Positions 1 through 64,000 of a stretch of 64,000 bases of DNA are shown one piece after another. Source of the DNA: Streptomyces rubradiris (GTDB lineage: Bacteria > Actinomycetota > Actinomycetes > Streptomycetales > Streptomycetaceae); contig NZ_BNEA01000015.1 of assembly GCF_016860525.1 (NCBI RefSeq), forward strand, positions 2,976,001 through 3,040,000. The letters are read 5' to 3'. The notes under the pieces are model-generated. The model was not told the origin of the DNA. It was given only the letters and a program-made list of their open reading frames with translations, and did no database searches. The translations under genes were made by a program, and so were the position numbers. How positions within the stretch are numbered: the stretch's first letter is position 1; every line of letters begins with the position of its first letter.

Positions 1-214
1 GGCGGCCGGGGCCGGCCTGGACCGCGGGCGCGCCGCGCAGGACGAACACGGCCTGGGCTACTGCAACATCACCAAGTGCTGCACGGAGGTGTGCCCCGAG
101 GGCATCAAGATCACCGACAACGCCCTGATCCCGCTGAAGGAGCGGGCCGTGGACCGCAAGTACGACCCGCTGGTGTGGCTGGGTTCGAAGATCAGGAGGC
201 GGTCGGGGGCGTAG
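1..214 (+). CDS. sdhB: Succinate dehydrogenase/fumarate reductase iron-sulfur subunit, C-terminal part (partial)
   Basis: The reading frame enters from the left edge (first full codon at position 2) and ends at TAG 212-214, giving about 70 residues. The motif CNITKCCTEVCPEGI holds closely spaced cysteines of the C-terminal [3Fe-4S]/[4Fe-4S] ferredoxin domain of SdhB/FrdB proteins. It is followed by the usual NALIPLKERAVDRKYDPLVW tail. In the family this subunit passes electrons from the flavoprotein subunit to quinone at the membrane. The 5' part lies outside the window. The last 23 bases overlap the 3' end of the convergent gene 192-1643, so the two genes end tail-to-tail. Recognition from the Cys cluster is confident; SdhB versus FrdB cannot be settled here. 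Confidence 0.85.
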   Translation, partial: AAGAGLDRGRAAQDEHGLGYCNITKCCTEVCPEGIKITDNALIPLKERAVDRKYDPLVWLGSKIRRRSGA

Positions 215-1643
215 CCGCCCAGCCGTCCCGGTACGCCCGCCAGTCCGCCTCGGTGGCCGCGAAGTCGACGTAGAGGGCGACGCCGAAGCGGGCACGGTCG
301 GCGTCGGTACGGCTCAGGCCGAGCCGGACCCCGCGCACGGCGGCCGGGACCGTCTCGGCGTGCGCCCAGTGGCCGAACCGGTTCTCGTGGTAGAAGGGCA
401 GGCCCATCAGCAGGTCGGTGCCGTCCGGGGTGACTTCCAGGGCCAGGCTGGTCTGCTGGGCCACATAGCCGCCGTACAGGCTCTGCGACGGCTGCATGGT
501 GTCGTACGACATGACGGCGATCTGGTCCACCCGGCGGGCCACCTGCCCGAAGTACGCCTGCGACCACCACTTGGGGTGGCCGGTGGTCGTGCCCCAGAAG
601 GAGTGGAAGGCGGGCAGCGGGTCGATCTGGTGGGCGGCGACGGACAGCACCGCGCCCCGGGCGTGGGTGAGGTCGCGCAGGTCGTCGAGGAGGGCGAGGT
701 AGTTCCGGTCGCCGGAGTGCAGGGGTTCCAGGTCGAAGTGCGCGCCCTGGAACCCGGCGTCGAGGACGGCCCGGGTGGAGGCGAGGATCGCGGTCCGGGT
801 GGCCGCGCGTTCCAGGCGCAGTCCGTCGGGGGTCTCGGTGGCCAGCACGTCGCCGAGCCATGCCTGCACCCGGACGCCGGGGATTTCCCGGTGCACGGCC
901 GCGGTGAACCAGCGGGCCTTCCGGTACGCCGACGCGGGCAGGGTGCCGTCGTGCTCCAGAGGGCCGGAGTGGACGTAAAGGTCCCGGATACCGGTGTCGC
1001 GCAGCCGCCGCGCGAGGTCCCGCACGTCCCGCTCGGTCTTCCGCCCGTCCACCCAGGCATGCCCCAGCCAGAGGGCGTCCCGGCCCCGGGTACGGGTGCC
1101 GGGCGCCGGATCACCGGTGTAGTTGACCCACAGCGCGCTCTCGGCGGTGAGCAACGGCACCAGGAGGAGGGCGAGCAGGGCCCCCAGGAGACGACGAAGG
1201 ATGCGGCGCTTGCGGGGGCGGGAGGGGGAGGCGGGTGGGGTGTCTTGGGCCGGTGGGGTCGGGGGGATGGCGGCCGGGTCGGAGGCGGGGTCGGGGTCGG
1301 GGTCCGAAGCGGTGTCCGGGGTGGGCTTGGGGGCCCGGGCGGGGTCGGAGGGCGGGCCGGAGGCCGAGGCGGGCTCGGGCTGGGAGTCCGGGTCAGGGCC
1401 GGACCCAGGCGCCTGGGCACGCTTCAGGTCCGAGTCGGGGCCGGAGGCCGAGGCGGGGACCGCGTCCGGGGTGGGCTTCGGCTGTGGGGGCGGGGGCGGG
1501 GTGGTCGTGCCGGTGTGGTCCGTGTTCGGGCCGGGCGGTCGGCTTTCGGGGGCTTGCGCGGCGGGCGCGGGTTTCTGCCCGGCCGGGTTCTCGTCCGCGT
1601 GGCCGTCGTCGCCCCGGGCCTCGTTCATTCGTCTCTCGCCCAT
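192..1643 (-). CDS. Membrane-anchored TIM-barrel protein, glycoside hydrolase 18-like
   Basis: 483 residues. The N-terminal ~145 residues are a long Pro/Ala/Ser/Asp-rich low-complexity segment (many PDP, PTP, SDP steps). A basic stretch (RPRKRRILRRLL) and one hydrophobic segment (LLALLLVPLLTAESALWV) follow, giving a type II anchor with the C-terminal domain outside. The C-terminal ~300 residues look like a GH18/chitinase-type barrel: AHFDLEPL resembles the family's DxxDxE strand in a variant form, and QIAVMSYD is typical of the later barrel strand. An alternative start is the Met six codons in (MNEARG). The catalytic acid pattern is not canonical, so activity is uncertain. Transcribed divergently from 1724-2074. 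Confidence 0.6.
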   Translation of the reverse strand: MGERRMNEARGDDGHADENPAGQKPAPAAQAPESRPPGPNTDHTGTTTPPPPPQPKPTPDAVPASASGPDSDLKRAQAPGSGPDPDSQPEPASASGPPSDPARAPKPTPDTASDPDPDPASDPAAIPPTPPAQDTPPASPSRPRKRRILRRLLGALLALLLVPLLTAESALWVNYTGDPAPGTRTRGRDALWLGHAWVDGRKTERDVRDLARRLRDTGIRDLYVHSGPLEHDGTLPASAYRKARWFTAAVHREIPGVRVQAWLGDVLATETPDGLRLERAATRTAILASTRAVLDAGFQGAHFDLEPLHSGDRNYLALLDDLRDLTHARGAVLSVAAHQIDPLPAFHSFWGTTTGHPKWWSQAYFGQVARRVDQIAVMSYDTMQPSQSLYGGYVAQQTSLALEVTPDGTDLLMGLPFYHENRFGHWAHAETVPAAVRGVRLGLSRTDADRARFGVALYVDFAATEADWRAYRDGWAATPPTAS

Positions 1644-1723
1644 TCCGCCCCCTCGTGTGGCCGGTCCCCCGCCCGTATCCGCCCCGCTCGCCGGGCCCCC
1701 GAGCCGCCCATACGCTCCGAAAG

Positions 1724-2074
1724 GTGACGTCCTTCCTGATCCGGGGCCGGCCCCGGCGTGCCACGGCGCACATACGGGTACGGGTGGCGCATGCCCTGCT
1801 GGGCTTCCTGACGGGGACCGTATGGCTGGTGTTGCCGCTGATGACGGTCCAGGCCCCCGGTCCGGTTCCCGCGGCTCACGCCCGCACTACGGCGCGCTCC
1901 GCCCCGTCGCGGCCGGAGGAGACGCCGACCGCCGACCTCGTACTGCCGCTCGTCGCCGGGGTCGCGGCCGTGGCCCTCGCCGGGTACGGCCGGCTGCGGC
2001 GCGCCCGGCGGGCCCGCACCCGGACGACTCCGGGGACCGCGCGCCCGTCCGCGCCCGCCCCGCGGAACACCTGA
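1724..2074 (+). CDS. Small membrane protein of unknown function
   Basis: GTG start at 1724 giving 116 residues. I chose it because the hydrophobic part begins shortly after and the frame upstream is only antisense of the neighbouring gene. Two hydrophobic segments are visible: LLGFLTGTVWLVLPLMTVQA near residues 25-45 and LVLPLVAGVAAVALAGYG near residues 73-90. The tail is Arg/Thr/Pro rich and basic. I do not recognise a family. It is divergent from 192-1643 and followed by about 180 bases without a gene before the convergent SpoIIE gene. The coding call rests on length, two plausible transmembrane helices and position, so it is moderate. Confidence 0.5.
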   Translation: MTSFLIRGRPRRATAHIRVRVAHALLGFLTGTVWLVLPLMTVQAPGPVPAAHARTTARSAPSRPEETPTADLVLPLVAGVAAVALAGYGRLRRARRARTRTTPGTARPSAPAPRNT

Positions 2075-2257
2075 CGGCAGGACCGGGCGGCGCCGCGCGG
2101 AAGCCGGCCGAGCCGGTCGTCCGGGCCCACGGCACGCCGTACGCCGACGCGGTCGCGGGCCCCGGTGTCCTACGGCGGCCCGCGCGTGACCGCCCGGCAC
2201 CGGACGCCAGGGGGGTGGCGCCCCGGCCGCCCGCGGGCGGCCGGGGCGCAGGCGGTG

Positions 2258-4846
2258 TCAGAACAGGCTCAGCAGGGCCTCCGCCGGGTCGGTGAGGCCG
2301 CCCTCTCCGCCGGGCAACGGCAGCTCGAACCACACCGTCTTGCCGCGCGGCGTCCGCCGTGAGCCCCACGCCGCGCTGAGCAGCCCGACCAGTTGCAGGC
2401 CCCGTCCCCCCTCGTCGGTGTCCCGGGCGCGTCTCCGGCGCGGCTGGACCAGGCCGGAGTCCCAGACCTCGCACACCAGCGTGCGGTCCAGCAGCAGCCG
2501 TAGCCGTATCTCCCCCTCGCCGTACCGCAGGGCGTTCGTCACCAGCTCGCTGACCAGCAGCTCGGTCGTGTCGATCAGCGGCTCCAGGTCCCAGGACTGC
2601 AGCCGGTTCCGGGCGTACTCGCGGGCCCGGCCCACGCTGCGCGGCTCGCGGGGCAGCGTCCAGTCCCCGACGGAGTCCGCGGGCAGCCCCTGCACCCGGG
2701 CCATCAGCAGGGCGATGTCGTCCTCGCCGTGGTGGGTGTCCAGGGTGCTGAGGACGTGGTCGCAGACGTCCTCCAGCGGTCGGCAGGGATCGGTGAGCGC
2801 TCCGATGAACGCCTGGAGGCCCTCGTCCAGCGGATGGTCCCGGGACTCGACCAGGCCGTCCGTGTACAGGGCGAGCAGCGCGCCCTCCGGCAGTTCGACC
2901 TCGACCTCCTCGAACGGCTCGCCGCCCACGCCGAGCGGCATGCCCGGCGGCACGTCGAGCATCAGCGCCGGCTCGCCGGGCTCGACCAGCACCGGCGGCA
3001 GATGGCCCGCGTTGGCGAACGTACATCGTCTGGTGACGGAGTCGTAGACGGCGTAGACGCAGGTCGCGAGGTACACCTCGGACAGGTCGGCGTCCCGGGG
3101 CTGCCGGGCCGTGCGGGTGGCCTGCTGGACCCCGCCCGGCGTGCCGAGGCCGCGGGCGATCTCGTCCAGCGCGGAGAGCACTTCCGCCGGTTCCAGGTCC
3201 AGCAGCGCCAGGGTGCGTACGGCGGTGCGCAGTTCGCCCATCGCGACGGCCGCCCGCAGGCCCCGGCCCATCACGTCGCCGACGACCAGCGCCGTGCGGT
3301 GGCCGGGCAGTTCGATGACGTCGAACCAGTCGCCGCCCACCTCGGTGGCCGCGTTGCCGGGCAGGTAGCGGCAGGCGATGTCCAGGCCGGACGCCTCGGG
3401 GTCGCCGGGCGGGAGCAGGGACCGTTGCAGTATCAGCGCCCGTTCGTGTTCCCGGCGGTACAGGCGCGCGTTGTCGATGCAGACGGCGGCGCGCGCGGCC
3501 AGTTCGACGGCGAGGTCCCGGTCCCGGTCGCCGAACGGCTCGCTGCCCTTGGTGCGGGCGAACTGGGCGAGTCCGACGACCGTGTCGTGGGCGACCATCG
3601 GCACGGCCAGCGTGGACTGCACCAGGCCCCCCTCCTCGGCGGGCACCCGCTGCGGGCGGGCGGTGCGCAGGGCCTCGGCGCAGGGCGAGTGGAACGGGAA
3701 GTGGTGGACCGCGCCGACGTCGACGGGCTTCCCCGCGCTGCTGAAGGGGGCGCCGGAGACGGCGCTGGCGAAGGCGACGCGGCGCAGTTCCGCGCTGCCG
3801 TCGGCGTGGCCGGGCGGGGTCTCGTCGCCGGCCAGCAGGCCCTGGTAGAGGTCGACGGTGGCCAGGTCGCAGAAGCCGGGGACGACCACGTCGAGGAGTT
3901 CCCGGGCGGTGGTCTCCAGGTCCAGGGAGTTGCCGATGCGGGCGCCGGCCTCGTTGAGCAGCGCGAGGTTGCGGCGGGCGGCGGCGGCCTCGCGGGCGGC
4001 GGCCCGGCGGGCGGTGATGTCCGTGCCGAGCCAGGCGACGCCGATGGGCCGGCCGCTGCCGCTGTGCACGCGGTAGAGGTTGATGGACCAGTGCCGGCGT
4101 TCCTCGGAGCCGGGCACGTACCCGGTGACGTGCATGTCGGTGATCGACTCGCCGGTCTCCAGCACCCGCCGCAGGGTGGCCGAGACCCGCTCGGCCTCGG
4201 GGCGCGGCAGATAGTCGTGCACGCCCTTGCCGCGGTGGTCGTCGGGGGTGCCGCCGAAGATGGAGGCGAAGCGCTCGTTGGCGCGGCGGACCCGCAGGTC
4301 GGTGTCGATCAGCAGGAAACCGAAGGGCGACTGGCCGAATATCGCCTGCGAGGCGGCGAGGTCGGTCTCGATGCTGCGCAGGGTGCGCACGTCCACGACG
4401 ATGCAGACGGCGGCCTTCTCGCCCTCGGCGGTGCGCGTCGGCATGACGTATACCTCGGCCAGGCCCTCCTCGCCGCGGGTGCCGTCCGGCCGGTCCGGCA
4501 TCCGGAACGGCACCACTCCGGTCCACTCGCGCCCGTCGAGGATTTCGGCCATCTTCCGCTGGCCGCGCTCGCGCAGGTCGGGATCGACGAATGCCTCTAT
4601 GGGGTCCATGCCGACGGCGCGGTCGGCGGGGATGCCGAACAGCTGCTCGGCGCGCAGGCTCCACTGGTCGACGAGGCCGCCGGGGCTGATGGAGAAGGAC
4701 GCCACCCGGATGTAGTCGTAGATGGAACCGGGCGGACTGCTCTGCCACATGGCGTCGCCGGCCGCCGCCTCTGCCTGTGCGGCCTGACTCCTCGCGCCGT
4801 CCGACGGGTCCTCGGACTCCGTGGCCTTCGCTGGTATCTCGCTCAC
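2258..4846 (-). CDS. PAS-PAS-GAF-SpoIIE (PP2C) phosphatase with C-terminal HATPase
   Basis: 862 residues from GTG 4846, with a GGAGGGG ribosome site about 8 bases upstream. The frame is open further upstream but without family similarity. Order of domains: PAS (~50-165) and second PAS (~170-290, ending in GTDITARR), GAF (~310-470), SpoIIE/PP2C phosphatase (~490-715, with GGDWFDVIEL, GDVMGRG and TDGLVESR metal-binding stretches), then a histidine-kinase-like ATPase domain (~740-855, with LVSELVTNALRYG as N-box and DEGGRGLQLV as G-box). In Streptomyces such proteins dephosphorylate anti-anti-sigma factors in partner-switching and carry a fused anti-sigma kinase-like domain. It lies next to another HATPase gene on the same strand (5116-5577), a likely functional companion. 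Specific target unknown. Confidence 0.9.
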   Translation of the reverse strand: MSEIPAKATESEDPSDGARSQAAQAEAAAGDAMWQSSPPGSIYDYIRVASFSISPGGLVDQWSLRAEQLFGIPADRAVGMDPIEAFVDPDLRERGQRKMAEILDGREWTGVVPFRMPDRPDGTRGEEGLAEVYVMPTRTAEGEKAAVCIVVDVRTLRSIETDLAASQAIFGQSPFGFLLIDTDLRVRRANERFASIFGGTPDDHRGKGVHDYLPRPEAERVSATLRRVLETGESITDMHVTGYVPGSEERRHWSINLYRVHSGSGRPIGVAWLGTDITARRAAAREAAAARRNLALLNEAGARIGNSLDLETTARELLDVVVPGFCDLATVDLYQGLLAGDETPPGHADGSAELRRVAFASAVSGAPFSSAGKPVDVGAVHHFPFHSPCAEALRTARPQRVPAEEGGLVQSTLAVPMVAHDTVVGLAQFARTKGSEPFGDRDRDLAVELAARAAVCIDNARLYRREHERALILQRSLLPPGDPEASGLDIACRYLPGNAATEVGGDWFDVIELPGHRTALVVGDVMGRGLRAAVAMGELRTAVRTLALLDLEPAEVLSALDEIARGLGTPGGVQQATRTARQPRDADLSEVYLATCVYAVYDSVTRRCTFANAGHLPPVLVEPGEPALMLDVPPGMPLGVGGEPFEEVEVELPEGALLALYTDGLVESRDHPLDEGLQAFIGALTDPCRPLEDVCDHVLSTLDTHHGEDDIALLMARVQGLPADSVGDWTLPREPRSVGRAREYARNRLQSWDLEPLIDTTELLVSELVTNALRYGEGEIRLRLLLDRTLVCEVWDSGLVQPRRRRARDTDEGGRGLQLVGLLSAAWGSRRTPRGKTVWFELPLPGGEGGLTDPAEALLSLF

Positions 4847-5115
4847 GCGAACCGTCCCCTCCAGCTCACCGCGTCCGGCACCGGTCACCGGGGGCGGCTG
4901 CCCGCAGTATCCAGCACTACGGCGCCTCAGGACACGGTGTTCACGATCACAGGTCGGTCCAGATGTTTTTCGGACCGGTCCGTGACAACACTTCCACTCT
5001 TCTAACCAGGGAACACACCGCCGAACCACAGGCCGCCGAACCACGTGCGCCCCCGGCGCGCGCGTCGTACGGCACGTCGACGGCCGTACACCCCCGTGCC
5101 CCGTGGGTGCCCCGG

Positions 5116-5577
5116 CTACCCGGGTACCGCCAGCTCGAACCAGACCGTCTTTCCCTTCGCCCCGGGCCGGGTGCCCCAGCGGCGGGAGGAGCCGGCGACC
5201 AGCTGGAGGCCGCGTCCGCTCTCGTCCTCGGGCTGGGCGGCGCGTTCCCGCGGCGGGTCGGGGAGCGGGTCGGAGACCTCCACCCGCAGGGCGTCGCCGA
5301 GTGCGGCGGGGCGCAGCAGCCGTACGCCGATGGGGCCGGTGGCGTGCCGCAGCGAGTTGGTGACCAGCTCGCTGACGAGCAGCGCCGCGAGGTCGGCGAC
5401 GGAGTCCAGGTCCCAGCCGTGCAACTGGCCCCGGACCACCGCGCGGGCGGAGCGCACGGCGCCCGGCTCCGCGGGAAAGGTCCACTCGGCGCAGCCGCCA
5501 TCGGTGTCGATCACGCCGATCACTTCCCAGGCCAGCGGAGCCCACCATGTCCGGTTTCGTGGGGTTAATGGGGACAT
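5116..5577 (-). CDS. ATP-binding protein, anti-sigma factor-like HATPase
   Basis: 153 residues from ATG 5577. Earlier in-frame starts exist but extend into sequence without family character; a GTG a few codons later is possible. The protein is essentially one GHKL ATPase domain: LLVSELVTNSLRHATG is the N-box and DESGRGLQLVAG the G-box, ending in WFELAVPG. This is the short RsbW/SpoIIAB-like ATP-binding family that is very abundant in Streptomyces. Members are thought to act as serine kinases or sigma-factor binders. It shares its C-terminal layout (GRGLQLV...WG.R...GKTVWFEL) with the HATPase tail of the upstream-lying SpoIIE protein, which suggests common descent. Confidence 0.85.
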   Translation of the reverse strand: MSPLTPRNRTWWAPLAWEVIGVIDTDGGCAEWTFPAEPGAVRSARAVVRGQLHGWDLDSVADLAALLVSELVTNSLRHATGPIGVRLLRPAALGDALRVEVSDPLPDPPRERAAQPEDESGRGLQLVAGSSRRWGTRPGAKGKTVWFELAVPG

Positions 5578-5895
5578 ACCCGATATCCAGCGGGCGGTAC
5601 CGCAAGGGACGGCGCACTGTGGCACGAACGGCGTACGGGGTGCTCCATGGGGCGCGGAGGTCTGGGGGTGGGTGGGCACAGGGGTCACAGAAATCCCGAA
5701 AGCCGGGCGGGCCCGGAGGTCACGGGGCCCCACGGACCCGCCCGGACGGAAAGACCGCGGGAAACCAGGGGCCGGCTCGGACGCGGAGCCCGCGGATACC
5801 CCGAAAGCCAGGTGGGTCCGCGAGCCCCGGGAGCCCGGAGGCCGGGGCGGGGCGCGGTCGTCCGCTTCGTCAGGAAGGGGCGTGACTCTCGTTCG
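5578..5895. other. Intergenic, no gene recognised
   Basis: About 320 bases of G-rich sequence between two minus-strand genes. Open frames here are antisense or extension shadows with no recognisable motif. The region next to 5577 should hold the promoter of the HATPase gene. I see no clear hairpin or promoter hexamers. Confidence 0.5.
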
Positions 5896-6330
<435 letters not shown>

Positions 6331-6360
6331 GGAGGGGAGCCTACGGGAGCGCGCGCCCGG

Positions 6361-6552
6361 TCAGTTCTGCGCGCCGTCCCCGTTCTGGCCGATGCGCTCC
6401 ACCCAGTACAGCTGTTCCCGGCCCTGGCCGCCGAGGCTGTCGGCGGTCTTCTGCGCCTCCGCGCGCGTCGCGTACCGGCCGACCCGGTAGCGATTGCCGT
6501 TGTCGTCCTGCCGTATCACGATCCAGGGCAGGGAAACCGCCCCCTCACTCAT
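6361..6552 (-). CDS. Short SPOR-like domain protein
   Basis: 63 residues from ATG 6552 (MSEGAVSLPW). A longer in-frame start at 6618 adds only an Arg/Gly-rich stretch with no family likeness. The sequence IVIRQDDNGNRYRVGRYATR then AEAQKTADSL reads like the SPOR/sporulation-related fold (a 'G.Y.t+.eA...a..l' pattern) found in small Streptomyces proteins. It is 30 bases upstream of the Nudix gene and probably cotranscribed with it. No signal peptide or membrane segment is visible, unlike classical septal SPOR proteins, so a peptidoglycan role is only a guess. Confidence 0.65.
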   Translation of the reverse strand: MSEGAVSLPWIVIRQDDNGNRYRVGRYATRAEAQKTADSLGGQGREQLYWVERIGQNGDGAQN

Positions 6553-6884
6553 CGCCCCCACCGCCCGTGCCCCTTCCCGCACCGTTCCACCCGCCTTCCG
6601 CGGACAAGGAAACCGCACTCCGCATATGCCCGAGCGTACGCCCTACCTTTACGCTGCGCATACGGCTTTTCACAAAGAGGTACGCAACCAGCCAGAACGT
6701 CAGGGGGCGCGTACGACCGAACGCGCCGCCGGAGATGCCACCGCCCCGGCTCGCGGCTCCGCCGGGCCCACCGGGCGCCCACCTGGGCGGACGGCCGGAT
6801 CACCGGACCCCGGGCGAGGGCGGCGACGACCGGCGGGCGCCGTCGGGCCGGGGCGGCGGCGCGCGGGGGTGTGCGCTAGCTCAC

Positions 6885-6913
6885 TCCGAGCGGAACACGG
6901 GGTTCCGCTCGGA
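6885..6913. terminator. Perfect 12-bp stem-loop
   Basis: TCCGAGCGGAAC and GTTCCGCTCGGA are exact reverse complements separated by a 5-base loop (ACGGG). The hairpin lies ~115 bases beyond the stop of the minus-strand GntR gene and upstream of the SPOR gene. It is best read as a GntR transcription terminator without a T-tract, as is common in Streptomyces. The rest of 6553-7028 shows no gene. Confidence 0.6.
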
Positions 6914-6929
6914 CCGCCCTACGAGGTCG

Positions 6930-6954
6930 GTTCCTCGGCGAGGCCGGGGCGGGC
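6930..6954 (+). repeat. 25-bp direct repeat, other copy inside the GntR gene at 7172-7196
   Basis: GTTCCTCGGCGAGGCCGGGG plus CGGGC occurs exactly at both positions, 242 bases apart. The second copy codes for residues of the GntR UTRA domain (GARPGLAEEL region). The intergenic copy just past the stop codon looks like a fragment duplicated from the gene. Confidence 0.7.
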
Positions 6955-7028
6955 CCGGACCGGGCGAGGCAGCCGGACGGCCCGGCCCGGACCGGGCCAT
7001 GTCAGGGGTACAGCCGGCAAAGACCAGG

Positions 7029-7781
7029 TCACTTCACCGGCAGGTGGTACGCGACCCGGTAGCGGTCCGCCGGGATGACCACGTCGGCGGTCTCGACCGG
7101 GCGGCCGGAGGCGAAGTAGGTGCGCTGGACGACCAGCACCACGTGGCCGGGGACCCCGCCGAGCAGGTGCAGTTCCTCGGCGAGGCCGGGGCGGGCGCCG
7201 ACCTCCTCGGTGACGTTGTCCACGATGACATCGATGGCCCGCATCCGCTCGACCACGCCCATCCCGCCGAGCGGGCCCTCCTCGGGCAGCATCACGGGCG
7301 TGCGGCCGGTGACCGCGAGGGGCTCCCAGGAGGTGGAGAGCATCATCGGCTCGCCGGCCTCCCGGAAGACGTACCGGGTGCACATGACCCGGTCGCCGAC
7401 CTGGATGGCGAGCCGCTCGGCGACGGCAGCGCCGGCCTCGGTCCGCTCGCTGCTGGACTCCCAGGTGCCGCGCACCGAGGTGTCGGCCTGCTCCTGCCGG
7501 AAGGGGGTGGCGCCGCCGGCCGGGCGGTATCCGGAGCGGGCCACCCGCCGGGGCACGGGCCGCTCGCGCACGTAGGTGCCCGAGCCGGAGCGGCCCTCGA
7601 CCAGCCCCTCGGCCATCAGCACCTTGCGGGCCTCCAGCGCGACCGTGTCCGAGACGCCGTACTCCTCGCGGATGCGGGCCTGCGAGGGCAGCCGGGTGTG
7701 GGGCGGCAGCAAGCCGTCGACGATCTTCTTGCGGAGATCACCCGCGACACGCAGATACGCCGGCTGCTCACCGAAAGCCAC
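7029..7781 (-). CDS. GntR-family (HutC/UTRA type) transcriptional regulator
   Basis: 250 residues from ATG 7781. The N-terminal winged helix-turn-helix is clear: YLRVAGDLRKKIVDGLLPPH with LPSQARIREEYGVSDTVALE and the wing EGRSGSGTYVRERP. The C-terminal ~150 residues are a UTRA ligand-binding domain (VTEEVGARPGLAEEL... HVVLVVQRTYFASGRPVETADVVIPADRYRVAYHLPV). UTRA regulators usually bind a sugar, amino acid or related small molecule. The gene stands alone between non-metabolic genes, so no ligand can be inferred. The leader at 7782-7943 contains TTGTACAGACAGCAAC, a plausible autoregulatory site though not a perfect palindrome. A 25-bp internal segment is duplicated just downstream of the stop. 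Confidence 0.9.
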   Translation of the reverse strand: MAFGEQPAYLRVAGDLRKKIVDGLLPPHTRLPSQARIREEYGVSDTVALEARKVLMAEGLVEGRSGSGTYVRERPVPRRVARSGYRPAGGATPFRQEQADTSVRGTWESSSERTEAGAAVAERLAIQVGDRVMCTRYVFREAGEPMMLSTSWEPLAVTGRTPVMLPEEGPLGGMGVVERMRAIDVIVDNVTEEVGARPGLAEELHLLGGVPGHVVLVVQRTYFASGRPVETADVVIPADRYRVAYHLPVK

Positions 7782-7943
7782 TGGCCACTCCCCTCAGGTT
7801 GTACAGACAGCAACAGCCTGGCAACCGTGGGTTCAGCGGTGCAAGCAGAGGCCAGAGAATCACTCGATGTGATGACGTAGCGGCGGGCAGCCCTTTACGC
7901 AGGCACTTTTCCTCCCGTATAGGTGCCCTCGGTCCGCACCGGC

Positions 7944-9134
7944 TCACACCTGCATGCGGGTGCCGCTTCCCCCGTCGTCCCCCGCCGTGGGCGGGGTGGT
8001 GGACAACCCCAGGACCGACCGGACGATGACCGCGCGGACCGGATCGATCAGGTCCAGGCCGTTCTCGTAGTGCGCGGAGAAGGTGTCCGCGTCCCCGGCC
8101 CCGGCCGCCTTCGTCCATTCCGCGCGCGCCTTGTCCAGGCCGGCGGCGAGCGCCTCCACCGGCCCGGCGGCGTCGGCCGGCCAGGAGTGCGCGCGCAGCA
8201 TCCGGGCCTGCTCGCCGAGCGCGGCCGCCACCCGGCCGGCCCACGCCTTGTGGCCCGGCAGGTCGTCCTCCACGTACTCCTCGCCGGGGGCGGTCTCCAG
8301 CGCCGCGTTGAGCACGTGCGCGGCCTTCAGGTAGGCGACCTGGTCGGCGTCCAGGTCGGTCTCGTCGTTGCGCAGCGAACCGGTGAGGTCGCCGCCCTCG
8401 TCGGTGTGGCCGAACACGCAGGTGACCTCGCGGTCCCCGGCGGCCCAGCTGTCCTCGGTCGGTGTCAGGAAGTACACCTCGACGTACGCCGGCACGGCCC
8501 AGCCGTCCATCGCGTAACCGTCCCGCAGGGCCTGGCAGCGCTCGTCGGCGGTGTCGGCGACCACGTCGTCCCCCGGGTACGGGCCGCCGCCCGGCAGCCG
8601 GAACGACGCGAAGGCCTCACCGTCGTGCGCGCCGGTGCACGGCACCGTGTCCACGTCGTAGGTCACACCGGTCAGCGCACCGCCCGGCGCGTTGAAGCAC
8701 TGGCCTTCCGTCAGCGAGACGGTGGCGCCGTCGCGTGCGCCCTCTCTGATTCCGTGCCACAGGGCCGAGGCACCGCCCGTGGCGAACAGCAGCGCCCAGA
8801 GCAGCAGTCCCACCCCGGACAGCACCGCGCCGCCCACGGCCAGCCCGGTGCCGCGCTCGCCGCGCCGGCGGATCTGCCGCAGCCCGGTCAGTCCGAGCAC
8901 CAGCCCCGCGCCGGGCAGGAAGCACAGCACCCCGAGCACCAGGGAGGCGATGGCGAGACCGTTGACCGGCGCCGGGGCGTTGTACGGGCGGTAGCCCTGG
9001 GTCCACGGCTGATACGCGGGCACCCCCGGGGGAACGCCCGGAGACCGGGGACGATCCGGCGGGCCGTACGGCCCCTGGGGCGGCGGAACGGACCCTTCTG
9101 GCTGGTGGGGGCCGGAAGGCGGGGGTATGGACAC
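7944..9134 (-). CDS. DUF4190 / septum-formation domain membrane protein
   Basis: 396 residues from GTG 9134 (VSIPPPSG), with AGGAGC about 10 bases upstream. The frame stays open well into the opposite-strand serpin gene, which is a shadow. The N-terminal ~70 residues are Pro/Gly/Tyr rich (PPPQGPYGPPDRP). A DUF4190-type pair of transmembrane helices follows (IASLVLGVLCFLPGAGLVLG; LAVGGAVLSGVGLLLWALLF). The extracellular part begins with LTEGQCFNAPGG and has VPCTGAHDGEAFASF, the Cys-containing pattern of the septum-formation domain, then a mainly helical Asp/Glu/Ala-rich C-terminus. Such proteins are common in Streptomyces with no proven role. Divergent from the serpin gene, 181 bases apart. 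Confidence 0.75.
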   Translation of the reverse strand: MSIPPPSGPHQPEGSVPPPQGPYGPPDRPRSPGVPPGVPAYQPWTQGYRPYNAPAPVNGLAIASLVLGVLCFLPGAGLVLGLTGLRQIRRRGERGTGLAVGGAVLSGVGLLLWALLFATGGASALWHGIREGARDGATVSLTEGQCFNAPGGALTGVTYDVDTVPCTGAHDGEAFASFRLPGGGPYPGDDVVADTADERCQALRDGYAMDGWAVPAYVEVYFLTPTEDSWAAGDREVTCVFGHTDEGGDLTGSLRNDETDLDADQVAYLKAAHVLNAALETAPGEEYVEDDLPGHKAWAGRVAAALGEQARMLRAHSWPADAAGPVEALAAGLDKARAEWTKAAGAGDADTFSAHYENGLDLIDPVRAVIVRSVLGLSTTPPTAGDDGGSGTRMQV

Positions 9135-9315
9135 CGGTACCGTGCTCCTGGGTCGGGCGGCGGCAGCACAGGACCGGCGGCCGGCCGGCGGCTGGACTGA
9201 CGTACGACTGGCCGCATGGTAAGCGGGGCCCGTACGGGGGCGGAACACGGCCCCGGACGGGCACGGGACGAGGGGGCCGGGTGGGAATGAGCAGGGCGGG
9301 CCGGGAGGGACACGA

Positions 9316-10587
9316 GTGAGCGGGGTGGCCGAGGAGACGGTCCGGCGGGTCAACGGACTGACGACCCGCTGGGCGCAGGCCCTGTCCGGGGGGACGGTGT
9401 TCTCGGCGCCGGGCGTGTGGCCCCTGCTGGCCTTCCTGGCCGACGGCGCCGCGGGCCCGGCGCGCGCGGAGCTGGCCGGCGCCCTGGGGGTACCGGCCGA
9501 TCGGGCGGCCGGGGCCGCGCGGGAGTTGCTGGCGGGGCTCGCGTCGGTGTCCGGGCTGGACGCGGCGCTCGGCCTGTGGACGCACCACGGGCTGGCGCTG
9601 CGCGAGGAGTGGCGGGCCGGGCTGCCCGCCGGCGCCCACGGCCGGTTCGGGGACGACCTGGTCACCGCGCAGGAGCGGCTGGACGCGTGGGCGGCCGAGC
9701 GGACCGGCGGACTGGTCGAGCGGATGCCGGTGACACTGACCCGCGACTCCCGGATGGTGCTGGCGAGCGCGCTGGCGCTGCACACCCGGTGGCGCCAGCC
9801 GTTCACGGAAACGCCGTTCATGCCGGATGCCGGGCCCTGGCAGGGCCGTACCCTGCGCGGACTGCACCGGCGCAGCGTGCGACCGGACCGGGTGGGGGTC
9901 ACGGGCACCCCGGACGGTTTCGTCACCGCGCTGACGGTGCCCGGGGACAACGGCGTCGACGTCCATCTCGTCCTCGGCGAGGAGCGGATGACACCGGGCC
10001 AGGTGCTGGCGGCCGGGGTCGGCATCGTGGAGCGGAGCCTGCCGCTGACCGCGGGCGGCGCCCTGCCGCACGGGCATGTCGGCCCCGGCCTGCATGTGGA
10101 GCAGGAGCCGGCCGTCACACCGGAGCCGAGGACGCTGGACGTGCGGACGGTGGCGTACGAGGTCCGCGCCGACCACGATCTGCTCGCCCTGTCCAACCTG
10201 TTCGGGCTCACCACGGCGCTGGACGCCAGGACCGGGCACTTCCCGGGGGTGAGCGACCGACCGCTGGCCGTCGGCGAGGCCCGGCAGTCGGCGGTGGCCC
10301 AGTTCGGCGCGCTGGGCTTCCGGGCGGCGGCGGTGACGGCGGTGACGATGACGCCGGGCGGCCTTCCGGAGTTCCGCTACGAGACCACGGTCGTCCGGGT
10401 CGCCTTCGACCGCCCGTTCGGCTTCCTCGCCGCCGACCGCGACTCCCGCCTGGTGCTGGCGGCGGGCTGGGTCACGGACCCGGCCCCGTACCCGGCGACG
10501 GGCCTGGGCCTGGACCTGGACCTGAGTCCGGGCCTGGATCCGGACCTGGACCTGGACCCGGATTCGGGCATTCCGCCGACTCTCTGA
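9316..10587 (+). CDS. Serpin-family protein with Asp/Leu-rich tail
   Basis: 423 residues from GTG 9316. The N-terminal region (LTTRWAQALSGGTVFSAPGVWPLLAFLADGAAG.. ELAGALGV) matches the serpin helix A-D pattern with its SPxS-like step. LGFRAAAVTAVTM near residue 340 corresponds to the serpin hinge (GTEAAAATAVVM in canonical members). RVAFDRPFGFLAADRDSRLVLAAGWV is the C-terminal serpin signature (DRPFxFxI...LFxGxV). The hinge is degenerate: the Thr and Glu of GTEA are replaced, so inhibitory loop insertion is doubtful. After the domain comes an unusual DLDLDLSPGLDPDLDLDPDS tail. No signal peptide is visible, so it may act inside the cell. Bacterial serpins are sporadic and thought to block self or foreign serine proteases. 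Confidence 0.7.
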   Translation: MSGVAEETVRRVNGLTTRWAQALSGGTVFSAPGVWPLLAFLADGAAGPARAELAGALGVPADRAAGAARELLAGLASVSGLDAALGLWTHHGLALREEWRAGLPAGAHGRFGDDLVTAQERLDAWAAERTGGLVERMPVTLTRDSRMVLASALALHTRWRQPFTETPFMPDAGPWQGRTLRGLHRRSVRPDRVGVTGTPDGFVTALTVPGDNGVDVHLVLGEERMTPGQVLAAGVGIVERSLPLTAGGALPHGHVGPGLHVEQEPAVTPEPRTLDVRTVAYEVRADHDLLALSNLFGLTTALDARTGHFPGVSDRPLAVGEARQSAVAQFGALGFRAAAVTAVTMTPGGLPEFRYETTVVRVAFDRPFGFLAADRDSRLVLAAGWVTDPAPYPATGLGLDLDLSPGLDPDLDLDPDSGIPPTL

Positions 10588-10625
10588 GTGCTACCGGAGG
10601 GCCGGTGCGCCGGGGCCCGGCGGGC

Positions 10626-10727
10626 GGGCCGGTACGCCGGAGAGCCCTGCGCGTGGGCCGGTACGCCGGAGCCCTGCGCGTGGGCCAGTACGCCGAAGCG
10701 CCCTGCGCGTGGGCCGGTAGGCCGGAG
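10626..10727 (+). repeat. Short tandem repeat, 27-29 bp unit, about 3.5 copies
   Basis: Units begin at 10626, 10655, 10682 and 10711, each built on GGGCCGGTACGCCGGAG and CCCTGCGCGT with small indels. The different unit lengths (29, 27, 29) break any single reading frame, so this is not a coding repeat. It lies in the 364-base gap between the serpin gene and 10952; the rest of the gap shows no gene. Confidence 0.75.
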
Positions 10728-10951
10728 GACCGGAGGACCGGCTCGGACCACCGAGGAGCACACCCGCCGGAGGGGGACCGCCCCCGCCACCCCGAGAAGG
10801 CCACCCACGGAAGAGGGCACCCATCGGCCCCGCGCCCGCGCACCCCCGAGCATCCCGGCGCCCCACCCGCTCAACCCCTAAGGGACCTGCCAGGGACCGC
10901 TGGGGGACGGTCCGGATACCCGTACGCGCCCCGGACCGGGACCGTGGACAC

Positions 10952-11521
10952 ATGACCTCGGCACCCACCGCGTCCCGGCTGTCCCGACTGTGCTGCACCC
11001 TCGTCCCCCTCCTCCTGCTGTCGTACGGCGTGCTGCGCCTGATCGACGGCATGGACGGCCACCACGGCCCAGGACCGGCCTGGAACGCCGGCCACTTATG
11101 CTTCCTGGCCGCGTTCCTCCTGCTAGGTGCCTTGGTGTGGGAACTACGCGCCTTGGTCCCCGCCTCCACGGCCCGGAGGAGAACGGCAGCCGGCGCCGCG
11201 ACGGCGGCGGGCTTGTTCGGCGCGGCCTGCTTCGTGTGGGTGATCCTGGGCGACCTGTTCCCCACCCTCTCCGACACGGCCCCACTCCCCGCCCCACTGG
11301 AGCTGGCAGGCCCCCTGGCCTTCGAAGGGGGCCTGCTCACCCTCATGATCTTGCTGGTGACCACCCGCCCCAGACGGCTCCCGGTCTGGAGCCCGGCGCT
11401 GGCGTTCATGTTCTTCCTCCTGATCACCATCAACCTCGACCTGCTCCCCCTGGCAGCCCTCGTCCTCATGACCGCCCTCACCCCACTGACCCGCCCCCAC
11501 ACCCTCCGACCGGCCCGGTGA
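10952..11521 (+). CDS. Multi-pass membrane protein of unknown function
   Basis: 189 residues from ATG 10952. Five hydrophobic segments are visible: TLVPLLLLSYGVLRL, LCFLAAFLLLGALVWELRAL, AGAATAAGLFGAACFVWVIL, LAGPLAFEGGLLTLMILLVT and ALAFMFFLLITINLDLLPLAALVLM. The last long stretch may be two helices. Loops are short and the C-terminus is basic and Pro rich. No motif links it to a known transporter or enzyme. It stands alone, with a long non-coding stretch on each side. Confidence 0.7.
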   Translation: MTSAPTASRLSRLCCTLVPLLLLSYGVLRLIDGMDGHHGPGPAWNAGHLCFLAAFLLLGALVWELRALVPASTARRRTAAGAATAAGLFGAACFVWVILGDLFPTLSDTAPLPAPLELAGPLAFEGGLLTLMILLVTTRPRRLPVWSPALAFMFFLLITINLDLLPLAALVLMTALTPLTRPHTLRPAR

Positions 11522-11737
11522 CCCCACCACAAGGGGGCCTGGACTTCCAAGGGCGGTTGAGCCCCTGATCGAGCAACTTCATGGCCGAATGGCACGGCAG
11601 TACGCGGCAAGAGCCCTGGACACGCGCGGCGCCCGGGCTCAGGCGATAGCCCGATGGGGACCCGCTGAGGTTCGAGCTCCGGCGCCGCGCCGAAGAATCG
11701 TCGGCCTCCGCCGTTCGCGGCGCCACAGGACCACCAC

Positions 11738-11794
11738 TTGCATTACCCCGCGCATGCAATTATCGTCGTTGACAACAAAGCGCGTCTGCAATTA
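11738..11794 (+). promoter_or_regulatory. Candidate promoter/operator upstream of the aldo/keto reductase operon
   Basis: An AT-rich island in GC-rich DNA. TTGCAT (11738-11743) and ATGCAA (11754-11759) form an inverted repeat. TGCAATTA occurs twice, at 11755-11762 and 11787-11794. TTGACA at 11769-11774 is a perfect -35 hexamer lying between them. This suggests a regulated promoter for the genes at 11971 and 13027. The rest of the 450-base gap holds no recognisable gene. Confidence 0.5.
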
Positions 11795-11970
11795 CCTGGG
11801 GCGTGCGTCCGGCTCAGCGGAGCGCGGCAGTGCACCGAGTGCCCGCGGCCCCCTCGGCAGAGCCGGCAGCTCGCGAGGCGCCTGTCCACAGACGACACCT
11901 CACCCGGCCCGTGCCAGGGAAACCCCCGGCGCGGAGACACTGATCGAAAACTGATCGAAAAGGCACCACC

Positions 11971-12981
11971 ATGTCGCTGAAGAACCTCCTCCCCGGCCGC
12001 CTCGGCTTCGGCACCGCCCCGCTGGGCAACATGTTCCGCGCGATCCCCGACGACGAGGCCCGCGCCACCGTCGAGGCCGCCTGGGACCAGGGCATCCGCT
12101 ACTACGACACCGCCCCCTTCTACGGCGCCGGCCTCGCCGAGGAACGCCTGGGCCAGGTCCTGTCGACCAAGCCCCGCGACTCCTACGTGCTGTCCACCAA
12201 GGTCGGCCGCGTCATCCTCGACGAGATCGAGACCGACGTCCCCGACTTCGGCGAGAAGGGCGGCCTCTTCGAGCACGGCAACCCCAACAAGATCCTCCAC
12301 GAGTGGACCGCCGAGGCCACCGAGCGCTCCATCGAGGGCAGCCTCAAGCGCCTGGGCATCGACCGGCTCGACATCGTCTGGGTGCACGACATCGCCCAGG
12401 ACTTCCACGGCGACGCCTGGATCCAGAAGTTCGAGGAGGCTCGCACCGGAGCCTTCCGCGTCCTGTCCCGCCTGCGCGACGAGGGCGTCATCAAGGCGTG
12501 GGGCCTGGGCGTCAACAAGACCGAGCCCATCGAGCTGACCCTCGCCCTGGACGAGCCACGGCCCGACGGCTTCCTCCTCGCCGGCCGCTACACCCTCCTC
12601 GACCACGAGCACGCACTCCAGCGCCTGCTGCCCATGGCCCGGGAGCAGGGCGTCGAGATGGTCGTCGGCGGCCCCTACAGCTCCGGCATCCTCGCCGGCG
12701 GCAGCCACTTCGAGTACCAGCAGGCCCCGCCGGAGATCATCGAGAAGGTCTCCCGTCTGAAGGCCCTCGCCGAGAAGCACGGCATCAGCATCAAGGCCGC
12801 CGCCCTGCAGTTCTCCCTCGCCCACCCGGTGACCGCCGCGGTCATCCCGGGCGCCACCCGCCCGAGCCGGATCGCCGAGGACCTCTCCGCCCTGAACGAG
12901 AACATCCCGGCCGCCTTCTGGCACGACCTGCGCGCAGCCGGCCTGGTCAGCCCCGCCGCCCCGCTGCCCGACGCCGCCTGA
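11971..12981 (+). CDS. Aldo/keto reductase
   Basis: 336 residues from ATG 11971. The AKR pattern is clear: LGFGTAPLGNMFR at the N-terminus, GIRYYDTAPFYGAGLAEERL containing the catalytic Asp and Tyr, VLSTKVGR with the catalytic Lys, DIVWVHD for the active-site His strand, and the cofactor-binding C-terminal stretch VIPGATRPSRIAEDL. Closest in character to the D-threo-aldose 1-dehydrogenase/L-fucose dehydrogenase group, which oxidises or reduces sugar aldehydes with NAD(P). It is 45 bases upstream of a small SRPBCC gene, probably cotranscribed, under the AT-rich promoter island at 11738-11794. Substrate not determinable. Confidence 0.9.
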   Translation: MSLKNLLPGRLGFGTAPLGNMFRAIPDDEARATVEAAWDQGIRYYDTAPFYGAGLAEERLGQVLSTKPRDSYVLSTKVGRVILDEIETDVPDFGEKGGLFEHGNPNKILHEWTAEATERSIEGSLKRLGIDRLDIVWVHDIAQDFHGDAWIQKFEEARTGAFRVLSRLRDEGVIKAWGLGVNKTEPIELTLALDEPRPDGFLLAGRYTLLDHEHALQRLLPMAREQGVEMVVGGPYSSGILAGGSHFEYQQAPPEIIEKVSRLKALAEKHGISIKAAALQFSLAHPVTAAVIPGATRPSRIAEDLSALNENIPAAFWHDLRAAGLVSPAAPLPDAA

Positions 12982-13026
12982 CCACGCACCCACCCCCCCC
13001 CCACGGCAAGACCCAGGAGCAAGACC

Positions 13027-13446
13027 ATGGCTTCGACGTCCGTCAGCCGCACAGTCCCCGCCTCGCCCGAAAAGGTCTGGAGCCTCATAGGCGGCTTCGA
13101 CGCACTGCCCGACTGGCTTCCCTACATCCCCGAGAGCACCGCGCTCGAAGGCGGCCGGGTACGCCGGCTGACGAACCCCGAGGGCGAGGTCATCATCGAG
13201 CGCCTCATGGCCTTCAACGAGGCCGAGCGCCACTACAGCTACGCCATCCTCCAGGCCCCGTTCCCCGTCAACGGCTACGTCTCCACCATCCGCGTCCACG
13301 CGGTCCCCGGCCGGGAGGACATCGCCGAGGTCCAGTGGTCCGGCCGCTTCAACCCGGACGGCGCCACCGAGGACGAGGTCGTCGACCTGTTCACCGGTAT
13401 CTATCGCGACGGCCTCGACGCCCTCCACAAGGCCCTCGCCGCCTGA
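13027..13446 (+). CDS. SRPBCC (polyketide cyclase/MxaD-like) small-molecule binding protein
   Basis: 139 residues from ATG 13027, preceded by AGGAGC. The start SVSRTVPASPEKVWSLIGGF and LPDWLPYIPESTAL, with late VQWSGRFNPDGA and a C-terminal amphipathic helix (FTGIYRDGLDALHKAL), match the START/Bet v 1-like SRPBCC fold of MxaD/PYR-like proteins. These form a hydrophobic cavity and can act as cyclases, dehydratases or carriers. It follows the aldo/keto reductase by 45 bases, including a run of nine or more C residues. The pair may process one small ketone or aldehyde substrate. No link to the distant biosynthetic cluster is visible. Confidence 0.8.
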   Translation: MASTSVSRTVPASPEKVWSLIGGFDALPDWLPYIPESTALEGGRVRRLTNPEGEVIIERLMAFNEAERHYSYAILQAPFPVNGYVSTIRVHAVPGREDIAEVQWSGRFNPDGATEDEVVDLFTGIYRDGLDALHKALAA

Positions 13447-13474
13447 CACCGGGGCCGCCACGGAGCCCAGCCAC

Positions 13475-13509
13475 GCAGCCCGGCCACGCCCCACGCGTGC
13501 CCGGGCTGC
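13475..13509 (+). terminator. Candidate terminator after the SRPBCC gene
   Basis: GCAGCCCGG (13475-13483) pairs exactly with CCGGGCTGC (13501-13509) around a 17-base loop, starting about 30 bases after the stop codon. The rest of 13447-13837 is GC-rich with no gene recognised. Confidence 0.5.
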
Positions 13510-13837
13510 GGCCCGTAGCCACACCGCAGCGAGCAGACGGAACGCGCTCCCACGAGCGCGCGCCAGGACGGACCCTCGGACCGCGTGCTCGCGCGGACAG
13601 CGCACCGCAGGCGACGCCTCGGCGCGGCATCGGTCCGCCGGGGCCGTCCTTCGCTCCGGTCCGCCCGCCCCCGTGCGGCCCCCGGAGAAGTCCCGGGCGG
13701 CCGGCGGCGCCGGCCGGAACCGGCTCCGGGCGTACCTCCACAGCCGGTCGGCGGGTACACGGCCGAGCGCGTACCGGCGCTGCGCCGCCCGTGCCCACCG
13801 GACCGTCTGATGGAGTCACGGCAGAAGGCCGTAAGGG

Positions 13838-15676
13838 TTATCGGGTGCGGAAGCGGCGGTAGAGGTTCCGGGCCACGTAGACCCCCGGACCGCCGAAGCC
13901 GACGATGTCGACACGTCCGTCACCGGTGATGTCGGCGAGGAACCGGGGGTGGCGGTCGACTCGCCAGGCGCCGGCGTCGTCGTTGTACCCGAACCCTCGG
14001 CACACCAGCTGGGCGTGCTCGAACCGGCCGTCGCCGCGGTTGTGCGACACCCAGACTCCCTCGTCACCGAAGCCGACGATGTCCGGGGTGCCGTCGCCGG
14101 TGACGTCGGCGAGGAAGCGGAGGTGCTTCTCGCTCGTCCATCCCTGGACGTGCCCGAAGTCGTTCAGGACGAGGCGGGCGGGCTCGAACGTGCCGTCACC
14201 GCGCCCGCGTGCGACGACGACGCCCTGCGGGCCGAAGCCGACGATGTCCGCCGCCCCGCCATCGGTGGTCGCGAGCAGGAAGCGGGGGTGCTCCTCGGCC
14301 GAGACCCATCCTTGGTCGACGCCGAAGTCGTCGAGGATGTACAAGGGCTCGGCGAACGTGCCGTCCTCGTCCTGGAGCGAGATCCACACACCGTCATCGT
14401 GACAGCCGACGATGTCGACACGTCCGTCACCGGTGGTGTCCACGAGGAAACGGGGATGCTTGTCGGCCAGCCAGCCACCCGCCTTCTCGCCGTGCCCGAA
14501 CGCCCTGAGCACCGGTTGGCCGGCGAGCGGTGCGAACGTGCCGTCCTCGTCCTGGAGCGAGATCCACACACCGTCATCGTGACAGCCGACGATGTCGACA
14601 CGTCCGTCACCGGTGGTGTCCACGAGGAAACGGGGATGCTTGTCGGCCAGCCAGCCGCCGGCCTGCTGGCCGTGCCCGAACGCCTTGAGCACCTGCTTGC
14701 CGCCGGCCGGCGCGAACGCTCCCGTCTGGTCCCGGGCGGACACCCGGACGCCATCGGAGGCGAGCACGACGACATCGGGCCTGCCGTCTCCCGTCATGTC
14801 CACGAGGGTCCACAAGTCCGCCGGGTTCGAGGAGGGCGCGGAGGGGTGCAGAACGCGCTCTTCGTCGTCGAAGGTACCGTCGCCCCTGCCGGACGAGGTC
14901 ACAGCCCCCTTCCCGGGTTTGAGCCCGACGATGTCCGCCCGTCCTGTTCCGGAGGTGTCGGCGAGAAACCGCGCACCGAGCCCGGCCCACCAGCCCGTTC
15001 GCCCACCGGGCGAGGGACTGGGCCCGTCGCTGTTCCACCCGCCGGCGCCCTGGTCGCTCCCGAACCGTTCGAGGACCAGCAGCATGTCGCTGAAGGACGG
15101 CGTCGCGTCGGGTGCCGGCCGCAGCGCGGCCGAGCGGGCCAGCCGCCAGGACCGGCGGCCGTTCCAGTGGCTCAGGGGCGCCCAGCGCAGCACGGGATCG
15201 CTGGTCCGCTCGGGAGCGGACGTGACGAACCGCCACCGCTGGCTTTCCGAGTTGTCGTCGTACTCGCGCAGGACGACACGGGCTTCCTCCGCGCCGGGGT
15301 CGGCGAGGTCGAGAACGGTCCCGCCGGTGGCGGCCTCGATGAAGAACAGGCCCGCTTCGCCCACGACGGGGACGACGTGCCACTGCTGGCCCTTCCGTCC
15401 GGCGGTGGCGTCCCACTGGCGGACGCCGTGGTCCGCGGCGGCGGGGTTGTCGAAGACCTTGCCGTTGGCCGCGTTGCGGATCACGTAGGTCTGGTCCGCT
15501 TCTGCTTGCCCGCCCTGCACGGGCGTGAGCTGCCACTGTTCCGGGCGCGGGCCCTCGTCGGGGAAGTCGCGGACGACGAGCGCCCCGTCCGTGCTCGGCG
15601 CGGCCCTGGCACCGAGGGTTTTACCGGTGGCGGCGTTGACGATGTGAAGTTTCAGTTCTTCCGTGGGCACGGGCAT
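13838..15676 (-). CDS. Ricin-type lectin domain plus FG-GAP/VCBS beta-propeller repeat protein
   Basis: 612 residues from ATG 15676. The N-terminal ~150 residues are a ricin B-like trefoil: LHIVNAATGKTL, YVIRNAANGKVFDNP, QWHVVPV and SQRWRFV carry the QxW-type pattern. The rest is a propeller of ~60-residue FG-GAP units, each with RFLxDTTGDGRVDIVG and a DDGVWIS-like strand; the DxTGDGxxDI loops would bind Ca2+. Neighbouring units share a perfect 125-bp DNA repeat (see 14352-14656). No signal peptide is visible. The likely role is binding of surface glycans, either secreted without a signal or intracellular. It is probably cotranscribed with the lectin-like gene 67 bases upstream. Confidence 0.8.
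   Translation of the reverse strand: MPVPTEELKLHIVNAATGKTLGARAAPSTDGALVVRDFPDEGPRPEQWQLTPVQGGQAEADQTYVIRNAANGKVFDNPAAADHGVRQWDATAGRKGQQWHVVPVVGEAGLFFIEAATGGTVLDLADPGAEEARVVLREYDDNSESQRWRFVTSAPERTSDPVLRWAPLSHWNGRRSWRLARSAALRPAPDATPSFSDMLLVLERFGSDQGAGGWNSDGPSPSPGGRTGWWAGLGARFLADTSGTGRADIVGLKPGKGAVTSSGRGDGTFDDEERVLHPSAPSSNPADLWTLVDMTGDGRPDVVVLASDGVRVSARDQTGAFAPAGGKQVLKAFGHGQQAGGWLADKHPRFLVDTTGDGRVDIVGCHDDGVWISLQDEDGTFAPLAGQPVLRAFGHGEKAGGWLADKHPRFLVDTTGDGRVDIVGCHDDGVWISLQDEDGTFAEPLYILDDFGVDQGWVSAEEHPRFLLATTDGGAADIVGFGPQGVVVARGRGDGTFEPARLVLNDFGHVQGWTSEKHLRFLADVTGDGTPDIVGFGDEGVWVSHNRGDGRFEHAQLVCRGFGYNDDAGAWRVDRHPRFLADITGDGRVDIVGFGGPGVYVARNLYRRFRTR
14352..14656. repeat. Perfect 125-bp repeat at 180-bp period inside the FG-GAP gene
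   Basis: 14352-14476 and 14532-14656 are identical, then diverge. The period equals 60 codons, one FG-GAP unit. Synonymous sites are also identical, so the duplication or gene conversion is recent. Confidence 0.9.
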
Positions 15677-15743
15677 CGTGATGCCTCTTCCAGGCGGTGG
15701 GGGCGTTGGCTCGGGACGGGTGCGGCGGGCTGGTGGCCGCGGA

Positions 15744-16463
15744 TCACGTGAAGACGTGGTGGTACGGGACGTCCCACTCGTTGGGCAGCCGCGGGTAGAA
15801 GGTGTTGATCACCGTGCCGGTGAAGTCCCCGCCCCAGTTGTAGGTGACCCGTACCTCGCCGTTGGCCGTCACCGCGTGGTCCTTGAATCCGAGGATGGCG
15901 TCGGGGTGGGTGATCGGCACGAAGGTGATGCCGCCCCATGGCGTCACCGTGACGACCCAGAGCTGGGTGTCCTCGGGCGCGCCGTTCTTCCCGCGCCAGT
16001 TGTCCCCGACCTTGTCCGGCAGACCCACCTGAACGGTGTCGCACGTGCTCTTGGGCGCGTCCCGGTGGACGGTGATGCGCCTGCGCCGCGGCTTGGGCGT
16101 GCCGTCGTCGCCGCGCCCGGCGTCGGCCTGCCCCGCGGCAGGCGGCTTGGGCGTCACCTGACCCGCGGCGCTCTCGATGAAGTACAGCGGTCGCTGCCCG
16201 AAGAAGCCGGCGGGGGTGATGTGCCAGAGGTGGCCCTTCGCCTCCTTGGTGGCCGAATCGAGTGCGGTCGCCAACTGGACCCCCTTGTCGTGACTCTCCT
16301 CCTTCAGTTCGACGGGCCGCAGGTAGCCGCCGTTGAAGGCGTGGACCAGCATGACCGGCCGGTTCTCGACCAACGCCGCCACGATCGCGTTGTCATAACT
16401 GTTCACCGCGACCGGACCGCCGACCACCAGGTTCGTCATCGCCGTGCGTTCTTGGGTGTACAT
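15744..16463 (-). CDS. Lectin-like (probable beta-trefoil) protein of unknown function
   Basis: 239 residues from ATG 16463 (MYTQERTAM), with GAGG about 9 bases upstream. An upstream in-frame Met at 16532 lacks a ribosome site and a family pattern. Stretches such as NRPVMLVHAFNGGYLRPVEL and GHLWHITPAGFFGQRPLYFI resemble ricin-type trefoil units, ending in W/F strands, and match the style of the downstream FG-GAP lectin. The middle contains a Pro/Lys/Arg-rich linker (GTPKPRRRRITVH). The C-terminal ~100 residues (LPDKVGDNWRGKNG ... FVPITHPDAILGFKD) are beta-rich and unassigned. It starts ~400 bases from, and divergent to, the pore-former candidate, so the two may share a control region. Confidence 0.6.
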   Translation of the reverse strand: MYTQERTAMTNLVVGGPVAVNSYDNAIVAALVENRPVMLVHAFNGGYLRPVELKEESHDKGVQLATALDSATKEAKGHLWHITPAGFFGQRPLYFIESAAGQVTPKPPAAGQADAGRGDDGTPKPRRRRITVHRDAPKSTCDTVQVGLPDKVGDNWRGKNGAPEDTQLWVVTVTPWGGITFVPITHPDAILGFKDHAVTANGEVRVTYNWGGDFTGTVINTFYPRLPNEWDVPYHHVFT

Positions 16464-16862
16464 CGCGGAAACCTCACCTGTTCTGGAAGTGGAGAAAAAA
16501 CGCGTCGGACACTCAGCGCCATGGCCTGCCACATGGAATTCCCGCCGGGCTTGGCAGCCTTCACCGGAAACGTGAAGGCTAAAATGAGTCAGGTCTCATC
16601 TACGGCAGACATCCGAGGTCGCGAGATTCCCGGACAGGGCGTCCGGATGCCGCCGACCGAGTGGCCGACCGAATCTCAAGTTACCGTATCGAGCGACGAG
16701 TTGAGTATCGCAATGGAACACTCATCACCCGATTGAGCGGGATAAGGGAAGACGCCGTACCGGTGAATCGAGCCCGTGCTAGCTTCGATTGTCAGACCGC
16801 GCGCAGATACCTGCTTCCATTTCACCCGGCATGGTTCGGCCGGAATCAGTCGAGGACGGGGA
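16464..16862. promoter_or_regulatory. Divergent intergenic region between lectin and pore-former genes
   Basis: About 400 bases, richer in A/T than the neighbours (for example GGAGAAAAAACGCGTC and TGAAGGCTAAAATGAG). It must hold promoters for 16463 (minus) and 16863 (plus). No gene or strong hairpin was recognised. Confidence 0.4.
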
Positions 16863-17957
16863 ATGCCTTCCACCGCGTACATCCTGGAACGCGCCAAGCG
16901 CCAGCCGCTGACGAAGAAGAACCTGCGGGAACTCGATATCGAGCAGACCTGGCAGGTTGTCCTGAACCACCCCAATCTGGTCTATGTCGACAACAACGGC
17001 GTAAAACACAAACCCGTCGGGTTCTCGGTGAACAAGTCGAGCTTCGGCACATTCTCCGGGACCGCGTTCGAGCGGGGCTGGCTCGCCTACATGACTCTCG
17101 GGGAGCCGCTGATCGAGGAGCGGGGCGACATCGGCCAGCCCCCGCCCGACACGTTCTCCTCGCGTTCCTACGTCAACCGCAGCCAGTCCGACATGACCTT
17201 CACCGATTCGGTCGATTTCACCGTTTCGAACGGGGTCACGTGGTCGCTCCACGGGGACGCCAAGCTCACCTTCGGCGGCAGCATCGGTGCCTCGCTCCAG
17301 CTGCAGTTGCAGAACCAACTCCGGCTGGACCTCCAGTCCCAGCTCCAGGCGTCGTGCCAGAACGGGACGGCGAACAAGAACGCGAACACGGTGACCAACA
17401 AAAACAGCAAGGACAACATCGGGGTCGACAACGCCAACACCAGCGAGACGTCCGCGAGCAGCTCGGCGACGAACTCCTCGACGAACGGAATGACCAACTC
17501 GGTGGGGTTCACGACGTCGGGCAGCGCCACCGGCAACGCGTCGCTCAACGCATCGCTGGCTCTGGGCATCGCGGCCACCGTCGGGGGTTCCCTGACCACC
17601 AGCTGGGCCTCGAAGTCGCAGATCTCGGGCACGGTGCCGGCGAACTCCCGCGTGCAGACCCTCGTCACGCAGCGGCGCACCCGCAAGCAGTACACCTACG
17701 AGATCCCCGTGACCTTCTCCGGCCTGATCGCGGTGCAGTACGCCGTGCCGGTGGCGGTCCTGTCCCCTCCACAGCCCGGGAACTACCCCGGTCTCGACCA
17801 GGTGGTCGCCCGTGACATCGGCGACATCGATCTGGCACCCGGCGGCTTCCGCATGAAGGGACTGGCCGAGGTCGTCTCCGCTCTGGAGGTCGACCACACC
17901 ATGCTCGACGTCGAAAGCCTGACCCTCAGGCAGCAGACGCCCTACAAGCAGCCCTGA
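16863..17957 (+). CDS. Aerolysin/ETX-MTX2-like beta-pore-forming protein (candidate)
   Basis: 364 residues from ATG 16863, with GAGGACGGGG just upstream. The N-terminal ~110 residues form a compact domain. After it come long Ser/Thr-alternating strands (SYVNRSQSDMTFTDSVDFTV), a Gln/Leu-rich segment (ASLQLQLQNQLRLDLQSQL), a polar Asn/Ser/Thr segment (residues ~175-225), and a small-residue stretch NASLNASLALGIAATVGGSL. Next is TSWASKSQISGTVPANSRVQ followed by RRTRKQYTYEIPVTFSG. The 'W.....TVPANS.V' followed by alternating beta is the pattern of the aerolysin/ETX/MTX2 fold, whose Ser/Thr-rich hairpin becomes the transmembrane barrel. No signal peptide or Cys pair. It is 43 bases upstream of a small partner gene and flanked by lectin-type genes. 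Family assignment is by pattern only; a bacterial self-protective or predation role is inference. Confidence 0.55.
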   Translation: MPSTAYILERAKRQPLTKKNLRELDIEQTWQVVLNHPNLVYVDNNGVKHKPVGFSVNKSSFGTFSGTAFERGWLAYMTLGEPLIEERGDIGQPPPDTFSSRSYVNRSQSDMTFTDSVDFTVSNGVTWSLHGDAKLTFGGSIGASLQLQLQNQLRLDLQSQLQASCQNGTANKNANTVTNKNSKDNIGVDNANTSETSASSSATNSSTNGMTNSVGFTTSGSATGNASLNASLALGIAATVGGSLTTSWASKSQISGTVPANSRVQTLVTQRRTRKQYTYEIPVTFSGLIAVQYAVPVAVLSPPQPGNYPGLDQVVARDIGDIDLAPGGFRMKGLAEVVSALEVDHTMLDVESLTLRQQTPYKQP

Positions 17958-18000
17958 CCGCGAGGCACCACCGCCACGACGACGACCAGAGGTGACGACC

Positions 18001-18507
18001 ATGGTGTTCGACAACATCTTCAACTCCGCGGGCAAGAGCGCCGGGCTCTTCTCCGTGACCACCGACAGCTCCAAACCACAGCCCGGTGCGGACATCGACT
18101 TCGAGGACGCCGACGACGGTACGTACGACGACACGAGCAGCAGCCTGTTCAACAACGCGATCCACGGGGCCTCCTCCCGTGCGAAGGTCGTACAGGAGAC
18201 GTCGCCCGAAGCACGGGCCGTCCTGGGCTTCCTCGGCTCCTTCGTCCAGACCACCCAGGCGTCAGCCGACGCACAGGCCCGGTACAACCAGGATCCCGGC
18301 TCGGTCACCAAGGCAGCGTCCGCCGGAATGCAGGAAGCGAGCACGACGGTGAAGGAGCACGGCGACCTCCAGAAGGACGAGGACCTGGAGAGCAAGCCGA
18401 AGAAGAGCGACTACGCGAAGGCCCCCAAGACTCCCGAGACGCCCAAGGCCCCGGAAGCGCCCAAGGCGCCCAAGGCGGCTGCGGAGAAGCCGTCCCGGTC
18501 CGAGTAG
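18001..18507 (+). CDS. Small low-complexity protein, probable partner of the pore-former candidate
   Basis: 168 residues from ATG 18001 (AGAGG ~8 bases upstream); GTG 17992 is too close to that site. The N-terminal ~110 residues are Ser/Asp/Ala rich and probably helical in part (SSRAKVVQETSPEARAVLGF; GFLGSFVQTTQASADAQARY). The C-terminus is a Lys/Pro/Ala repeat (KAPKTPETPKAPEAPKAPKA). No cysteine or signal peptide. It begins 43 bases after the pore-former gene on the same strand and ends at a strong terminator, so the two form a bicistron. It could be an immunity protein, chaperone or structural partner, but no family is recognised. Confidence 0.6.
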   Translation: MVFDNIFNSAGKSAGLFSVTTDSSKPQPGADIDFEDADDGTYDDTSSSLFNNAIHGASSRAKVVQETSPEARAVLGFLGSFVQTTQASADAQARYNQDPGSVTKAASAGMQEASTTVKEHGDLQKDEDLESKPKKSDYAKAPKTPETPKAPEAPKAPKAAAEKPSRSE

Positions 18508-18519
18508 AGACGGGCTTGT

Positions 18520-18563
18520 GAGAGGGGGGAGGAGGAAGCGGATCGCTCCTCCTCCCCCCTCTC
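18520..18563. terminator. Strong bidirectional terminator hairpin
   Basis: GAGAGGGGGGAGGAGGA (18520-18536) and TCCTCCTCCCCCCTCTC (18547-18563) are perfect 17-bp complements around a 10-base loop. It sits between the convergent ends of 18001-18507 and 18569-20092 and should stop transcription from both sides. Confidence 0.85.
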
Positions 18564-18568
18564 GCGCG

Positions 18569-20092
18569 TCATACGGGAAGCAACTGCCACTGCCGGCCCC
18601 GGTGGTCACCCTCCGACCCGTGCTGCTTGACCGGTGTGCGGGCGTTGGTGTCGACCCTCAGCAGCAGACCGCTGTTGTGGTTGGCGATCTCGAACACCCG
18701 AGGTGTGTCGGTCGCGGAGCCGACCGGGATCAGCCGCCAGTGCTGGTGGTGTGCGTCGACGCCTTCATAGGCCCGTTGCGCGACCACCGCACCCGCCCTC
18801 TCCTGTGCGCCGGCGACCTCCAGGACCTTGCCGCTGCGCACGTTCTCGATCCGGTACAGCACCGCACCGTCGTGCTGGCCCGTCGGGATCAGCCGCCACC
18901 GCTGGTGATCCCTCGGGACGGCCAGGACCTGGTGGACCTCGGCCCCGTCCTTGGTCGACTCCTGGTGGACCCCCATCCGCAGCCTGCTGCGGACATTGGC
19001 CCAGGAGACGACCGTGCCCGCATCCGGCAGCCCGGCCAACTTCACCGACGCGACCTTCCGGACCCGGTGATTGTTGTAGTCGGCGATGTAGAGCGCGTCG
19101 ACGCAGTCCACCGCCACACCCAGAGGGTTGTTCAACTGGGCCGAAGCGGCCGGGCCGCCGTCACCACCGAACCCCGCGGTACCAGTGCCCGCGACCGTAC
19201 TGATCGTGCCGTCGAGCGCGACCTTCCGGACCCGGTGATTGCCGTACTCGGCGATATAGAGGGCGCCGGCACTGTCCACCGCCACACCCAGAGGGTTGTT
19301 CAACTGGGCCGAAGCGGCCGGGCCGCCGTCACCACCGAACCCCGCGGTACCAGTGCCCGCGACCGTACTGATCGTGCCGTCGGCCGCGACCTTCCGGACC
19401 CGGTGATTGCCGTACTCGGCGATATAGAGCTCGCCCTCGCCGCCCACCACCACTCCGTACGGAAGGTTCAGCCGGGCGGCGGTCGCGGGACCGCCGTCGC
19501 CGCCGAACCCCGCGGTTCCGTTCCCCGCGACCGTACTGATCTTCCCATCGGGCGTGACCTTCCGGACCCGATGGTTGTGGTACTCGGTGATGTAGAGGAC
19601 TCCGGCGCTGTCCACCGCTACGGCCAGGGGGAGGTTCAGCCGGGCGGCGGTCGCGGGACCGCCGTCGCCGCCGAACCCCGCGGTTCCGTTCCCCGCGACC
19701 GTACTGATCTTCCCATCGGGCGTGACCTTCCGGACCCGATGGTTGGTGCCGTCGGCGATGTAGAGGGTGCCCGTGCTGTCCACGGCCACCCCGCGCGGGC
19801 AGTTCAGCTGGGCGGCGGTCGCGGGGCCGCCGTCGCCGCTGAAACCCGCGGTTCCGTTCCCCGCGACCGTGCCGATCTTCCCGTCGGTGGTGATCTTCCG
19901 GATCCGGTGGTTGTTGTAATCGGAGAAGTACAAGGTTCCCGTACCGTCCACCGCGACCCCGTACGGGCGGTGCAACTGAGCGGAAACGGCGGCCTCGCCG
20001 TCTCCCTTGAACCCCGCGACTCCGGTCCCCGCGACCGTACTGATCGGCGGCACGGAATTCTCGTCGTTCGTGGCTGCGGGGGCAGTGCTCAT
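18569..20092 (-). CDS. NHL-repeat beta-propeller with C-terminal ricin-type lectin
   Basis: 507 residues from ATG 20092. Six NHL-type units of 56 residues fill residues ~15-345. Each has the pattern ISTVAGNGTAGFGGDGGPAT, then L..P.GVAVDSAGxLYIAEY and NHRVRKV. The C-terminal ~150 residues are a ricin B-like trefoil (HQRWRLIPTGQ, HHQHWRLIPVGS, RGRQWQLLPV), with three W-strand repeats as expected. NHL propellers bind proteins, glycans or nucleic acids; ricin domains bind sugars. No signal peptide is visible. It forms, with the FG-GAP lectin 13838-15676, a pair of propeller-plus-lectin proteins bracketing the pore-former candidate. Propeller units are nearly identical at the DNA level. Confidence 0.85.
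   Translation of the reverse strand: MSTAPAATNDENSVPPISTVAGTGVAGFKGDGEAAVSAQLHRPYGVAVDGTGTLYFSDYNNHRIRKITTDGKIGTVAGNGTAGFSGDGGPATAAQLNCPRGVAVDSTGTLYIADGTNHRVRKVTPDGKISTVAGNGTAGFGGDGGPATAARLNLPLAVAVDSAGVLYITEYHNHRVRKVTPDGKISTVAGNGTAGFGGDGGPATAARLNLPYGVVVGGEGELYIAEYGNHRVRKVAADGTISTVAGTGTAGFGGDGGPAASAQLNNPLGVAVDSAGALYIAEYGNHRVRKVALDGTISTVAGTGTAGFGGDGGPAASAQLNNPLGVAVDCVDALYIADYNNHRVRKVASVKLAGLPDAGTVVSWANVRSRLRMGVHQESTKDGAEVHQVLAVPRDHQRWRLIPTGQHDGAVLYRIENVRSGKVLEVAGAQERAGAVVAQRAYEGVDAHHQHWRLIPVGSATDTPRVFEIANHNSGLLLRVDTNARTPVKQHGSEGDHRGRQWQLLPV
19048..20040. repeat. 168-bp tandem repeats encoding NHL units
   Basis: For example the block beginning CAGAGGGTTGTTCAACTGGG recurs exactly 168 bases apart (19121 and 19289), and another pair of near-identical units lies at about 19480-19560 and 19648-19728. 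The period is 56 codons. Near-identity at silent positions shows recent expansion or conversion. Confidence 0.85.
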
Positions 20093-20735
20093 CGTTCATC
20101 CCTTCACCGACCGCCCACTACAGGCGGCTCTCAATTGGGTCCGAACCTCACATAAGTGCTGGGCCGCAAGATGGTGTGAAGCACGTGGACAAGGCACCAC
20201 AGCCAACTGTGGCTCCTTGAGCAGGCCGCCCCCCTTGCCGCACTACAGGGCATTCAAGAGAGCAGGGCGGCAATGGCCACGGTCGGTCGGCCGGGGCGTG
20301 AAGCGGCCGGGAGACCGTCAGGACCGATCACCGGGCACAGTGCCGCGTCGCGGCACCCGGTGACCGAATAAACGCACCACACCTGACGAATCAATGCGGC
20401 CTCTAGTACAGGCACAGCGCGTCGAGCCACCAGGTTCGCTGCCGCCCGCGGACGCGGAGGCGATCTGTTGCACCCCGATGGGCAGGACCGTCATAAGCTT
20501 CCCCGTTCTCGGAGTCCCGTGCGGGTGACGAAAACCTGGCAGCGGCGAGTCCACCAACCGTGAGGTGGTCCCGGACTGCCCTGAGAGCTTCCGTCACCCG
20601 TTCGTGTCACTCACACCACCCTTCAGGGTGATTTCCGCACTCGGCCCCGAGTGCCGCGCCTCAGTACCTGGCCAGTGCGGCGAGAATGGCCGGTTCTCTT
20701 CGAAAACCGCCCCCGTCAGCCAGGTCGGCTCGGGA
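20093..20735. other. Non-coding or decayed region upstream of the NHL gene
   Basis: About 640 bases with no convincing gene. Two short minus-strand frames (20318-20557 and 20403-20597, the second reading MTEALRAVRDHLTVGGLAAA) overlap out of frame and may be remnants of one lost gene; I do not recognise it. The part next to 20092 should contain the NHL gene promoter. Confidence 0.4.
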
Positions 20736-21010
20736 GCGCCTTCGGCACCGGCCCGGTCGATCCCCGCGGAGGTGAGCTGGTAGCCGAGCGTGTGGCGGGC
20801 GGTGATCGGCCCCCCTCTCTGTGGCCAGGAAGTGCTCTGGAGGAGTCGAGGATCAGCCGCACGATCTCGGCGGGCTTGCCCGTCTTGGCGGACAGAGCCA
20901 GGGCCTCGGGGCCGGGGTGACGTCGGCAGGTCGACGTACCGCTTCTCCGCGACGAAAACGGCCTTGCCGGCGACGACGATGTCACCATCACGCAGTTCGG
21001 TGCCGGTGCG
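20736..21010 (-). pseudogene. Broken coenzyme F420-0:L-glutamate ligase (CofE)-like gene, N-terminal half
   Basis: On the minus strand, reading downward from ~21010, one frame gives ELRDGDIVVAGKAVFVAEK and RYVDLP. The sequence then continues in a second frame as PEALALSAKTGKPAEIVRLI and LDSSRAL, and in the first frame again as ITARHTLGYQLTSAGIDRAG. These pieces in order match the CofE/FbiB ligase layout (LRDGDhhVhxxKhhSKAEGR, then A..LA..TGK...LV.LIL..S, then RHxxGhhxAxAGIDxSN), so two frameshifts are needed. After GAEGA the similarity stops. Upstream sequence to 21334 shows no N-terminal CofE signature. CofE adds glutamates to coenzyme F420; this copy cannot be functional. Confidence 0.65.
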
Positions 21011-21334
21011 ACGCCCCGCCGTGCGCTCTCCGGCAGGGCCACGGCGGTACCGCGGTCCAGGTGTCCAGACAGACACAGGCACTGCGCACAGTGAAGACGT
21101 CGACGAGGCCGGGCAGCAGCCGCCCCTCTCGGTGCGCCGTCCGCTGATTGGGGGAGGAACCGCGCGCCTCCGTGCCGGTTGCGCCGCGGACAGTGATCTT
21201 GGGTCGAGGTCGCTCGCTTTTGGTGGCTGCACCGGCGGCGCGGCAGTGCCCTGACACCCCGCCGTCGCCCGTCCTCGATACGCGTCCGCACCGGCGGGCC
21301 GCGGTGCCCCGACCACGATGCTGAAGGAGCTGTG

Positions 21335-23011
21335 ATGCCCGGCACCACCGACCGACGCGCCACCGTTGTGGTGGCAGGCGCAGACCGCTGGTCGGCGCAG
21401 GACCTGGCCGAACGGATCGAGCGATATTTCGCCGATGCCTACGAGGTGCTGAGCGCGGCTACACGTGGTGAGGCCGAGCAGGTACTGGAGGGCGCTGCGT
21501 CGGCCGGACGGCGTGTCGCGGCCGTGGTGGCGGCGGAGGACCTGTCCGACGGATCGGGCTCGGACCTGCTGCAGGAGACCGGCGCTGTGCCGCCGGCCGG
21601 ACGCCTGCTGCTGTCCGACAGCGGTGCCCGGGCCGGCGGTGAGGGCCTGGACGGCATCCAGGTGCTGCCTGCCCGTCCGGACGAGGACGAGCTGTGGCCG
21701 CGGCTGGAACGGATGCTCTACGACACGACCCCTGAAGGGGAGCGAAGGGTCGTGGTCCAGGGGGACCGCAGGGCCGCCGCTGTGTACCGGGTGGTGCGCT
21801 TCCTGCTGCTCAACCACGTCACGTTCACGGTGGAGGGCACGCCGACGGCGGAGGTGGAGGTCGCCGTGGAGATCGACGGCCAGTGGCTGCTGAATCCGCA
21901 TCTGATCACACTGGCCAAGGCGCTGGACCTGACGCGGTACAGCGGAGGAAGTGACTTCGACGTGGTCGTGGTCGGCGGCGGGCCCGCGGGACTGACTGCG
22001 GCGATCAATCACGCCGGCCTGTTCGGCCACAAGGTCCTCATCATCGAGAACGAGGCACCGGGGGGTGCGGCCGGCACCGCGGTCAACGTCATCGACAACC
22101 ACTTCGGTTTCCCCCGCGGCATCGTGGCAGGTGAGCTGGCCCAGCGAGGGTTGCAGCAGGCCCTGCTCAAGAAGGTGCAGTGGTTGCCCGCGGCCCGGGC
22201 GCAGGAACTGTCGACGCTGGAGGAGCGCGCCGCGGGTGACGGACAGCCGCCGCTGAGGCGACTGCAGCTGACGGCGCGCACTGATGACGGTCAGAAGGTC
22301 GAGGTGAACGCTGCTGCCGTGGTGGTGGCCTGCGGAGCGGCCGCCCGCCGTCAGGGCGGCAAGCACGAGACCGACTACGAGAACCAGGGCGTGTACTACA
22401 TGGCCCTGCCGGCAGACGCCGAGCAGGTCTCCGAAGGCGACCAGATCGTTGTCGTCGGCGCCGGTGACACCGCGGGCCGTGCCGCGCTGATGTTCGCGGC
22501 GAAGGCCGCCAAGGTCACCTTGCTCGTCCGCAGGACCCTGGAGGACTCCACGATGCTGCCCAGTCTGGTCAGGGCCATCAAGGAGTCGGCCATCCGCGTG
22601 CGCTCGAACACCGAGATCACCGAGTACCTGGGGACCGAGGGGCGCCTCACCGCGGTGCGGGTGAAAACGGGGAAGGGCACGGACACGCTGCCGGTGAACG
22701 CCGTCTACGTGCTGATCGGCGCCGACCCGGACACCTCATGGCTCGAGGGCGTCGGAGTGGAGCTGAAGAAGAGGTACGTGGTCACGGGCACCGATGTCTC
22801 CGGCACGGTCAGGCCCGCGTACGCCACCAGCGTGCCGGGGGTCTTCGCCGCTGGAGACGTGCGGTACCGCGGCGTGCGCCGTATCGCGATGGCCGCGGGT
22901 GAAGGAGCGGCGGCCGCGCTCGCCGTCCACAACTACTTCACCGGCCGCCCGGAAGTGCTACGGGCCGACGGCGGCACCGCCAACGCGGCGCTGGGCGCCT
23001 ACTACGCCTGA
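21335..23011 (+). CDS. Fused degenerate receiver / thioredoxin-reductase-like FAD oxidoreductase
   Basis: 558 residues from ATG 21335, with AAGGAG 5 bases upstream; GTG 21332 is too close. Residues ~1-130 look like a response-regulator receiver without the usual phospho-Asp/Lys set. Residues ~210-545 are a two-dinucleotide-domain flavoprotein: VVVVGGGPAGLTAAINHAGL for FAD, IVVVGAGDTAGRAALMFAAK for NAD(P), and the C-terminal PGVFAAGDVRYRG signature. The redox CxxC of true thioredoxin reductases is absent: the equivalent place reads GVYYMALPADAEQ. This two-part architecture is known in actinobacteria; electron acceptor unknown. It sits between the broken CofE piece and the GMC operon, same direction, but 468 bases from the operon. 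Confidence 0.8.
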   Translation: MPGTTDRRATVVVAGADRWSAQDLAERIERYFADAYEVLSAATRGEAEQVLEGAASAGRRVAAVVAAEDLSDGSGSDLLQETGAVPPAGRLLLSDSGARAGGEGLDGIQVLPARPDEDELWPRLERMLYDTTPEGERRVVVQGDRRAAAVYRVVRFLLLNHVTFTVEGTPTAEVEVAVEIDGQWLLNPHLITLAKALDLTRYSGGSDFDVVVVGGGPAGLTAAINHAGLFGHKVLIIENEAPGGAAGTAVNVIDNHFGFPRGIVAGELAQRGLQQALLKKVQWLPAARAQELSTLEERAAGDGQPPLRRLQLTARTDDGQKVEVNAAAVVVACGAAARRQGGKHETDYENQGVYYMALPADAEQVSEGDQIVVVGAGDTAGRAALMFAAKAAKVTLLVRRTLEDSTMLPSLVRAIKESAIRVRSNTEITEYLGTEGRLTAVRVKTGKGTDTLPVNAVYVLIGADPDTSWLEGVGVELKKRYVVTGTDVSGTVRPAYATSVPGVFAAGDVRYRGVRRIAMAAGEGAAAALAVHNYFTGRPEVLRADGGTANAALGAYYA

Positions 23012-23479
23012 CGCTGAAAAGGCGCGCTGATCACGCCCGAACGGTGGATTCACCGACAAGGTCCCCGCTGCCGTAGAGCGGAATGACAGCGTCTATGCAA
23101 GCCTCGTACCGAGGCCCTTCTCCGATCCCCAGTGGGTCGGCGGGCGGCATCGGATGTGGTCAATCGCAAAGCGGAGGGTGATCCTCGTATGCGACGTGCT
23201 CGGACGATCCGACAACGCGGGGGGTGGCCGCAGTCGGCGGCGAGACGCGCTGGGATTACGGGAAGCCCTCAGTGGTTCATCGGTGGGCGCCGCGATGCTT
23301 GCTTGCCCTAGTTATCCAGCTTGAACTCGGATTCCGAGCTGATTCTCTTTGCTAGTGGCAGGGGCGGCCTTCGACAGCCATTCAATCACCATCCGTTCTG
23401 ACGGCTGGCCGGATCTGCCATCGGGCTGTTCTGCCCATAACCGGGGTGAGGTCACCCCCAGACGCGACAAGGGGCATCA
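23012..23479. promoter_or_regulatory. Intergenic region upstream of the GMC oxidoreductase operon
   Basis: About 470 bases, locally A/T richer around 23300-23400 (TTATCCAGCTTGAACTCGGA, ATTCTCTTTGCTAGTGG). No gene recognised. It presumably contains the promoter for 23480-29097. Confidence 0.4.
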
Positions 23480-25393
23480 ATGGTGTCTTACGACGGTACG
23501 GACCCGGTGATCTTTCCAGCCGGTGCCGCGACGCAGACCAGCGCCGCAGAGGCTGCGCAAGGCGAGTGGGATGCCGTTGTCGTCGGTGGCGGCATGGCAG
23601 GTTCCATCGTCGCCGAGCAGTTGGGCCAGGCGGGCTACAAGGTGGTGATTCTCGAAGCCGGCCCCGGCAAGGATTTGGACCTCGCCGAGTACGAGTCGTA
23701 CCTGTCGCGGTTCTACGGCGCGGTCGTCAAGGACAACCAGTCTCCGTACCCGTTCAATCCGAATGCCCGGATGCCCAGGAGCACCGACACGATGCCGGTG
23801 CGTCCGGAAACACCCCGGGACGACTTCTACCTCGTGCAAGAGGACAAGTACTGCACGGACACCACCTTCACCCGGGTCCTCGGCGGCACCTCCATGCATT
23901 GGGAGGGCAAAGCGCTGCGCATGCTTCCCGAGGACTTCGACCTGCGGACCAAGTACGGCCAGGGCCTGAACTGGCCGCTCAGCTACGACGACCTGGAACC
24001 CTACTACCGCAAGGCCGAGGCCGAACTGGGCGTAGCCGCCGAAGTCGAGGACCAGACGTACCTGGGAATGCATTTCCCGAAGGGATACGTGTTCCCGATG
24101 CACCGCATGCCGCCGTCCTATCTCGACCAGGTGGTCGCCCGGGGGGTGGACGGCATGCGGGTCACCCTGGCGGACGACGATTACACGCTCCAGGTGCGGA
24201 GCTTTCCGCAGGCCCGTAACGGCGTGCCGAACGCCGCGTACGACGGCGGCAAGGGCTTCGTGCCGGTCGGCGCGGTGAGCACGAGCCAGGTGGAAGAGGG
24301 CGAGCGCTGTCAGGGCAACACCAACTGCGTCCCGATCTGCCCGGTGCAGGCCAAATATCACTCGGGAAAGACGCTGGCCAAGGCGCTCAGCAAGGGCAAC
24401 GTCAAGATCGTGACGCAAGCCGTCGCGTCCAAGGTCGAGATCAGCGAGCATGACCGACGGGTGACCGGGATCACCGTCAAGAAATACGAGTCGCTCAACT
24501 CCGAGAAGTACGAGGAGTACACGGTGAAGGGCACCGTCTACATCCTCTGCGCGCACGCCATCGAGAACGCCCGGCTCATGCTGGCCTCCGACATGCAGCG
24601 TATGAGCCGAAGCAAGCTGATCGGCTGCAACCTGATGGACCACGCGTACCTGCTGACCTGGGGCCTGCTGCCCGAGCCGGCCGGCACGATGCGAGGCACA
24701 ACCTGCACGGGCGGGATCACCGACCTGCGCGGCGGGCGATTCCGCGCGACCCAGGCCGGATTCGGCGTGGACATCCACAACGACGGCTGGGGGTGGGCGA
24801 CCGGCTCGCCCTACACGGACCTGGTCGAACTCGTGGACAAGCGGGGCCTGCGCGGGCGGGAGTTGCGCAGGACGCTCGGGAACCGGATCTCCCGGCAGCT
24901 TCTGCTGGCCTTCATGATCGACCTGCTGCCCGACAGGAGCAACACGGTCACCGTGGACGAGCGATACAAGGATGCCCTCGGCAACTTGAAGCCGGTCGTG
25001 TCGTTCAAGATCCCGCCCTACACCATGCGGGGCGCCGCGTTCGCCCGCAAGCTCGCGACCGACATCTTCGAGAAGCTCGGCGCCGAGGACAGGACCACGT
25101 ACGACAAGAACAGCTACAGCGCCGTCGAGCACGACGGCCAGTGGTACAACATCGTGGGCGGCAACCACCTGGCGGGCACGCACATCATGGGGACCGACCC
25201 GGCGAACTCCGTGGTCGACCACACCCAGCACTCGTGGGACCACGAGAACCTCTACCTTGTCGGGCCCGGCAGCATGCCCTCGATCGGGACGTCCAACATC
25301 AGCCTGACCATGGCGGCGCTCGCCTTCCGCAGTGCGGCCCACATCGTCAAGCACCTGCGTGCCGCGAAAGCGCCGGTCGCCGTCCGCGGCTAG
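23480..25393 (+). CDS. GMC-family FAD-dependent sugar/alcohol oxidoreductase, large subunit
   Basis: 637 residues from ATG 23480. The N-terminal Rossmann motif is DAVVVGGGMAGSIVAEQLGQ, followed by VVILEAGPG. GGTSMHWEGKALRMLPEDF is a GMC substrate-domain signature. QGNTNCVPICPVQAKYHS holds two Cys. The C-terminal catalytic part reads GNHLAGTHIMGTDPANSVVD with the active-site His, then LYLVGPGSMPSIGTSNISLT. This is the pyranose-oxidase/glucoside-3-dehydrogenase/sorbitol-dehydrogenase branch. It probably oxidises a sugar or cyclitol hydroxyl, using the small subunit encoded at 26625. No Tat or Sec signal is obvious here, so the complex may be cytoplasmic. First gene of a five-gene operon. Confidence 0.85.
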   Translation: MVSYDGTDPVIFPAGAATQTSAAEAAQGEWDAVVVGGGMAGSIVAEQLGQAGYKVVILEAGPGKDLDLAEYESYLSRFYGAVVKDNQSPYPFNPNARMPRSTDTMPVRPETPRDDFYLVQEDKYCTDTTFTRVLGGTSMHWEGKALRMLPEDFDLRTKYGQGLNWPLSYDDLEPYYRKAEAELGVAAEVEDQTYLGMHFPKGYVFPMHRMPPSYLDQVVARGVDGMRVTLADDDYTLQVRSFPQARNGVPNAAYDGGKGFVPVGAVSTSQVEEGERCQGNTNCVPICPVQAKYHSGKTLAKALSKGNVKIVTQAVASKVEISEHDRRVTGITVKKYESLNSEKYEEYTVKGTVYILCAHAIENARLMLASDMQRMSRSKLIGCNLMDHAYLLTWGLLPEPAGTMRGTTCTGGITDLRGGRFRATQAGFGVDIHNDGWGWATGSPYTDLVELVDKRGLRGRELRRTLGNRISRQLLLAFMIDLLPDRSNTVTVDERYKDALGNLKPVVSFKIPPYTMRGAAFARKLATDIFEKLGAEDRTTYDKNSYSAVEHDGQWYNIVGGNHLAGTHIMGTDPANSVVDHTQHSWDHENLYLVGPGSMPSIGTSNISLTMAALAFRSAAHIVKHLRAAKAPVAVRG

Positions 25394-25459
25394 ACAGCTC
25401 GCAGATCGGCGGGTTGAACGCGACACCGCCCACCCTCCACCGCCCACGATTGGGGGACC

Positions 25460-26602
25460 ATGTCCGTTTCAGAATCAGAGCCCGCTCCGGACCCCAAGAT
25501 CAAGACCATCGAGGAGCTGTACGACTACCTCTACAAAGGGCTCCAGTTGGAGCATGCGACGCTCCCGCCCTACCTGACCGCGCTCTACTCGCTGCGTCCG
25601 GAGACAAACTCGGATGCCCGGCATGTCATCAGGGTCGTGGCCGTCGAGGAGATGCTGCACCTCACCCTGGTCGCGAACGTCCTGAACGCAGTGGGCGGGA
25701 AACCGGACCTCACCAAGCCGGGATTCGTGCCGAATTACCCGACGCGCCTGCCATGTGGTCCCGATTACTTCGATGTCCATCTCCGGCCGTTCTCGCGCGA
25801 GGCTCTCGACACGTTCCTGAAGATCGAGAAGCCCCCGGAGGCGGCTACCGAGGAAGACAGGTTCGTACCGATGGACTGGGCGGCCCTTGGACTGTCGTCC
25901 AACGGCGCGCCGCCGCCACCGGAGAAACTAGCGGAACTCGAGGAGTCCGGGACAATCTTCGGCCTCGTCCCCGGAGAACCCACCAAGCGTTTCTCGAGCA
26001 TCGGTGAGTTCTACGAGGAGATCATCCGGGGCATCAACCACCTGGAGGACCAGGCCCGCCAGGCAGGGACGACGATTTTCACCGGCGATCCCGCTCGCCA
26101 GGTGACTCCCGAGTACTTCTATTCCGGTGGCGGCGATGTGATCGAGGTGACCGGCCGCGACACCGCGGTCGCGGCGCTGACCCTCGTCGCGGAGCAGGGC
26201 GAAGGGCTGCACGGCGGCATCTACGACAGCCAGGACGAACTCGCCCACTACTACCGGTTCCAGCAACTGGAAAAGGGGAGGTACTACCAGAAGGGCGACA
26301 AGCCGGGCGAGCCTTCCGGCCCGGTTCTGCACGTCGACTGGGGTGCCGTCTATCCGGTGAAGCCGGACATCAAGCTGGCGGACCTCGCGAGAGATCCGGA
26401 AATCCTGGCGGCGGCCAAGGAATTCAACCAGTTCTACGCCACCTTCCTGACCAACGTCAATCTGGCCTACAACGGTCAGCCCGACCTTCTGCTCAAGGCG
26501 GTCTGGGAGATGTTCCGCGTGCGCGACAGCATGAACCGACTCATCCGCAACCCGCTCACAGGGCATCCGGGGGCGAACGCCGGCCCGACATTCGAGCTCT
26601 AA
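25460..26602 (+). CDS. Ferritin-like domain protein, VioB/iminophenylpyruvate dimer synthase type
   Basis: 380 residues from ATG 25460, 66 bases after the GMC gene. The N-terminal ~180 residues carry a ferritin-like helical bundle with metal-ligand pattern: LQLEHATLPPYLTALYSL, then VVAVEEMLHLTLVANVLNAV (ExxxH and EExxH). The C-terminal ~180 residues are a second helical region (EEIIRGINHLEDQAR; FNQFYATFLTNVNLAYNG). This is the family named after the ferritin-like part of VioB (violacein pathway), which contains many uncharacterised proteins of natural-product loci. Between a GMC large subunit and an FAD-SLDH-type small subunit it is unusual. A di-iron oxidase or structural role is possible. 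Confidence 0.75.
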   Translation: MSVSESEPAPDPKIKTIEELYDYLYKGLQLEHATLPPYLTALYSLRPETNSDARHVIRVVAVEEMLHLTLVANVLNAVGGKPDLTKPGFVPNYPTRLPCGPDYFDVHLRPFSREALDTFLKIEKPPEAATEEDRFVPMDWAALGLSSNGAPPPPEKLAELEESGTIFGLVPGEPTKRFSSIGEFYEEIIRGINHLEDQARQAGTTIFTGDPARQVTPEYFYSGGGDVIEVTGRDTAVAALTLVAEQGEGLHGGIYDSQDELAHYYRFQQLEKGRYYQKGDKPGEPSGPVLHVDWGAVYPVKPDIKLADLARDPEILAAAKEFNQFYATFLTNVNLAYNGQPDLLLKAVWEMFRVRDSMNRLIRNPLTGHPGANAGPTFEL

Positions 26603-26624
26603 GACCGTCGAAGGAGGCGGGGTC

Positions 26625-27170
26625 ATGACGCAAAGCACGGCCGCAGAAGACAAGTTGCGCGATTTCGTGAAGTTCTCTGCCGCGGTGACCGGGTTCAGCG
26701 AGTTCGATCTATGGGGAACTGGTCAGGCGGAGGCGTACTACAAGACGGTGGTGAATCAAGTAGGGCCGGATGCGATCGAGAAGGCCATGGCTTCCGGTCC
26801 CTCTGTTGTCCCCGCCGATCCAGTGGTGGGAAGCATCATCAAGCTCTGGTATGTCGGTGTCTGGTACGGCCCGGAACTGGCGGGACGCATGGACGTGGCG
26901 GCCTGGACTGCGCCCGGGAAAAGCGGATCGAAGCCCGCCGTCCCGGATGACAGCCGGCCCGAGGGCGGCAGGGCCTGGCAGGCCATGTCCGGACAACACC
27001 AGGCCGGCGAAGATCGCGCACACGGCGCAGACGAACGCAAACCCCTGTTCGTCGTCTCCCCCGACGCCTACACAGAGGGGCTGTTGTGGCGGGCCATCGG
27101 CGCCCACCCGTCCGGCGCGAAGGCGCCGGGCTACGGATCGTGGGTCAACCCGCCCGTATTCGAGGACTGA
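26625..27170 (+). CDS. FAD-dependent sorbitol-dehydrogenase-type small subunit (SldS-like)
   Basis: 181 residues from GTG/ATG at 26625, 22 bases after the ferritin-like gene. FVKFSAAVTGFSEFDLWGTG, then AEAYYKTVVNQVGPDAIEKA and VVGSIIKLWYVGVWYGPELA match the small-subunit family of membrane-bound FAD-sorbitol and related dehydrogenases (FSxxLTGF...GTG..Y, then IxxLWYxGxW). It ends in GYGSWVNPPV, also typical. Unlike the usual exported subunit, no Tat signal (RRxFL) is visible at the N-terminus, so it likely works in the cytoplasm or is co-exported. It is the probable partner of the GMC oxidoreductase 23480-25393. Confidence 0.7.
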   Translation: MTQSTAAEDKLRDFVKFSAAVTGFSEFDLWGTGQAEAYYKTVVNQVGPDAIEKAMASGPSVVPADPVVGSIIKLWYVGVWYGPELAGRMDVAAWTAPGKSGSKPAVPDDSRPEGGRAWQAMSGQHQAGEDRAHGADERKPLFVVSPDAYTEGLLWRAIGAHPSGAKAPGYGSWVNPPVFED

Positions 27171-27187
27171 CAAGAGGAGGGAGTGTC

Positions 27188-28105
27188 ATGACCAGCATTG
27201 TCCCCGACCTGAGTCCCGACAAGGTGTCACTCGGCGTAACGCCGACCCTGTGGTGGAACGACGACTTTCCGCTGATCGACATCGGCATCCCGTTCGAGCA
27301 ATGCGTGAGCGAGATGGCGCTCGCGGGGTTCCAGGGCTGTAGCATCGGTCACAAGTACCCGGCCGACCCCGCCGTACTGAAGAAGGCACTCGACCTGCGC
27401 GGCCTGAAGGTGTCCGAGCCCTGGGTGAGCACCTACTTCACCATCGGCGAAAAGGGTCGGACCGTCGAAAACTTCAAGAGGCAGCTGGAGTTCCTCGAAA
27501 AAGTGGGCGGCAAGGACATCGTGGTCGCGGAATTCGGGCGGTCGTCGCACCTGCAGCCCATCCCGGTTTTCAAGCACCGCCCCGAGTTCACCGACGAAGA
27601 ATGGGGTCTCCTCACCGCCGGGCTCAACGAAATCGGTAAGCTGGCCGCAGACAAGGGGATGCGGCTCTGTTACCACCATCACATGGGCACTGGCGTGCAG
27701 ACGGCCGAGCACGTCGACAGGTTGATGGCGGGCACCAACCCGGACCACGTGCATCTGCTGCTCGACACCGGGCATCTCCGGTTCGCGGGCGACGACCCGC
27801 TCACGACCGCGAAAAAACACAAGCAGCGGATCAAGCACGTTCATCTCAAGAACGTCCGCCAGCCCATGGTCGACAAGGTGAAGAGCGACCACCTGTCCTT
27901 CCAGGAGGGAATCCTGGAAGGCGTCTTCACCGTGCCCGGAGATCCAGAAGGTGCGATCGACTTCAAGCCCATCCTCTCGACGCTGGGGGAAGCCGGCTAC
28001 GAGGGATGGCTGGTCGTCGAGGCCGAACAGAATCCGGCGACGGCACACCCGCTGACGTACGCCAAGATGGCCCGCGGTCACCTCACCGAAGTCCTGGGAT
28101 GGTGA
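27188..28105 (+). CDS. Sugar phosphate isomerase/epimerase TIM barrel, inosose-dehydratase (IolE)-like
   Basis: 305 residues from ATG 27188 with AGGAGGG just upstream. The AP-endonuclease-2-type barrel is clear: LGVTPTLWWNDDFP, DIVVAEFGRSSHL, MRLCYHHHMGTGVQT with the metal-binding His, HVHLLLDTGHLRFAG with the metal Asp and His, IKHVHLKNVRQ, and WLVVEAEQNPA with a metal Glu. The WWNDD and HHHMGTGVQT strings resemble 2-keto-myo-inositol dehydratase (IolE). It would eliminate or isomerise a keto-sugar or inosose, fitting oxidation by the GMC enzyme encoded upstream. The stop overlaps the start region of the next gene, suggesting coupled translation. Confidence 0.8.
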   Translation: MTSIVPDLSPDKVSLGVTPTLWWNDDFPLIDIGIPFEQCVSEMALAGFQGCSIGHKYPADPAVLKKALDLRGLKVSEPWVSTYFTIGEKGRTVENFKRQLEFLEKVGGKDIVVAEFGRSSHLQPIPVFKHRPEFTDEEWGLLTAGLNEIGKLAADKGMRLCYHHHMGTGVQTAEHVDRLMAGTNPDHVHLLLDTGHLRFAGDDPLTTAKKHKQRIKHVHLKNVRQPMVDKVKSDHLSFQEGILEGVFTVPGDPEGAIDFKPILSTLGEAGYEGWLVVEAEQNPATAHPLTYAKMARGHLTEVLGW

Positions 28106-28107
28106 CG

Positions 28108-29097
28108 ATGAAGGCACGCGACATCTACCTCAGCTTCTTCATGTTCACCGTCAACCTGCACCCGGATGACCCCCGGTACACCGAGGTCATCGTCAGGCAC
28201 ATGAGGAAACTGCGGGACATCGGATACACGGGCTTCGACATGCCCGTTTTCCCGAACGGGACGGGCGACCCCCAAGCAGACGTGCCCCGCTACGAACGGC
28301 TCAGGAAGGCTCTCGACGCAGCCGGCTTGGAGGACGTGGGCCTGACCACCAACGTGGCCACGACGCCGGCCTACAACCCCACATCGCTGAACGCCGGGGA
28401 ACGCGAGGCAGCCCTGGCCTACCTCAAGTCCAGGGTGGACATCACAGCGGCCCTGCGCGGCACCATCATGGCGGGCCCCGTCCTCTTCCCCTACAACGTG
28501 TTTCCCACCCTCAACGGCGAACCGCTGTGGAGTGACGCCCTGCAGGACTGGCTGCAGCCCCGGTACCGCATCGCGCAGCCGCTCTTCGAGCAGCTCGGCG
28601 AGTACGCGGCGGAGAAGGGCGTCCAGGTCGCCATCGAACCCGTCGACCACTGGGAGACACCGGCCCCGAACATGGTGCGCGACGTGCTCGACTTCCTCGC
28701 CGACGCGCGCAGTCCGCACATCGGCGTGTGCGTGGACAGCTCCCACGTCGTCCTCGGCAGCAGCGGTCCGGAGGCGTACCGCCGCGACATCCGGGATGCC
28801 GCCGACCAGCGGCGCCTGCACTACGTACAGGTGTCCCCGCCGGACCGCGGCGAGGTCGCGGACAGTTGGATCCCCTGGCGCACGTTCCTCGATCCCATCC
28901 TGCCCGTGTACGACGGACCGCTGCTCATCGAAGTCTTCAACGCCATCCCGGCGTTCCTCAATTCCTTGCGGCTGACAAGGCGGAAGTTCTGGATCCCCAT
29001 GGAGGACGATCCGGTTCCGGACGTACCGAGCGCCTACGAGGTCGCCGAGGCGGGGATCAAGAAACTGCGTTCGGAGCTGGCCACCCTGCACGCGTGA
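28108..29097 (+). CDS. Second sugar phosphate isomerase/epimerase-like TIM barrel
   Basis: 329 residues from ATG 28108; GTG 28102 would overlap the previous stop (GTGA) and is an alternative. Barrel strands carry the family metal residues: GVQVAIEPVDHWETP with Glu, IGVCVDSSHVVLGSSG with Asp and His, LHYVQVSPPDRGEVADSW with the later His/Asp region, and GPLLIEVFNA with the last Glu. The N-terminal IYLSFFMFTVNLHPDDPRYT is not typical of IolE. It resembles the epimerase-like proteins found beside glucoside-3-oxidation enzymes. With the preceding barrel it gives two sequential isomerase/eliminase-type steps after GMC oxidation. Substrate unknown. Last gene of the operon. Confidence 0.8.
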   Translation: MKARDIYLSFFMFTVNLHPDDPRYTEVIVRHMRKLRDIGYTGFDMPVFPNGTGDPQADVPRYERLRKALDAAGLEDVGLTTNVATTPAYNPTSLNAGEREAALAYLKSRVDITAALRGTIMAGPVLFPYNVFPTLNGEPLWSDALQDWLQPRYRIAQPLFEQLGEYAAEKGVQVAIEPVDHWETPAPNMVRDVLDFLADARSPHIGVCVDSSHVVLGSSGPEAYRRDIRDAADQRRLHYVQVSPPDRGEVADSWIPWRTFLDPILPVYDGPLLIEVFNAIPAFLNSLRLTRRKFWIPMEDDPVPDVPSAYEVAEAGIKKLRSELATLHA

Positions 29098-29229
29098 TAA
29101 TCCGGACTGCTCATCGGCCAAGGCGCCATGAACAGCAGTCGCCTGCGCGGCGTCGCTTCTGAGCACCATCCCAGCACCATGCAGCTCAGGCGTCCTCGCT
29201 TCTGTGCACATGACGAGCGGAGGGCTGGT

Positions 29230-29564
29230 GTACGGCCGCGCTGGCCGAGGATGATGCCGGCTGCCGCGGCGATGAGGTCGGTGAAGGTCTCCTCCTGCCG
29301 TTTGCCGCCGTGCTCCGTCACCCGGAGGGGTGCCACGCCTGCCGCGCCGATGGAGACGACGGTGGCGCCGCGGCGGTCAGCCCGGCCGTCGGAGTCGGCG
29401 ATGACCACAGCGACCGTGGGACCGGAGTAGGTATTCAGGGCGTCGCGCAGGGAGCGGGCGGAAGCGTCGGGGTCTGCGGGCAGCAGCCAGGCGCCTTCGG
29501 TGCCGGCCCGGTCGATCCCGGCGGAGGTGAGCTGGTAACCGAGCGTGTGGCGGGCGATGATCGG
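29230..29564 (-). pseudogene. Broken CofE-like gene, C-terminal half
   Basis: The minus strand, read downward from 29564, gives ARHTLGYQLTSAGIDRAGTE. This continues in the same frame as WLLPADPDASARSLRDALNT, TVAVVIADSDGRADRRGATV and VSIGAAGVAPLR, ending near AAAAGIILGQRG. This is the C-terminal half of the coenzyme F420 ligase CofE (AGID.SN..LLP.DPD.SA..LR, VVIxDxxGRxxRxGxTxVAIGxAGhxPL). No N-terminal half and no convincing start exist here, but the frame is intact for ~115 codons. It complements 20736-21010, the two overlapping only in the RHTLGYQLTSAGIDRAG segment. Confidence 0.65.
29491..29564. repeat. 74-bp direct repeat shared with 20736-20809
   Basis: By eye 69 of 74 positions match the earlier copy, in the same orientation. 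It encodes the CofE segment ARHTLGYQLTSAGIDRAG on the minus strand. The two copies flank 8.7 kb containing the flavoprotein gene and the GMC operon. Confidence 0.8.
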
Positions 29565-29699
29565 CTGCCTGTCATGACAAGGGACGCCCTCGCCGACGGA
29601 GCCGGGCCAGCAGCCCTTCCTTGACCGAGGGCTTTGCCACCGCGTGATCGCCCGCAGTGCTTCAGACGCCCCGAAGACCCATCGTCCATGCACTGACGC

Positions 29700-29847
29700 T
29701 CCACCAGGACATTGTTGTTGGGATACTACAGTTTCTCGCTTTTACATCAGTCGACTCCCGCTCCGATTTTGCAATGGATAGCTGCCATGATCACCATGAG
29801 GACACGTCAGACACTATGTGGCATCTCCACAATCCAAGGAGGCTCAT
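29700..29847 (+). promoter_or_regulatory. A/T-rich promoter region of the first FabF-like gene
   Basis: TTGTTGTTGGGATACTACAG and TTTCTCGCTTTTACATC stand out in GC-rich DNA. The region precedes the FabF gene, whose ribosome site AAGGAGG ends 5 bases before GTG 29848. Exact -10/-35 boxes cannot be fixed. Confidence 0.45.
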
Positions 29848-31062
29848 GTGACCCGTAGCGGTCGTGTGCTGGTGACGGGTGTCGGCGCGATGACGCCGCT
29901 GGGAGCCGATGCGCCGTCGTCGTGGTCGGGGCTGCTGGACGGCAAGTCGGGAGTGCGTTTCCTGGAGGAGGACTGGGCCGCGGACCTGCCCGTGCACGTC
30001 GCGGCCGGGCTCACGGTGGACCCGGCCTCCCTGCTTCCGAGGACCGAGGCCAGGAAGCTGGACCGCGGAGAGCAGGTCGCCGTCCTCACTGCGCGCGAAG
30101 CCTGGAAGGACGCCGGTGCCCCGGGGGTCGAGCCGGAACGGTTCGCCGTCGTCATCGGTACGGGGACCGGTGGTGTGCTCACCACACTGGGGCAGGACGA
30201 CGTCTTCGAACACGCCGGGGCTCGCCGGCTGTCACCGTTCGCGGTCCCCATGCTGATGCCCAACGGGCCGGCCGCCTGGGTGAGCATGGACCTGGGCGCG
30301 AAGGGAGGCGCCAGGACTCCGGTCAGTGCCTGTGCGTCCGGAGCCGAGGCCCTCTCCCTGGGGCAGGACCTGATCCGCAGCGGGCGGGCGGACGTGGTCG
30401 TCGCCGGTGGGGTGGAGGCATGCCTGCACCCCTTCACCCTCGCGGCGTTCGCCCAGATGAAGGCCCTGTCCACACAGTCCACCGACCCGGAGACCGTGTC
30501 CCGCCCGTTCGACGTCGGGCGGTCCGGGTTCGTCATGGGCGAGGGCGCGGGGATGATGGTGCTCGAACGCGCCGAGTTCGCCCGGGCCCGTGGCGCGCGT
30601 GCCTACGGCACGCTGGCCGGCAGCGCCGTGAGTTCGAGCGCGCACCACATCACGGCCTCCGACGCGGAGGGCCAGGCCTTCGCCATGGAACTGGCGCTGC
30701 GCGACGCCGGCCTGGCCCCGGCGGACATCGGAGTCGTACACGCCCACGCCACCTCGACGGAGTCCGGTGACCTGGCGGAGGCCGAGGCGATCGGCCGCGT
30801 GATCGGCAGCCACGCCGCGGTGACAGCGACGAAGTCGATGACCGGCCACATGATGGGCGCGTCCGGAGCGGTGGGCGCCATGGCCGCTCTGTTCGCGCTC
30901 CGAGACGGCACGGTGCCGGCCACGCGTAACCTGGACGCGCTCGACCCGCGCGTGGACCTCGATGTGGTGCGCGGTGAGCGGCGCACCGGCCGGTGGTCCG
31001 CCGCCCTGGCCAACTCGTTCGGGTTCGGCGGACACAACGTCAGTCTCGTCTTCACGACGTGA
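29848..31062 (+). CDS. FabF-type beta-ketoacyl-ACP synthase, candidate self-resistance copy 1
   Basis: 404 residues from GTG 29848, AAGGAGG 5 bases upstream. All KASII residues are present: the nucleophile in PVSACASGAEALSLG, the first His in VHAHATSTESGDLAE, the second in TKSMTGHMMGASG, and NSFGFGGHNVSL at the C-terminus. KASII elongates fatty acids and is the target of thiotetronate antibiotics; duplicated FabF genes are known self-resistance determinants in such clusters. This copy is transcribed alone, convergent to the NRPS gene and ended by a hairpin. It is closely similar along its length to FabF copy 2 (44054-45259). Supply of chain-elongation activity to the PKS is an alternative role. 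Confidence 0.85.
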   Translation: MTRSGRVLVTGVGAMTPLGADAPSSWSGLLDGKSGVRFLEEDWAADLPVHVAAGLTVDPASLLPRTEARKLDRGEQVAVLTAREAWKDAGAPGVEPERFAVVIGTGTGGVLTTLGQDDVFEHAGARRLSPFAVPMLMPNGPAAWVSMDLGAKGGARTPVSACASGAEALSLGQDLIRSGRADVVVAGGVEACLHPFTLAAFAQMKALSTQSTDPETVSRPFDVGRSGFVMGEGAGMMVLERAEFARARGARAYGTLAGSAVSSSAHHITASDAEGQAFAMELALRDAGLAPADIGVVHAHATSTESGDLAEAEAIGRVIGSHAAVTATKSMTGHMMGASGAVGAMAALFALRDGTVPATRNLDALDPRVDLDVVRGERRTGRWSAALANSFGFGGHNVSLVFTT

Positions 31063-31081
31063 CGACGTGACACCGACCGCA

Positions 31082-31106
31082 GACCGGCCTGGTCGTCAGG
31101 CCGGTC
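31082..31106. terminator. Hairpin between convergent FabF copy 1 and NRPS genes
   Basis: GACCGGCCTG (31082-31091) and CAGGCCGGTC (31097-31106) pair perfectly around GTCGT. It lies between two converging stop codons and should end both transcripts. Confidence 0.75.
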
Positions 31107-31126
31107 ACGGCATCACGCGTTCTGTC

Positions 31127-33808
31127 TCAGCGGTTCTCCTGGACATCGCTCAGGGCCTTGGCCACGGCGTCGACGTTCGGCTTCTGCACGATCGTGTAGT
31201 GGTCACCGGCCACCGTCACCTGCCGGAAGCGGCCCTGGCACAGCTGCCGCCAGCCCTCGACCACCTCAGGGGCCGCTCCGGACTCCGCTCGCACGAAGAG
31301 GACCGGGCCGTCGAACCCGGTCGGCCGGTAGCGGTACAGGGCCTGGGCGTTGCGCGCGAAGCGGCGGTACACCTTCTGGAACTCGGGCCGGCCCAGGTCC
31401 GCGGAGAGCACTCCGGCCGCACCCAGCGCGCCGTACAGCTCGTCGGGTGTGGTGACCGGAGCCGACGGCCGCCAAGGCACGCCGGCCGTTCCCGCGAGGT
31501 CCTTGCCCAGCCACAGCAGCAGTTCGCCGTCGGTCGACGGGGCCCGCCGCAGCTCCTCCGGGCCCTCCAGGACGTCGATGGCGGCCACGGAGTCGACGGC
31601 GTACCCGAGCCCGCGAAGCTCCCTGGCCGTCTCCAGAGCGAGCAGGCCGCCCATCGACCAGCCGCCGAGCCGGAACCGTTCCCCCGGCACGGTCCGCGTG
31701 ATGGCCTTCGCATACGCGGCGGCGAGCCCGGTCAGCGTGGCGTCCTCGGTTCCGGAGTCATCCGACTGCACGGCGTAGAACGGCTGGTCCTCCCCCAGGC
31801 TGCGCGCCAGGTCCGAATAGCACAGGACGCCACCTCCCACCGGGTGGAGGAACACCAGGGGGACCGCGCTTCCCGTGGTGCGCAGCGGGATCACCAGCGG
31901 TTCGGACAGGTCACCGTCGGACCGGGACTCCCGGACGCGGAGCGCCAGCGCGCGTACGGTCGGGGCGGAGAAGAGCGTCGACACGGGCAGCGTGACGCCT
32001 GCCTCCCGCCTCAGGACAGACATCATCCGCACCGCTTGCAGCGAGTCGCCGCCGAGTTCGAAGAAGTTGTCCAGGACGGACAGGGCGGGCGCTTCGAAGA
32101 AGCTCCGCCAGACGGACAGGAGGAGGTGTTCTTCCGCGGTGGCGGGGAGAGCGTCCTCCTCGGCCACGGCGGCCTCCCCGGGCAGCTGGGCGAGCGCCGC
32201 CCGGTCCACCTTTCCGTTCCTGGTCAGCGGCAGCTCGTCCCGCACCACGAGGTGGGCCGGAACCATGTACGGGGGGAGGAACTCGCCGACGGCCCGCCTG
32301 ATGTCCCCACCGGTCAGCTCGGAGCCGGCGTCCAGGACGACGTGCGCGACCAGCTTCACCCTGCCCCGGTCACCCGGCGCGGTCACGACCGCCGCCGCGA
32401 CACCGTCGCAGCGCATCAGCGCGGCTTCCACATCGCCCAGCTCGATGCGGTAGCCACCCACCTTCACCTGCATGTCCTCGCGGCCGAGGAACTCGACTTC
32501 ACCGCTGGGCAGCAGCCGTCCCCAGTCGCCCGTGCGGTAGATCCGCTCGCCGGTCACCGGTGAGGTGACGAAGCTCCGGTCGGTGCGCTCCTCGTCCCCG
32601 AGGTAGCCCCGGGCGAGACCGGCGCCGGCGATGCAGATCTCGCCGGACACCCACGGTGGACGCGGCCGCAGGAGCCGGTCCGCGACGAAGACACGTTGGT
32701 TCCGCATGGACGTGCCGTAGGGGATGGACGGCAGGGAGGCGTCGGCCGGGGTGATGCGGTGCCAGATCGACCAGATCGACGCCTCCGTCGCGCCCCCGAG
32801 GCTCCACAGCTCGGCCTGCGGGAAGAAGCGCCATATCTCCGTCGGCAACGTGACCGGTATCCAGTCGCCGCTCATGAGGACGGTCCGCAGCGGCGGCAGG
32901 CCGTCGCGGGCCGGGGACGCGAGGTCCGTGGCCGAGGTCAGGTACTCGCACAGCATGGCCATCAGCGCGGGCACGCTGTTCCAGACCGTGACGCCCGACT
33001 CGTTCATCAGCTCCAGCCAGCGGGCCGGTTCGCGGGAGTCCTCCGGTGCGGGGAGCACGACGGCGCCACCGACGGAGAGCGGGCCGAAGATGTCGTACAC
33101 CGACAGGTCGAAGGTGAGCGCCGACAGGCCCAGGACCCGGTCGTCGGCCGTCAGCGACATCTGCTCGTTGACGTCCCTGACCGTGTTGACGGCCGCACCG
33201 TGCTCGATCACCACGCCCTTGGGCACACCGGTGGAACCGGACGTGTAGATCACGTACGCGACGTCGCCGGGTTTCACCGCGACGTCCGGCGCCGCGGCCG
33301 GGGCTGTGCCGGAGTCCGGCACCGTGATGTCCAGCACCTCGACTCCGTCGGGCCAGTCCACGGCGTCCCGCACGGACGGCTGGGTGAGCACGGTGCTGAT
33401 GCCGGCCGCCGCCAGGACGTCACGCAGACGCCGGGCCGGCCAGTGCGGGTCGAGGGGCACGTACGCGGCACCGGCCCGCACCACACCCAGGCACCCGACG
33501 ACCTGCTCCCATCCCTTCTCCATCACGACACCGACGAGGTCCCCCGGGCCGTTGCCGCCCTGCGCCAGCCGATGGGCGACACCTGCCGACTCCCGAGCGG
33601 CCTCGGCGTAGCTGAGCCGACGGTCGGGGGTGATGACGGCCACCGCGTCGGGGGTGCGAGCCGCCTGGGCGACGAACCGGTCGTGGAGCAGCGCGTCCGC
33701 GCCGGGCTCGGTGGGCCGGTCCGCGTCCCCCGGCCACGCGCCGGGGCCCAGGACGGGGTCGCGGGCCCAGACGGGTTCCAGCCAGGCGGTGTCAGCGAGC
33801 GAGTTCAC
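31127..33808 (-). CDS. NRPS protein: A(Cys)-PCP-TE
   Basis: 893 residues from ATG 33808. Adenylation domain ~40-540: YVIYTSGSTGVPKG (A3), YRTGDWGR (A7-like), NGKVDR (A10, Lys533). Aligned to PheA, the pocket residues read D234 L235 Y238 N277 L311 S313 L337 I345 W346 K533, the cysteine code. PCP ~555-625 with FFELGGDSL (Ser589). Thioesterase ~645-893 with GGWSMGG (Ser718) and GDHY near residue 870. It would load Cys for the Cy domain of the preceding PKS and release the product; in thiotetronates this Cys is the sulfur source. The start overlaps the PKS 3' end (stop 33792), so the two are coupled. Last gene of the operon. Confidence 0.9.
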   Translation of the reverse strand: MNSLADTAWLEPVWARDPVLGPGAWPGDADRPTEPGADALLHDRFVAQAARTPDAVAVITPDRRLSYAEAARESAGVAHRLAQGGNGPGDLVGVVMEKGWEQVVGCLGVVRAGAAYVPLDPHWPARRLRDVLAAAGISTVLTQPSVRDAVDWPDGVEVLDITVPDSGTAPAAAPDVAVKPGDVAYVIYTSGSTGVPKGVVIEHGAAVNTVRDVNEQMSLTADDRVLGLSALTFDLSVYDIFGPLSVGGAVVLPAPEDSREPARWLELMNESGVTVWNSVPALMAMLCEYLTSATDLASPARDGLPPLRTVLMSGDWIPVTLPTEIWRFFPQAELWSLGGATEASIWSIWHRITPADASLPSIPYGTSMRNQRVFVADRLLRPRPPWVSGEICIAGAGLARGYLGDEERTDRSFVTSPVTGERIYRTGDWGRLLPSGEVEFLGREDMQVKVGGYRIELGDVEAALMRCDGVAAAVVTAPGDRGRVKLVAHVVLDAGSELTGGDIRRAVGEFLPPYMVPAHLVVRDELPLTRNGKVDRAALAQLPGEAAVAEEDALPATAEEHLLLSVWRSFFEAPALSVLDNFFELGGDSLQAVRMMSVLRREAGVTLPVSTLFSAPTVRALALRVRESRSDGDLSEPLVIPLRTTGSAVPLVFLHPVGGGVLCYSDLARSLGEDQPFYAVQSDDSGTEDATLTGLAAAYAKAITRTVPGERFRLGGWSMGGLLALETARELRGLGYAVDSVAAIDVLEGPEELRRAPSTDGELLLWLGKDLAGTAGVPWRPSAPVTTPDELYGALGAAGVLSADLGRPEFQKVYRRFARNAQALYRYRPTGFDGPVLFVRAESGAAPEVVEGWRQLCQGRFRQVTVAGDHYTIVQKPNVDAVAKALSDVQENR

Positions 33809-36800
33809 GAATCAGCCTTTCGTACGCGGAGAACATCGAATCGACGACTCCCTCGGGGAACACGTCCTCCAGCACGTCCCAGTTGAGGATCAGGCCACCG
33901 TTCTCCTCGAACGCCGTGTGGTCCAGGATCACCTGGGGGGTGCGGACGCCGCTCCACACCGGCACGCCGGTCTCGCCCATGCGGCACAGCGAACCCACCG
34001 GGCCGGTCGTCGTACCGTCCGCCGCGCTGACCCCGAGGGCACTGTTGAAAACCACCGGCATGCGGGCCCGGCCGGCACCCGCGTCCCGCCGGCCCAGGTC
34101 CCGCAGGACGTCGAGGCCGGTGTACGCGGTGTGCTCCATGTCGAGCAGCAGCTGCCGTTGGATCTGCCGCGCGGAGTCCCGGAACGGGGATGCCGGGTCG
34201 ACGTGGACTTCGAGCAGGCTGGTGGCGGAGAAGTTGCCCACCACCCCGGTGGTGTCCAGCCCGGGCACCGAACCGCGGTGGGATACCAGGCAGTTGACGG
34301 TGAAGTCGGGCGTCTTCGACCAAGCTGCCAGCACGTGGCAGTAGGCCGCGAGCACCGCGCAGGACGGGGTGAGGCCCGCGGCGGCGGCGTTGCGCTTGAA
34401 CTGCTCCCACTCCGGTGCGTCGACGCGGAGGAACCGGTTGCTGAAGACCGGCACCGGCACGTCGGAGAGCCGGCACGCGAGCGGCAGTTCCGGTGCCGCC
34501 GGCAGGGTGGCGAGGCGCTCACGCCAGTACGACCTGCTCGGCTCGGCATCCGGGGACGCGGCGTGGGCACGCATCGTCCGGACGTACTCCTCGTACCGGG
34601 CAGCGGGCTCGGCCGGCTCAGTGTCCGGGTCGCGGTAGAGCTCGGCCCACTCCTTGAAGAGCAGGGCGGTGCTGCCGCCGTCGGATATGAGGACGTCGAG
34701 TCCGAAGTGCAGACGGGTCACGGCCTCGGTCACACGCGTCGCCCGGACCAGGAACAGGGGCCAGCTGGTGACATCGAAGTCGTGGGCCCTCAGCTCGTCG
34801 TGGATCTCGGTGAGCCGCTGCCCGCGTTCCTCATCGGTCAGCCGGGTGAGGTCCTCGACGGGGATCGACACCCTGGGGACGGTTCCGAGGACCCGCTGGG
34901 TGCCCGCTTCGGGGTCGAAGACGGCCCGCAGCATTGGATGCCGTCGCACGAGCCTGTCGAGGGCTTGCTCGGCAGCCGTGACGTCGAAGCCGGTCAGGTC
35001 GACCTCCACGTACAGGTAGGTGGAGACGTTGCCGAGTTCGAAGTCACCCGCGCGTCCCGCCAGGTACGCCTCCTGCAACTGGGTCAGTGGGAAGGGCTCC
35101 GAGTCCGGCAGAGCGGGCCGGGAGTCTTCTCGCGTGGGGCGCCTGCGTTCCGCCGTGGCGCGCGGACGGGGGGCGGCGAAGGTCTGCGGCGGTGCTTCCG
35201 CCGCGGCCGGTGCGTCCGGTGCGTCCGGTGCGTCCGGTGCGCTGGCTCCCCCGGTGGCCTCGTCCTCCTCGAACAGGTCCAGGATGTGGGAGACAAGGGC
35301 ATCCGGCGTCGGGTGGTCGAAGACGACGGTGGCACCCAGCCGCGTGCCGAGCTTCCGGCCGAGACGGACCCGCAGCTCCATCGACGTGAGGGAGTCGAAG
35401 CCCATCTCGTAGAAGGATTTCTGGGCGTCCACCCGCCGTGCCTCGGTACCGAGCAACTCGGCCACGCCCTCCTTGACGAGGGAGAGCAGCCCGGCGGCAC
35501 GCTGGTCGTGCGAGGCATCGGGCGACCTCAGCAGGTCCACCACCGAGGCGGTTTCCGGCGCTGCCGCGTCCTGCCCGGCCTCCGCGCCCGGCTGCGGCCG
35601 CGGCGCCGTGCCGGGCAGGGGCGGACGCACTTCCGGAGCGCTGGGCGCGCCGGCCACCGGGGTCCCGGCGACGGCTCCGCTCGTCTCCCCCACCAGGCGG
35701 GAAAACAGGAACGGTCCGGCGGTACGGCCGTGTTCGGTCGCGTCGCTCACGGCCAGGCGCGCCGCGACCACGGCGGGCGCGTCACCGGCCAGCGCCGCGT
35801 CGAACAGGGCGAGTCCCTCGTCCACCTCGAACGGGGCCACGCCGTTACGCCGCAGGCGCAGCAGGTCGCCCTCGTCCAGGTGCCCCGTCATGCCGGTCGC
35901 CTCGGCCCAGAGCCCCCAGGCGACCGAGTTGGCCGGCCGGCCCTGGGCCCGTCGCCACTGGGCGAACTGGTCCAGGAAGGCGTTCGCACCGGCGTAGTTG
36001 GCCTGTCCAGGGCCGCCCAGGACGCCGTAGAGGGAGGAGAAGACCGTGAAGAAGCGCAGCTGGTCCTCGCGCGTCGCCTCGTCGACGTTCAGTGCCGAGT
36101 CCACCTTGCTCGCCAGGACAGTGTGCAGCTGGTCCGGCGTCATGTTGGTGACGATCGCGTCGTCGAGCAGGCCGGCCGCGTGGACGACGCCCACCAGGGG
36201 CCGTTCGGCGCGCAGCCGGGCGAGTGCCCCGCGCACGCTGTCCGCCTGGGCCACATCGACGCCGAGGACGGCGACGGACGCTCCGAGGCCGTGCAGCTCG
36301 GCGGTGAACTCGGCGATTCCGGGGGACTGCTGTCCGCTGCGGCTGAGCAGCGCCAGGGAGCGCACTCCCCACCGTGTCACCAGGTGGCGGGCCAGCGCAC
36401 GACCGATCGTGCCGGTGCCGCCCGTGATCACGACGGTGCCGTCGCCGAGGTCCGGGGTCCGGCCCGCGGAGGCGGCAAGCGGCCACAGGTACGGCAGCAG
36501 CACGCGGTCCGCGCGGACGGCCAGCTGCGCCTCGGACCGCGTCAGTGCCCGCAGCAGGGTCTGGGGCGTGTCGGCGGCCGACGCGTCGACGTCGATGACG
36601 CGGACGCGGCCGGGGTTCTCGGTCTGCGCGGACCGCACCATTCCCCACAGCGCGCCCTGACCGAGGTCGTGGACGGTGTCGCCGGTGACGGCTATGGCGT
36701 TCTGCGTGACGAGGGTGAGCTGGGCCCGGCCGTCCAGGTCCTCGGCGCGCAGCCACTGTTGGATCGTCTCCAGCGCCCAGGCCGCGGAGTCGTGGGCCTG

Positions 36801-39800
36801 CTCGGCGACGCTCCGTCCGGGGGCGCCCTGCGGAGCGGGAAGGGCGAGCTGCCACGTTCCGGGCAGTCCCTTGACGACGAGCATGGCCTCGTCCAGGGTC
36901 GCCACCGCGATGCCGGAGCGCGCCGCATCCCTCAGGGCCGAGGCCAGTGGTCCGTCCGCGCCCACCACGCACAGCCGCTGGTCGGCGGGCGCCTCGCCGT
37001 CCAGCTGCGCCCACTCGGTCGTGTAGAGGGCGGCCTCCTCGCCGCCCGCCGGCCGGGCGGGCAGGGCGAGTCCCCGCACCACGATGCGATCGATGTGCAG
37101 GAGGGTGCGCCCCGCGTCGTCCACCAGGGTGAGCGCGATGGTCTCGGGTGCCACCTGACGGGCCAGCGCCCAGCACTCGTCCGTGTCGCTGTCCTCCCCC
37201 GTCCGTACGCCGCTGAAGACGAAGGGGACGGCGACATCCCCGGGCCGCGGCGCGCCGAACAGTCCGCAGCCCACCGCGGCGTGCAGAGCGGCGTCCACCA
37301 GGGCGGGATGCACGGCGAAGCCACCGTGGTTGACGCGGGCGCTTTGGGGCAGGACGACCCGAGACCTGACCCGGTTTCCGTCCTGTTCCCCGCTCTGTAC
37401 TCCCTGGAAGGCGTCGCCGTAGCCGTAGCCCATGCTCCGCAGCCGGGCGTACAGATCGGCGGGGTCGATCCGGGTGGCGTGCGCGGGTGCCGTGAGATCG
37501 CAGGCGGCGCGGGCCACGGTGTGCGGCCGGGACAGCACCGCGTCCACGTGGTGCACCCAGGTGCCGTCGCCCGCCGGGCGGGAGAAGACCGCTGCCGCCC
37601 GCGCGCCCTGTGCGTCCGCGGGTTTCACGGTGAGCTGGAGGTCGATGAGGCCGCCGTCGACCGGCACCGGCAGCGGGTCGCGCAGCACCAGCTCGTCCAG
37701 GCTCTCGCAGCCGAGCTCCCGGCCCGCCGAGACGAGCAGCTCCACGAAGGCCGTACCGGGCAGCAGCGGTGTCTGCCGGACCCGGTGGTCCATCAGCCAG
37801 GGGTGACTGCGCAGGGAGAACCGGCCGCTCATCACCACCGTGCCGTCGACGGTCTCGACCACGGACGTAAGGAACGGGTGGGCGCCCTCGGCGATGCGGG
37901 CGTGTTCCCGGCGCGGCGCGGTGCCGGGGACCGTCGTCGCCGCCCGGTCCATCTGCGCCGGGAGCCAGAACCGGCGGCCCTCGAAGGGATAGGTGGGCAG
38001 CTCCGCCTGAGCGGGCCGGTCGGGCCACGCACCGGTGTGGGCGGCCGTCCAGTCGACGGTGTGCCCCTGGACATGGGCTTCGCCGGCCGCGGTGAGGAAG
38101 CGCTGGTAGGAGCCCTGGTCCCGGCGCAGTGTCGCGCAGACCGGGGCCTCGCTGCCGGCCTGTGCCAGCACCTGCTGCAGCGACGAGAGCAGGACGGGAT
38201 GCGGGCTGATCTCGACGAAGGCGTCGTAGCCGTGCGTCAGCATGACCTCGACGGTCTCGGCGAACCGGACCTGCTCGCGCACGTTGCGGTACCAGTACGC
38301 GGCGGTCAGCTCCGTGCCCTCCAGACGACGGCCTTCGACCGTGGAGAAGAAGGCCACCTCTCCCACGGCCGGCTGCAGCCCATCGAGCCCCTCGGTGATC
38401 GGGTGTTCGAGCTCGGCCATCACCGGGGAGTGCGAGGCGCACTTCGCCGGGACGCGGCGGGCGTACACGCCGCGGTCCTCGCACAGGTCGAGCAGCCGGC
38501 GGATGCCGGGCTCGTCGTCGCCGGACACGATCGTGAACGCCGGGCCGTTGGACGCTGCGACGACCAGATCGGCGCCCGCCTCCTCGGTGAGCGCGAGTGC
38601 CTCCTCGCGGCCGAGGGCCACCGCCGCCATGCCGCCGCGGCCCCGCTCCTCCAGGACGCGGCTGCGGCAGGCCACCACGCGGGCCGCGTCGTCCAGGCTG
38701 AGCACACCGGCGAGGCAGGCGGCGGCGACCTCGCCCTGGGAGTGTCCGACCACCGCGGCGGGCTCGACGCCGACGGATCGCCACAGCGCGGCGAGGCCGA
38801 GCATCATGGTGAAGATGAGCGGCTGCACGACGTCGGTGCGGTCGCGATCCGTCTCGCGGTCGTCGCCGGACAGGACGGCCATCAGGTCGTAGTCGAGGTA
38901 CGGCTTGAAGGCGCCGGCGCATTCCTCGACCCGCAGGCGGAAGACGTCGGACTCCGCCAGGAGTCGTACCGCCATCTCGTCCCACTGGGATCCCTGGCCG
39001 GGGAAGACGAAGACGGGACGGCGGATGCGCCGGGCTTCGCCCTGGACTACCGACGGTGCCTCGTCTCCCGCAGCGAAGGCCCGGAGCGCGTCGAGGAGTT
39101 CCCCGCGTCCCGTCCCGACCGCCACCGCGCGGTGGTCGTAGTGCTCGCGCTGCGTCGCCAGTGCCTGGGCGGTCACCGCCAGCGGTGCGGTGCTCGCGGC
39201 GAGGTGGTCGGCGACGGCCGCGGCGTAGGAGCGCAGGGCGGTCGCCGTCTTGGCGGAGAGCGTGAGGGTGTGGGCTCGGCCGGCACCCTCGGGACCGGGG
39301 TCGGGGAGGGCTTGTGGCTCTTCCCAACTCTCCAGGACGACATGGGAGTTGGTGCCACTGACGCCGAAGGAGGAGACGGCACAGCGGCGTACGCCATCCG
39401 GCGTGGTCTCCCACGGCCTGCTGTCCCGCAGGACGTCCACGGAGGAGGACCAGTCCACGTGGGAGTTGAGCTCCTCCACGTGCAGGGTCCTGGGCATCGT
39501 GCCGGCGCGCATGGCCATCAGGCACTTGATGACTCCGCCGACGCCGGCCGCGGCCATGGAGTGGCCGATGTTCGACTTGAAGGACCCGATCCAGACGGGT
39601 TCGGCAGCCCGGTCCTGCCCGTAGGTGGCCTGGATGGCGTTGGCCTCGATGGGGTCACCGAGCTTGGTGGCGGTGCCGTGTGCCTCCACGAGCTGGATCT
39701 GCCCGGGCGTGAGCCGGGCGTCGGCCAGCGCCTGCTTGATGACCTTGACCTGGGCCTTGCCGCTCGGCGCGGTCAGGCCGTTGCTCGCTCCGTCCTGGTT

Positions 39801-40604
39801 GACGGCGGTGCCCTTGATGACGCCGTAGATGCGGCGTCCCTTGCGCCTCGCCTCGGAGAGACGCTCGAGTACGAGGACACCCGCACCTTCGGCCCACACC
39901 GTGCCGTTGGCGGTGTCGGAGAACGTACGGCAGCGCCCGTCGGGGGAGAGCGCGCCCTTCTTGGCGTAGTCGACGAACATGCCCGGGCCCGCCAGGACGG
40001 TACAGCCGCCGGCGAGTGCCAGGTCCGTCTCGCCGCTGCGCAGGGAGCGTACGGCGGTGTGGATCGCGACACCCGACGACGAGCAGGCCGTGTCGATGGT
40101 CAGCGCCGGCCCCTCCAGGCCGAGGAGGTAGGCGATGCGGCCGGAGGCCACGCTCGGCGAGGTGCCGGTGCCCATGAACCCGGCCGTCTCGTCCTGCCAC
40201 TTCCACAGTGGCATGCCGTACTCGTTCGCCATGAGCCCGACGAACACGCCCGTCTGGGAGCCCTTCAGGCTCGACGGGACGATGCCGGAGCGCTCGATCG
40301 CCTCCCAGGTGACCTGGAGCAGCACCCGCTGCTGGGGGTCCATGGAGACGGCCTCGGCGGCCCTGATGTTGAAGAACTCGGCGTCGAAGAGGTCGGCGTC
40401 GTGGAGGAACCCACCCTGGCGCACGAACGTCGGGTCGTAGAGGTCCTCGGTATGCCACTCCCGGTTCGCGGGGAAGTCGCTGATCGCGTCGCGTCCCTCG
40501 TTGACGAGCTCCCACAGACGTTCCGGGGTGTCCACGCCGCCCGGGTAGCGACAGGCCATGCCGATGACGGCGATGTCCTCCGGCTCCGTTGTGTGCTCAG
40601 CCAC
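33792..40604 (-). CDS. Type I PKS-NRPS: KS-AT-DH-KR-ACP-Cy, probably iterative
   Basis: 2270 residues from ATG 40604. KS ~10-430 (DTACSSSG Cys174, His309, His348). AT ~530-820 (GHSQG Ser622; CASH at 722-725 and TDVVQP, near the methyl/ethylmalonyl-type YASH and RVDVVQ). Post-AT linker YPFEGRRFW. DH ~905-1180 (His940 in DHRVRQTPLLP, where the usual Gly is Gln; Asp1104 in VDAALHA). KR ~1385-1560 (GGTGTIG, LLDDA as in B-type, Ser1523/1524, Tyr1537). ACP ~1705-1775 (GFDSL Ser1738). Then a Pro/Asp linker and a heterocyclization domain ~1835-2270 with DVLISDGGS (DxxxxD, Asp1970 and Asp1975). No ER. One extending module for a multi-unit chain implies iteration. Start overlaps the KSQ gene end by 8 bases. 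Confidence 0.9.
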   Translation of the reverse strand: MAEHTTEPEDIAVIGMACRYPGGVDTPERLWELVNEGRDAISDFPANREWHTEDLYDPTFVRQGGFLHDADLFDAEFFNIRAAEAVSMDPQQRVLLQVTWEAIERSGIVPSSLKGSQTGVFVGLMANEYGMPLWKWQDETAGFMGTGTSPSVASGRIAYLLGLEGPALTIDTACSSSGVAIHTAVRSLRSGETDLALAGGCTVLAGPGMFVDYAKKGALSPDGRCRTFSDTANGTVWAEGAGVLVLERLSEARRKGRRIYGVIKGTAVNQDGASNGLTAPSGKAQVKVIKQALADARLTPGQIQLVEAHGTATKLGDPIEANAIQATYGQDRAAEPVWIGSFKSNIGHSMAAAGVGGVIKCLMAMRAGTMPRTLHVEELNSHVDWSSSVDVLRDSRPWETTPDGVRRCAVSSFGVSGTNSHVVLESWEEPQALPDPGPEGAGRAHTLTLSAKTATALRSYAAAVADHLAASTAPLAVTAQALATQREHYDHRAVAVGTGRGELLDALRAFAAGDEAPSVVQGEARRIRRPVFVFPGQGSQWDEMAVRLLAESDVFRLRVEECAGAFKPYLDYDLMAVLSGDDRETDRDRTDVVQPLIFTMMLGLAALWRSVGVEPAAVVGHSQGEVAAACLAGVLSLDDAARVVACRSRVLEERGRGGMAAVALGREEALALTEEAGADLVVAASNGPAFTIVSGDDEPGIRRLLDLCEDRGVYARRVPAKCASHSPVMAELEHPITEGLDGLQPAVGEVAFFSTVEGRRLEGTELTAAYWYRNVREQVRFAETVEVMLTHGYDAFVEISPHPVLLSSLQQVLAQAGSEAPVCATLRRDQGSYQRFLTAAGEAHVQGHTVDWTAAHTGAWPDRPAQAELPTYPFEGRRFWLPAQMDRAATTVPGTAPRREHARIAEGAHPFLTSVVETVDGTVVMSGRFSLRSHPWLMDHRVRQTPLLPGTAFVELLVSAGRELGCESLDELVLRDPLPVPVDGGLIDLQLTVKPADAQGARAAAVFSRPAGDGTWVHHVDAVLSRPHTVARAACDLTAPAHATRIDPADLYARLRSMGYGYGDAFQGVQSGEQDGNRVRSRVVLPQSARVNHGGFAVHPALVDAALHAAVGCGLFGAPRPGDVAVPFVFSGVRTGEDSDTDECWALARQVAPETIALTLVDDAGRTLLHIDRIVVRGLALPARPAGGEEAALYTTEWAQLDGEAPADQRLCVVGADGPLASALRDAARSGIAVATLDEAMLVVKGLPGTWQLALPAPQGAPGRSVAEQAHDSAAWALETIQQWLRAEDLDGRAQLTLVTQNAIAVTGDTVHDLGQGALWGMVRSAQTENPGRVRVIDVDASAADTPQTLLRALTRSEAQLAVRADRVLLPYLWPLAASAGRTPDLGDGTVVITGGTGTIGRALARHLVTRWGVRSLALLSRSGQQSPGIAEFTAELHGLGASVAVLGVDVAQADSVRGALARLRAERPLVGVVHAAGLLDDAIVTNMTPDQLHTVLASKVDSALNVDEATREDQLRFFTVFSSLYGVLGGPGQANYAGANAFLDQFAQWRRAQGRPANSVAWGLWAEATGMTGHLDEGDLLRLRRNGVAPFEVDEGLALFDAALAGDAPAVVAARLAVSDATEHGRTAGPFLFSRLVGETSGAVAGTPVAGAPSAPEVRPPLPGTAPRPQPGAEAGQDAAAPETASVVDLLRSPDASHDQRAAGLLSLVKEGVAELLGTEARRVDAQKSFYEMGFDSLTSMELRVRLGRKLGTRLGATVVFDHPTPDALVSHILDLFEEDEATGGASAPDAPDAPDAPAAAEAPPQTFAAPRPRATAERRRPTREDSRPALPDSEPFPLTQLQEAYLAGRAGDFELGNVSTYLYVEVDLTGFDVTAAEQALDRLVRRHPMLRAVFDPEAGTQRVLGTVPRVSIPVEDLTRLTDEERGQRLTEIHDELRAHDFDVTSWPLFLVRATRVTEAVTRLHFGLDVLISDGGSTALLFKEWAELYRDPDTEPAEPAARYEEYVRTMRAHAASPDAEPSRSYWRERLATLPAAPELPLACRLSDVPVPVFSNRFLRVDAPEWEQFKRNAAAAGLTPSCAVLAAYCHVLAAWSKTPDFTVNCLVSHRGSVPGLDTTGVVGNFSATSLLEVHVDPASPFRDSARQIQRQLLLDMEHTAYTGLDVLRDLGRRDAGAGRARMPVVFNSALGVSAADGTTTGPVGSLCRMGETGVPVWSGVRTPQVILDHTAFEENGGLILNWDVLEDVFPEGVVDSMFSAYERLIRELAR

Positions 40605-42708
40605 GGATGGCCTCCATCTCGGTGTTCACATGCGCCGCCAGTTCGTTGATGGTCGGGTGGTCGAAAAGCGCCGACTCCGGGATCGCGAGCGACGTCGCGG
40701 AGACGATGCGCTCCTGGAACTCGAGGAGGGACATGGAGTCGATGCCGAGGTCGTTGAAGGTGTGGTCGGGGTCGATGCGCAGGGGTGAGCTCCCCGCTTC
40801 GCCCAACACCGTGAGCAGCTCTCGCTCCAGGAACGAGCGGATGAGCCACAGCCGGTCCGGGGTGCTCGCCCGGGTCCACTCATCGAGCAGGGACCCGGTG
40901 GCGTCCTGTCCGTCGGGCACCGGCGCCGGCTGCGTGGCCGGGGCCGTCGTCGCGGTCGTGCGGACGGGCCGGGGAAGCGCGAACGTGTCCCGCTCGAAGG
41001 GGTAGGTGGGCAGGCCGGGAACCTTGCGCAGCCCTGGGCCGAGATGCCGTGTCACGTCGGCGATGCCACCGGTGCACACGTAGGAGCTGGCGGCCCCGAC
41101 CGCGGCGATACGGCCCGGGTCCGCGCCCTGCGTCCAGCCGGCCGGCATGGCCAGGTCGTGACCGGCGACGACCTTGTGCAGCCCTTCGCGGATCTCCTCC
41201 CAGTCACCGCCGACGACGGCCGCCCGGTGCTCCCACTGGGCCCGCTGCACCAGTGTCCACGCGACGTCGGCCACGGAAGGGCTCCGCGCGGGGAGAGGGT
41301 GGTCCAGCAGGGCGCGGGCCAGTGCGCGCACCGCTTCCCGGGAGCGGCCGGAGAGGCACAGCACGGCGTCGGGGCGCTCGACGGGGTCGCGGCCGTGGGC
41401 CGGCCCGGGTGCGGGGGGCGGCCCGAGGACCACGTGGACGTTGGTGCCGCCCATACCGAACGAGCTGACTCCGACGACGTCGTCGGCGCCGAACGTGTAC
41501 TCCTCGGGCCGCACGATCACGCGGAGGTTGAGGTCGCCCAGCGGCAGGTCCGCGGGGCTGCGGTGGTGGTGGAGGGTGGGAGGCAGCTGACCGTGGTGCA
41601 CGGCCAGACAGGCCTTGATGAACCCGGCGATCCCCGCGGCGGACTCCAGGTGCCCGATGTTCGTCTTCACCGAGCCGACCCGCAGCGGATCGGCCTGCGG
41701 GCGCTGCCGCCCGATGACGGCGGCCACGGCCCGGGCCTCCACCGGGTCCCCCACGGGCGTACCGGTTCCGTGCAGCTCCAGATAGGCGACCTGGTCGGCC
41801 GTCACACCGGCCGTGCGGTGCGCCGCCCGGATGACCTCGCACTGGGCGTCGTGGCTGGGCACACCGAGCCCGCACCGGCCGCCGTCGTTGTTGGTGGCAC
41901 TGCCCCGGACGACGGCGTAGACGTGGTCGCCGTCGCGGAGGGCGGTGTCCAGCGGCTTGAGGACGACGCAGCCGCCGCCCTCCGCCCGTACGTAACCGTC
42001 GGCGCGCTCGTCCAGGGTGCGGCAGCGGCCGTCCGCGGACAGCCCGCCCCACAGCCGGACCTGTTCGGTGACCTCGGGCAGGAGATTGAGGTTGACCCCG
42101 GCGACGAGCGCTCCCTCGCACTCGCCGAGCCGCAGGCTCACGACCGCCCGGTGCAGGGCGCACAGCGACGACGACTGGCCCGTGTCGATCACCTCACTGG
42201 GCCCGTGCAGACCGAAGTGGTGCGAGAGACGGCCGGCGAGCAGGGACCGGCTCGTGCCCATGTGCCCGAACCTGTCCAGTCGGCCCGCGGCGAGGTACTG
42301 GGTCCGGAAGTCGTCGGCGCACGCCCCGACATACACCCCCCAGGGAGCGCCGTGCACGGTCGAGGGGGAGACGGCGGCGTCCTCCAGGGCCTGCCAGGCG
42401 AGTTCCAGCAGCAGCCGCTGCTGCGGATCCATGTGCTCGGCCTCACGGCGCGCGACGCCGAAGAACCCGGCGTCGAACGTGTCCGGTCCGTCGATGAAGC
42501 CGCCCTGCGTGACGGGTGTGCCCGGTACGGCGGGTCCGTCCCCGAGCCACTGCTCCCAGCGGCCCTGCGGGGCCGTTCCCACGCTGTCCGTGCCGGACAT
42601 GAGGTTGTTCCAGAAACCCACCGGGTGGGTGGCGCCCGGGAAGCGGCAGGACATGCCCACCACGGCGATGGGCGCCGTGGGGTCGATCCCATGCGTCGTC
42701 ATGGTCAC
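40597..42708 (-). CDS. AT-less PKS loading protein: KSQ-ACP
   Basis: 703 residues from GTG 42708, which overlaps the P450 stop as GTGA and has GAGG 8 bases upstream; ATG 42702 is possible. The KS domain (~10-430) has the nucleophile replaced: DTGQSSSLC with Gln178, while ELHGTGTP and KTNIGHLESA are kept. This is the KSQ decarboxylase type used for chain initiation. After the KS-AT linker (LSGRSREAVRALARALL) the sequence passes directly to the post-AT linker (LPTYPFERDTFAL), so a whole AT is missing. ACP at the C-terminus with LGIDSMSLLEF (Ser658). It must be loaded in trans, perhaps by the AT of the next protein. It forms the priming unit of the assembly line. Confidence 0.9.
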   Translation of the reverse strand: MTMTTHGIDPTAPIAVVGMSCRFPGATHPVGFWNNLMSGTDSVGTAPQGRWEQWLGDGPAVPGTPVTQGGFIDGPDTFDAGFFGVARREAEHMDPQQRLLLELAWQALEDAAVSPSTVHGAPWGVYVGACADDFRTQYLAAGRLDRFGHMGTSRSLLAGRLSHHFGLHGPSEVIDTGQSSSLCALHRAVVSLRLGECEGALVAGVNLNLLPEVTEQVRLWGGLSADGRCRTLDERADGYVRAEGGGCVVLKPLDTALRDGDHVYAVVRGSATNNDGGRCGLGVPSHDAQCEVIRAAHRTAGVTADQVAYLELHGTGTPVGDPVEARAVAAVIGRQRPQADPLRVGSVKTNIGHLESAAGIAGFIKACLAVHHGQLPPTLHHHRSPADLPLGDLNLRVIVRPEEYTFGADDVVGVSSFGMGGTNVHVVLGPPPAPGPAHGRDPVERPDAVLCLSGRSREAVRALARALLDHPLPARSPSVADVAWTLVQRAQWEHRAAVVGGDWEEIREGLHKVVAGHDLAMPAGWTQGADPGRIAAVGAASSYVCTGGIADVTRHLGPGLRKVPGLPTYPFERDTFALPRPVRTTATTAPATQPAPVPDGQDATGSLLDEWTRASTPDRLWLIRSFLERELLTVLGEAGSSPLRIDPDHTFNDLGIDSMSLLEFQERIVSATSLAIPESALFDHPTINELAAHVNTEMEAIRG

Positions 42709-43979
42709 GAGGCGGCCCTCTTCCCGGGGGCGCAGGACCGGGCGGGCAAGGGCCCCGGTCCGACGGTCAGGTTCCGCAGGCCCCGGAAGGTCGGGCTCGC
42801 CTTCCATTCCATCCGTTCCCTCGGCATGACGACACGAAGGTCCGGACAGCGCTCGATCAGGGCGTGGAAGGCGACCTCCGTCTCCAGCCGGGCCAGATGC
42901 TTGCCGATGCAGTTGTGGAGGCCGCCGCCGAACGCCAGGTGTTCGCGGCGCGGCTGGCCGAAGTCGAAGGTGTCGGCATCCGTGAACCGCTCGGGGTCCC
43001 GGTTTGCCGCGGCGAAGGCAAGGAAGACGACAGAACCGGCCGGGATCGTCACGCCGCCCACCTCGGCGGACTCGGTGGTGTACCGGTACAGCGACAGGTT
43101 GAACGGAGACTGGTGGCGCAGCATCTCCTCGACCGCCGTCGGCACGAGTGAACGGTCGCGCCACAGCCGGGCCTTTTGCTCCGGGGTGGACTCCAGGGTG
43201 AGAAAACCCGTGACGATCAGGTTCGCCGTCGTCTCGTAACCCGCGGCGAGCAGCGCATATGCCTGCGCCACGGCCTGGGGCTCGTCCAACGACACGGCGA
43301 GTTGCGTCAGGATGTCATCGGCGTCGCCCTCGCGCTTGTGACGAATCAGTTTGCTGAGGTAACCGACCATCTGCTCGGTGGCACGAGCCAATGCCGTGGC
43401 GGCGGCGTCCCCGGTGATCGTCTGCACCCACGCGTGGAAAGTGCCGCGGTCCTCGCGCGGAACCCCGAGCATGCCGCATATCACGGATATCGAGTAGGGA
43501 AAAGCGAAGTCCTGGACAAGGTCGAACGTCTCCCGCCCGGCCACGGCGTCCAGCACCGAATCGGCCAGCTCCTCCATGGCCTCGCGCTTGGTCGCCACGG
43601 CGCGCGCGGTGAAGGCGCTGTTGAGCGGCTTGCGGAGGGCGGTGTGAGCCGGAGGGTCGTTGTTGGCCATGTTGTCGTACAGCAGCGAGCTGCGTTCCCG
43701 CGCCTGCTCGCCGTCGGGACTGTTCGCCCGGAACAACGCCATGGCCTCATCGATGCTCTTGCAGAACCGCGGATCTCGCAGAACGAATTCGATGTCCTCG
43801 TACGAGGTCACGACCCAGGCGTGCAGGTTCGGCGGGAGGTAGGCCATTCCCGTCTCCAACACGACTTTCGTCGGCCTGTTTCCGTTCTCCTTGATGACTC
43901 GGTAGACCGAGTGTGGATCCTCGAAGAAGTCACGGCCGAGTGAGAGGGGACATTCACCCTCGCTTTTATGGGCTGTCAT
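42705..43979 (-). CDS. Cytochrome P450 in the PKS operon
   Basis: 424 residues from ATG 43979. Heme signature FGGGLHNCIGKHLARLE with the axial Cys; I-helix AAGYETTAN (Tyr where His is common, Thr kept); EEMLRH as part of ExxR. Typical soluble bacterial P450 length. It sits between FabF copy 2 and the KSQ gene, translationally coupled to the latter (stop/start overlap), so it is integral to the assembly-line operon. In thiolactomycin biosynthesis one cluster P450 is required for the five-membered thiolactone ring; position and coupling make this the candidate for that step. It needs an external ferredoxin, perhaps the one at 54814. Confidence 0.85.
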   Translation of the reverse strand: MTAHKSEGECPLSLGRDFFEDPHSVYRVIKENGNRPTKVVLETGMAYLPPNLHAWVVTSYEDIEFVLRDPRFCKSIDEAMALFRANSPDGEQARERSSLLYDNMANNDPPAHTALRKPLNSAFTARAVATKREAMEELADSVLDAVAGRETFDLVQDFAFPYSISVICGMLGVPREDRGTFHAWVQTITGDAAATALARATEQMVGYLSKLIRHKREGDADDILTQLAVSLDEPQAVAQAYALLAAGYETTANLIVTGFLTLESTPEQKARLWRDRSLVPTAVEEMLRHQSPFNLSLYRYTTESAEVGGVTIPAGSVVFLAFAAANRDPERFTDADTFDFGQPRREHLAFGGGLHNCIGKHLARLETEVAFHALIERCPDLRVVMPRERMEWKASPTFRGLRNLTVGPGPLPARSCAPGKRAAS

Positions 43980-44053
43980 GTCATTCTTTCGCTGTGATAT
44001 CAGACGGTCGTGAACGGGGCGGGGGCAAGCTGGTGACGAGGTGCGGAAATCGG

Positions 44054-45259
44054 TCAGACGCGGCCGAAGACCAGGGAGACGTTGTGTCCGCCGAAACCGA
44101 AGGAATTGGCGAGCGCGGTTTCCAGCCGGCCGCTGCGCGGTGCATCCCTGACGACGTCGAGTTCCACCTCGGGATCCACCTCGTCCAGATTGCGGATGGC
44201 CGGCACCGTGCCGTCGCGCAGCGCCAGGATCGCGGCGGCCGCGCCCATCGCCCCGGACGCGCCCAGCATGTGCCCGGTCATGGATTTCGTCGCCGTCACC
44301 ACCGGATGCGTTCCGATGGCCTGAGCGATCGCCCTGGCCTCTGCCAGATCACCCTGGGGTGTGGAGGTGGCATGGGCGTGCACATGGTTCACGTCACCGG
44401 GTCCGACGCCGGCATCGCGCAGGGACGCGGTCATGGCCCGGACCTGCCCGGGCACGTCGGACGCCGTGATGTGGGCGGCGCTCGAGCTGACACCCGCCCC
44501 GAGCACCGCGGCATGCGCGCGCGCCCCGCGAGCACGGGCGTGCTCCGCCCGTTCCAGCACGACGATCGTTCCGCCCTCGGCGAGGACGAACCCGTGGCGC
44601 CGGGCGTCGAAGGGGCGGCTGGCGTGGGCCGGATCGTCGTTCGCGGTCGACAGGGCCATCATCTGCGCGAAGCCGGTCAGCGGCAGCGGCAGGACGCTGG
44701 CCTCCACGCCACCCGCCACCACCACGTCGGCGCGGCCCGCGCGGATCAGGTCCAGCCCGAGCGCGATCGCCTCCGCGCCGGACGCGCAGGCACTGACCGG
44801 GGCGTGGGCGCCGGCCTGCGCGCCCAGGTCCATGCTGATCCAGGCCGCGGGCCCGTTCGCCATCAGCATGGGCACGGTGTGCGGGGAGACCCGGCGCGGA
44901 CCCTTGGCGGCCAGCAGGTCGTTCTGGGCGAGGAGCGAGGTGACACCCCCGATGCCCGTGCCCACGGCCACCGCGAGGCGCTCCGGGTCGACGTCGGGTG
45001 AGCCGGCGTCGCGCCAGGCCTCCCGCGCGGCGACCAGCCCCGTCTGTTCGGCCCGGTCCAGGCGGCGGGCCTCGGTGCGGTCAAGGGAGTCAGCGGGGTC
45101 CGCCGTGAGGCGCGCGGCGATACGCACGGGGAGCCCTTCGGCCCATTTCTCGTCGATGTACGCGACCCCGTTGGCACCGGCCTGCATCGCGGCCCAGGTG
45201 CTCGCCATGCCAGCGCCGATCGGCGTCAGGGCGCCCAGGCCCGTTACCCATACGTCCAC
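44054..45259 (-). CDS. FabF-type beta-ketoacyl-ACP synthase, candidate self-resistance copy 2
   Basis: 401 residues from GTG 45259 (VDVWVTGLGALTPIG) with GAGGAA ~10 bases upstream; the long upstream extension of the frame is not family-like. Active-site set: PVSACASGAEAIALG (Cys), VHAHATSTPQGDLAE (His), TKSMTGHMLGASG (His), NSFGFGGHNVSLVF. It closely parallels FabF copy 1 (29848-31062), sharing for example RTEAR.LDR.EQ, VPMLM.NGPAAW.SMDLGA and LIR.GRADVVVAGGVEA. It is probably the first gene of the PKS operon (75 bases before the P450). A resistant KASII inside an operon for an antibiotic that inhibits KASII is the expected arrangement; a chain-elongating role is the alternative. Confidence 0.85.
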   Translation of the reverse strand: MDVWVTGLGALTPIGAGMASTWAAMQAGANGVAYIDEKWAEGLPVRIAARLTADPADSLDRTEARRLDRAEQTGLVAAREAWRDAGSPDVDPERLAVAVGTGIGGVTSLLAQNDLLAAKGPRRVSPHTVPMLMANGPAAWISMDLGAQAGAHAPVSACASGAEAIALGLDLIRAGRADVVVAGGVEASVLPLPLTGFAQMMALSTANDDPAHASRPFDARRHGFVLAEGGTIVVLERAEHARARGARAHAAVLGAGVSSSAAHITASDVPGQVRAMTASLRDAGVGPGDVNHVHAHATSTPQGDLAEARAIAQAIGTHPVVTATKSMTGHMLGASGAMGAAAAILALRDGTVPAIRNLDEVDPEVELDVVRDAPRSGRLETALANSFGFGGHNVSLVFGRV

Positions 45260-45491
45260 CGTCTTTACTTCCTCATCGCTTTCGTTTTGTTGCGTGGACC
45301 GGGTTGCCCGGCGTAAGCGAGACGCATTTCTCGGCGGCTCGTCCGACAGGAGGGAAGTGCGGCCGGAAGGGGCTGCGCGCGGGTGAGTGGCCGATCCATG
45401 TTTGCCGGGTGAAGGCGCCCCGCATGGCCCGCACGCTAACCAACCGTTGATCCGCATCGCAACCTTCCTACTTTTGCGGCCTGTTGGCGCA

Positions 45492-45514
45492 TAGGGGGGT
45501 GCCTTACCCCCCTA
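45492..45514. promoter_or_regulatory. Inverted G6/C6 motif in the divergent FabF2-LAL regulator promoter region
   Basis: TAGGGGGGT, loop GCCTT, then ACCCCCCTA: a perfect 9-bp inverted repeat. It lies in the 477-base gap (45260-45736) between the PKS operon and the LuxR-family gene, which shows no other gene. A related spaced motif occurs at 51522-51582. Candidate operator for the cluster regulator. Confidence 0.5.
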
Positions 45515-45736
45515 TTTGCCGGGTGGTTGGCCATGGTTCCGCATAAGGGTGCGCAGTCCGGCCATGCGGCGGGCGCGGTCACCTCGTTCCGGTCCGTGGT
45601 CCCAAGTCGCTCTGCCGAGGCGGAAGGCGGCCACGGCGGCCGGAAGCGGGAGAGAGCGCAGCATGATTTGATCTATCCGCGCACGACGTGTGGATGGCCG
45701 AAAACCCGGCCGTCCAGGAGGGAGCTGAGGTCCGCC

Positions 45737-48316
45737 GTGGAGACGGCAGAGCGGTGCAGGGCACAACGCCTTCTTGACGGCCTGTGGCAACAGGCGAGTG
45801 CGGGTAGGGGGCAGGCTGCACTCGTCCTCGGTCCCCCTGGGGCGGGCAAGAGCTCACTCGCCTCGCACGTCCGGGCGCGTGCGGAGAGATCGGGCGCGGT
45901 CGTCGTGAGCGCCGTGGCCTCCGCGACGGAGCGTTCGTTCGCCTTCGGGCTCGTCAGCCAGCTCCTTGCCGGCCTGGGCCGTTCCCCGGCCGCGCTCGCG
46001 GCGCTCCCCGAGGCGCCGAGCACGGCCGCCGGCGCCGTGTACGACACCGTGTCCGCGGCGGCCAAGCAGGCCCCCCTGATCGTGATCGTCGACGATGCCC
46101 ACCACATCGACGGCGAGAGCCTGCGGTGCCTGCTCCACGTCATCCAGCGGGTGGAGTCCCTGCGGGTCCTGCTCCTGCTCACCGCCCGCTCCGACCTGCC
46201 CGAGGACAACCTCGCGCTGACCGCCGAGTACGTACGCAATCCCCGGTGTTCCCTGATCACCCTGGCAGCCCTGTGCACGGCGTGCACCGAGGAGATGATC
46301 GCCGAACGTCTGGGCCGGGGCCCGGCTCACCGTGCGGCACCTGTCTGGCAGCAGGCCGCCGGCGGCAGTCCGCTGCTGCTCCAGGCGCTCGCCGCGGACT
46401 GGTCCACCCGTGAGGTGGCCGCCAGGCCGGCAGCCCCGGCGGCCGGCGCGCCGACCGTGCCGCCGGAGGACGGGGATCCGGCCGAGCCGCCGGAGGACGG
46501 AAGGGCCGTACGGTTCGCCGTCCAGTACATTCACGACCTGCTGACCGAGGACGTCCTGCGCACCGCGCGGGCTCTCGCCGTCCTGGGCGACGCGGCGACC
46601 ACGGAACGGGTGGAGCGGCTGCTCCACATGCTCGGCATGTCCGCCAGCGAGGCCGTGCGCGCCCGCGGTGTCCTGGAGGCCGCGGGTCTGACCGACGGGA
46701 CCCACTACCGCCTGGCGGCCTCTCGCCTGGTGGTCCTGGACAGCACACCGGCCGAGGAGCGGGAACTGCTGCACCGCACCGCCGCCCAGGTGCTGCGGGA
46801 GAGCAAGGCGGATCTGACCGAGGTGGCCGGTCACCTGGTACAGACGCGCCCCCTGCACGAGGACTGGGCGGTCATCGCGCTGCGGGAAGCCGGCGCTCAG
46901 GCCCTGCACGACCAGGACGCCGAGCGGGCCATCACGTTCCTCCGGGCCGCCTACGCGGCGTGTGCCGACGGTCCGCTGCGTGCGACGGTCATGGCCGAAC
47001 TGGCGCAGGCGGAATGGGAGGTGGACCCGGGCGCGGTGCGCTGGTACCTGACCGATCTGCTGGACGATCACCGCGCCGGGCGCCTGAGCCGGAAGCACAG
47101 TGTTCTGCTCGTCGTGTATCTGCTGTGGTCGGGACGGCCCCAGGAGGCGGACGAGATCCTCGCCGACCTCGATGCCGCGCCAGGTGAGTGCACCGACGAG
47201 TTGCAGGCCCGCCTGCACGCACTGCACGTGTGGTTCGCGTACTTCTACCCGACCTTCGGCACCCGGTACCACCACGGCCCCCCGGTGTCCGGGCCCGACC
47301 CCGGCCAGAGCGTCGTGTCCGTCGACCCGCACCGCGACGGAGCCCTCATCCTCACCTCGCTGCTCACCAACGGCCCGACCGAGGAGGCACGTGACGCGGC
47401 CGAGCGGCTTCTGCAGGCCCTGATACCGCACAACCCGCCGGTGGCTCCGGCGATGGCCGCGCTGATCGCCCTCATCCGTGCGGCACGTTTGGAGCGGGCT
47501 GCCGAGTGGTGCGAGGCACTCGTGGCGGATCACACGCGGCGCACCCCCACCGCGCAGGCGCTTCTGCTGGCCTCCAGCGCGATCCTGGAGAGCTGGCTGG
47601 GCAACTTCACGACGGCGCGGGAGCGTGCGGAACAGGCGCTCGGCCTGCTCCCCGCGGCCGCGTGGGGCGTCGCCATCGGTCTGCCCCTGTCCGCGAAGGT
47701 GCTGGCGTGTACCGCCCTCGGGGACGCCGAGGCGTCGGCCGCGTGTTTCCGGATCCCGGTCCCTCATCTGATGTTCCAGACGCTGCCCGGTCTGCACTAC
47801 CTCCAGGCCCGCGGCCGGCACCATCTGTCCGAGGGCCGCTACCGGGCGGCGCTCGGTGACTTCTATGCCTGCAGGGACCTGATGGTGGCCTGGAAGCTCA
47901 ACGTCTCCGTGTTCACGGCCTGGCGCGTGTACGCGGCGGAGGCGCAGATCGCCCTGGGAGACCTGGCGGAAGCGGACCGGCTGCTGAACGAGGAACTGGG
48001 TCAGCCGGACGCCGGGAGCCCGTGGCTGCGCGAGCAGGCACGTCTCCTGCACGAGCGGCTCCGCAGCGCGCGGGCACGGGCCGTGTCGGGCGGGGCGGCA
48101 CCCGACGCCGACGTGCCGGTGAGGCTGAGCAAGGCGGAGCACCGGGTCGCCCGGCTGGTCTGCGAGGGGCTGACCAACCGGGAGATCGCCGCCCGGCTGT
48201 GTGTCACGCCCAGCACAGTCGAGCAGCATCTCACCCGGGTCTACCGGAAGCTGGGGGTCCGGGGCAGAGCCGCCGTGCCGGTGGCGCTCAGCCGTTTCGA
48301 GTCGCGCCGGAGCTGA
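45737..48316 (+). CDS. Large ATP-binding LuxR-family (LAL) cluster regulator
   Basis: 859 residues from GTG 45737, GAGG 6 bases upstream; earlier in-frame starts add only Arg/Gly-rich sequence. N-terminal AAA-type ATPase: Walker A LGPPGAGKSS and Walker B LIVIVDDAHHID. The long middle is helical, TPR-like. The C-terminal LuxR helix-turn-helix is LSKAEHRVARLVCEGLTNRE, then IAARLCVTPSTVEQHLTRVY. LAL regulators usually activate their own biosynthetic clusters. It is divergent from the PKS operon across the region with the G6/C6 palindrome, and ends 29 bases inside the convergent dehydrogenase gene. It is the only regulator in the cluster and so probably the pathway activator. Confidence 0.9.
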   Translation: METAERCRAQRLLDGLWQQASAGRGQAALVLGPPGAGKSSLASHVRARAERSGAVVVSAVASATERSFAFGLVSQLLAGLGRSPAALAALPEAPSTAAGAVYDTVSAAAKQAPLIVIVDDAHHIDGESLRCLLHVIQRVESLRVLLLLTARSDLPEDNLALTAEYVRNPRCSLITLAALCTACTEEMIAERLGRGPAHRAAPVWQQAAGGSPLLLQALAADWSTREVAARPAAPAAGAPTVPPEDGDPAEPPEDGRAVRFAVQYIHDLLTEDVLRTARALAVLGDAATTERVERLLHMLGMSASEAVRARGVLEAAGLTDGTHYRLAASRLVVLDSTPAEERELLHRTAAQVLRESKADLTEVAGHLVQTRPLHEDWAVIALREAGAQALHDQDAERAITFLRAAYAACADGPLRATVMAELAQAEWEVDPGAVRWYLTDLLDDHRAGRLSRKHSVLLVVYLLWSGRPQEADEILADLDAAPGECTDELQARLHALHVWFAYFYPTFGTRYHHGPPVSGPDPGQSVVSVDPHRDGALILTSLLTNGPTEEARDAAERLLQALIPHNPPVAPAMAALIALIRAARLERAAEWCEALVADHTRRTPTAQALLLASSAILESWLGNFTTARERAEQALGLLPAAAWGVAIGLPLSAKVLACTALGDAEASAACFRIPVPHLMFQTLPGLHYLQARGRHHLSEGRYRAALGDFYACRDLMVAWKLNVSVFTAWRVYAAEAQIALGDLAEADRLLNEELGQPDAGSPWLREQARLLHERLRSARARAVSGGAAPDADVPVRLSKAEHRVARLVCEGLTNREIAARLCVTPSTVEQHLTRVYRKLGVRGRAAVPVALSRFESRRS

Positions 48317-50063
48317 CCCGTTCCCGGGGCCCGCGTATCCCCCGTCCCGACTTGTGTCCCAGGAAGCCCTGCTCGACCAACTCCTCTACGAGTACGGGGG
48401 GTTCGTACCCGGATTTCGGGAACTCCGTGTCCAGGCAGCGCAGGATGGCGAGGGAGACGTCCAACCCGATGCTGTCGAGCAACGTGAAGGGGCCCATGGG
48501 GTAACCGAAGCCGCGTTCCATCGCTCCGTCGACGTCCGCGGCGTCCACCGCGTGCTCGTCCAGCAGCCGCACCGCGTCGGCGAGGTACGGGAAGAGCAGG
48601 TGGTTGACGATGAACCCGGCCCGGTCGGGGCATGCCACGGCGACCTTGCCGAGCGTGCCGCAGAACGCGTGCGCGACATCGACGGCACGCTCTCCCGTGG
48701 CCGGGGTGCGGACCAGTTCCACCAGCTTCATCACCGGCGCGGGATTGAAGAAGTGCAGGCCGAGCGTGTCCTCCGGCCGTCCCGCCGGTTCCGTGCAGGC
48801 GGCGACCGGCAGGCTGGACGTCGTCGTGGCGAGCAGCGCGCCGGGCCGGCACACCCTGCCCAGCCGGGCGAAGAGGCTGCGCTTCAGCAGGAGGTCCTCC
48901 GCGACGGCCTCTATCACCAGGTCACAGTCGGCGAGAGCGACCATGTCGTCGGCGGTCGTCAGGCAGGCGCGGGCCTGTGCCTCGCCCGCCGGCGTGACCT
49001 TGCCCCGCCGTACCGCCTTGGCCAGTGACTTCTCGATGAAGGCCAGGGACGCGCTGGCCTTTTGCGGGCTGCGGGCGACCAGCGTGGTCCGGAACCCCGC
49101 CACCGCGCAGGCCTCCGCGATGCCCCGCGCCATCGTGCCGGAGCCGAGCACCCCCACGTGCTCGAGAGGCGCTGCCGGTGAACCGCCGTGGACGCGAGGG
49201 GCGTCCGCTGCGGCGATCCGGCGACCGGTGTCGTCGTAGCGGTAGAAACCCTGGCCGCTCTTCCGGCCGAGCGTGCCGCGGTCGAGCATCGAGCTGAGCA
49301 GCGGGGCCGGCCGGTACCGGGCGTCACCGGTGCGCTCGCACAGCGCGGTGAGGCCGGCGTGCACCTCGTCCACGCCCAGTTCGTCGATGAGCTGCAGGGG
49401 GCCGGACGGCAGTCCGCAGCCGAGCCGCATGGCGGTGTCGATGTCCTGGGCGGCGGCGAAGCCCTGCGCGACCATCACGGCGGCACGGTTGACGAAAGCG
49501 TGGACGAGTCCGGTGGCGAGCCCGCCTGCCTGGACCTCGACGGCGGCGGGTTCGAGGCCGAGAGCCGCCGTGAGTTCCCTCGCCGCGCTGATCGCGTCAT
49601 CTGAGGTCAGCGAGGTGGGCACCACGTCCGCACGGCCCCCCGCCGCAGGCGGCCTGAGCAGGCGCAGACCGACGGTTCGCTCCGGCCGCCGGGACGCGGT
49701 GGCGAGGCGGAACAGCGGCAGCGAGGCGGTCGTCGTGAGGAACACGGTGGTGCCGGCGCAGACCCCGTGCAGCCGGTGCAGCAGAGTGCTCTTGACCGCC
49801 AGGTCCTCGTCCACGGCCTCGATCACGAGGTCGGCCTCGGCCAGGGAGCCGATGTCGGCCGTCAGGGTCGGCGGCGGCCGGTCGAAGGCGCCGCCTTCCC
49901 CGCGCGCCTTGACGCGCCGCTCGACCCTGGCCAGTACGTCGAGGTCGCGGTCCACGCCGACGACCCGACAGCCCGCCTCGCTCAGCAGGCCCAGCAGGGC
50001 CTCTCCGACGGTCCCGAGTCCCACGACTCCGACGACCGTTTCTTCCACCGTCTTGCGGTGCAC
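48288..50063 (-). CDS. Tandem-domain 3-hydroxyacyl-CoA dehydrogenase
   Basis: 591 residues from GTG 50063. Two 3-hydroxyacyl-CoA dehydrogenase units are fused in tandem. The C-terminal unit (~310-591) is canonical: VGVLGSGTMARGIAEACAVA for NAD, LHFFNPAPVMKLVELV with the catalytic His, and DRAGFIVNHLLFPYL. The N-terminal unit (~10-305) keeps the NAD motif VVGVVGLGTVGEALLGLL but has LRLLRPPAAGG in place of HFFNP, so it has lost the catalytic His and may be structural. The likely reaction is acetoacetyl-CoA to 3-hydroxybutyryl-CoA, feeding crotonyl-CoA to the reductase gene 34 bases upstream in the same operon. No crotonase is seen in the cluster. The 3' end overlaps the regulator gene tail-to-tail. 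Confidence 0.85.
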   Translation of the reverse strand: MHRKTVEETVVGVVGLGTVGEALLGLLSEAGCRVVGVDRDLDVLARVERRVKARGEGGAFDRPPPTLTADIGSLAEADLVIEAVDEDLAVKSTLLHRLHGVCAGTTVFLTTTASLPLFRLATASRRPERTVGLRLLRPPAAGGRADVVPTSLTSDDAISAARELTAALGLEPAAVEVQAGGLATGLVHAFVNRAAVMVAQGFAAAQDIDTAMRLGCGLPSGPLQLIDELGVDEVHAGLTALCERTGDARYRPAPLLSSMLDRGTLGRKSGQGFYRYDDTGRRIAAADAPRVHGGSPAAPLEHVGVLGSGTMARGIAEACAVAGFRTTLVARSPQKASASLAFIEKSLAKAVRRGKVTPAGEAQARACLTTADDMVALADCDLVIEAVAEDLLLKRSLFARLGRVCRPGALLATTTSSLPVAACTEPAGRPEDTLGLHFFNPAPVMKLVELVRTPATGERAVDVAHAFCGTLGKVAVACPDRAGFIVNHLLFPYLADAVRLLDEHAVDAADVDGAMERGFGYPMGPFTLLDSIGLDVSLAILRCLDTEFPKSGYEPPVLVEELVEQGFLGHKSGRGIRGPRERVSSGATRNG

Positions 50064-50097
50064 GCTCTTCTTACCTCTCGTGCTGCCGTGTACCAGG

Positions 50098-51432
50098 TCA
50101 GACCCGGAACCGGTTGATGGCGTCGATGTGCCGCGCGCGCATCTCGTGGTCGCGCACGCCCAGGCCCTCCTCGGGGGCGAGGCACAGGACGCCGACCTTG
50201 CCCTGGTGCAGGTTGCGGTGGACGTCGTAGGCCGCCTGGCCGGTGTCCTCAAGGGAGTACGTCTTCGACAGGGTCGGGTGGATCTTGCCCTTGGCGATCA
50301 GGCGGTTGGCCTCGTACGCCTCGCGGTAGTTGGCGAAGTGCGAGCCGATGATCCGCTTCAGGGACATCCACAGGTAGCGGTTGTCGTACTCGTGCATGTA
50401 GCCCGAGGTGGAGGCGCAGGTGGTGATGGTGCCGCCCTTGCGGGTGACGTAGACGGAGGCGCCGAAGGTCTCGCGGCCGGGGTGCTCGAAGACGATGTCG
50501 ATGTCCTCGCCGCCGGTGAGTTCGCGGATGCGCTTGCCGAACCGCTTCCACTCCTTGGGGTCCTGGGTGTGCTCGTCCTTCCAGAACCTGTAGCCCTCGG
50601 CGTTGCGGTCTATGATCAGCTCGGCGCCCATCGAGCGGCAGATCTCCGCCTTCTCCGGGGAGGAGACGACACAGATCGGGTTGGCGCCGCCGGCCAGCGC
50701 GAACTGGGTCGCGTACGAGCCGAGTCCGCCGCTCGCGCCCCAGATCAGGACGTTGTCGCCCTGCTTCATGGCCGCGCCGTTGCGGGACACCAGCTGCCGG
50801 TACGCGGTGGAGTTCACCAGGCCCGGGGCCGCCGCCTCCTCCCAGGTCAGGTGCTTGGGCTTGGGCATCAGCTGGTTGGTCTTCACCAGCGCTATCTCGG
50901 CGAGGCCGCCGAAGTTGGTCTCGAAGCCCCAGATGCGCTGCTCGGGGTCGAGCATCGTGTCGTCGTGGCCGTCGGGCGACTCCAGCTCGACGCTCAGGCA
51001 GTGCGCGACGACCTCGTCGCCGGGCTTCCAGGCGTTGACGCCCGGGCCGGTGCGCAGGACGACGCCGGCCAGGTCGGAGCCGATGACGTGGTACGGCAGG
51101 TCGTGCCGCGCGGTCAGCGGCGAGAGCTTGCCGTAACGCTCCAGGAAGGCGAACGTCGGCACCGGCTCGAAGATCGAGGTCCACACGGAGTTGTAGTTCA
51201 CCGAGGAGGCCATGACGGCCACCAGGGCCTCGCCCGGGCCCAGCTCCGGCACCGGGACGTCCATGACGTGAAGGGATTTCCGTGGATCCTTCACCCGCGA
51301 GTCCACGCCGTCGAACATTCCGACGTCCTCGCGACGGATGACCACGCCCCGATAGCTGTCCGGAAGGGGCAGTGCCGCGTAGTCGCCGGGCGTTGCCGTA
51401 CCGGAGAGGACGGCATCGACTATTTCCTTCAC
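50098..51432 (-). CDS. ccr: Crotonyl-CoA carboxylase/reductase
   Basis: 444 residues from GTG 51432 with GGAGG upstream; ATG 51474 lacks a site. A medium-chain dehydrogenase with the CCR hallmarks: SSVNYNSVWTSIFEPVPTF, GSDLAGVVLRTGPGVNAWKP, LIWGASGGLGSYATQFALAG for NADPH, and FEHPGRETFGASVYVTRKGG. CCR reductively carboxylates crotonyl-CoA to ethylmalonyl-CoA, an extender unit for PKS. With the hydroxyacyl-CoA dehydrogenase just downstream it forms a supply pair. This points to an ethyl branch in the product, as in thiotetromycin-type thiotetronates. Divergent from the thioesterase-to-amidotransferase operon across a 257-base region with C5/G5 motifs. Confidence 0.93.
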   Translation of the reverse strand: MKEIVDAVLSGTATPGDYAALPLPDSYRGVVIRREDVGMFDGVDSRVKDPRKSLHVMDVPVPELGPGEALVAVMASSVNYNSVWTSIFEPVPTFAFLERYGKLSPLTARHDLPYHVIGSDLAGVVLRTGPGVNAWKPGDEVVAHCLSVELESPDGHDDTMLDPEQRIWGFETNFGGLAEIALVKTNQLMPKPKHLTWEEAAAPGLVNSTAYRQLVSRNGAAMKQGDNVLIWGASGGLGSYATQFALAGGANPICVVSSPEKAEICRSMGAELIIDRNAEGYRFWKDEHTQDPKEWKRFGKRIRELTGGEDIDIVFEHPGRETFGASVYVTRKGGTITTCASTSGYMHEYDNRYLWMSLKRIIGSHFANYREAYEANRLIAKGKIHPTLSKTYSLEDTGQAAYDVHRNLHQGKVGVLCLAPEEGLGVRDHEMRARHIDAINRFRV

Positions 51433-51521
51433 GTGGGTTTCCTCCCGAGGCTGGCACGACGGTGGATATTGCACCCGTATATGACCGGGTCGACCCTAGA
51501 GAAAGCCCGGCTCCCGGGGCA

Positions 51522-51590
51522 ACCCCCTAAAAAGGCGGCCAGGGTCTTTGAGGGGGCCCTACGCGCCTGGTCAAAAGGGGGTAGGGGATT
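51522..51590. promoter_or_regulatory. C5/G5 motifs in the ccr-thioesterase divergent promoter region
   Basis: ACCCCCT (51522-51528) followed by AAAAA, and AAAAGGGGGTAGGGG (51573-51587), are in inverted orientation, with AGGGGGCCCT between them. They resemble the perfect TAGGGGGGT/ACCCCCCTA palindrome beside the LAL gene. Candidate binding sites for the same regulator. Confidence 0.4.
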
Positions 51591-51689
51591 GTTGGCCCCT
51601 CACTCGCTCATGCATCATGGGGGACGCAGGCCGCCGCCCGATCCCGGCCGAATGCTTGCCCGACACAGTTCTTCTTGGAGAGGGAAAGA

Positions 51690-52448
51690 GTGGTTGACAG
51701 CCCCGTCGGCGCCGCCTCCTGGGTACGCCGGTTCCACCCTTCGTCCGAAGCAGAATTCCAGCTTCTCTGTTTCCCGCACTCGGGCGGATCCGCCAGCTTC
51801 TTCTTTCCCTTCTCCCGGGACCTGTCGCCGGCCATGGACGTCTGGGCCGTGCAGTACCCAGGCCGGCAGGACCGTCGCGCGGAGCCGAACATCCCGCACA
51901 TACACGAGCTCGCCGATCACATCGCCGAGAGCGTCGGCCCGCAACTCGACCGGCCATACGCGCTGTTCGGGCACAGCATGGGCGCCACCCTCGCCTACGA
52001 AGTCGCCCTGCGACTGCAGGAGGCGGGCCAGGAGCCCGAGACGCTCTTCGTATCCGGGCGTCCGGCCCCGCACCGTAACGTCGACACGGGACTGCACCGG
52101 CTCTCGGACAGCGAGATCGTCGATGACATACGCGCCCTGGACGGCACAGGTTCAGAAGTGTTCGGCGACGAGGAAGTACTCCGGATCATTCTTCCGGCGA
52201 TACGCAGCGACTATCACGCCGCGGAGACCTATCAGTATGTCGCCGGCCCCGTCCTGAACTGCCCACTCCGCGCCTTCACCGGCCTGTCCGATCCCCGGGT
52301 GGAGGTGAGCGAACTCCATCACTGGAGCCGTCACACCACCCAGTCGTTCCGGCTCGACGTGTTCTCCGGTGGCCATTTCTACCTCCTGGAAAACCACGAC
52401 GCGATCGTAAAGGAAATCCAGGGCGCCCTGCTCCCCGTATCACCCTGA
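51690..52448 (+). CDS. Type II (editing) thioesterase
   Basis: 252 residues from GTG 51690 (GGAGAGGG just upstream). Alpha/beta hydrolase of the GrsT/TEII type: LLCFPHSGGSASFFFPF at the oxyanion strand, YPGRQDR, ALFGHSMGATLAYEVAL with the catalytic Ser, and FSGGHFYLLE with the catalytic His. TEIIs remove stalled or misprimed acyl groups from carrier proteins. Here it would serve the KSQ/PKS/NRPS carriers, including an ACP primed by decarboxylation. It starts the plus-strand operon that continues with the KASIII gene 13 bases downstream. Confidence 0.92.
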   Translation: MVDSPVGAASWVRRFHPSSEAEFQLLCFPHSGGSASFFFPFSRDLSPAMDVWAVQYPGRQDRRAEPNIPHIHELADHIAESVGPQLDRPYALFGHSMGATLAYEVALRLQEAGQEPETLFVSGRPAPHRNVDTGLHRLSDSEIVDDIRALDGTGSEVFGDEEVLRIILPAIRSDYHAAETYQYVAGPVLNCPLRAFTGLSDPRVEVSELHHWSRHTTQSFRLDVFSGGHFYLLENHDAIVKEIQGALLPVSP

Positions 52449-52461
52449 AGGACTGGACGTA

Positions 52462-53475
52462 GTGCCCGCTTATTCATCCGGACCGCTGCGCACGGGAGTA
52501 TGGGGTACCGGTTCTTATCTGCCCGATCACGTGGTCCGCAATCAGGACATCGCCGCGTCGACGGGGGTGAGCCCCGAATGGATCGAGCGCAAGACCGGGA
52601 TTATCGAACGGCGTTACGCGGCCGCCCACCAAGCGACGTCCGACCTCGCCGCGGAGGCGGGCCGACGGGCACTGGAGGACGCCGGGCTCACGGCGGAGGA
52701 GCTGGGCTGGGTCATCGTCGCCACCACCACTCCCGACCAGCCCCAGCCACCCACCGCCGCCATCGTCCAGCAGCGTCTGGGCGCGGGCCGTGCCGCGAGC
52801 TTCGACGTCAACGCCGTCTGCGCGGGTTTCGTCGTGGCGTTGGACGTCGCGGCGCGCATGCTCGCCGGTGACGGGGCGAGCCGCGGACCCGCCCTGGTGA
52901 TCGGCAGCGAGGTGTACTCACGCGTCATCGACCCCACCGACCGGCGTACCGCGCCGCTGTTCGGGGACGGAGCGGGGGCCGTGGTCCTCGGCCCGGTCCC
53001 CGCGCAGCGGGGCGTCCTGGGCAGTCACTCCGCCACGGACAGCCGCTTGCTCGACCTCATCGGCATCTCCGCCGGCGGCAGCCGGACTCCGCCGTCCGCC
53101 GAGACCCTCGCCAGGGGTGAGCACTTCTTCCGCATGCGCGGGCGTGAAGTGCGTGCGTACGTGATGCGCGAGCTGCCCCGCGCGGTCCAGGCCCTGCTGC
53201 GAGATCTCTCGGTCCCACCCGACCTGGTGCGGCACTTCATCCCCCACCAGGCCAACGGCGCGATGCTCGGGGAGGTCCTGGAGAACCTGGGCCTGCCCCG
53301 TGCGCGGGCTCACCTGCCCGTGGCCCGCCACGGGAACACGGGCGCCGCTTCCGTCCCGCTCGCACTCGACCACGCGCACCGCTCCGGAGAGCTGTCCGAC
53401 GGAGACCTGGTCCTGCTGGCCGGGTTCGGAGGCGGCATGACAACGAGTGCCGCTCTGCTCGCCTGGGGCCTCTGA
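52462..53475 (+). CDS. Beta-ketoacyl-ACP synthase III (FabH)-like enzyme
   Basis: 337 residues from GTG 52462, GAAGGA upstream. KASIII triad: VNAVCAGFVVAL (Cys), HFIPHQANGAM (His), ARHGNTGAASVPLAL (Asn). WIERKTGIIERRYA is the FabH substrate-site pattern. In this cluster it may condense acetyl-CoA with a malonyl unit to acetoacetyl-CoA for the dehydrogenase/CCR route to ethylmalonyl-CoA, or act in priming; the sequence does not decide. A resistant FabH is a third possibility, since thiotetronates also inhibit KASIII weakly. Between the thioesterase (13 bases) and a P450 (81 bases, with a repeat hairpin). Confidence 0.88.
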   Translation: MPAYSSGPLRTGVWGTGSYLPDHVVRNQDIAASTGVSPEWIERKTGIIERRYAAAHQATSDLAAEAGRRALEDAGLTAEELGWVIVATTTPDQPQPPTAAIVQQRLGAGRAASFDVNAVCAGFVVALDVAARMLAGDGASRGPALVIGSEVYSRVIDPTDRRTAPLFGDGAGAVVLGPVPAQRGVLGSHSATDSRLLDLIGISAGGSRTPPSAETLARGEHFFRMRGREVRAYVMRELPRAVQALLRDLSVPPDLVRHFIPHQANGAMLGEVLENLGLPRARAHLPVARHGNTGAASVPLALDHAHRSGELSDGDLVLLAGFGGGMTTSAALLAWGL

Positions 53476-53480
53476 CGGAT

Positions 53481-53534
53481 CCCACCCATGTCGCGGACGT
53501 CCCACCCATGTCGCGGACGGCTGACCGTCCGCGA
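53481..53534 (+). repeat. 20-bp tandem duplication plus stem-loop between KASIII and P450 genes
   Basis: CCCACCCATGTCGCGGACG occurs at 53481-53499 and 53501-53519. The second copy forms TCGCGGACGG/CCGTCCGCGA, a perfect 10-bp hairpin with loop CTGA (53511-53534). It lies inside an operon, so it may act as an attenuator or mRNA stabiliser. Confidence 0.75.
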
Positions 53535-53556
53535 GCCGAATTCCAGGAGTAACGTG

Positions 53557-54774
53557 ATGTTGTCCAAGCCCGTCTCTCCGCTGCCCGCCGAACCCCCGCG
53601 CGGCTGCCCGTTCTCTCCTCCTCCGCAGTACGCGGTGCTCCGCGTCGAGGAACCGGTCAGCCGTGTCTCACTCCCGGACGGAAGCTGGGCCTGGCTGATC
53701 ACCCGGTACGAGGACGTCCGGGCCGTCCTCTCCGACCCGCGGTTCAGTTCGGACTCGGCCGCCCCGGGTTTTCCGCGCAGCGGCATGGTCACCGCCGGGG
53801 AAGCGGGCAGCCTGATCCGGACCGATCCTCCTGAGCACACCCGCCGCCGGCGGATGCTCACGCCCCATGTCACGGTCAAGAGCGTGTCGGCCCTGCGCCC
53901 CCGCATCCAGGAGATCACCGACGAACTGTGCGATGCGATGGAGGCCGAGCGGGAGGCAGCGGGCTCCCCCGGGTACGTGGACCTCGTCAGGTCACTGGCC
54001 CTGCCGCTTCCGTCGTCGGTCATCAGTCTGCTGCTCGGGGTACCGGACGAGGACCACGACGTCTTCCAGAGCATCACCGCCACCGTGATGTCTCGGGTGA
54101 ACGCCGAGGAAGAGCGCACCGCCGCCCGGGCGCGACTGCTCACCTACCTCCGCGAGCTGGTCGCCGGCAAGGAACGGAACCCGGGCGACGACATCCTGAG
54201 CGGACTGATCCACGACAGGATGGGAGCGGGCGAACTCACCCACGACGAGGTGGTGGGTACCGCCGCTCTCCTGCTGGTGGCCGGACACGAGACCACCGCC
54301 AACATGATCGGCCTCGGCGCGCTGACCCTGCTGCGGTACCCGCACGCGGCCGAGGAGCTGCGCAAGGACCCGTCGCTCATGCCTGGAGCCGTCGAGGAGC
54401 TACTCCGTTTCCACAGCGTCACCCGGAGCGGGCCCCGTCGGGCGGCGACCGCCGACGTCGAGGTGGGCGGTCAGGTCATCAAGGCGGGAGAGGGCATCAT
54501 CTGCGCGCTCGCCTCGGCGAACCGTGACCCCGAGGTGTTCCCGGATCCCGACGGGTTCGATCCGCGGCGCGCCAACTCCCAGCGTCACGTCGCCTTCGGC
54601 TACGGCGTCCACCAGTGCCTCGGCCAGGCGTTGGCACGAGCCGAACTCCAGATCTCTTTGAACACCCTCCTGCGCCGCTTCCCGGAGCTGCGCCTCGCTG
54701 TGGAGTTCGAAGACGTTCCGTTCCGCAGCGACATGCTGGTCTACGGCTGCCACGCATTGCCCGTGACGTGGTAG
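53557..54774 (+). CDS. Cytochrome P450, candidate side-chain oxidase
   Basis: 405 residues from ATG 53557 with AGGAG 7 bases upstream; GTG 53554 is nearer and less likely. Motifs: LLVAGHETTANMIGL (I-helix), EELLRFHSV with a following Arg (ExxR region), and FGYGVHQCLGQALARAE (heme Cys). A bacterial CYP105/107-like soluble enzyme. It is directly followed by a ferredoxin gene and an asparagine-synthase-like gene. In thiotetroamide biosynthesis a P450 oxidises an unreactive ethyl group to a carboxylate, which an amidotransferase converts to a primary amide; this trio matches that pairing. The second cluster P450 (42705-43979) then serves ring formation. Confidence 0.85.
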   Translation: MLSKPVSPLPAEPPRGCPFSPPPQYAVLRVEEPVSRVSLPDGSWAWLITRYEDVRAVLSDPRFSSDSAAPGFPRSGMVTAGEAGSLIRTDPPEHTRRRRMLTPHVTVKSVSALRPRIQEITDELCDAMEAEREAAGSPGYVDLVRSLALPLPSSVISLLLGVPDEDHDVFQSITATVMSRVNAEEERTAARARLLTYLRELVAGKERNPGDDILSGLIHDRMGAGELTHDEVVGTAALLLVAGHETTANMIGLGALTLLRYPHAAEELRKDPSLMPGAVEELLRFHSVTRSGPRRAATADVEVGGQVIKAGEGIICALASANRDPEVFPDPDGFDPRRANSQRHVAFGYGVHQCLGQALARAELQISLNTLLRRFPELRLAVEFEDVPFRSDMLVYGCHALPVTW

Positions 54775-54813
54775 CGACGCCCCATTCCCGCTGTCTGATC
54801 AGGAGAAACACGC

Positions 54814-55002
54814 GTGAAGATCACTTTTGACGAGGAGAAGTGCTGTGGCGCCGGGCAGTGTGTGCTCGTTGCCCCCGAGGTGTTCGACCAGGACGACGAC
54901 GGGATCGTCGTTCTCCTGAACCCGTCACCCTCCGACGACCTGCGCGAAGCGGTCGAGGAGGCCGCGGCCGTCTGCCCGGCGAATGTCATCCACGTGGAGT
55001 GA
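54814..55002 (+). CDS. [3Fe-4S] ferredoxin for P450
   Basis: 62 residues from GTG 54814. EEKCCGAGQCVLVAPEVFDQ gives the Cys spacing of bacterial P450 ferredoxins, with the last Cys in AAAVCPANVI. Three cluster cysteines remain (the second position of a [4Fe-4S] set is Ala/Gly), consistent with a [3Fe-4S] cluster. It transfers electrons from a ferredoxin reductase to P450s. It is 39 bases downstream of the P450 and may serve both cluster P450s, since no other ferredoxin gene is present. No dedicated reductase is seen; a housekeeping one is presumably used. Confidence 0.93.
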   Translation: MKITFDEEKCCGAGQCVLVAPEVFDQDDDGIVVLLNPSPSDDLREAVEEAAAVCPANVIHVE

Positions 55003-55061
55003 TTCCACGGCCGGATCAGCGGATGTGATGCAACCAACGTCGAGAAAAGGGTTTGATCGCC

Positions 55062-56897
55062 ATGTGCGGTATTGCCGGCTGGGTTTCGTACCGTCGGGAT
55101 CTGACGCAGCAGTCGCAGATCCTCGACGCGATGACCGAGACCATGGCCTGCCGCGGTCCCGACGCACGAGACACGTGGGCGGACCGGCACGCCGCCCTTG
55201 GCCACCGGCGGCTCGCCGTCATCGACCTGCCCGGCGGCGCGCAGCCGATGCGGGTGGAGACCGGGGACGGCGACGTGGTGATGGTGTATTCGGGAGAGAC
55301 CTACAACTACCCCGAACTGCGCGCCGAACTCCGCCGCCGCGGGCACCGTTTCACCACCGACTCGGACACCGAGGTGGTGCTCCGCGGGTACCTGGAGTGG
55401 GGTGAGGCGATCGGTGAGCACCTGAACGGCATGTTCGCATTCGCCATCTGGGACGCGCGCACCGAGAAGCTCGTCATGGTCCGGGACAGGCTGGGTGTCA
55501 AGCCCTTCTACTACTACGAGACCGAGGACGGCGCCCTCTTCGGCTCCGAGCCCAAGGCGATCCTGGCGAACCCGCTCTGCTCCGCCATCGTCGGCCTGGA
55601 CGGGCTGCGGGAGATGTTCTCCTTCGCCAAGACCCCGGGGCACGCGATCTGGGAGGGCATGCGCGAGCTGCGCCCCGGTCACGTCGCCGTGACCGACGTC
55701 AACGGGCTGCGGGAGTACGCCTACTGGCGCCTCGAAGCCGACGAGCACACGGACGACCAGCAGGCCACCGTCGCGCACGTCAGGGAGCTGCTGGAGGACA
55801 TCATCTCCCGGCAGCTCGTCGCGGACGTCCCCCGGTGCACGCTGCTCTCCGGCGGTCTCGACTCCTCCGTCATCACCGCCCTCGCGGCCCGGCAGCTCAG
55901 GAAGCACGGGGAGACGGTCCGCACCTTCGCCGTGGACTTCCCGGACCAGGAGAAGAACTTCAAGGCGATTGACCTCGCCCCCACCCGGGACACCCCGTAC
56001 GCGCACGCGGTGGCCGAGCACGTGGGGAGCGACCACCGGGACATCATGCTCCACGGCAGCGCGCTTGCCGACCCGGAGGTACGGCGGGCGGCCGTCGGCG
56101 CACGGGACTTCCCGAACGGGATCGGCGACCGGGACAACTCGCTCCACCTCCTCTTCAAGGCCGTCCGCGAACACTCGACGGTGGCGCTCTCTGGGGAGTC
56201 GGCGGACGAGTTGTTCGGCGGCTACCCATGGTTCCACGAGGACAGGTTCCGCTACGCGGACACCTTCCCCTGGCTCGCGGGCAAGGGCTCCCTCTTCGAA
56301 GCGGGCGGCCTGCTGGACGACGACCTGGCACGCCGGCTCGACCTGGGAACCTACGTCCGCGACCACTACCTCAGCGCCCTGAAAGAGGTCCCGCTCAAGG
56401 AAGGCGAGACCGGCCTGGAGAAGCGGATGCGTCAGGTCTGCTATCTGAACGTGACGCGGAAGATGCAGCCCCTGCTCGACCGCAAGGACCGGATGAGCAT
56501 GGCGGCCGGGCTCGAGGTGCGTGTCCCGTTCTGCGACCACCGGCTCGTGCAGTACGTGTTCAACACCCCGTGGTCGCTGAAGGCGTTCGACGGCAGGGAG
56601 AAGAGCCTGCTGCGCGCCGCGGCGCGCGACCTGCTGCCACCGTCCGTGGCCGACCGTAAGAAGAGCGGCTACCCCAGCAGCTTCGACCCGCAGTACCTCA
56701 AGGCGGTCCAGTCCCAGGTCGCCGACCTCCTCCACCGCGACCACCCGGCACTGGCACTGTGCAGCCGGGACCGCCTGAGCGAGGCGATGAGGGCGGACCA
56801 GGACACCATCAGCCTCCAGCAGCGGACGGTACTGGAACGCTCGCTCGACCTGGCGACGTGGCTCGACCTACGGAACCCGACGCTGAAACTCGGCTGA
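55062..56897 (+). CDS. Asparagine-synthase (AsnB)-like glutamine amidotransferase
   Basis: 611 residues from ATG 55062; this start puts Cys at position 2 (MCGIAGW), the N-terminal nucleophile of class II glutaminases, whereas the upstream TTG would not. N-terminal glutaminase domain ~1-200; C-terminal synthetase domain with the ATP PP-loop LLSGGLDSSVITALA and GESADELFGGYPW. AsnB enzymes activate a carboxylate as an acyl-AMP and aminate it with ammonia from Gln. In this P450-ferredoxin operon it most likely turns a side-chain carboxylate into a primary amide, as in thiotetroamide. It is the last cluster gene and ends at a strong terminator. Confidence 0.88.
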   Translation: MCGIAGWVSYRRDLTQQSQILDAMTETMACRGPDARDTWADRHAALGHRRLAVIDLPGGAQPMRVETGDGDVVMVYSGETYNYPELRAELRRRGHRFTTDSDTEVVLRGYLEWGEAIGEHLNGMFAFAIWDARTEKLVMVRDRLGVKPFYYYETEDGALFGSEPKAILANPLCSAIVGLDGLREMFSFAKTPGHAIWEGMRELRPGHVAVTDVNGLREYAYWRLEADEHTDDQQATVAHVRELLEDIISRQLVADVPRCTLLSGGLDSSVITALAARQLRKHGETVRTFAVDFPDQEKNFKAIDLAPTRDTPYAHAVAEHVGSDHRDIMLHGSALADPEVRRAAVGARDFPNGIGDRDNSLHLLFKAVREHSTVALSGESADELFGGYPWFHEDRFRYADTFPWLAGKGSLFEAGGLLDDDLARRLDLGTYVRDHYLSALKEVPLKEGETGLEKRMRQVCYLNVTRKMQPLLDRKDRMSMAAGLEVRVPFCDHRLVQYVFNTPWSLKAFDGREKSLLRAAARDLLPPSVADRKKSGYPSSFDPQYLKAVQSQVADLLHRDHPALALCSRDRLSEAMRADQDTISLQQRTVLERSLDLATWLDLRNPTLKLG

Positions 56898-56903
56898 CCT
56901 GGC

Positions 56904-56954
56904 CACCGCGGGCTGGGCTCGCTCCCCTAGCGGGGTCGAGCCCAGCCCGCGGTG
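56904..56954 (+). terminator. Strong terminator at the right edge of the biosynthetic cluster
   Basis: CACCGCGGGCTGGGCTCG (56904-56921) and CGAGCCCAGCCCGCGGTG (56937-56954) are perfect 18-bp complements; the loop itself can pair (CCCC/GGGG). TGCTTTA follows. It starts 6 bases after the amidotransferase stop codon. Confidence 0.9.
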
Positions 56955-56995
56955 TGCTTTACGCGCACCCTCGTGGCGCCCACGCGGCCCGCAGG

Positions 56996-57082
56996 TATCC
57001 AGCACGGTACGGATATGGAGGGTGATGACAGATGACGAGAGGTCAGAGAATCCAGCACCTATCCAGCACGGTAAAGATATGG
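56996..57082 (+). repeat. Direct repeat pair between the cluster terminator and ychF
   Basis: TATCCAGCACGGTACGGATATGG (56996-57018) recurs as TATCCAGCACGGTAAAGATATGG (57060-57082), 21 of 23 matching. TCCAGCAC also occurs at 57051. It lies exactly at the junction of cluster and core genes. Confidence 0.75.
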
Positions 57083-57106
57083 GGCTGACCCGAGAGAGTC
57101 AGCCCC
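57081..57106. terminator. Candidate ychF terminator
   Basis: GGGGCTGAC (57081-57089) pairs with GTCAGCCCC (57098-57106) around an 8-base loop, ~50 bases beyond the minus-strand ychF stop. On the minus strand A-rich and T-rich bases flank the stem (AAATGGGGGC...). Confidence 0.65.
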
Positions 57107-57155
57107 CATTTGCCTGCACGTTTGCCAGATCAGCGATGCAGCGGTAAGTCACCCG

Positions 57156-58244
<1,089 letters not shown>

Positions 58245-58429
58245 GTTGCGACTTCCCGTAGTTGAGTGGGCCAGGGGCTGCCAGGGGCCAGAGACCGACA
58301 CTGGCCGATCCACCAGTTTACGGCGTCCCGCGCGTCCGCCTCACGAGAGCGTCGGGCACCCGGCCAAGCTCCCCCGCCCGGCGTGTCTGGGGGCTGATTC
58401 AGCACATAAACAGACCTAGGTTGGTCCCT

Positions 58430-59116
58430 GTGGAGCAACACAGGCAGCGACCCCCGAACGACGGACCGCGACGCGGCATGCCGCCCCAGCGCCCCAGAGG
58501 CCTGCGGCAGCCCCCGCCGTCGCCGGCCCCCGGGTCGTCGCCGGGTCCCAGGGCCTCGGGGACTCCTGTCTCTCCTACGGCTCCGATGGGTCCTTCCTCT
58601 CCGATGCCCTCCCAGGGCCGACGGCGGCCGGGGGGCGCCCGTGCGAGCAGCGGCGGCAGCGGGGGTGGTGCGGGGGCCGGTCGGTCCGGGCGGCGGCCCC
58701 GGGGGGCGTCCGCGACCGTGTCCCCAGGGCCCCGGTTGCCCAATCCCCGGCTGACCGGGCTCGGCAGCGGTCTGTTCTGCACCGTGGCCATGTTTCTGCT
58801 CGGCTGCCTGGACCAGCTGCTGTTCGGTGCCTCCCCCGCGGTCTACGGCGTGCTGTTCCTGCCGGTGTGCGTGCTGACGGCGCTGTGGGTGCGCGGCGGG
58901 GACGTGCTGAGCGCGCCCGTGGTCCTGCCGATCGCGTTCGCGGTGGGGCTGCTGCCGGTCGCGGAGGGCGGCGGGGGGCTGCTCGGCCGGCTGATGGGGC
59001 TGGTCACCGGGCTCGCCACTCAGGCCGGGTGGCTGTACGGGGGGACGCTGCTGGCCGCGGCGATCGTGCTCGTCCGCCGGGTGCGGTGGGTGCGGGGACG
59101 ACAGCGGCGCGGCTGA
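58430..59116 (+). CDS. Membrane protein with Pro/Gly/Arg-rich N-terminus (DUF6542-like)
   Basis: 228 residues from GTG 58430 (VEQHRQRPPNDG); earlier in-frame starts run antisense to the ychF leader. Residues 1-100 are a basic Pro/Gly/Ser/Arg-rich segment, cytoplasmic by charge. Then come four hydrophobic helices: LFCTVAMFLLGCLDQLLFG, VYGVLFLPVCVLTALWV, APVVLPIAFAVGLLPVA and WLYGGTLLAAAIVLVRRV. This layout is common beside ychF in Streptomyces; function unknown. An A/T-rich stretch (CACATAAACAGACC) lies just upstream and probably belongs to its promoter. Confidence 0.7.
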   Translation: MEQHRQRPPNDGPRRGMPPQRPRGLRQPPPSPAPGSSPGPRASGTPVSPTAPMGPSSPMPSQGRRRPGGARASSGGSGGGAGAGRSGRRPRGASATVSPGPRLPNPRLTGLGSGLFCTVAMFLLGCLDQLLFGASPAVYGVLFLPVCVLTALWVRGGDVLSAPVVLPIAFAVGLLPVAEGGGGLLGRLMGLVTGLATQAGWLYGGTLLAAAIVLVRRVRWVRGRQRRG

Positions 59117-59274
59117 CGCCGCTGGGGCCCGGGTTCCCGGTCGGCCGGGCGAGCCACTCCCCACCGGAGCCCGGGGCCCGGAGGGGCTCGGAGGCCGGCC
59201 GGGCCTGTAGTCGGCAGGCGCCGTCAACCGTGGCCCGGCAGGCGGCGAGCTTCCCGCAGGCACCGCGAGCTACC

Positions 59275-59318
59275 GACCGCTCCGCCCCCTCAGGCCGACC
59301 GCTCCGCCCCCTCAGGCC
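59275..59318 (+). repeat. 22-bp tandem duplication
   Basis: GACCGCTCCGCCCCCTCAGG plus CC occurs twice head-to-tail (59275-59296, 59297-59318), just beyond the ppgK stop. A third degenerate start follows (AACCGTTCC). Confidence 0.8.
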
Positions 59319-59334
59319 AACCGTTCCCCCCGTC

Positions 59335-60081
59335 TCACGCCGACTGCGCCGCTCTCATCGCCGCTCCCACGATTCCCGCGTTGTTCTGGAGTCGCGCCGG
59401 GACGATCTCGGCCTTGACGTCCTCGATGAGGTGCAGGAACTTGTCGGCCTTGCGGCTGACCCCGCCGCCGATGATGAACAGCTCCGGCGAGAACAGCATC
59501 TCCACGTGCCGGAGATACCGCTGGACGCGGCGCGCCCACCGCTCCCAGTTGAGGTCTTGGTCCTCCTTGGCCTTGCTGGAGGCGCGCTTCTCGGCCTCGT
59601 GGCCGTTGAGCTCCAGGTGGCCCAGTTCCGTGTTGGGGAGCAGGGCGCCGTCCACGAAGACGGCGCTGCCGATGCCGGTGCCGAAGGTGAGCAGGATGAC
59701 CGTGCCCCGGCGGCCCCGGCCGGCGCCGAACTCCATCTCGGCGACGCCCGCCGCGTCCGCGTCGTTCACCACGGTCACCGGCAGGCCGCCGAGCCGGTCG
59801 GCGAACAACGCGCGCGCGTCCGTGTCGATCCAGCTCGGGTCCACGTTCGCGGCCGTACGGACCGTGGCGCCGCCGGTGACCACTCCGGGGAAGGTCAGGC
59901 CGACCGGCCCGGTCCACCCGAAGTGGTCCACCACCTGCTTGACCCCGTCGGCGACGGCGCCGGGCGTCGCCGGGTGCGGGGTGAGCACCTTGTGGCGCTC
60001 CTGGGCCAGGTCGCCCCGGTCAAGATCCACGGGAGCGCCCTTGATCCCTGATCCGCCGATGTCCACGCCGAAGATCTGCAT
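59335..60081 (-). CDS. ppgK: Polyphosphate glucokinase (ROK family)
   Basis: 248 residues from ATG 60081. [20 protein letters not shown] is the phosphate-1 motif with the actinobacterial PPGK extension. [17 protein letters not shown] carries the catalytic Asp, [11 protein letters not shown] is phosphate-2, and [15 protein letters not shown] comes later. Polyphosphate- or ATP-dependent phosphorylation of glucose in the cytoplasm. The length fits the actinobacterial PPGK group (~250). It is 30 bases downstream of ispH on the same strand. Confidence 0.93.
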
Positions 60082-60110
60082 GGCTCCACGTTACGACGGA
60101 CCACTGACAG

Positions 60111-61118
60111 TCACGCCGCGGGCGTACCGCTCCCGCCGCGCTCGGCCACCAGCGCCGCCGCCTCCTCGCGCAGGTCGCGGCGCAGTTCCTTGGGCAGCGA
60201 GAAGGTGATGGTCTCCTCGGCCGCCCTGACCAGTTCCACGTCGCCGTAGCCGCGCTCGGCGAGCCACTCCAGGACCTCCTCGACCAGCACCTCGGGCACG
60301 GAGGCGCCGGAGGTGACGCCGACGGTCGTCACGCCGTCCAGCCAGGACTCGTCGATCTCGCTGGCGAAGTCCACCAGGTGGGCGTCGCGGGCGCCGGCCA
60401 GCTTGGCGACCTCGACCAGCCGCTTGGAGTTGGAGGAGTTGCGCGAGCCGACGACGATGACCAGCTCGGCCTCGGCGCCCATCTGCTTCACCGCGAGCTG
60501 GCGGTTCTGGGTGGCGTAGCAGATGTCGTCGCTGGGCGGGGAGACGAGCCCCGGGAACTTGGTCTTCAGGGCGTCGACCGTCTCCATGGTCTCGTCGACG
60601 GAGAGGGTGGTCTGGGAGAGCCAGACGACCTTGGACGGGTCGCGGACCTCGACCTTGGCGACGTCCTCGGGGCCGTCGACCAGCTGGATGTGGTCGGGGG
60701 CCTCGCCGGAGGTGCCGATGACCTCCTCGTGGCCCTCGTGCCCGATCAGGAGGATGTCGTAGTCCTCCGCGGCGTACCGGACGGCCTCCTTGTGGACCTT
60801 GGTGACAAGGGGGCAGGTGGCGTCGATCGTGGCGAGCCGGCCCTGGCGGGCCTCCTCGTGCACCACGGGCGCGACGCCGTGCGCCGAGAACATGACGATG
60901 TTGCCGGGCGGCACTTCCTCCGTGCGCTCTACGAAGATGGCGCCCTTCTTCTCCAGGGTCTGCACCACGTACTTGTTGTGGACGATCTCGTGCCGGACGT
61001 AGATCGGGGCCCCGTACTGTTCCAGGGCTTTCTCGACGGCGATCACGGCGCGGTCCACGCCGGCGCAGTAGCCCCGGGGGGCGGCGAGCAGGACACGGCG
61101 GCCAGACGAAGCGGTCAT
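60111..61118 (-). CDS. ispH: 4-hydroxy-3-methylbut-2-enyl diphosphate reductase IspH (LytB)
   Basis: 335 residues from ATG 61118 (MTASSGRR), with GGGA 6 bases upstream; Met 61127 and longer starts lack a site. Three conserved Fe-S Cys: [25 protein letters not shown] and [11 protein letters not shown]. Catalytic and binding stretches include [20 protein letters not shown] and [15 protein letters not shown]. It makes IPP and DMAPP in the last step of the MEP pathway, an essential gene. Divergent from the APC permease gene 73 bases away. Confidence 0.97.
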
Positions 61119-61191
61119 GCGTCCCATCGTAAGGCCGCGTTCACAAGCGCAGAGATCGCTTCCCCACACCGCGCGGGGAAGACTTGTGTGT

Positions 61192-62550
61192 ATGTCCAAC
61201 ACCGGAACGACAACCTCCGCCGCCGACGCGGGCCATCGCCTCCGGCGCAGCCTGGGCCTGCGGGACCTCGTGGTCTACGGGCTGCTGTTCATCGCCCCCA
61301 TGGCGCCGGTCGGGGTGTTCGGGGCGCTGGACGCCAGATCGCACGGCGCGGTGGCGCTGGTGTACGCGGTGGCGACGGTCGCCATGGGGTTCACGGCGTT
61401 CAGCTACGCGCAGATGGTGCGGGTCGTACCTCAGGCGGGGTCGGTGTACGCCTACGCGCGCGTGGGGCTCGGCAAGGGCGCCGGGTTCGTCGCCGGCTGG
61501 ATGGCGATGCTGGACTACGTGCTCATCCCCGCGGTGGCCTACCTCTTCTCCGGGATCGCGATGAACGCGCTGGTCCCGGAGGTGTCCCGGTGGGTGTGGA
61601 CGGCGCTGGCCGTGGTGCTCACGACCCTGCTGAACCTGTGGGGCGTACGGGTCGCCGCGCGCGTGGGCTTCGCCGTGCTGGCCCTGGAGATCGCGGTCCT
61701 GCTGGTGTTCGTGGTCTCGGCCGTCGTGGTGCTGGCCCGGGACGGGGCGGAGCGGGGGCCGCTGTCGCCGCTGACGGGGGACGGTACGCAAGGTGGTTTC
61801 GCGGCGGCCGCGGTGCTCGGCGCGGTGTCCGTGGCGGTCCTGTCCTACCTGGGTTTCGACGCCATCGCGACGTTCGCCGAGGAGGTCACCGGGGGCTCGG
61901 CGCGGGTGGCGCGGGCGCTGCTGTTCTGTCTGGCGCTGGCGGGGGTGCTGTTCGTTGCGCAGACGTATCTGGTGGCGCTGCTGGAGCCGGTGTCCTCCGC
62001 GGAGCTCGCGCGCGATCCGGGGCGGCAGGGGTCGGCCTTCTACGACGCGGTGGACTCCTCGGTCGGCACGTGGCTGCACGATCTGGTGGCCGCGAGCAAG
62101 GCGCTCGGAGCGGCGTTCGCGGCGCTGGCGGGGCAGGCGGCGGCCGGACGGCTGCTGTTCGCGATGGGCCGCGACCGGCGGCTGCCGCGCGGGCTGTCCC
62201 GGACGGACGGGGGCGTACCGCGGGTCGCGCTGCTGTGCGCGGCGGTGGTCACGCTGGTCGCGGCGGGGTGGGCGGCCCGGCGGGACGACGGGCTGGACAA
62301 GCTGGTCTCGGTGGTCGACATCGGCGCGCTGACGGCGTTCACGCTGCTGCACGCGAGCGTGGTGGGGTATTTCGTACGGCGCCGGGGGGAGGTCAGCTGG
62401 TGGCGGCACGTGCTGGTGCCGGTGGCCGGGGCCGGCATCACGGTGGCCGTCATCGTGGCGGCGTCCGGGGTGGCCCAGGTGGTGGGGGCGGTGTGGCTGG
62501 TGATCGGGCTGGGGGTGCTGGCGGGGCAGCGGGGACGGATTCCCGGATAG
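61192..62550 (+). CDS. APC-superfamily amino acid permease
   Basis: 452 residues from ATG 61192 (MSNTGTTTS); the upstream frame overlaps ispH. About twelve hydrophobic helices, beginning [20 protein letters not shown] with the APC helix-1 signature. [40 protein letters not shown] and [20 protein letters not shown] are typical of the family. Moves amino acids or polyamines with protons, or in exchange, across the membrane; substrate unknown. Followed by a 200-base gap before xseA with no gene seen. Confidence 0.9.
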
Positions 62551-62749
62551 CCGGCCGGTGCGTCCCGGAGGACGCGGGCAGCCGGGCCTGCGGGCTCCGA
62601 AGGGGCGCGGGAAGCGCGCGAGCGACCCCGGCGCACCCGCACCCGCAAGCGGCGAGCACCCTCACCCCCACCAGCGCACGCCCCCGGCCCCCGCCACACA
62701 CAACCGCACGGCCACCCCGCTGTCAGTACCGGCCGTTACTCTCGACCGC

Positions 62750-63958
62750 ATGGCTGTGAACACGTCCCCGGAGTCCCCCCTGCCCGTAGGCGAGGTGTCG
62801 CGGCTGATCGGGGGATGGATCGACCGGCTCGGCGCGGTGTGGGTCGAAGGGCAGATCACGCAGTTGTCGCGCCGCCCCGGCGCCGGTGTCGTGTTCCTCA
62901 CGCTGCGCGACCCGTCGCACGACATCTCCGTCAGCGTGACCTGCTACCGCCAGGTCTTCGACGCGGTCGCGGACGTCGTCGGCGAGGGCGCCCGTGTCGT
63001 CGTACTGGCGAAGCCGGAGTGGTACGCGCCCCGCGGCCAGCTGTCCCTGCGCGCCGCCGAGATAAGGCCCGTCGGCGTCGGTGAGCTGCTGGCCCGGCTG
63101 GAGCAGCTGAAGAAGTCCCTGGCCGCGGAGGGGCTCTTCGCGCCGGAGCGGAAGACGGCGCTGCCGTTCCTGCCGCAGCTGATCGGGCTGGTGTGCGGGC
63201 GGGCCTCCGCCGCGGAGCGGGACGTGCTGGAGAACGCCCGGTACCGCTGGCCCGCCGTCCGCTTCGAGGTGCGCAACGTCCCCGTGCAGGGCGTGCACGC
63301 CGTCCCGCAGGTCGTGCAGGCGGTCAAGGAGCTCGACGCGATGGACGAGGTGGACGTGATCATCGTCGCGCGCGGCGGCGGCAGCGTGGAGGATCTGCTG
63401 CCGTTCTCCGACGAGCAGCTGGTGCGGGCGGTGGCCGGCTGCCGTACGCCCGTGGTGTCGGCGATCGGGCACGAGCCGGACACCCCGCTGCTGGACTACG
63501 TCGCCGATCTGCGCGCTTCCACGCCGACGGACGCGGCCAAGAAAGTCGTGCCCGACGTGGGCGAGGAGCTGGAGCGGGTGCGGATGCTGCGCGACCGGGC
63601 CCGGCGGTGCGCCGCCGCGTTCGTGGAGCGGGAGGAGCGCGGGCTGGCGCACGCCCTGGCCCGGCCGGCGATACAGGACCCGCACCGGATGCTCGACGAG
63701 CGCGCCGACCACGTGCTGTCCCTGCTGGAGCGCGGCCGGCGGACGCTGGGACATCTGCTGGACCGCGCGGACTCGGAGCTGACGCACACGCACGCGCGCG
63801 TGGTGGCCCTCTCCCCCGCGGCGACGCTGCGGCGCGGCTACGCGGTGCTGCAACGGGCGGACGGGCACGTGGTGCGCGATCCGGCCGAGGTGACGGCGGG
63901 CGAGGCGCTGCGGGCCCGCGTCGCCGACGGTGAACTGACTGTGAAGGTGGACGGATGA
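62750..63958 (+). CDS. xseA: Exodeoxyribonuclease VII large subunit
   Basis: 402 residues from ATG 62750. N-terminal OB-fold: [20 protein letters not shown] and [20 protein letters not shown]. The catalytic domain has [40 protein letters not shown] and [15 protein letters not shown]. The C-terminus is a coiled coil with the final [20 protein letters not shown]. Single-stranded DNA exonuclease in repair. The stop overlaps the next start (ATGA), giving coupled translation with xseB. The usual actinobacterial ispH-xseA-xseB neighbourhood, with a permease gene in between. Confidence 0.97.
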
Positions 63959-64000
63959 CGAGCAAGGTGGACGAGGCGCTCTCCTACGAGCAGGCCCGGG
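63955..64000 (+). CDS. xseB: Exodeoxyribonuclease VII small subunit (partial, runs off the window)
   Basis: ATG 63955 overlaps the xseA stop in ATGA. The visible residues [15 protein letters not shown] match the N-terminus of XseB (the 'lSYEqAr' motif). The rest lies beyond the window. Confidence 0.9.

Follow-up and report, generated by a model that had tools for sequence, protein, structure and literature searches.

What does the segment at positions 29848-56897 of the window, the 64,000-nucleotide stretch of Streptomyces rubradiris DNA analysed here, make, and have its genes shared one history? We propose, with a probability of about 0.9, that the segment is a complete gene cluster for a thiotetronate with an amide group, of the Tü 3010/thiotetroamide type, the product being predicted from the sequence. 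The class, whose antibiotics block fatty acid synthesis, is already known and the cluster is a divergent member of that family.

A first-pass annotation had listed the genes and domains of this segment and read them as an amide-type thiotetronate pathway. All the listed elements are present, with open frames and strong Pfam matches (Table 1), and three details needed correction: the KSQ gene starts at GTG 42708 (overlapping the P450 stop) or ATG 42702 and not at the open reading frame limit of 43164, the second FabF gene probably starts near 45259, and the dehydrogenase is a tandem double-domain protein. The amide-type reading is supported by the gene set, the cluster limits, the CASH motif of the acyltransferase (AT), the two P450 types and the AsnB-like gene.

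Table 1. Genes and domains of the predicted thiotetronate cluster (positions in the window)
Feature	Position	Strand	Basis and remarks
FabF-type ketosynthase F_p1 (stuF2-like), putative self-resistance copy	29848..31062	+	Pfam; Ser271 at KasA Pro280 position
A-PCP-TE NRPS (stuC-like plus TE)	31127..33808	-	Pfam, motif reading
C-terminal TE domain of the NRPS	31148..31861	-	Pfam, TE motifs
Iterative PKS KS-AT(CASH)-DH-KR-ACP-Cy (stuB-like)	33792..40604	-	Pfam, motifs
Cy domain, DVLISDGGS (DxxxxDxxS)	34065..34994	-	Pfam, motif
KSQ-ACP loading protein (stuA-like), DTGQSSS	40597..42708	-	Pfam, motif
Cytochrome P450, D1 (ring-forming) type	42705..43979	-	Pfam, identity to six other clusters
Second FabF-type ketosynthase (stuF1-like)	44054..45259 (start approximate)	-	Pfam
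AAA-ATPase/LuxR-type regulator	45533..48316	+	Pfam; matches in L009, L010, G197, G665, sk2.1
Tandem 3-hydroxybutyryl-CoA dehydrogenase (HBDH; stuI-like)	48288..50063	-	Pfam, duplicated domain
CCR (stuH-like), ethylmalonyl-CoA supply	50098..51474	-	TIGR01751 633 bits (cut-off 379)
Discrete TEII (stuT-like), GHSMG	51675..52448	+	Pfam, motif
KASIII (FabH-like)	52462..53475	+	Pfam
Cytochrome P450, D2 (side-chain-oxidising) type	53488..54774	+	76-78% to three amide-type clusters
4Fe-4S ferredoxin, probable electron donor to the P450s	54814..55002	+	Pfam
AsnB-like glutamine-dependent amidotransferase (stuE-like)	55062..56897	+	TIGR01536 494 bits (cut-off 267)

The gene order is that of the published stu and tue Tü 3010 clusters, with all parts intact. 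As described in excerpts of PMC5518548, the stu (S. thiolactonus), tue (S. olivaceus Tü 3010) and ssu (Streptomyces sp. MG11) clusters share the gene set and the E-to-F2 limits of the window, including a separate A-PCP gene, two P450s, CCR, HBDH, a discrete TE and sulfur genes located elsewhere; FabH and two FabF copies are common to the window, stu and ssu. The stuE-to-stuF2 limits suffice for heterologous production according to the same excerpts. The stu, tue and ssu sequences were not identified in the genome collections, from which kinship was drawn. Although S. cattleya, S. afghaniensis and S. incarnatus may carry cryptic clusters (PMC5518548, in part), silence or loss of function of the cluster in this strain is improbable, as none of its 14 reading frames contains an internal stop codon and the catalytic motifs are intact.

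Diagnostic residues of the KSQ, CASH, Cy, KR, ACP, A-domain and TE motifs were compared over seven clusters. As in other thiotetronate pathways, the loading protein combines a KSQ-type ketosynthase with an ACP and lacks an AT, a single KS-AT-DH-KR-ACP module, predicted to act iteratively, ends in a Cy-like domain, and the cluster bears two FabF copies. The DH motif reads HRVRQTPLLP against the HxxxGxxxxP consensus, the Gly being missing from the other six clusters too. The A domain, followed by a PCP, has the code DLYNLSLIWK when read by eye, which we take to be of the Cys type. This code is listed where PMC12283262 treats Cys-activating domains. The CASH motif, tied to ethylmalonyl in the excerpts of PMC5518548 (where this is stated for tue), occurs in the window together with CCR and HBDH, a combination expected of the amide subtype.

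The first-pass annotation had named best matches in unrelated clusters as an outcome that would speak against it, and the full-length relatives of the PKS proved instead to be thiotetronate-type clusters. The window PKS is 71-73% identical to those of S. afghaniensis 772, DvalAA-43 and sk2.1 and groups with them at 100/100 support, with the Streptomyces clusters G197 and G665 and the G778 cluster, from another genus of the family, standing apart. The ten best plasmid-borne PKSs listed reach only 42-46% identity, covering the KS-ACP part and leaving the Cy domain unmatched. The D1 P450 is 67.8-76% identical to its counterparts in the six other clusters, set apart from the next-best P450s in the class draw (~42%); the D1 tree does not fix its exact position. 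Each of these enzyme classes is found in many clusters, yet an unrelated PKS-NRPS hybrid that merely resembles a thiotetronate cluster is very improbable given the core genes, gene order and full-length PKS similarity common to all six relatives and the isolation of the D1-type matches (70-76%).

The window carries both a D2 P450 and an AsnB-like enzyme, as in the amide subtype, and D2, ferredoxin and AsnB are mutually adjacent in S. afghaniensis 772, DvalAA-43 and sk2.1, to whose AsnB proteins the window copy is 90-91% identical. Neither D2 nor AsnB was found in the 40 kb fetched around each of the G197 and G665 clusters, which otherwise resemble the window in their CASH motif, the TE on C plus a discrete TEII, CCR and HBDH; we infer that these two pathways stop at a thiotetromycin-like ethyl compound. 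The tlm-type G778 cluster shares the KSQ-ACP, the iterative PKS-Cy, A-PCP-TE, the D1 P450 and FabF with the window, but its AT motif is YASH (methylmalonyl), and its B and C genes are separate, whereas they are fused in the published tlm cluster. Within the 40 kb fetched for G778, TEII, HBDH, LuxR, FabH and AsnB had no match and CCR had a match of 53% only.

A thiotetronate other than Tü 3010 itself (thiotetromycin, an intermediate at the acid or alcohol stage, or an analogue built from extenders in a different pattern) is unlikely to be the product. The PKS is 27-29% diverged from those of the nearest amide clusters, the NRPS has a TE domain that these lack, and the single AT must accept two kinds of extender, which lies beyond motif prediction. 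Against this stand the presence of CASH, D2, ferredoxin and AsnB, the intact P450 and KS/ACP motifs, and the closeness of AsnB to three genomes with the D2-AsnB pair, one of them from the species named as a thiotetroamide source.

The retained TE is a departure from the published architecture. In the Tü 3010 clusters described in excerpts of PMC5518548 a discrete TEII takes the place of a C-terminal TE; the window has both, its NRPS TE domain keeping the catalytic motifs with Ser718, Asp745 and His870, and the C genes of S. afghaniensis 772, DvalAA-43 and sk2.1 lack the domain. This difference lies outside the chemistry that defines the subtype. The same excerpts propose that a TE domain or TEII clears alanine from the carrier protein during sulfur transfer, and the clusters, which run from TE only through TE plus TEII to TEII only, offer a natural series in which this proposal can be tested.

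Sulfur genes lie elsewhere in the genome of this strain, where a thiouridylase gene and a cysteine-desulfurase-like gene lie near each other at 2.555-2.558 Mb (G000:C15). The pair lends weak support, since most Streptomyces carry both genes (PMC5518548, in part). No counterpart of the amidase gene described for the stu sulfur locus was found between the two, in a scan that left out a 97-aa frame in the gap.

We propose that the KSQ-ACP supplies an acetyl starter, which the iterative KS-AT-DH-KR-ACP module would elongate in three rounds, using methylmalonyl and ethylmalonyl units, the ethylmalonyl-CoA coming from CCR and hydroxybutyryl-CoA dehydrogenase. The thiolactone would be assembled by the D1 P450 together with the A-PCP that loads Cys, the Cy domain and a sulfur relay whose cysteine desulfurase and thiouridylase are encoded outside the cluster. 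Working with ferredoxin, the D2 P450 would then oxidise the C-5 ethyl group towards a carboxylic acid for amidation by the AsnB-like enzyme, and the FabF copies, perhaps with FabH, would protect the producer. The product, the extender order, the resistance role and the role of the retained TE are predicted. Excerpts of PMC5518548 report for the orthologues that the product is lost once B, D1, D2 or the desulfurase gene has been deleted and that it falls to 1% after deletion of H.

The end genes appear to have a different and more recent history than the remaining cluster genes. In S. afghaniensis 772 the gene order from F_p1 to AsnB is that of the window and the cluster occupies the same chromosomal interval, between ychF and a GntR-type gene, although inverted relative to ychF. 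Its two contigs (L009 and L061) meet in the LuxR gene and no exact DNA overlap was found between them, so that their adjacency is presumed. The clusterless relatives G003, G007 and G009 (20 kb from each) share only the ychF side with the window. Proteins between the end genes are 63-89% identical between S. afghaniensis 772 and the window; F_p1 is 94.5% identical to its counterpart in L009 and 91% to that in sk2.1, and high nucleotide identity to both spans 29713-31067, i.e., F_p1 and ~130 bp upstream. At fourfold sites, identity to these two clusters is 0.79-0.86 for F_p1 and AsnB versus 0.53 for the pooled genes between (11 interior genes for S. afghaniensis, 8 for sk2.1; DvalAA-43 was not pooled). 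The ferredoxin (15 sites) was excluded, and non-orthologous, broken or misread rows were disregarded (DvalAA-43 F_p1, F_KS2, LuxR and CCR; sk2.1 F_p1, F_KS2, FabH and CCR; G197 FabH).

This excess identity points to recombination. Codon constraint is disfavoured on two counts. When S. afghaniensis is compared with sk2.1, F_p1 (0.798) is level with the interior (0.800; p=0.93) and AsnB (0.854) is only a little higher (p=0.02); and the fourfold identity expected by chance is no higher for the end genes than for the others. Simple vertical descent is likewise disfavoured because the end genes (0.83 and 0.86) also surpass four flanking chromosomal genes (523/771 = 0.68). At about even odds, the cluster may be a recombinant whose ~24 kb interior, from ferredoxin/D2 to the TE-bearing NRPS, derives from an older TE-retaining lineage, whereas its FabF and AsnB ends have a recent history in common with the S. 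afghaniensis and sk2.1 clusters. If two related clusters had exchanged DNA by a single double crossover between their ends, both end genes would be accounted for together. In the AsnB tree built from DNA the window falls outside the other three, at a support of 90/93 that is below the starred level; the protein tree gives no resolution, and the direction of exchange is thus not fixed.

If the cluster is such a recombinant, self-resistance and the finishing step would be modules that were retained or exchanged while the assembly line between them could be replaced, and Ser for Pro in the thiolactomycin-pocket loop would mark the resistant target copy. The mosaic ends and this substitution offer concrete tests of how self-resistance travels with the pathway, and the strain is a further, divergent candidate producer of FabF-inhibiting antibiotics, a class that continues to attract interest. 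At the position of KasA Pro280 in that loop, Ser occupies all eight cluster FabF copies compared; among other FabF-like enzymes, Pro is found in five of five from relatives and in three of five from this strain, the fatty acid synthase FabF included. Pro in all other ketosynthases of this strain was thus rejected, the remaining two non-cluster copies (L095 and L096) having Leu.

In the window (G000:C15:2976001-3040000, in a genome of 9.05 Mb and 22 contigs), the first-pass annotation had placed a thiotetronate cluster, probably of the amide type, and this reading is borne out by gene set, diagnostic residues and kinship. The cluster comprises 14 open frames in 29848-56897, each with a strong family match, and all the genes that the annotation listed are among them. 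Four of them, including the gene for the ring-forming-type P450 (D1), overlap end to start, as they would in a translationally coupled operon.

Overlapping genes in the core of the cluster
Feature	Coordinates	Overlap
D1 P450	42705-43979	KSQ-ACP gene
KSQ-ACP	40597-42708	D1 P450 and PKS genes
PKS	33792-40604	KSQ-ACP and A-PCP-TE genes
A-PCP-TE	31127-33808	PKS gene

The loading protein has the DTGQSSS motif of a KSQ, and the PKS retains KS (DTACSS), AT (GHSQG and CASH), KR (LDD and YxxxN), ACP (GFDSL) and Cy (DVLISDGGS) motifs. The apparent A domain code, DLYNLSLIWK, was read by eye from motif anchors, using what we take to be the numbering of the code positions. The same code appears in a passage on cysteine-activating domains in the accessible part of PMC12283262. 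The AT motif is CASH in six of the seven clusters compared and YASH in G778, the thiolactomycin-like cluster of another genus of the family, a split that agrees with the accessible text of PMC5518548 on Tü 3010 and thiolactomycin ATs. As for sulfur supply, a single thiouridylase scored above the cut-off (G000:C15:2555067-2556125), and a desulfurase-like class V aminotransferase is encoded on its strand at a distance of ~0.9 kb.

The cluster class, its chemistry and most of its logic are already known; a literature search, with most subscription papers and supplements outside its scope, found one primary study of these clusters among the papers listed, PMC5518548. The thioesterase, Pro280 and mosaic points set out below are candidate additions, of specialist interest.

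Scanning genome contigs with the PKS returned four loci, three of them full-length relatives at 71-73%, in S. afghaniensis 772, Streptomyces sp. DvalAA-43 and Streptomyces sp. sk2.1; the fourth, in Pseudofrankia, matches residues 1-1774 only, in pieces, at 36-46%. S. afghaniensis NRRL 5621 is a named thiotetroamide source in the accessible part of PMC9231227. Among 1360 PKS-matching records of a plasmid collection, none covers 80% in one place and none reaches at least 60% identity, the best 10 matching at 42-46% over the KS-ACP part. Trees of seven rows, midpoint-rooted for drawing, join the window to the three amide-type relatives for both the PKS (support 100/100) and A-PCP (99/98), with G778 and two related Streptomyces clusters (G197 and G665) apart; the D1 tree leaves the branching of the window and G197 without resolution. 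The D1 P450 has a match at E<=1e-90 in 2/392 Streptomyces genomes, own included, and at E<=1e-100 in four of 394 family genomes (own, G197, G778, G665); 52 of 394 class genomes match at E<=1e-70, where own (100%) and G665 (70%) alone stand apart from others at ~42% or less. The three draws overlap and are therefore not independent.

The side-chain-oxidising-type P450 (D2, 76-78%), ferredoxin and AsnB amidotransferase (90-91%) genes adjoin in all three relatives. In S. afghaniensis and DvalAA-43 they lie on a different contig from the PKS, and a single sk2.1 contig spans from a partial KSQ gene to AsnB; in S. afghaniensis the ferredoxin match is split into two pieces whose frames differ. The 40 kb surrounding the G197 cluster contains neither D2 nor AsnB, and the same holds for G665; outside that stretch, G197 has only distant matches to them (47% and 62%, respectively). 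G778 encodes a D2-like P450 (63.5%) and a ferredoxin ~8 kb past its NRPS gene, with no AsnB match near them. AsnB itself has a match at E<=1e-270 in 18/392 Streptomyces genomes, own included, the closest non-own match being 76%. The own genome also holds a D2 paralogue, 63% identical, at G000:C7:580780-582024, which makes the G778 match ambiguous.

The window, G197, G665 and G778 have a TE domain on the NRPS; S. afghaniensis, DvalAA-43 and sk2.1 lack it: their protein stops shortly past the PCP, and no TE trace was detected at E 0.01 in the fetched loci, the DvalAA-43 contig ending ~0.3 kb past this gene. Of the seven clusters compared, G778 alone has no TEII in its locus. The window TE retains GWSMGG (Ser718), Asp745 and GDHY (His870). 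Clearing of alanyl-PCP has been proposed for the TE (thiolactomycin) or TEII (Tü 3010) in the accessible text of PMC5518548. Judged by gene content, the window cluster is an apparent intermediate, with TE, TEII and amide genes together, and parsimony suggests that the TE was lost once the other amide clusters had diverged from the window lineage.

Our alignments to KasA (chain 2wgd_A, position counted by eye) place Ser at the Pro280 position in 8/8 cluster FabF proteins compared, comprising three copies of the cluster-end FabF (F_p1) and five second copies. The own genome has seven FabF-like matches, two cluster copies and five others; three of these five carry Pro (L093, L094 and L092, the last being the FAS-operon FabF adjoining acpP and fabH) and two, distant at 33-37%, carry Leu (L095, L096). 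Pro also occupies the position in 5/5 non-cluster FabF of relatives (L102, L104-L107). The thiolactomycin isoprenoid is directed at the pocket with the KasA Asp272-Pro280 loop, according to the accessible part of a review, and the Ser-for-Pro280 difference may confer resistance. In the sk2.1 (L012/L063) and DvalAA-43 (L010/L062) clusters the second FabF is reduced to a remnant, while the PKS, D2 and AsnB are kept. FabH is likewise a remnant in sk2.1, and the DvalAA-43 loci have no match to it; in DvalAA-43 no F_p1 match exceeds 54%, though its contig stops ~0.3 kb beyond the NRPS gene.

Fourfold-degenerate sites, scored at residues shared with the comparison genome, set the two end genes apart from the interior. 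Between the window and S. afghaniensis, identity is 1803/3434 (0.525) in the interior (11/12 genes, ferredoxin left out) and 523/771 (0.678) in four flanking chromosomal genes, compared with 219/265 (0.826) in F_p1 (p=5e-23 vs interior, 3e-6 vs flanks) and 272/317 (0.858) in AsnB (p=2e-33 and 3e-10); these p-values assume independent sites and are indicative only. The sk2.1 values are 1482/2768 (0.535; eight interior genes), 204/258 (0.791) and 263/316 (0.832), and AsnB reaches 0.854 against DvalAA-43. The genes are not slow as such, since the S. afghaniensis-sk2.1 control pair gives 0.800 in the interior, 0.798 in F_p1 and 0.854 in AsnB. CCR is somewhat higher than the remaining interior genes (0.705, expectation 0.564). 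Near the AsnB start, nucleotide identity rises from ~0.65 to 0.89-0.97, and it drops past the AsnB stop; the F_p1 block of high identity spans 29713-31067 in the comparison with S. afghaniensis and 29715-31067 in that with sk2.1. Both steps coincide with gene boundaries, so separate histories of single genes are indistinguishable from crossover points within genes. The terms 'horizontal' and 'recombination' are absent from the accessible text of PMC5518548.

In S. afghaniensis the cluster occupies the same chromosomal interval, inverted, with ychF after F_p1 there and after AsnB in the window; this layout uses two contigs that share a LuxR gene end by protein match, with no exact DNA overlap. 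The sk2.1 F_p1 orthologue lies ~20.5 kb from the NRPS gene, apparently on the same contig, judged by the shared length of 57,392 bases. The neighborhood at 57156-63958 (ychF, ROK, lytB, exonuclease VII large subunit) is conserved in S. afghaniensis and in three clusterless relatives (G003, G007, G009). In 20 kb taken from each of the latter, no frame beyond ychF matches the window, and the far side of ychF looks as it might at an insertion hot spot. Beside the cluster, 23480-29097 encodes a GMC oxidoreductase, a ferritin-like protein (PF12902) and two xylose-isomerase-like TIM-barrel proteins in a row, with no match in the other fetched thiotetronate loci. Farther out lie a gene for a Serpin-family protein (9316-10587) and two for ricin-type lectin domain proteins (13838-15676 and 18569-20092), one with FG-GAP and one with NHL repeats.
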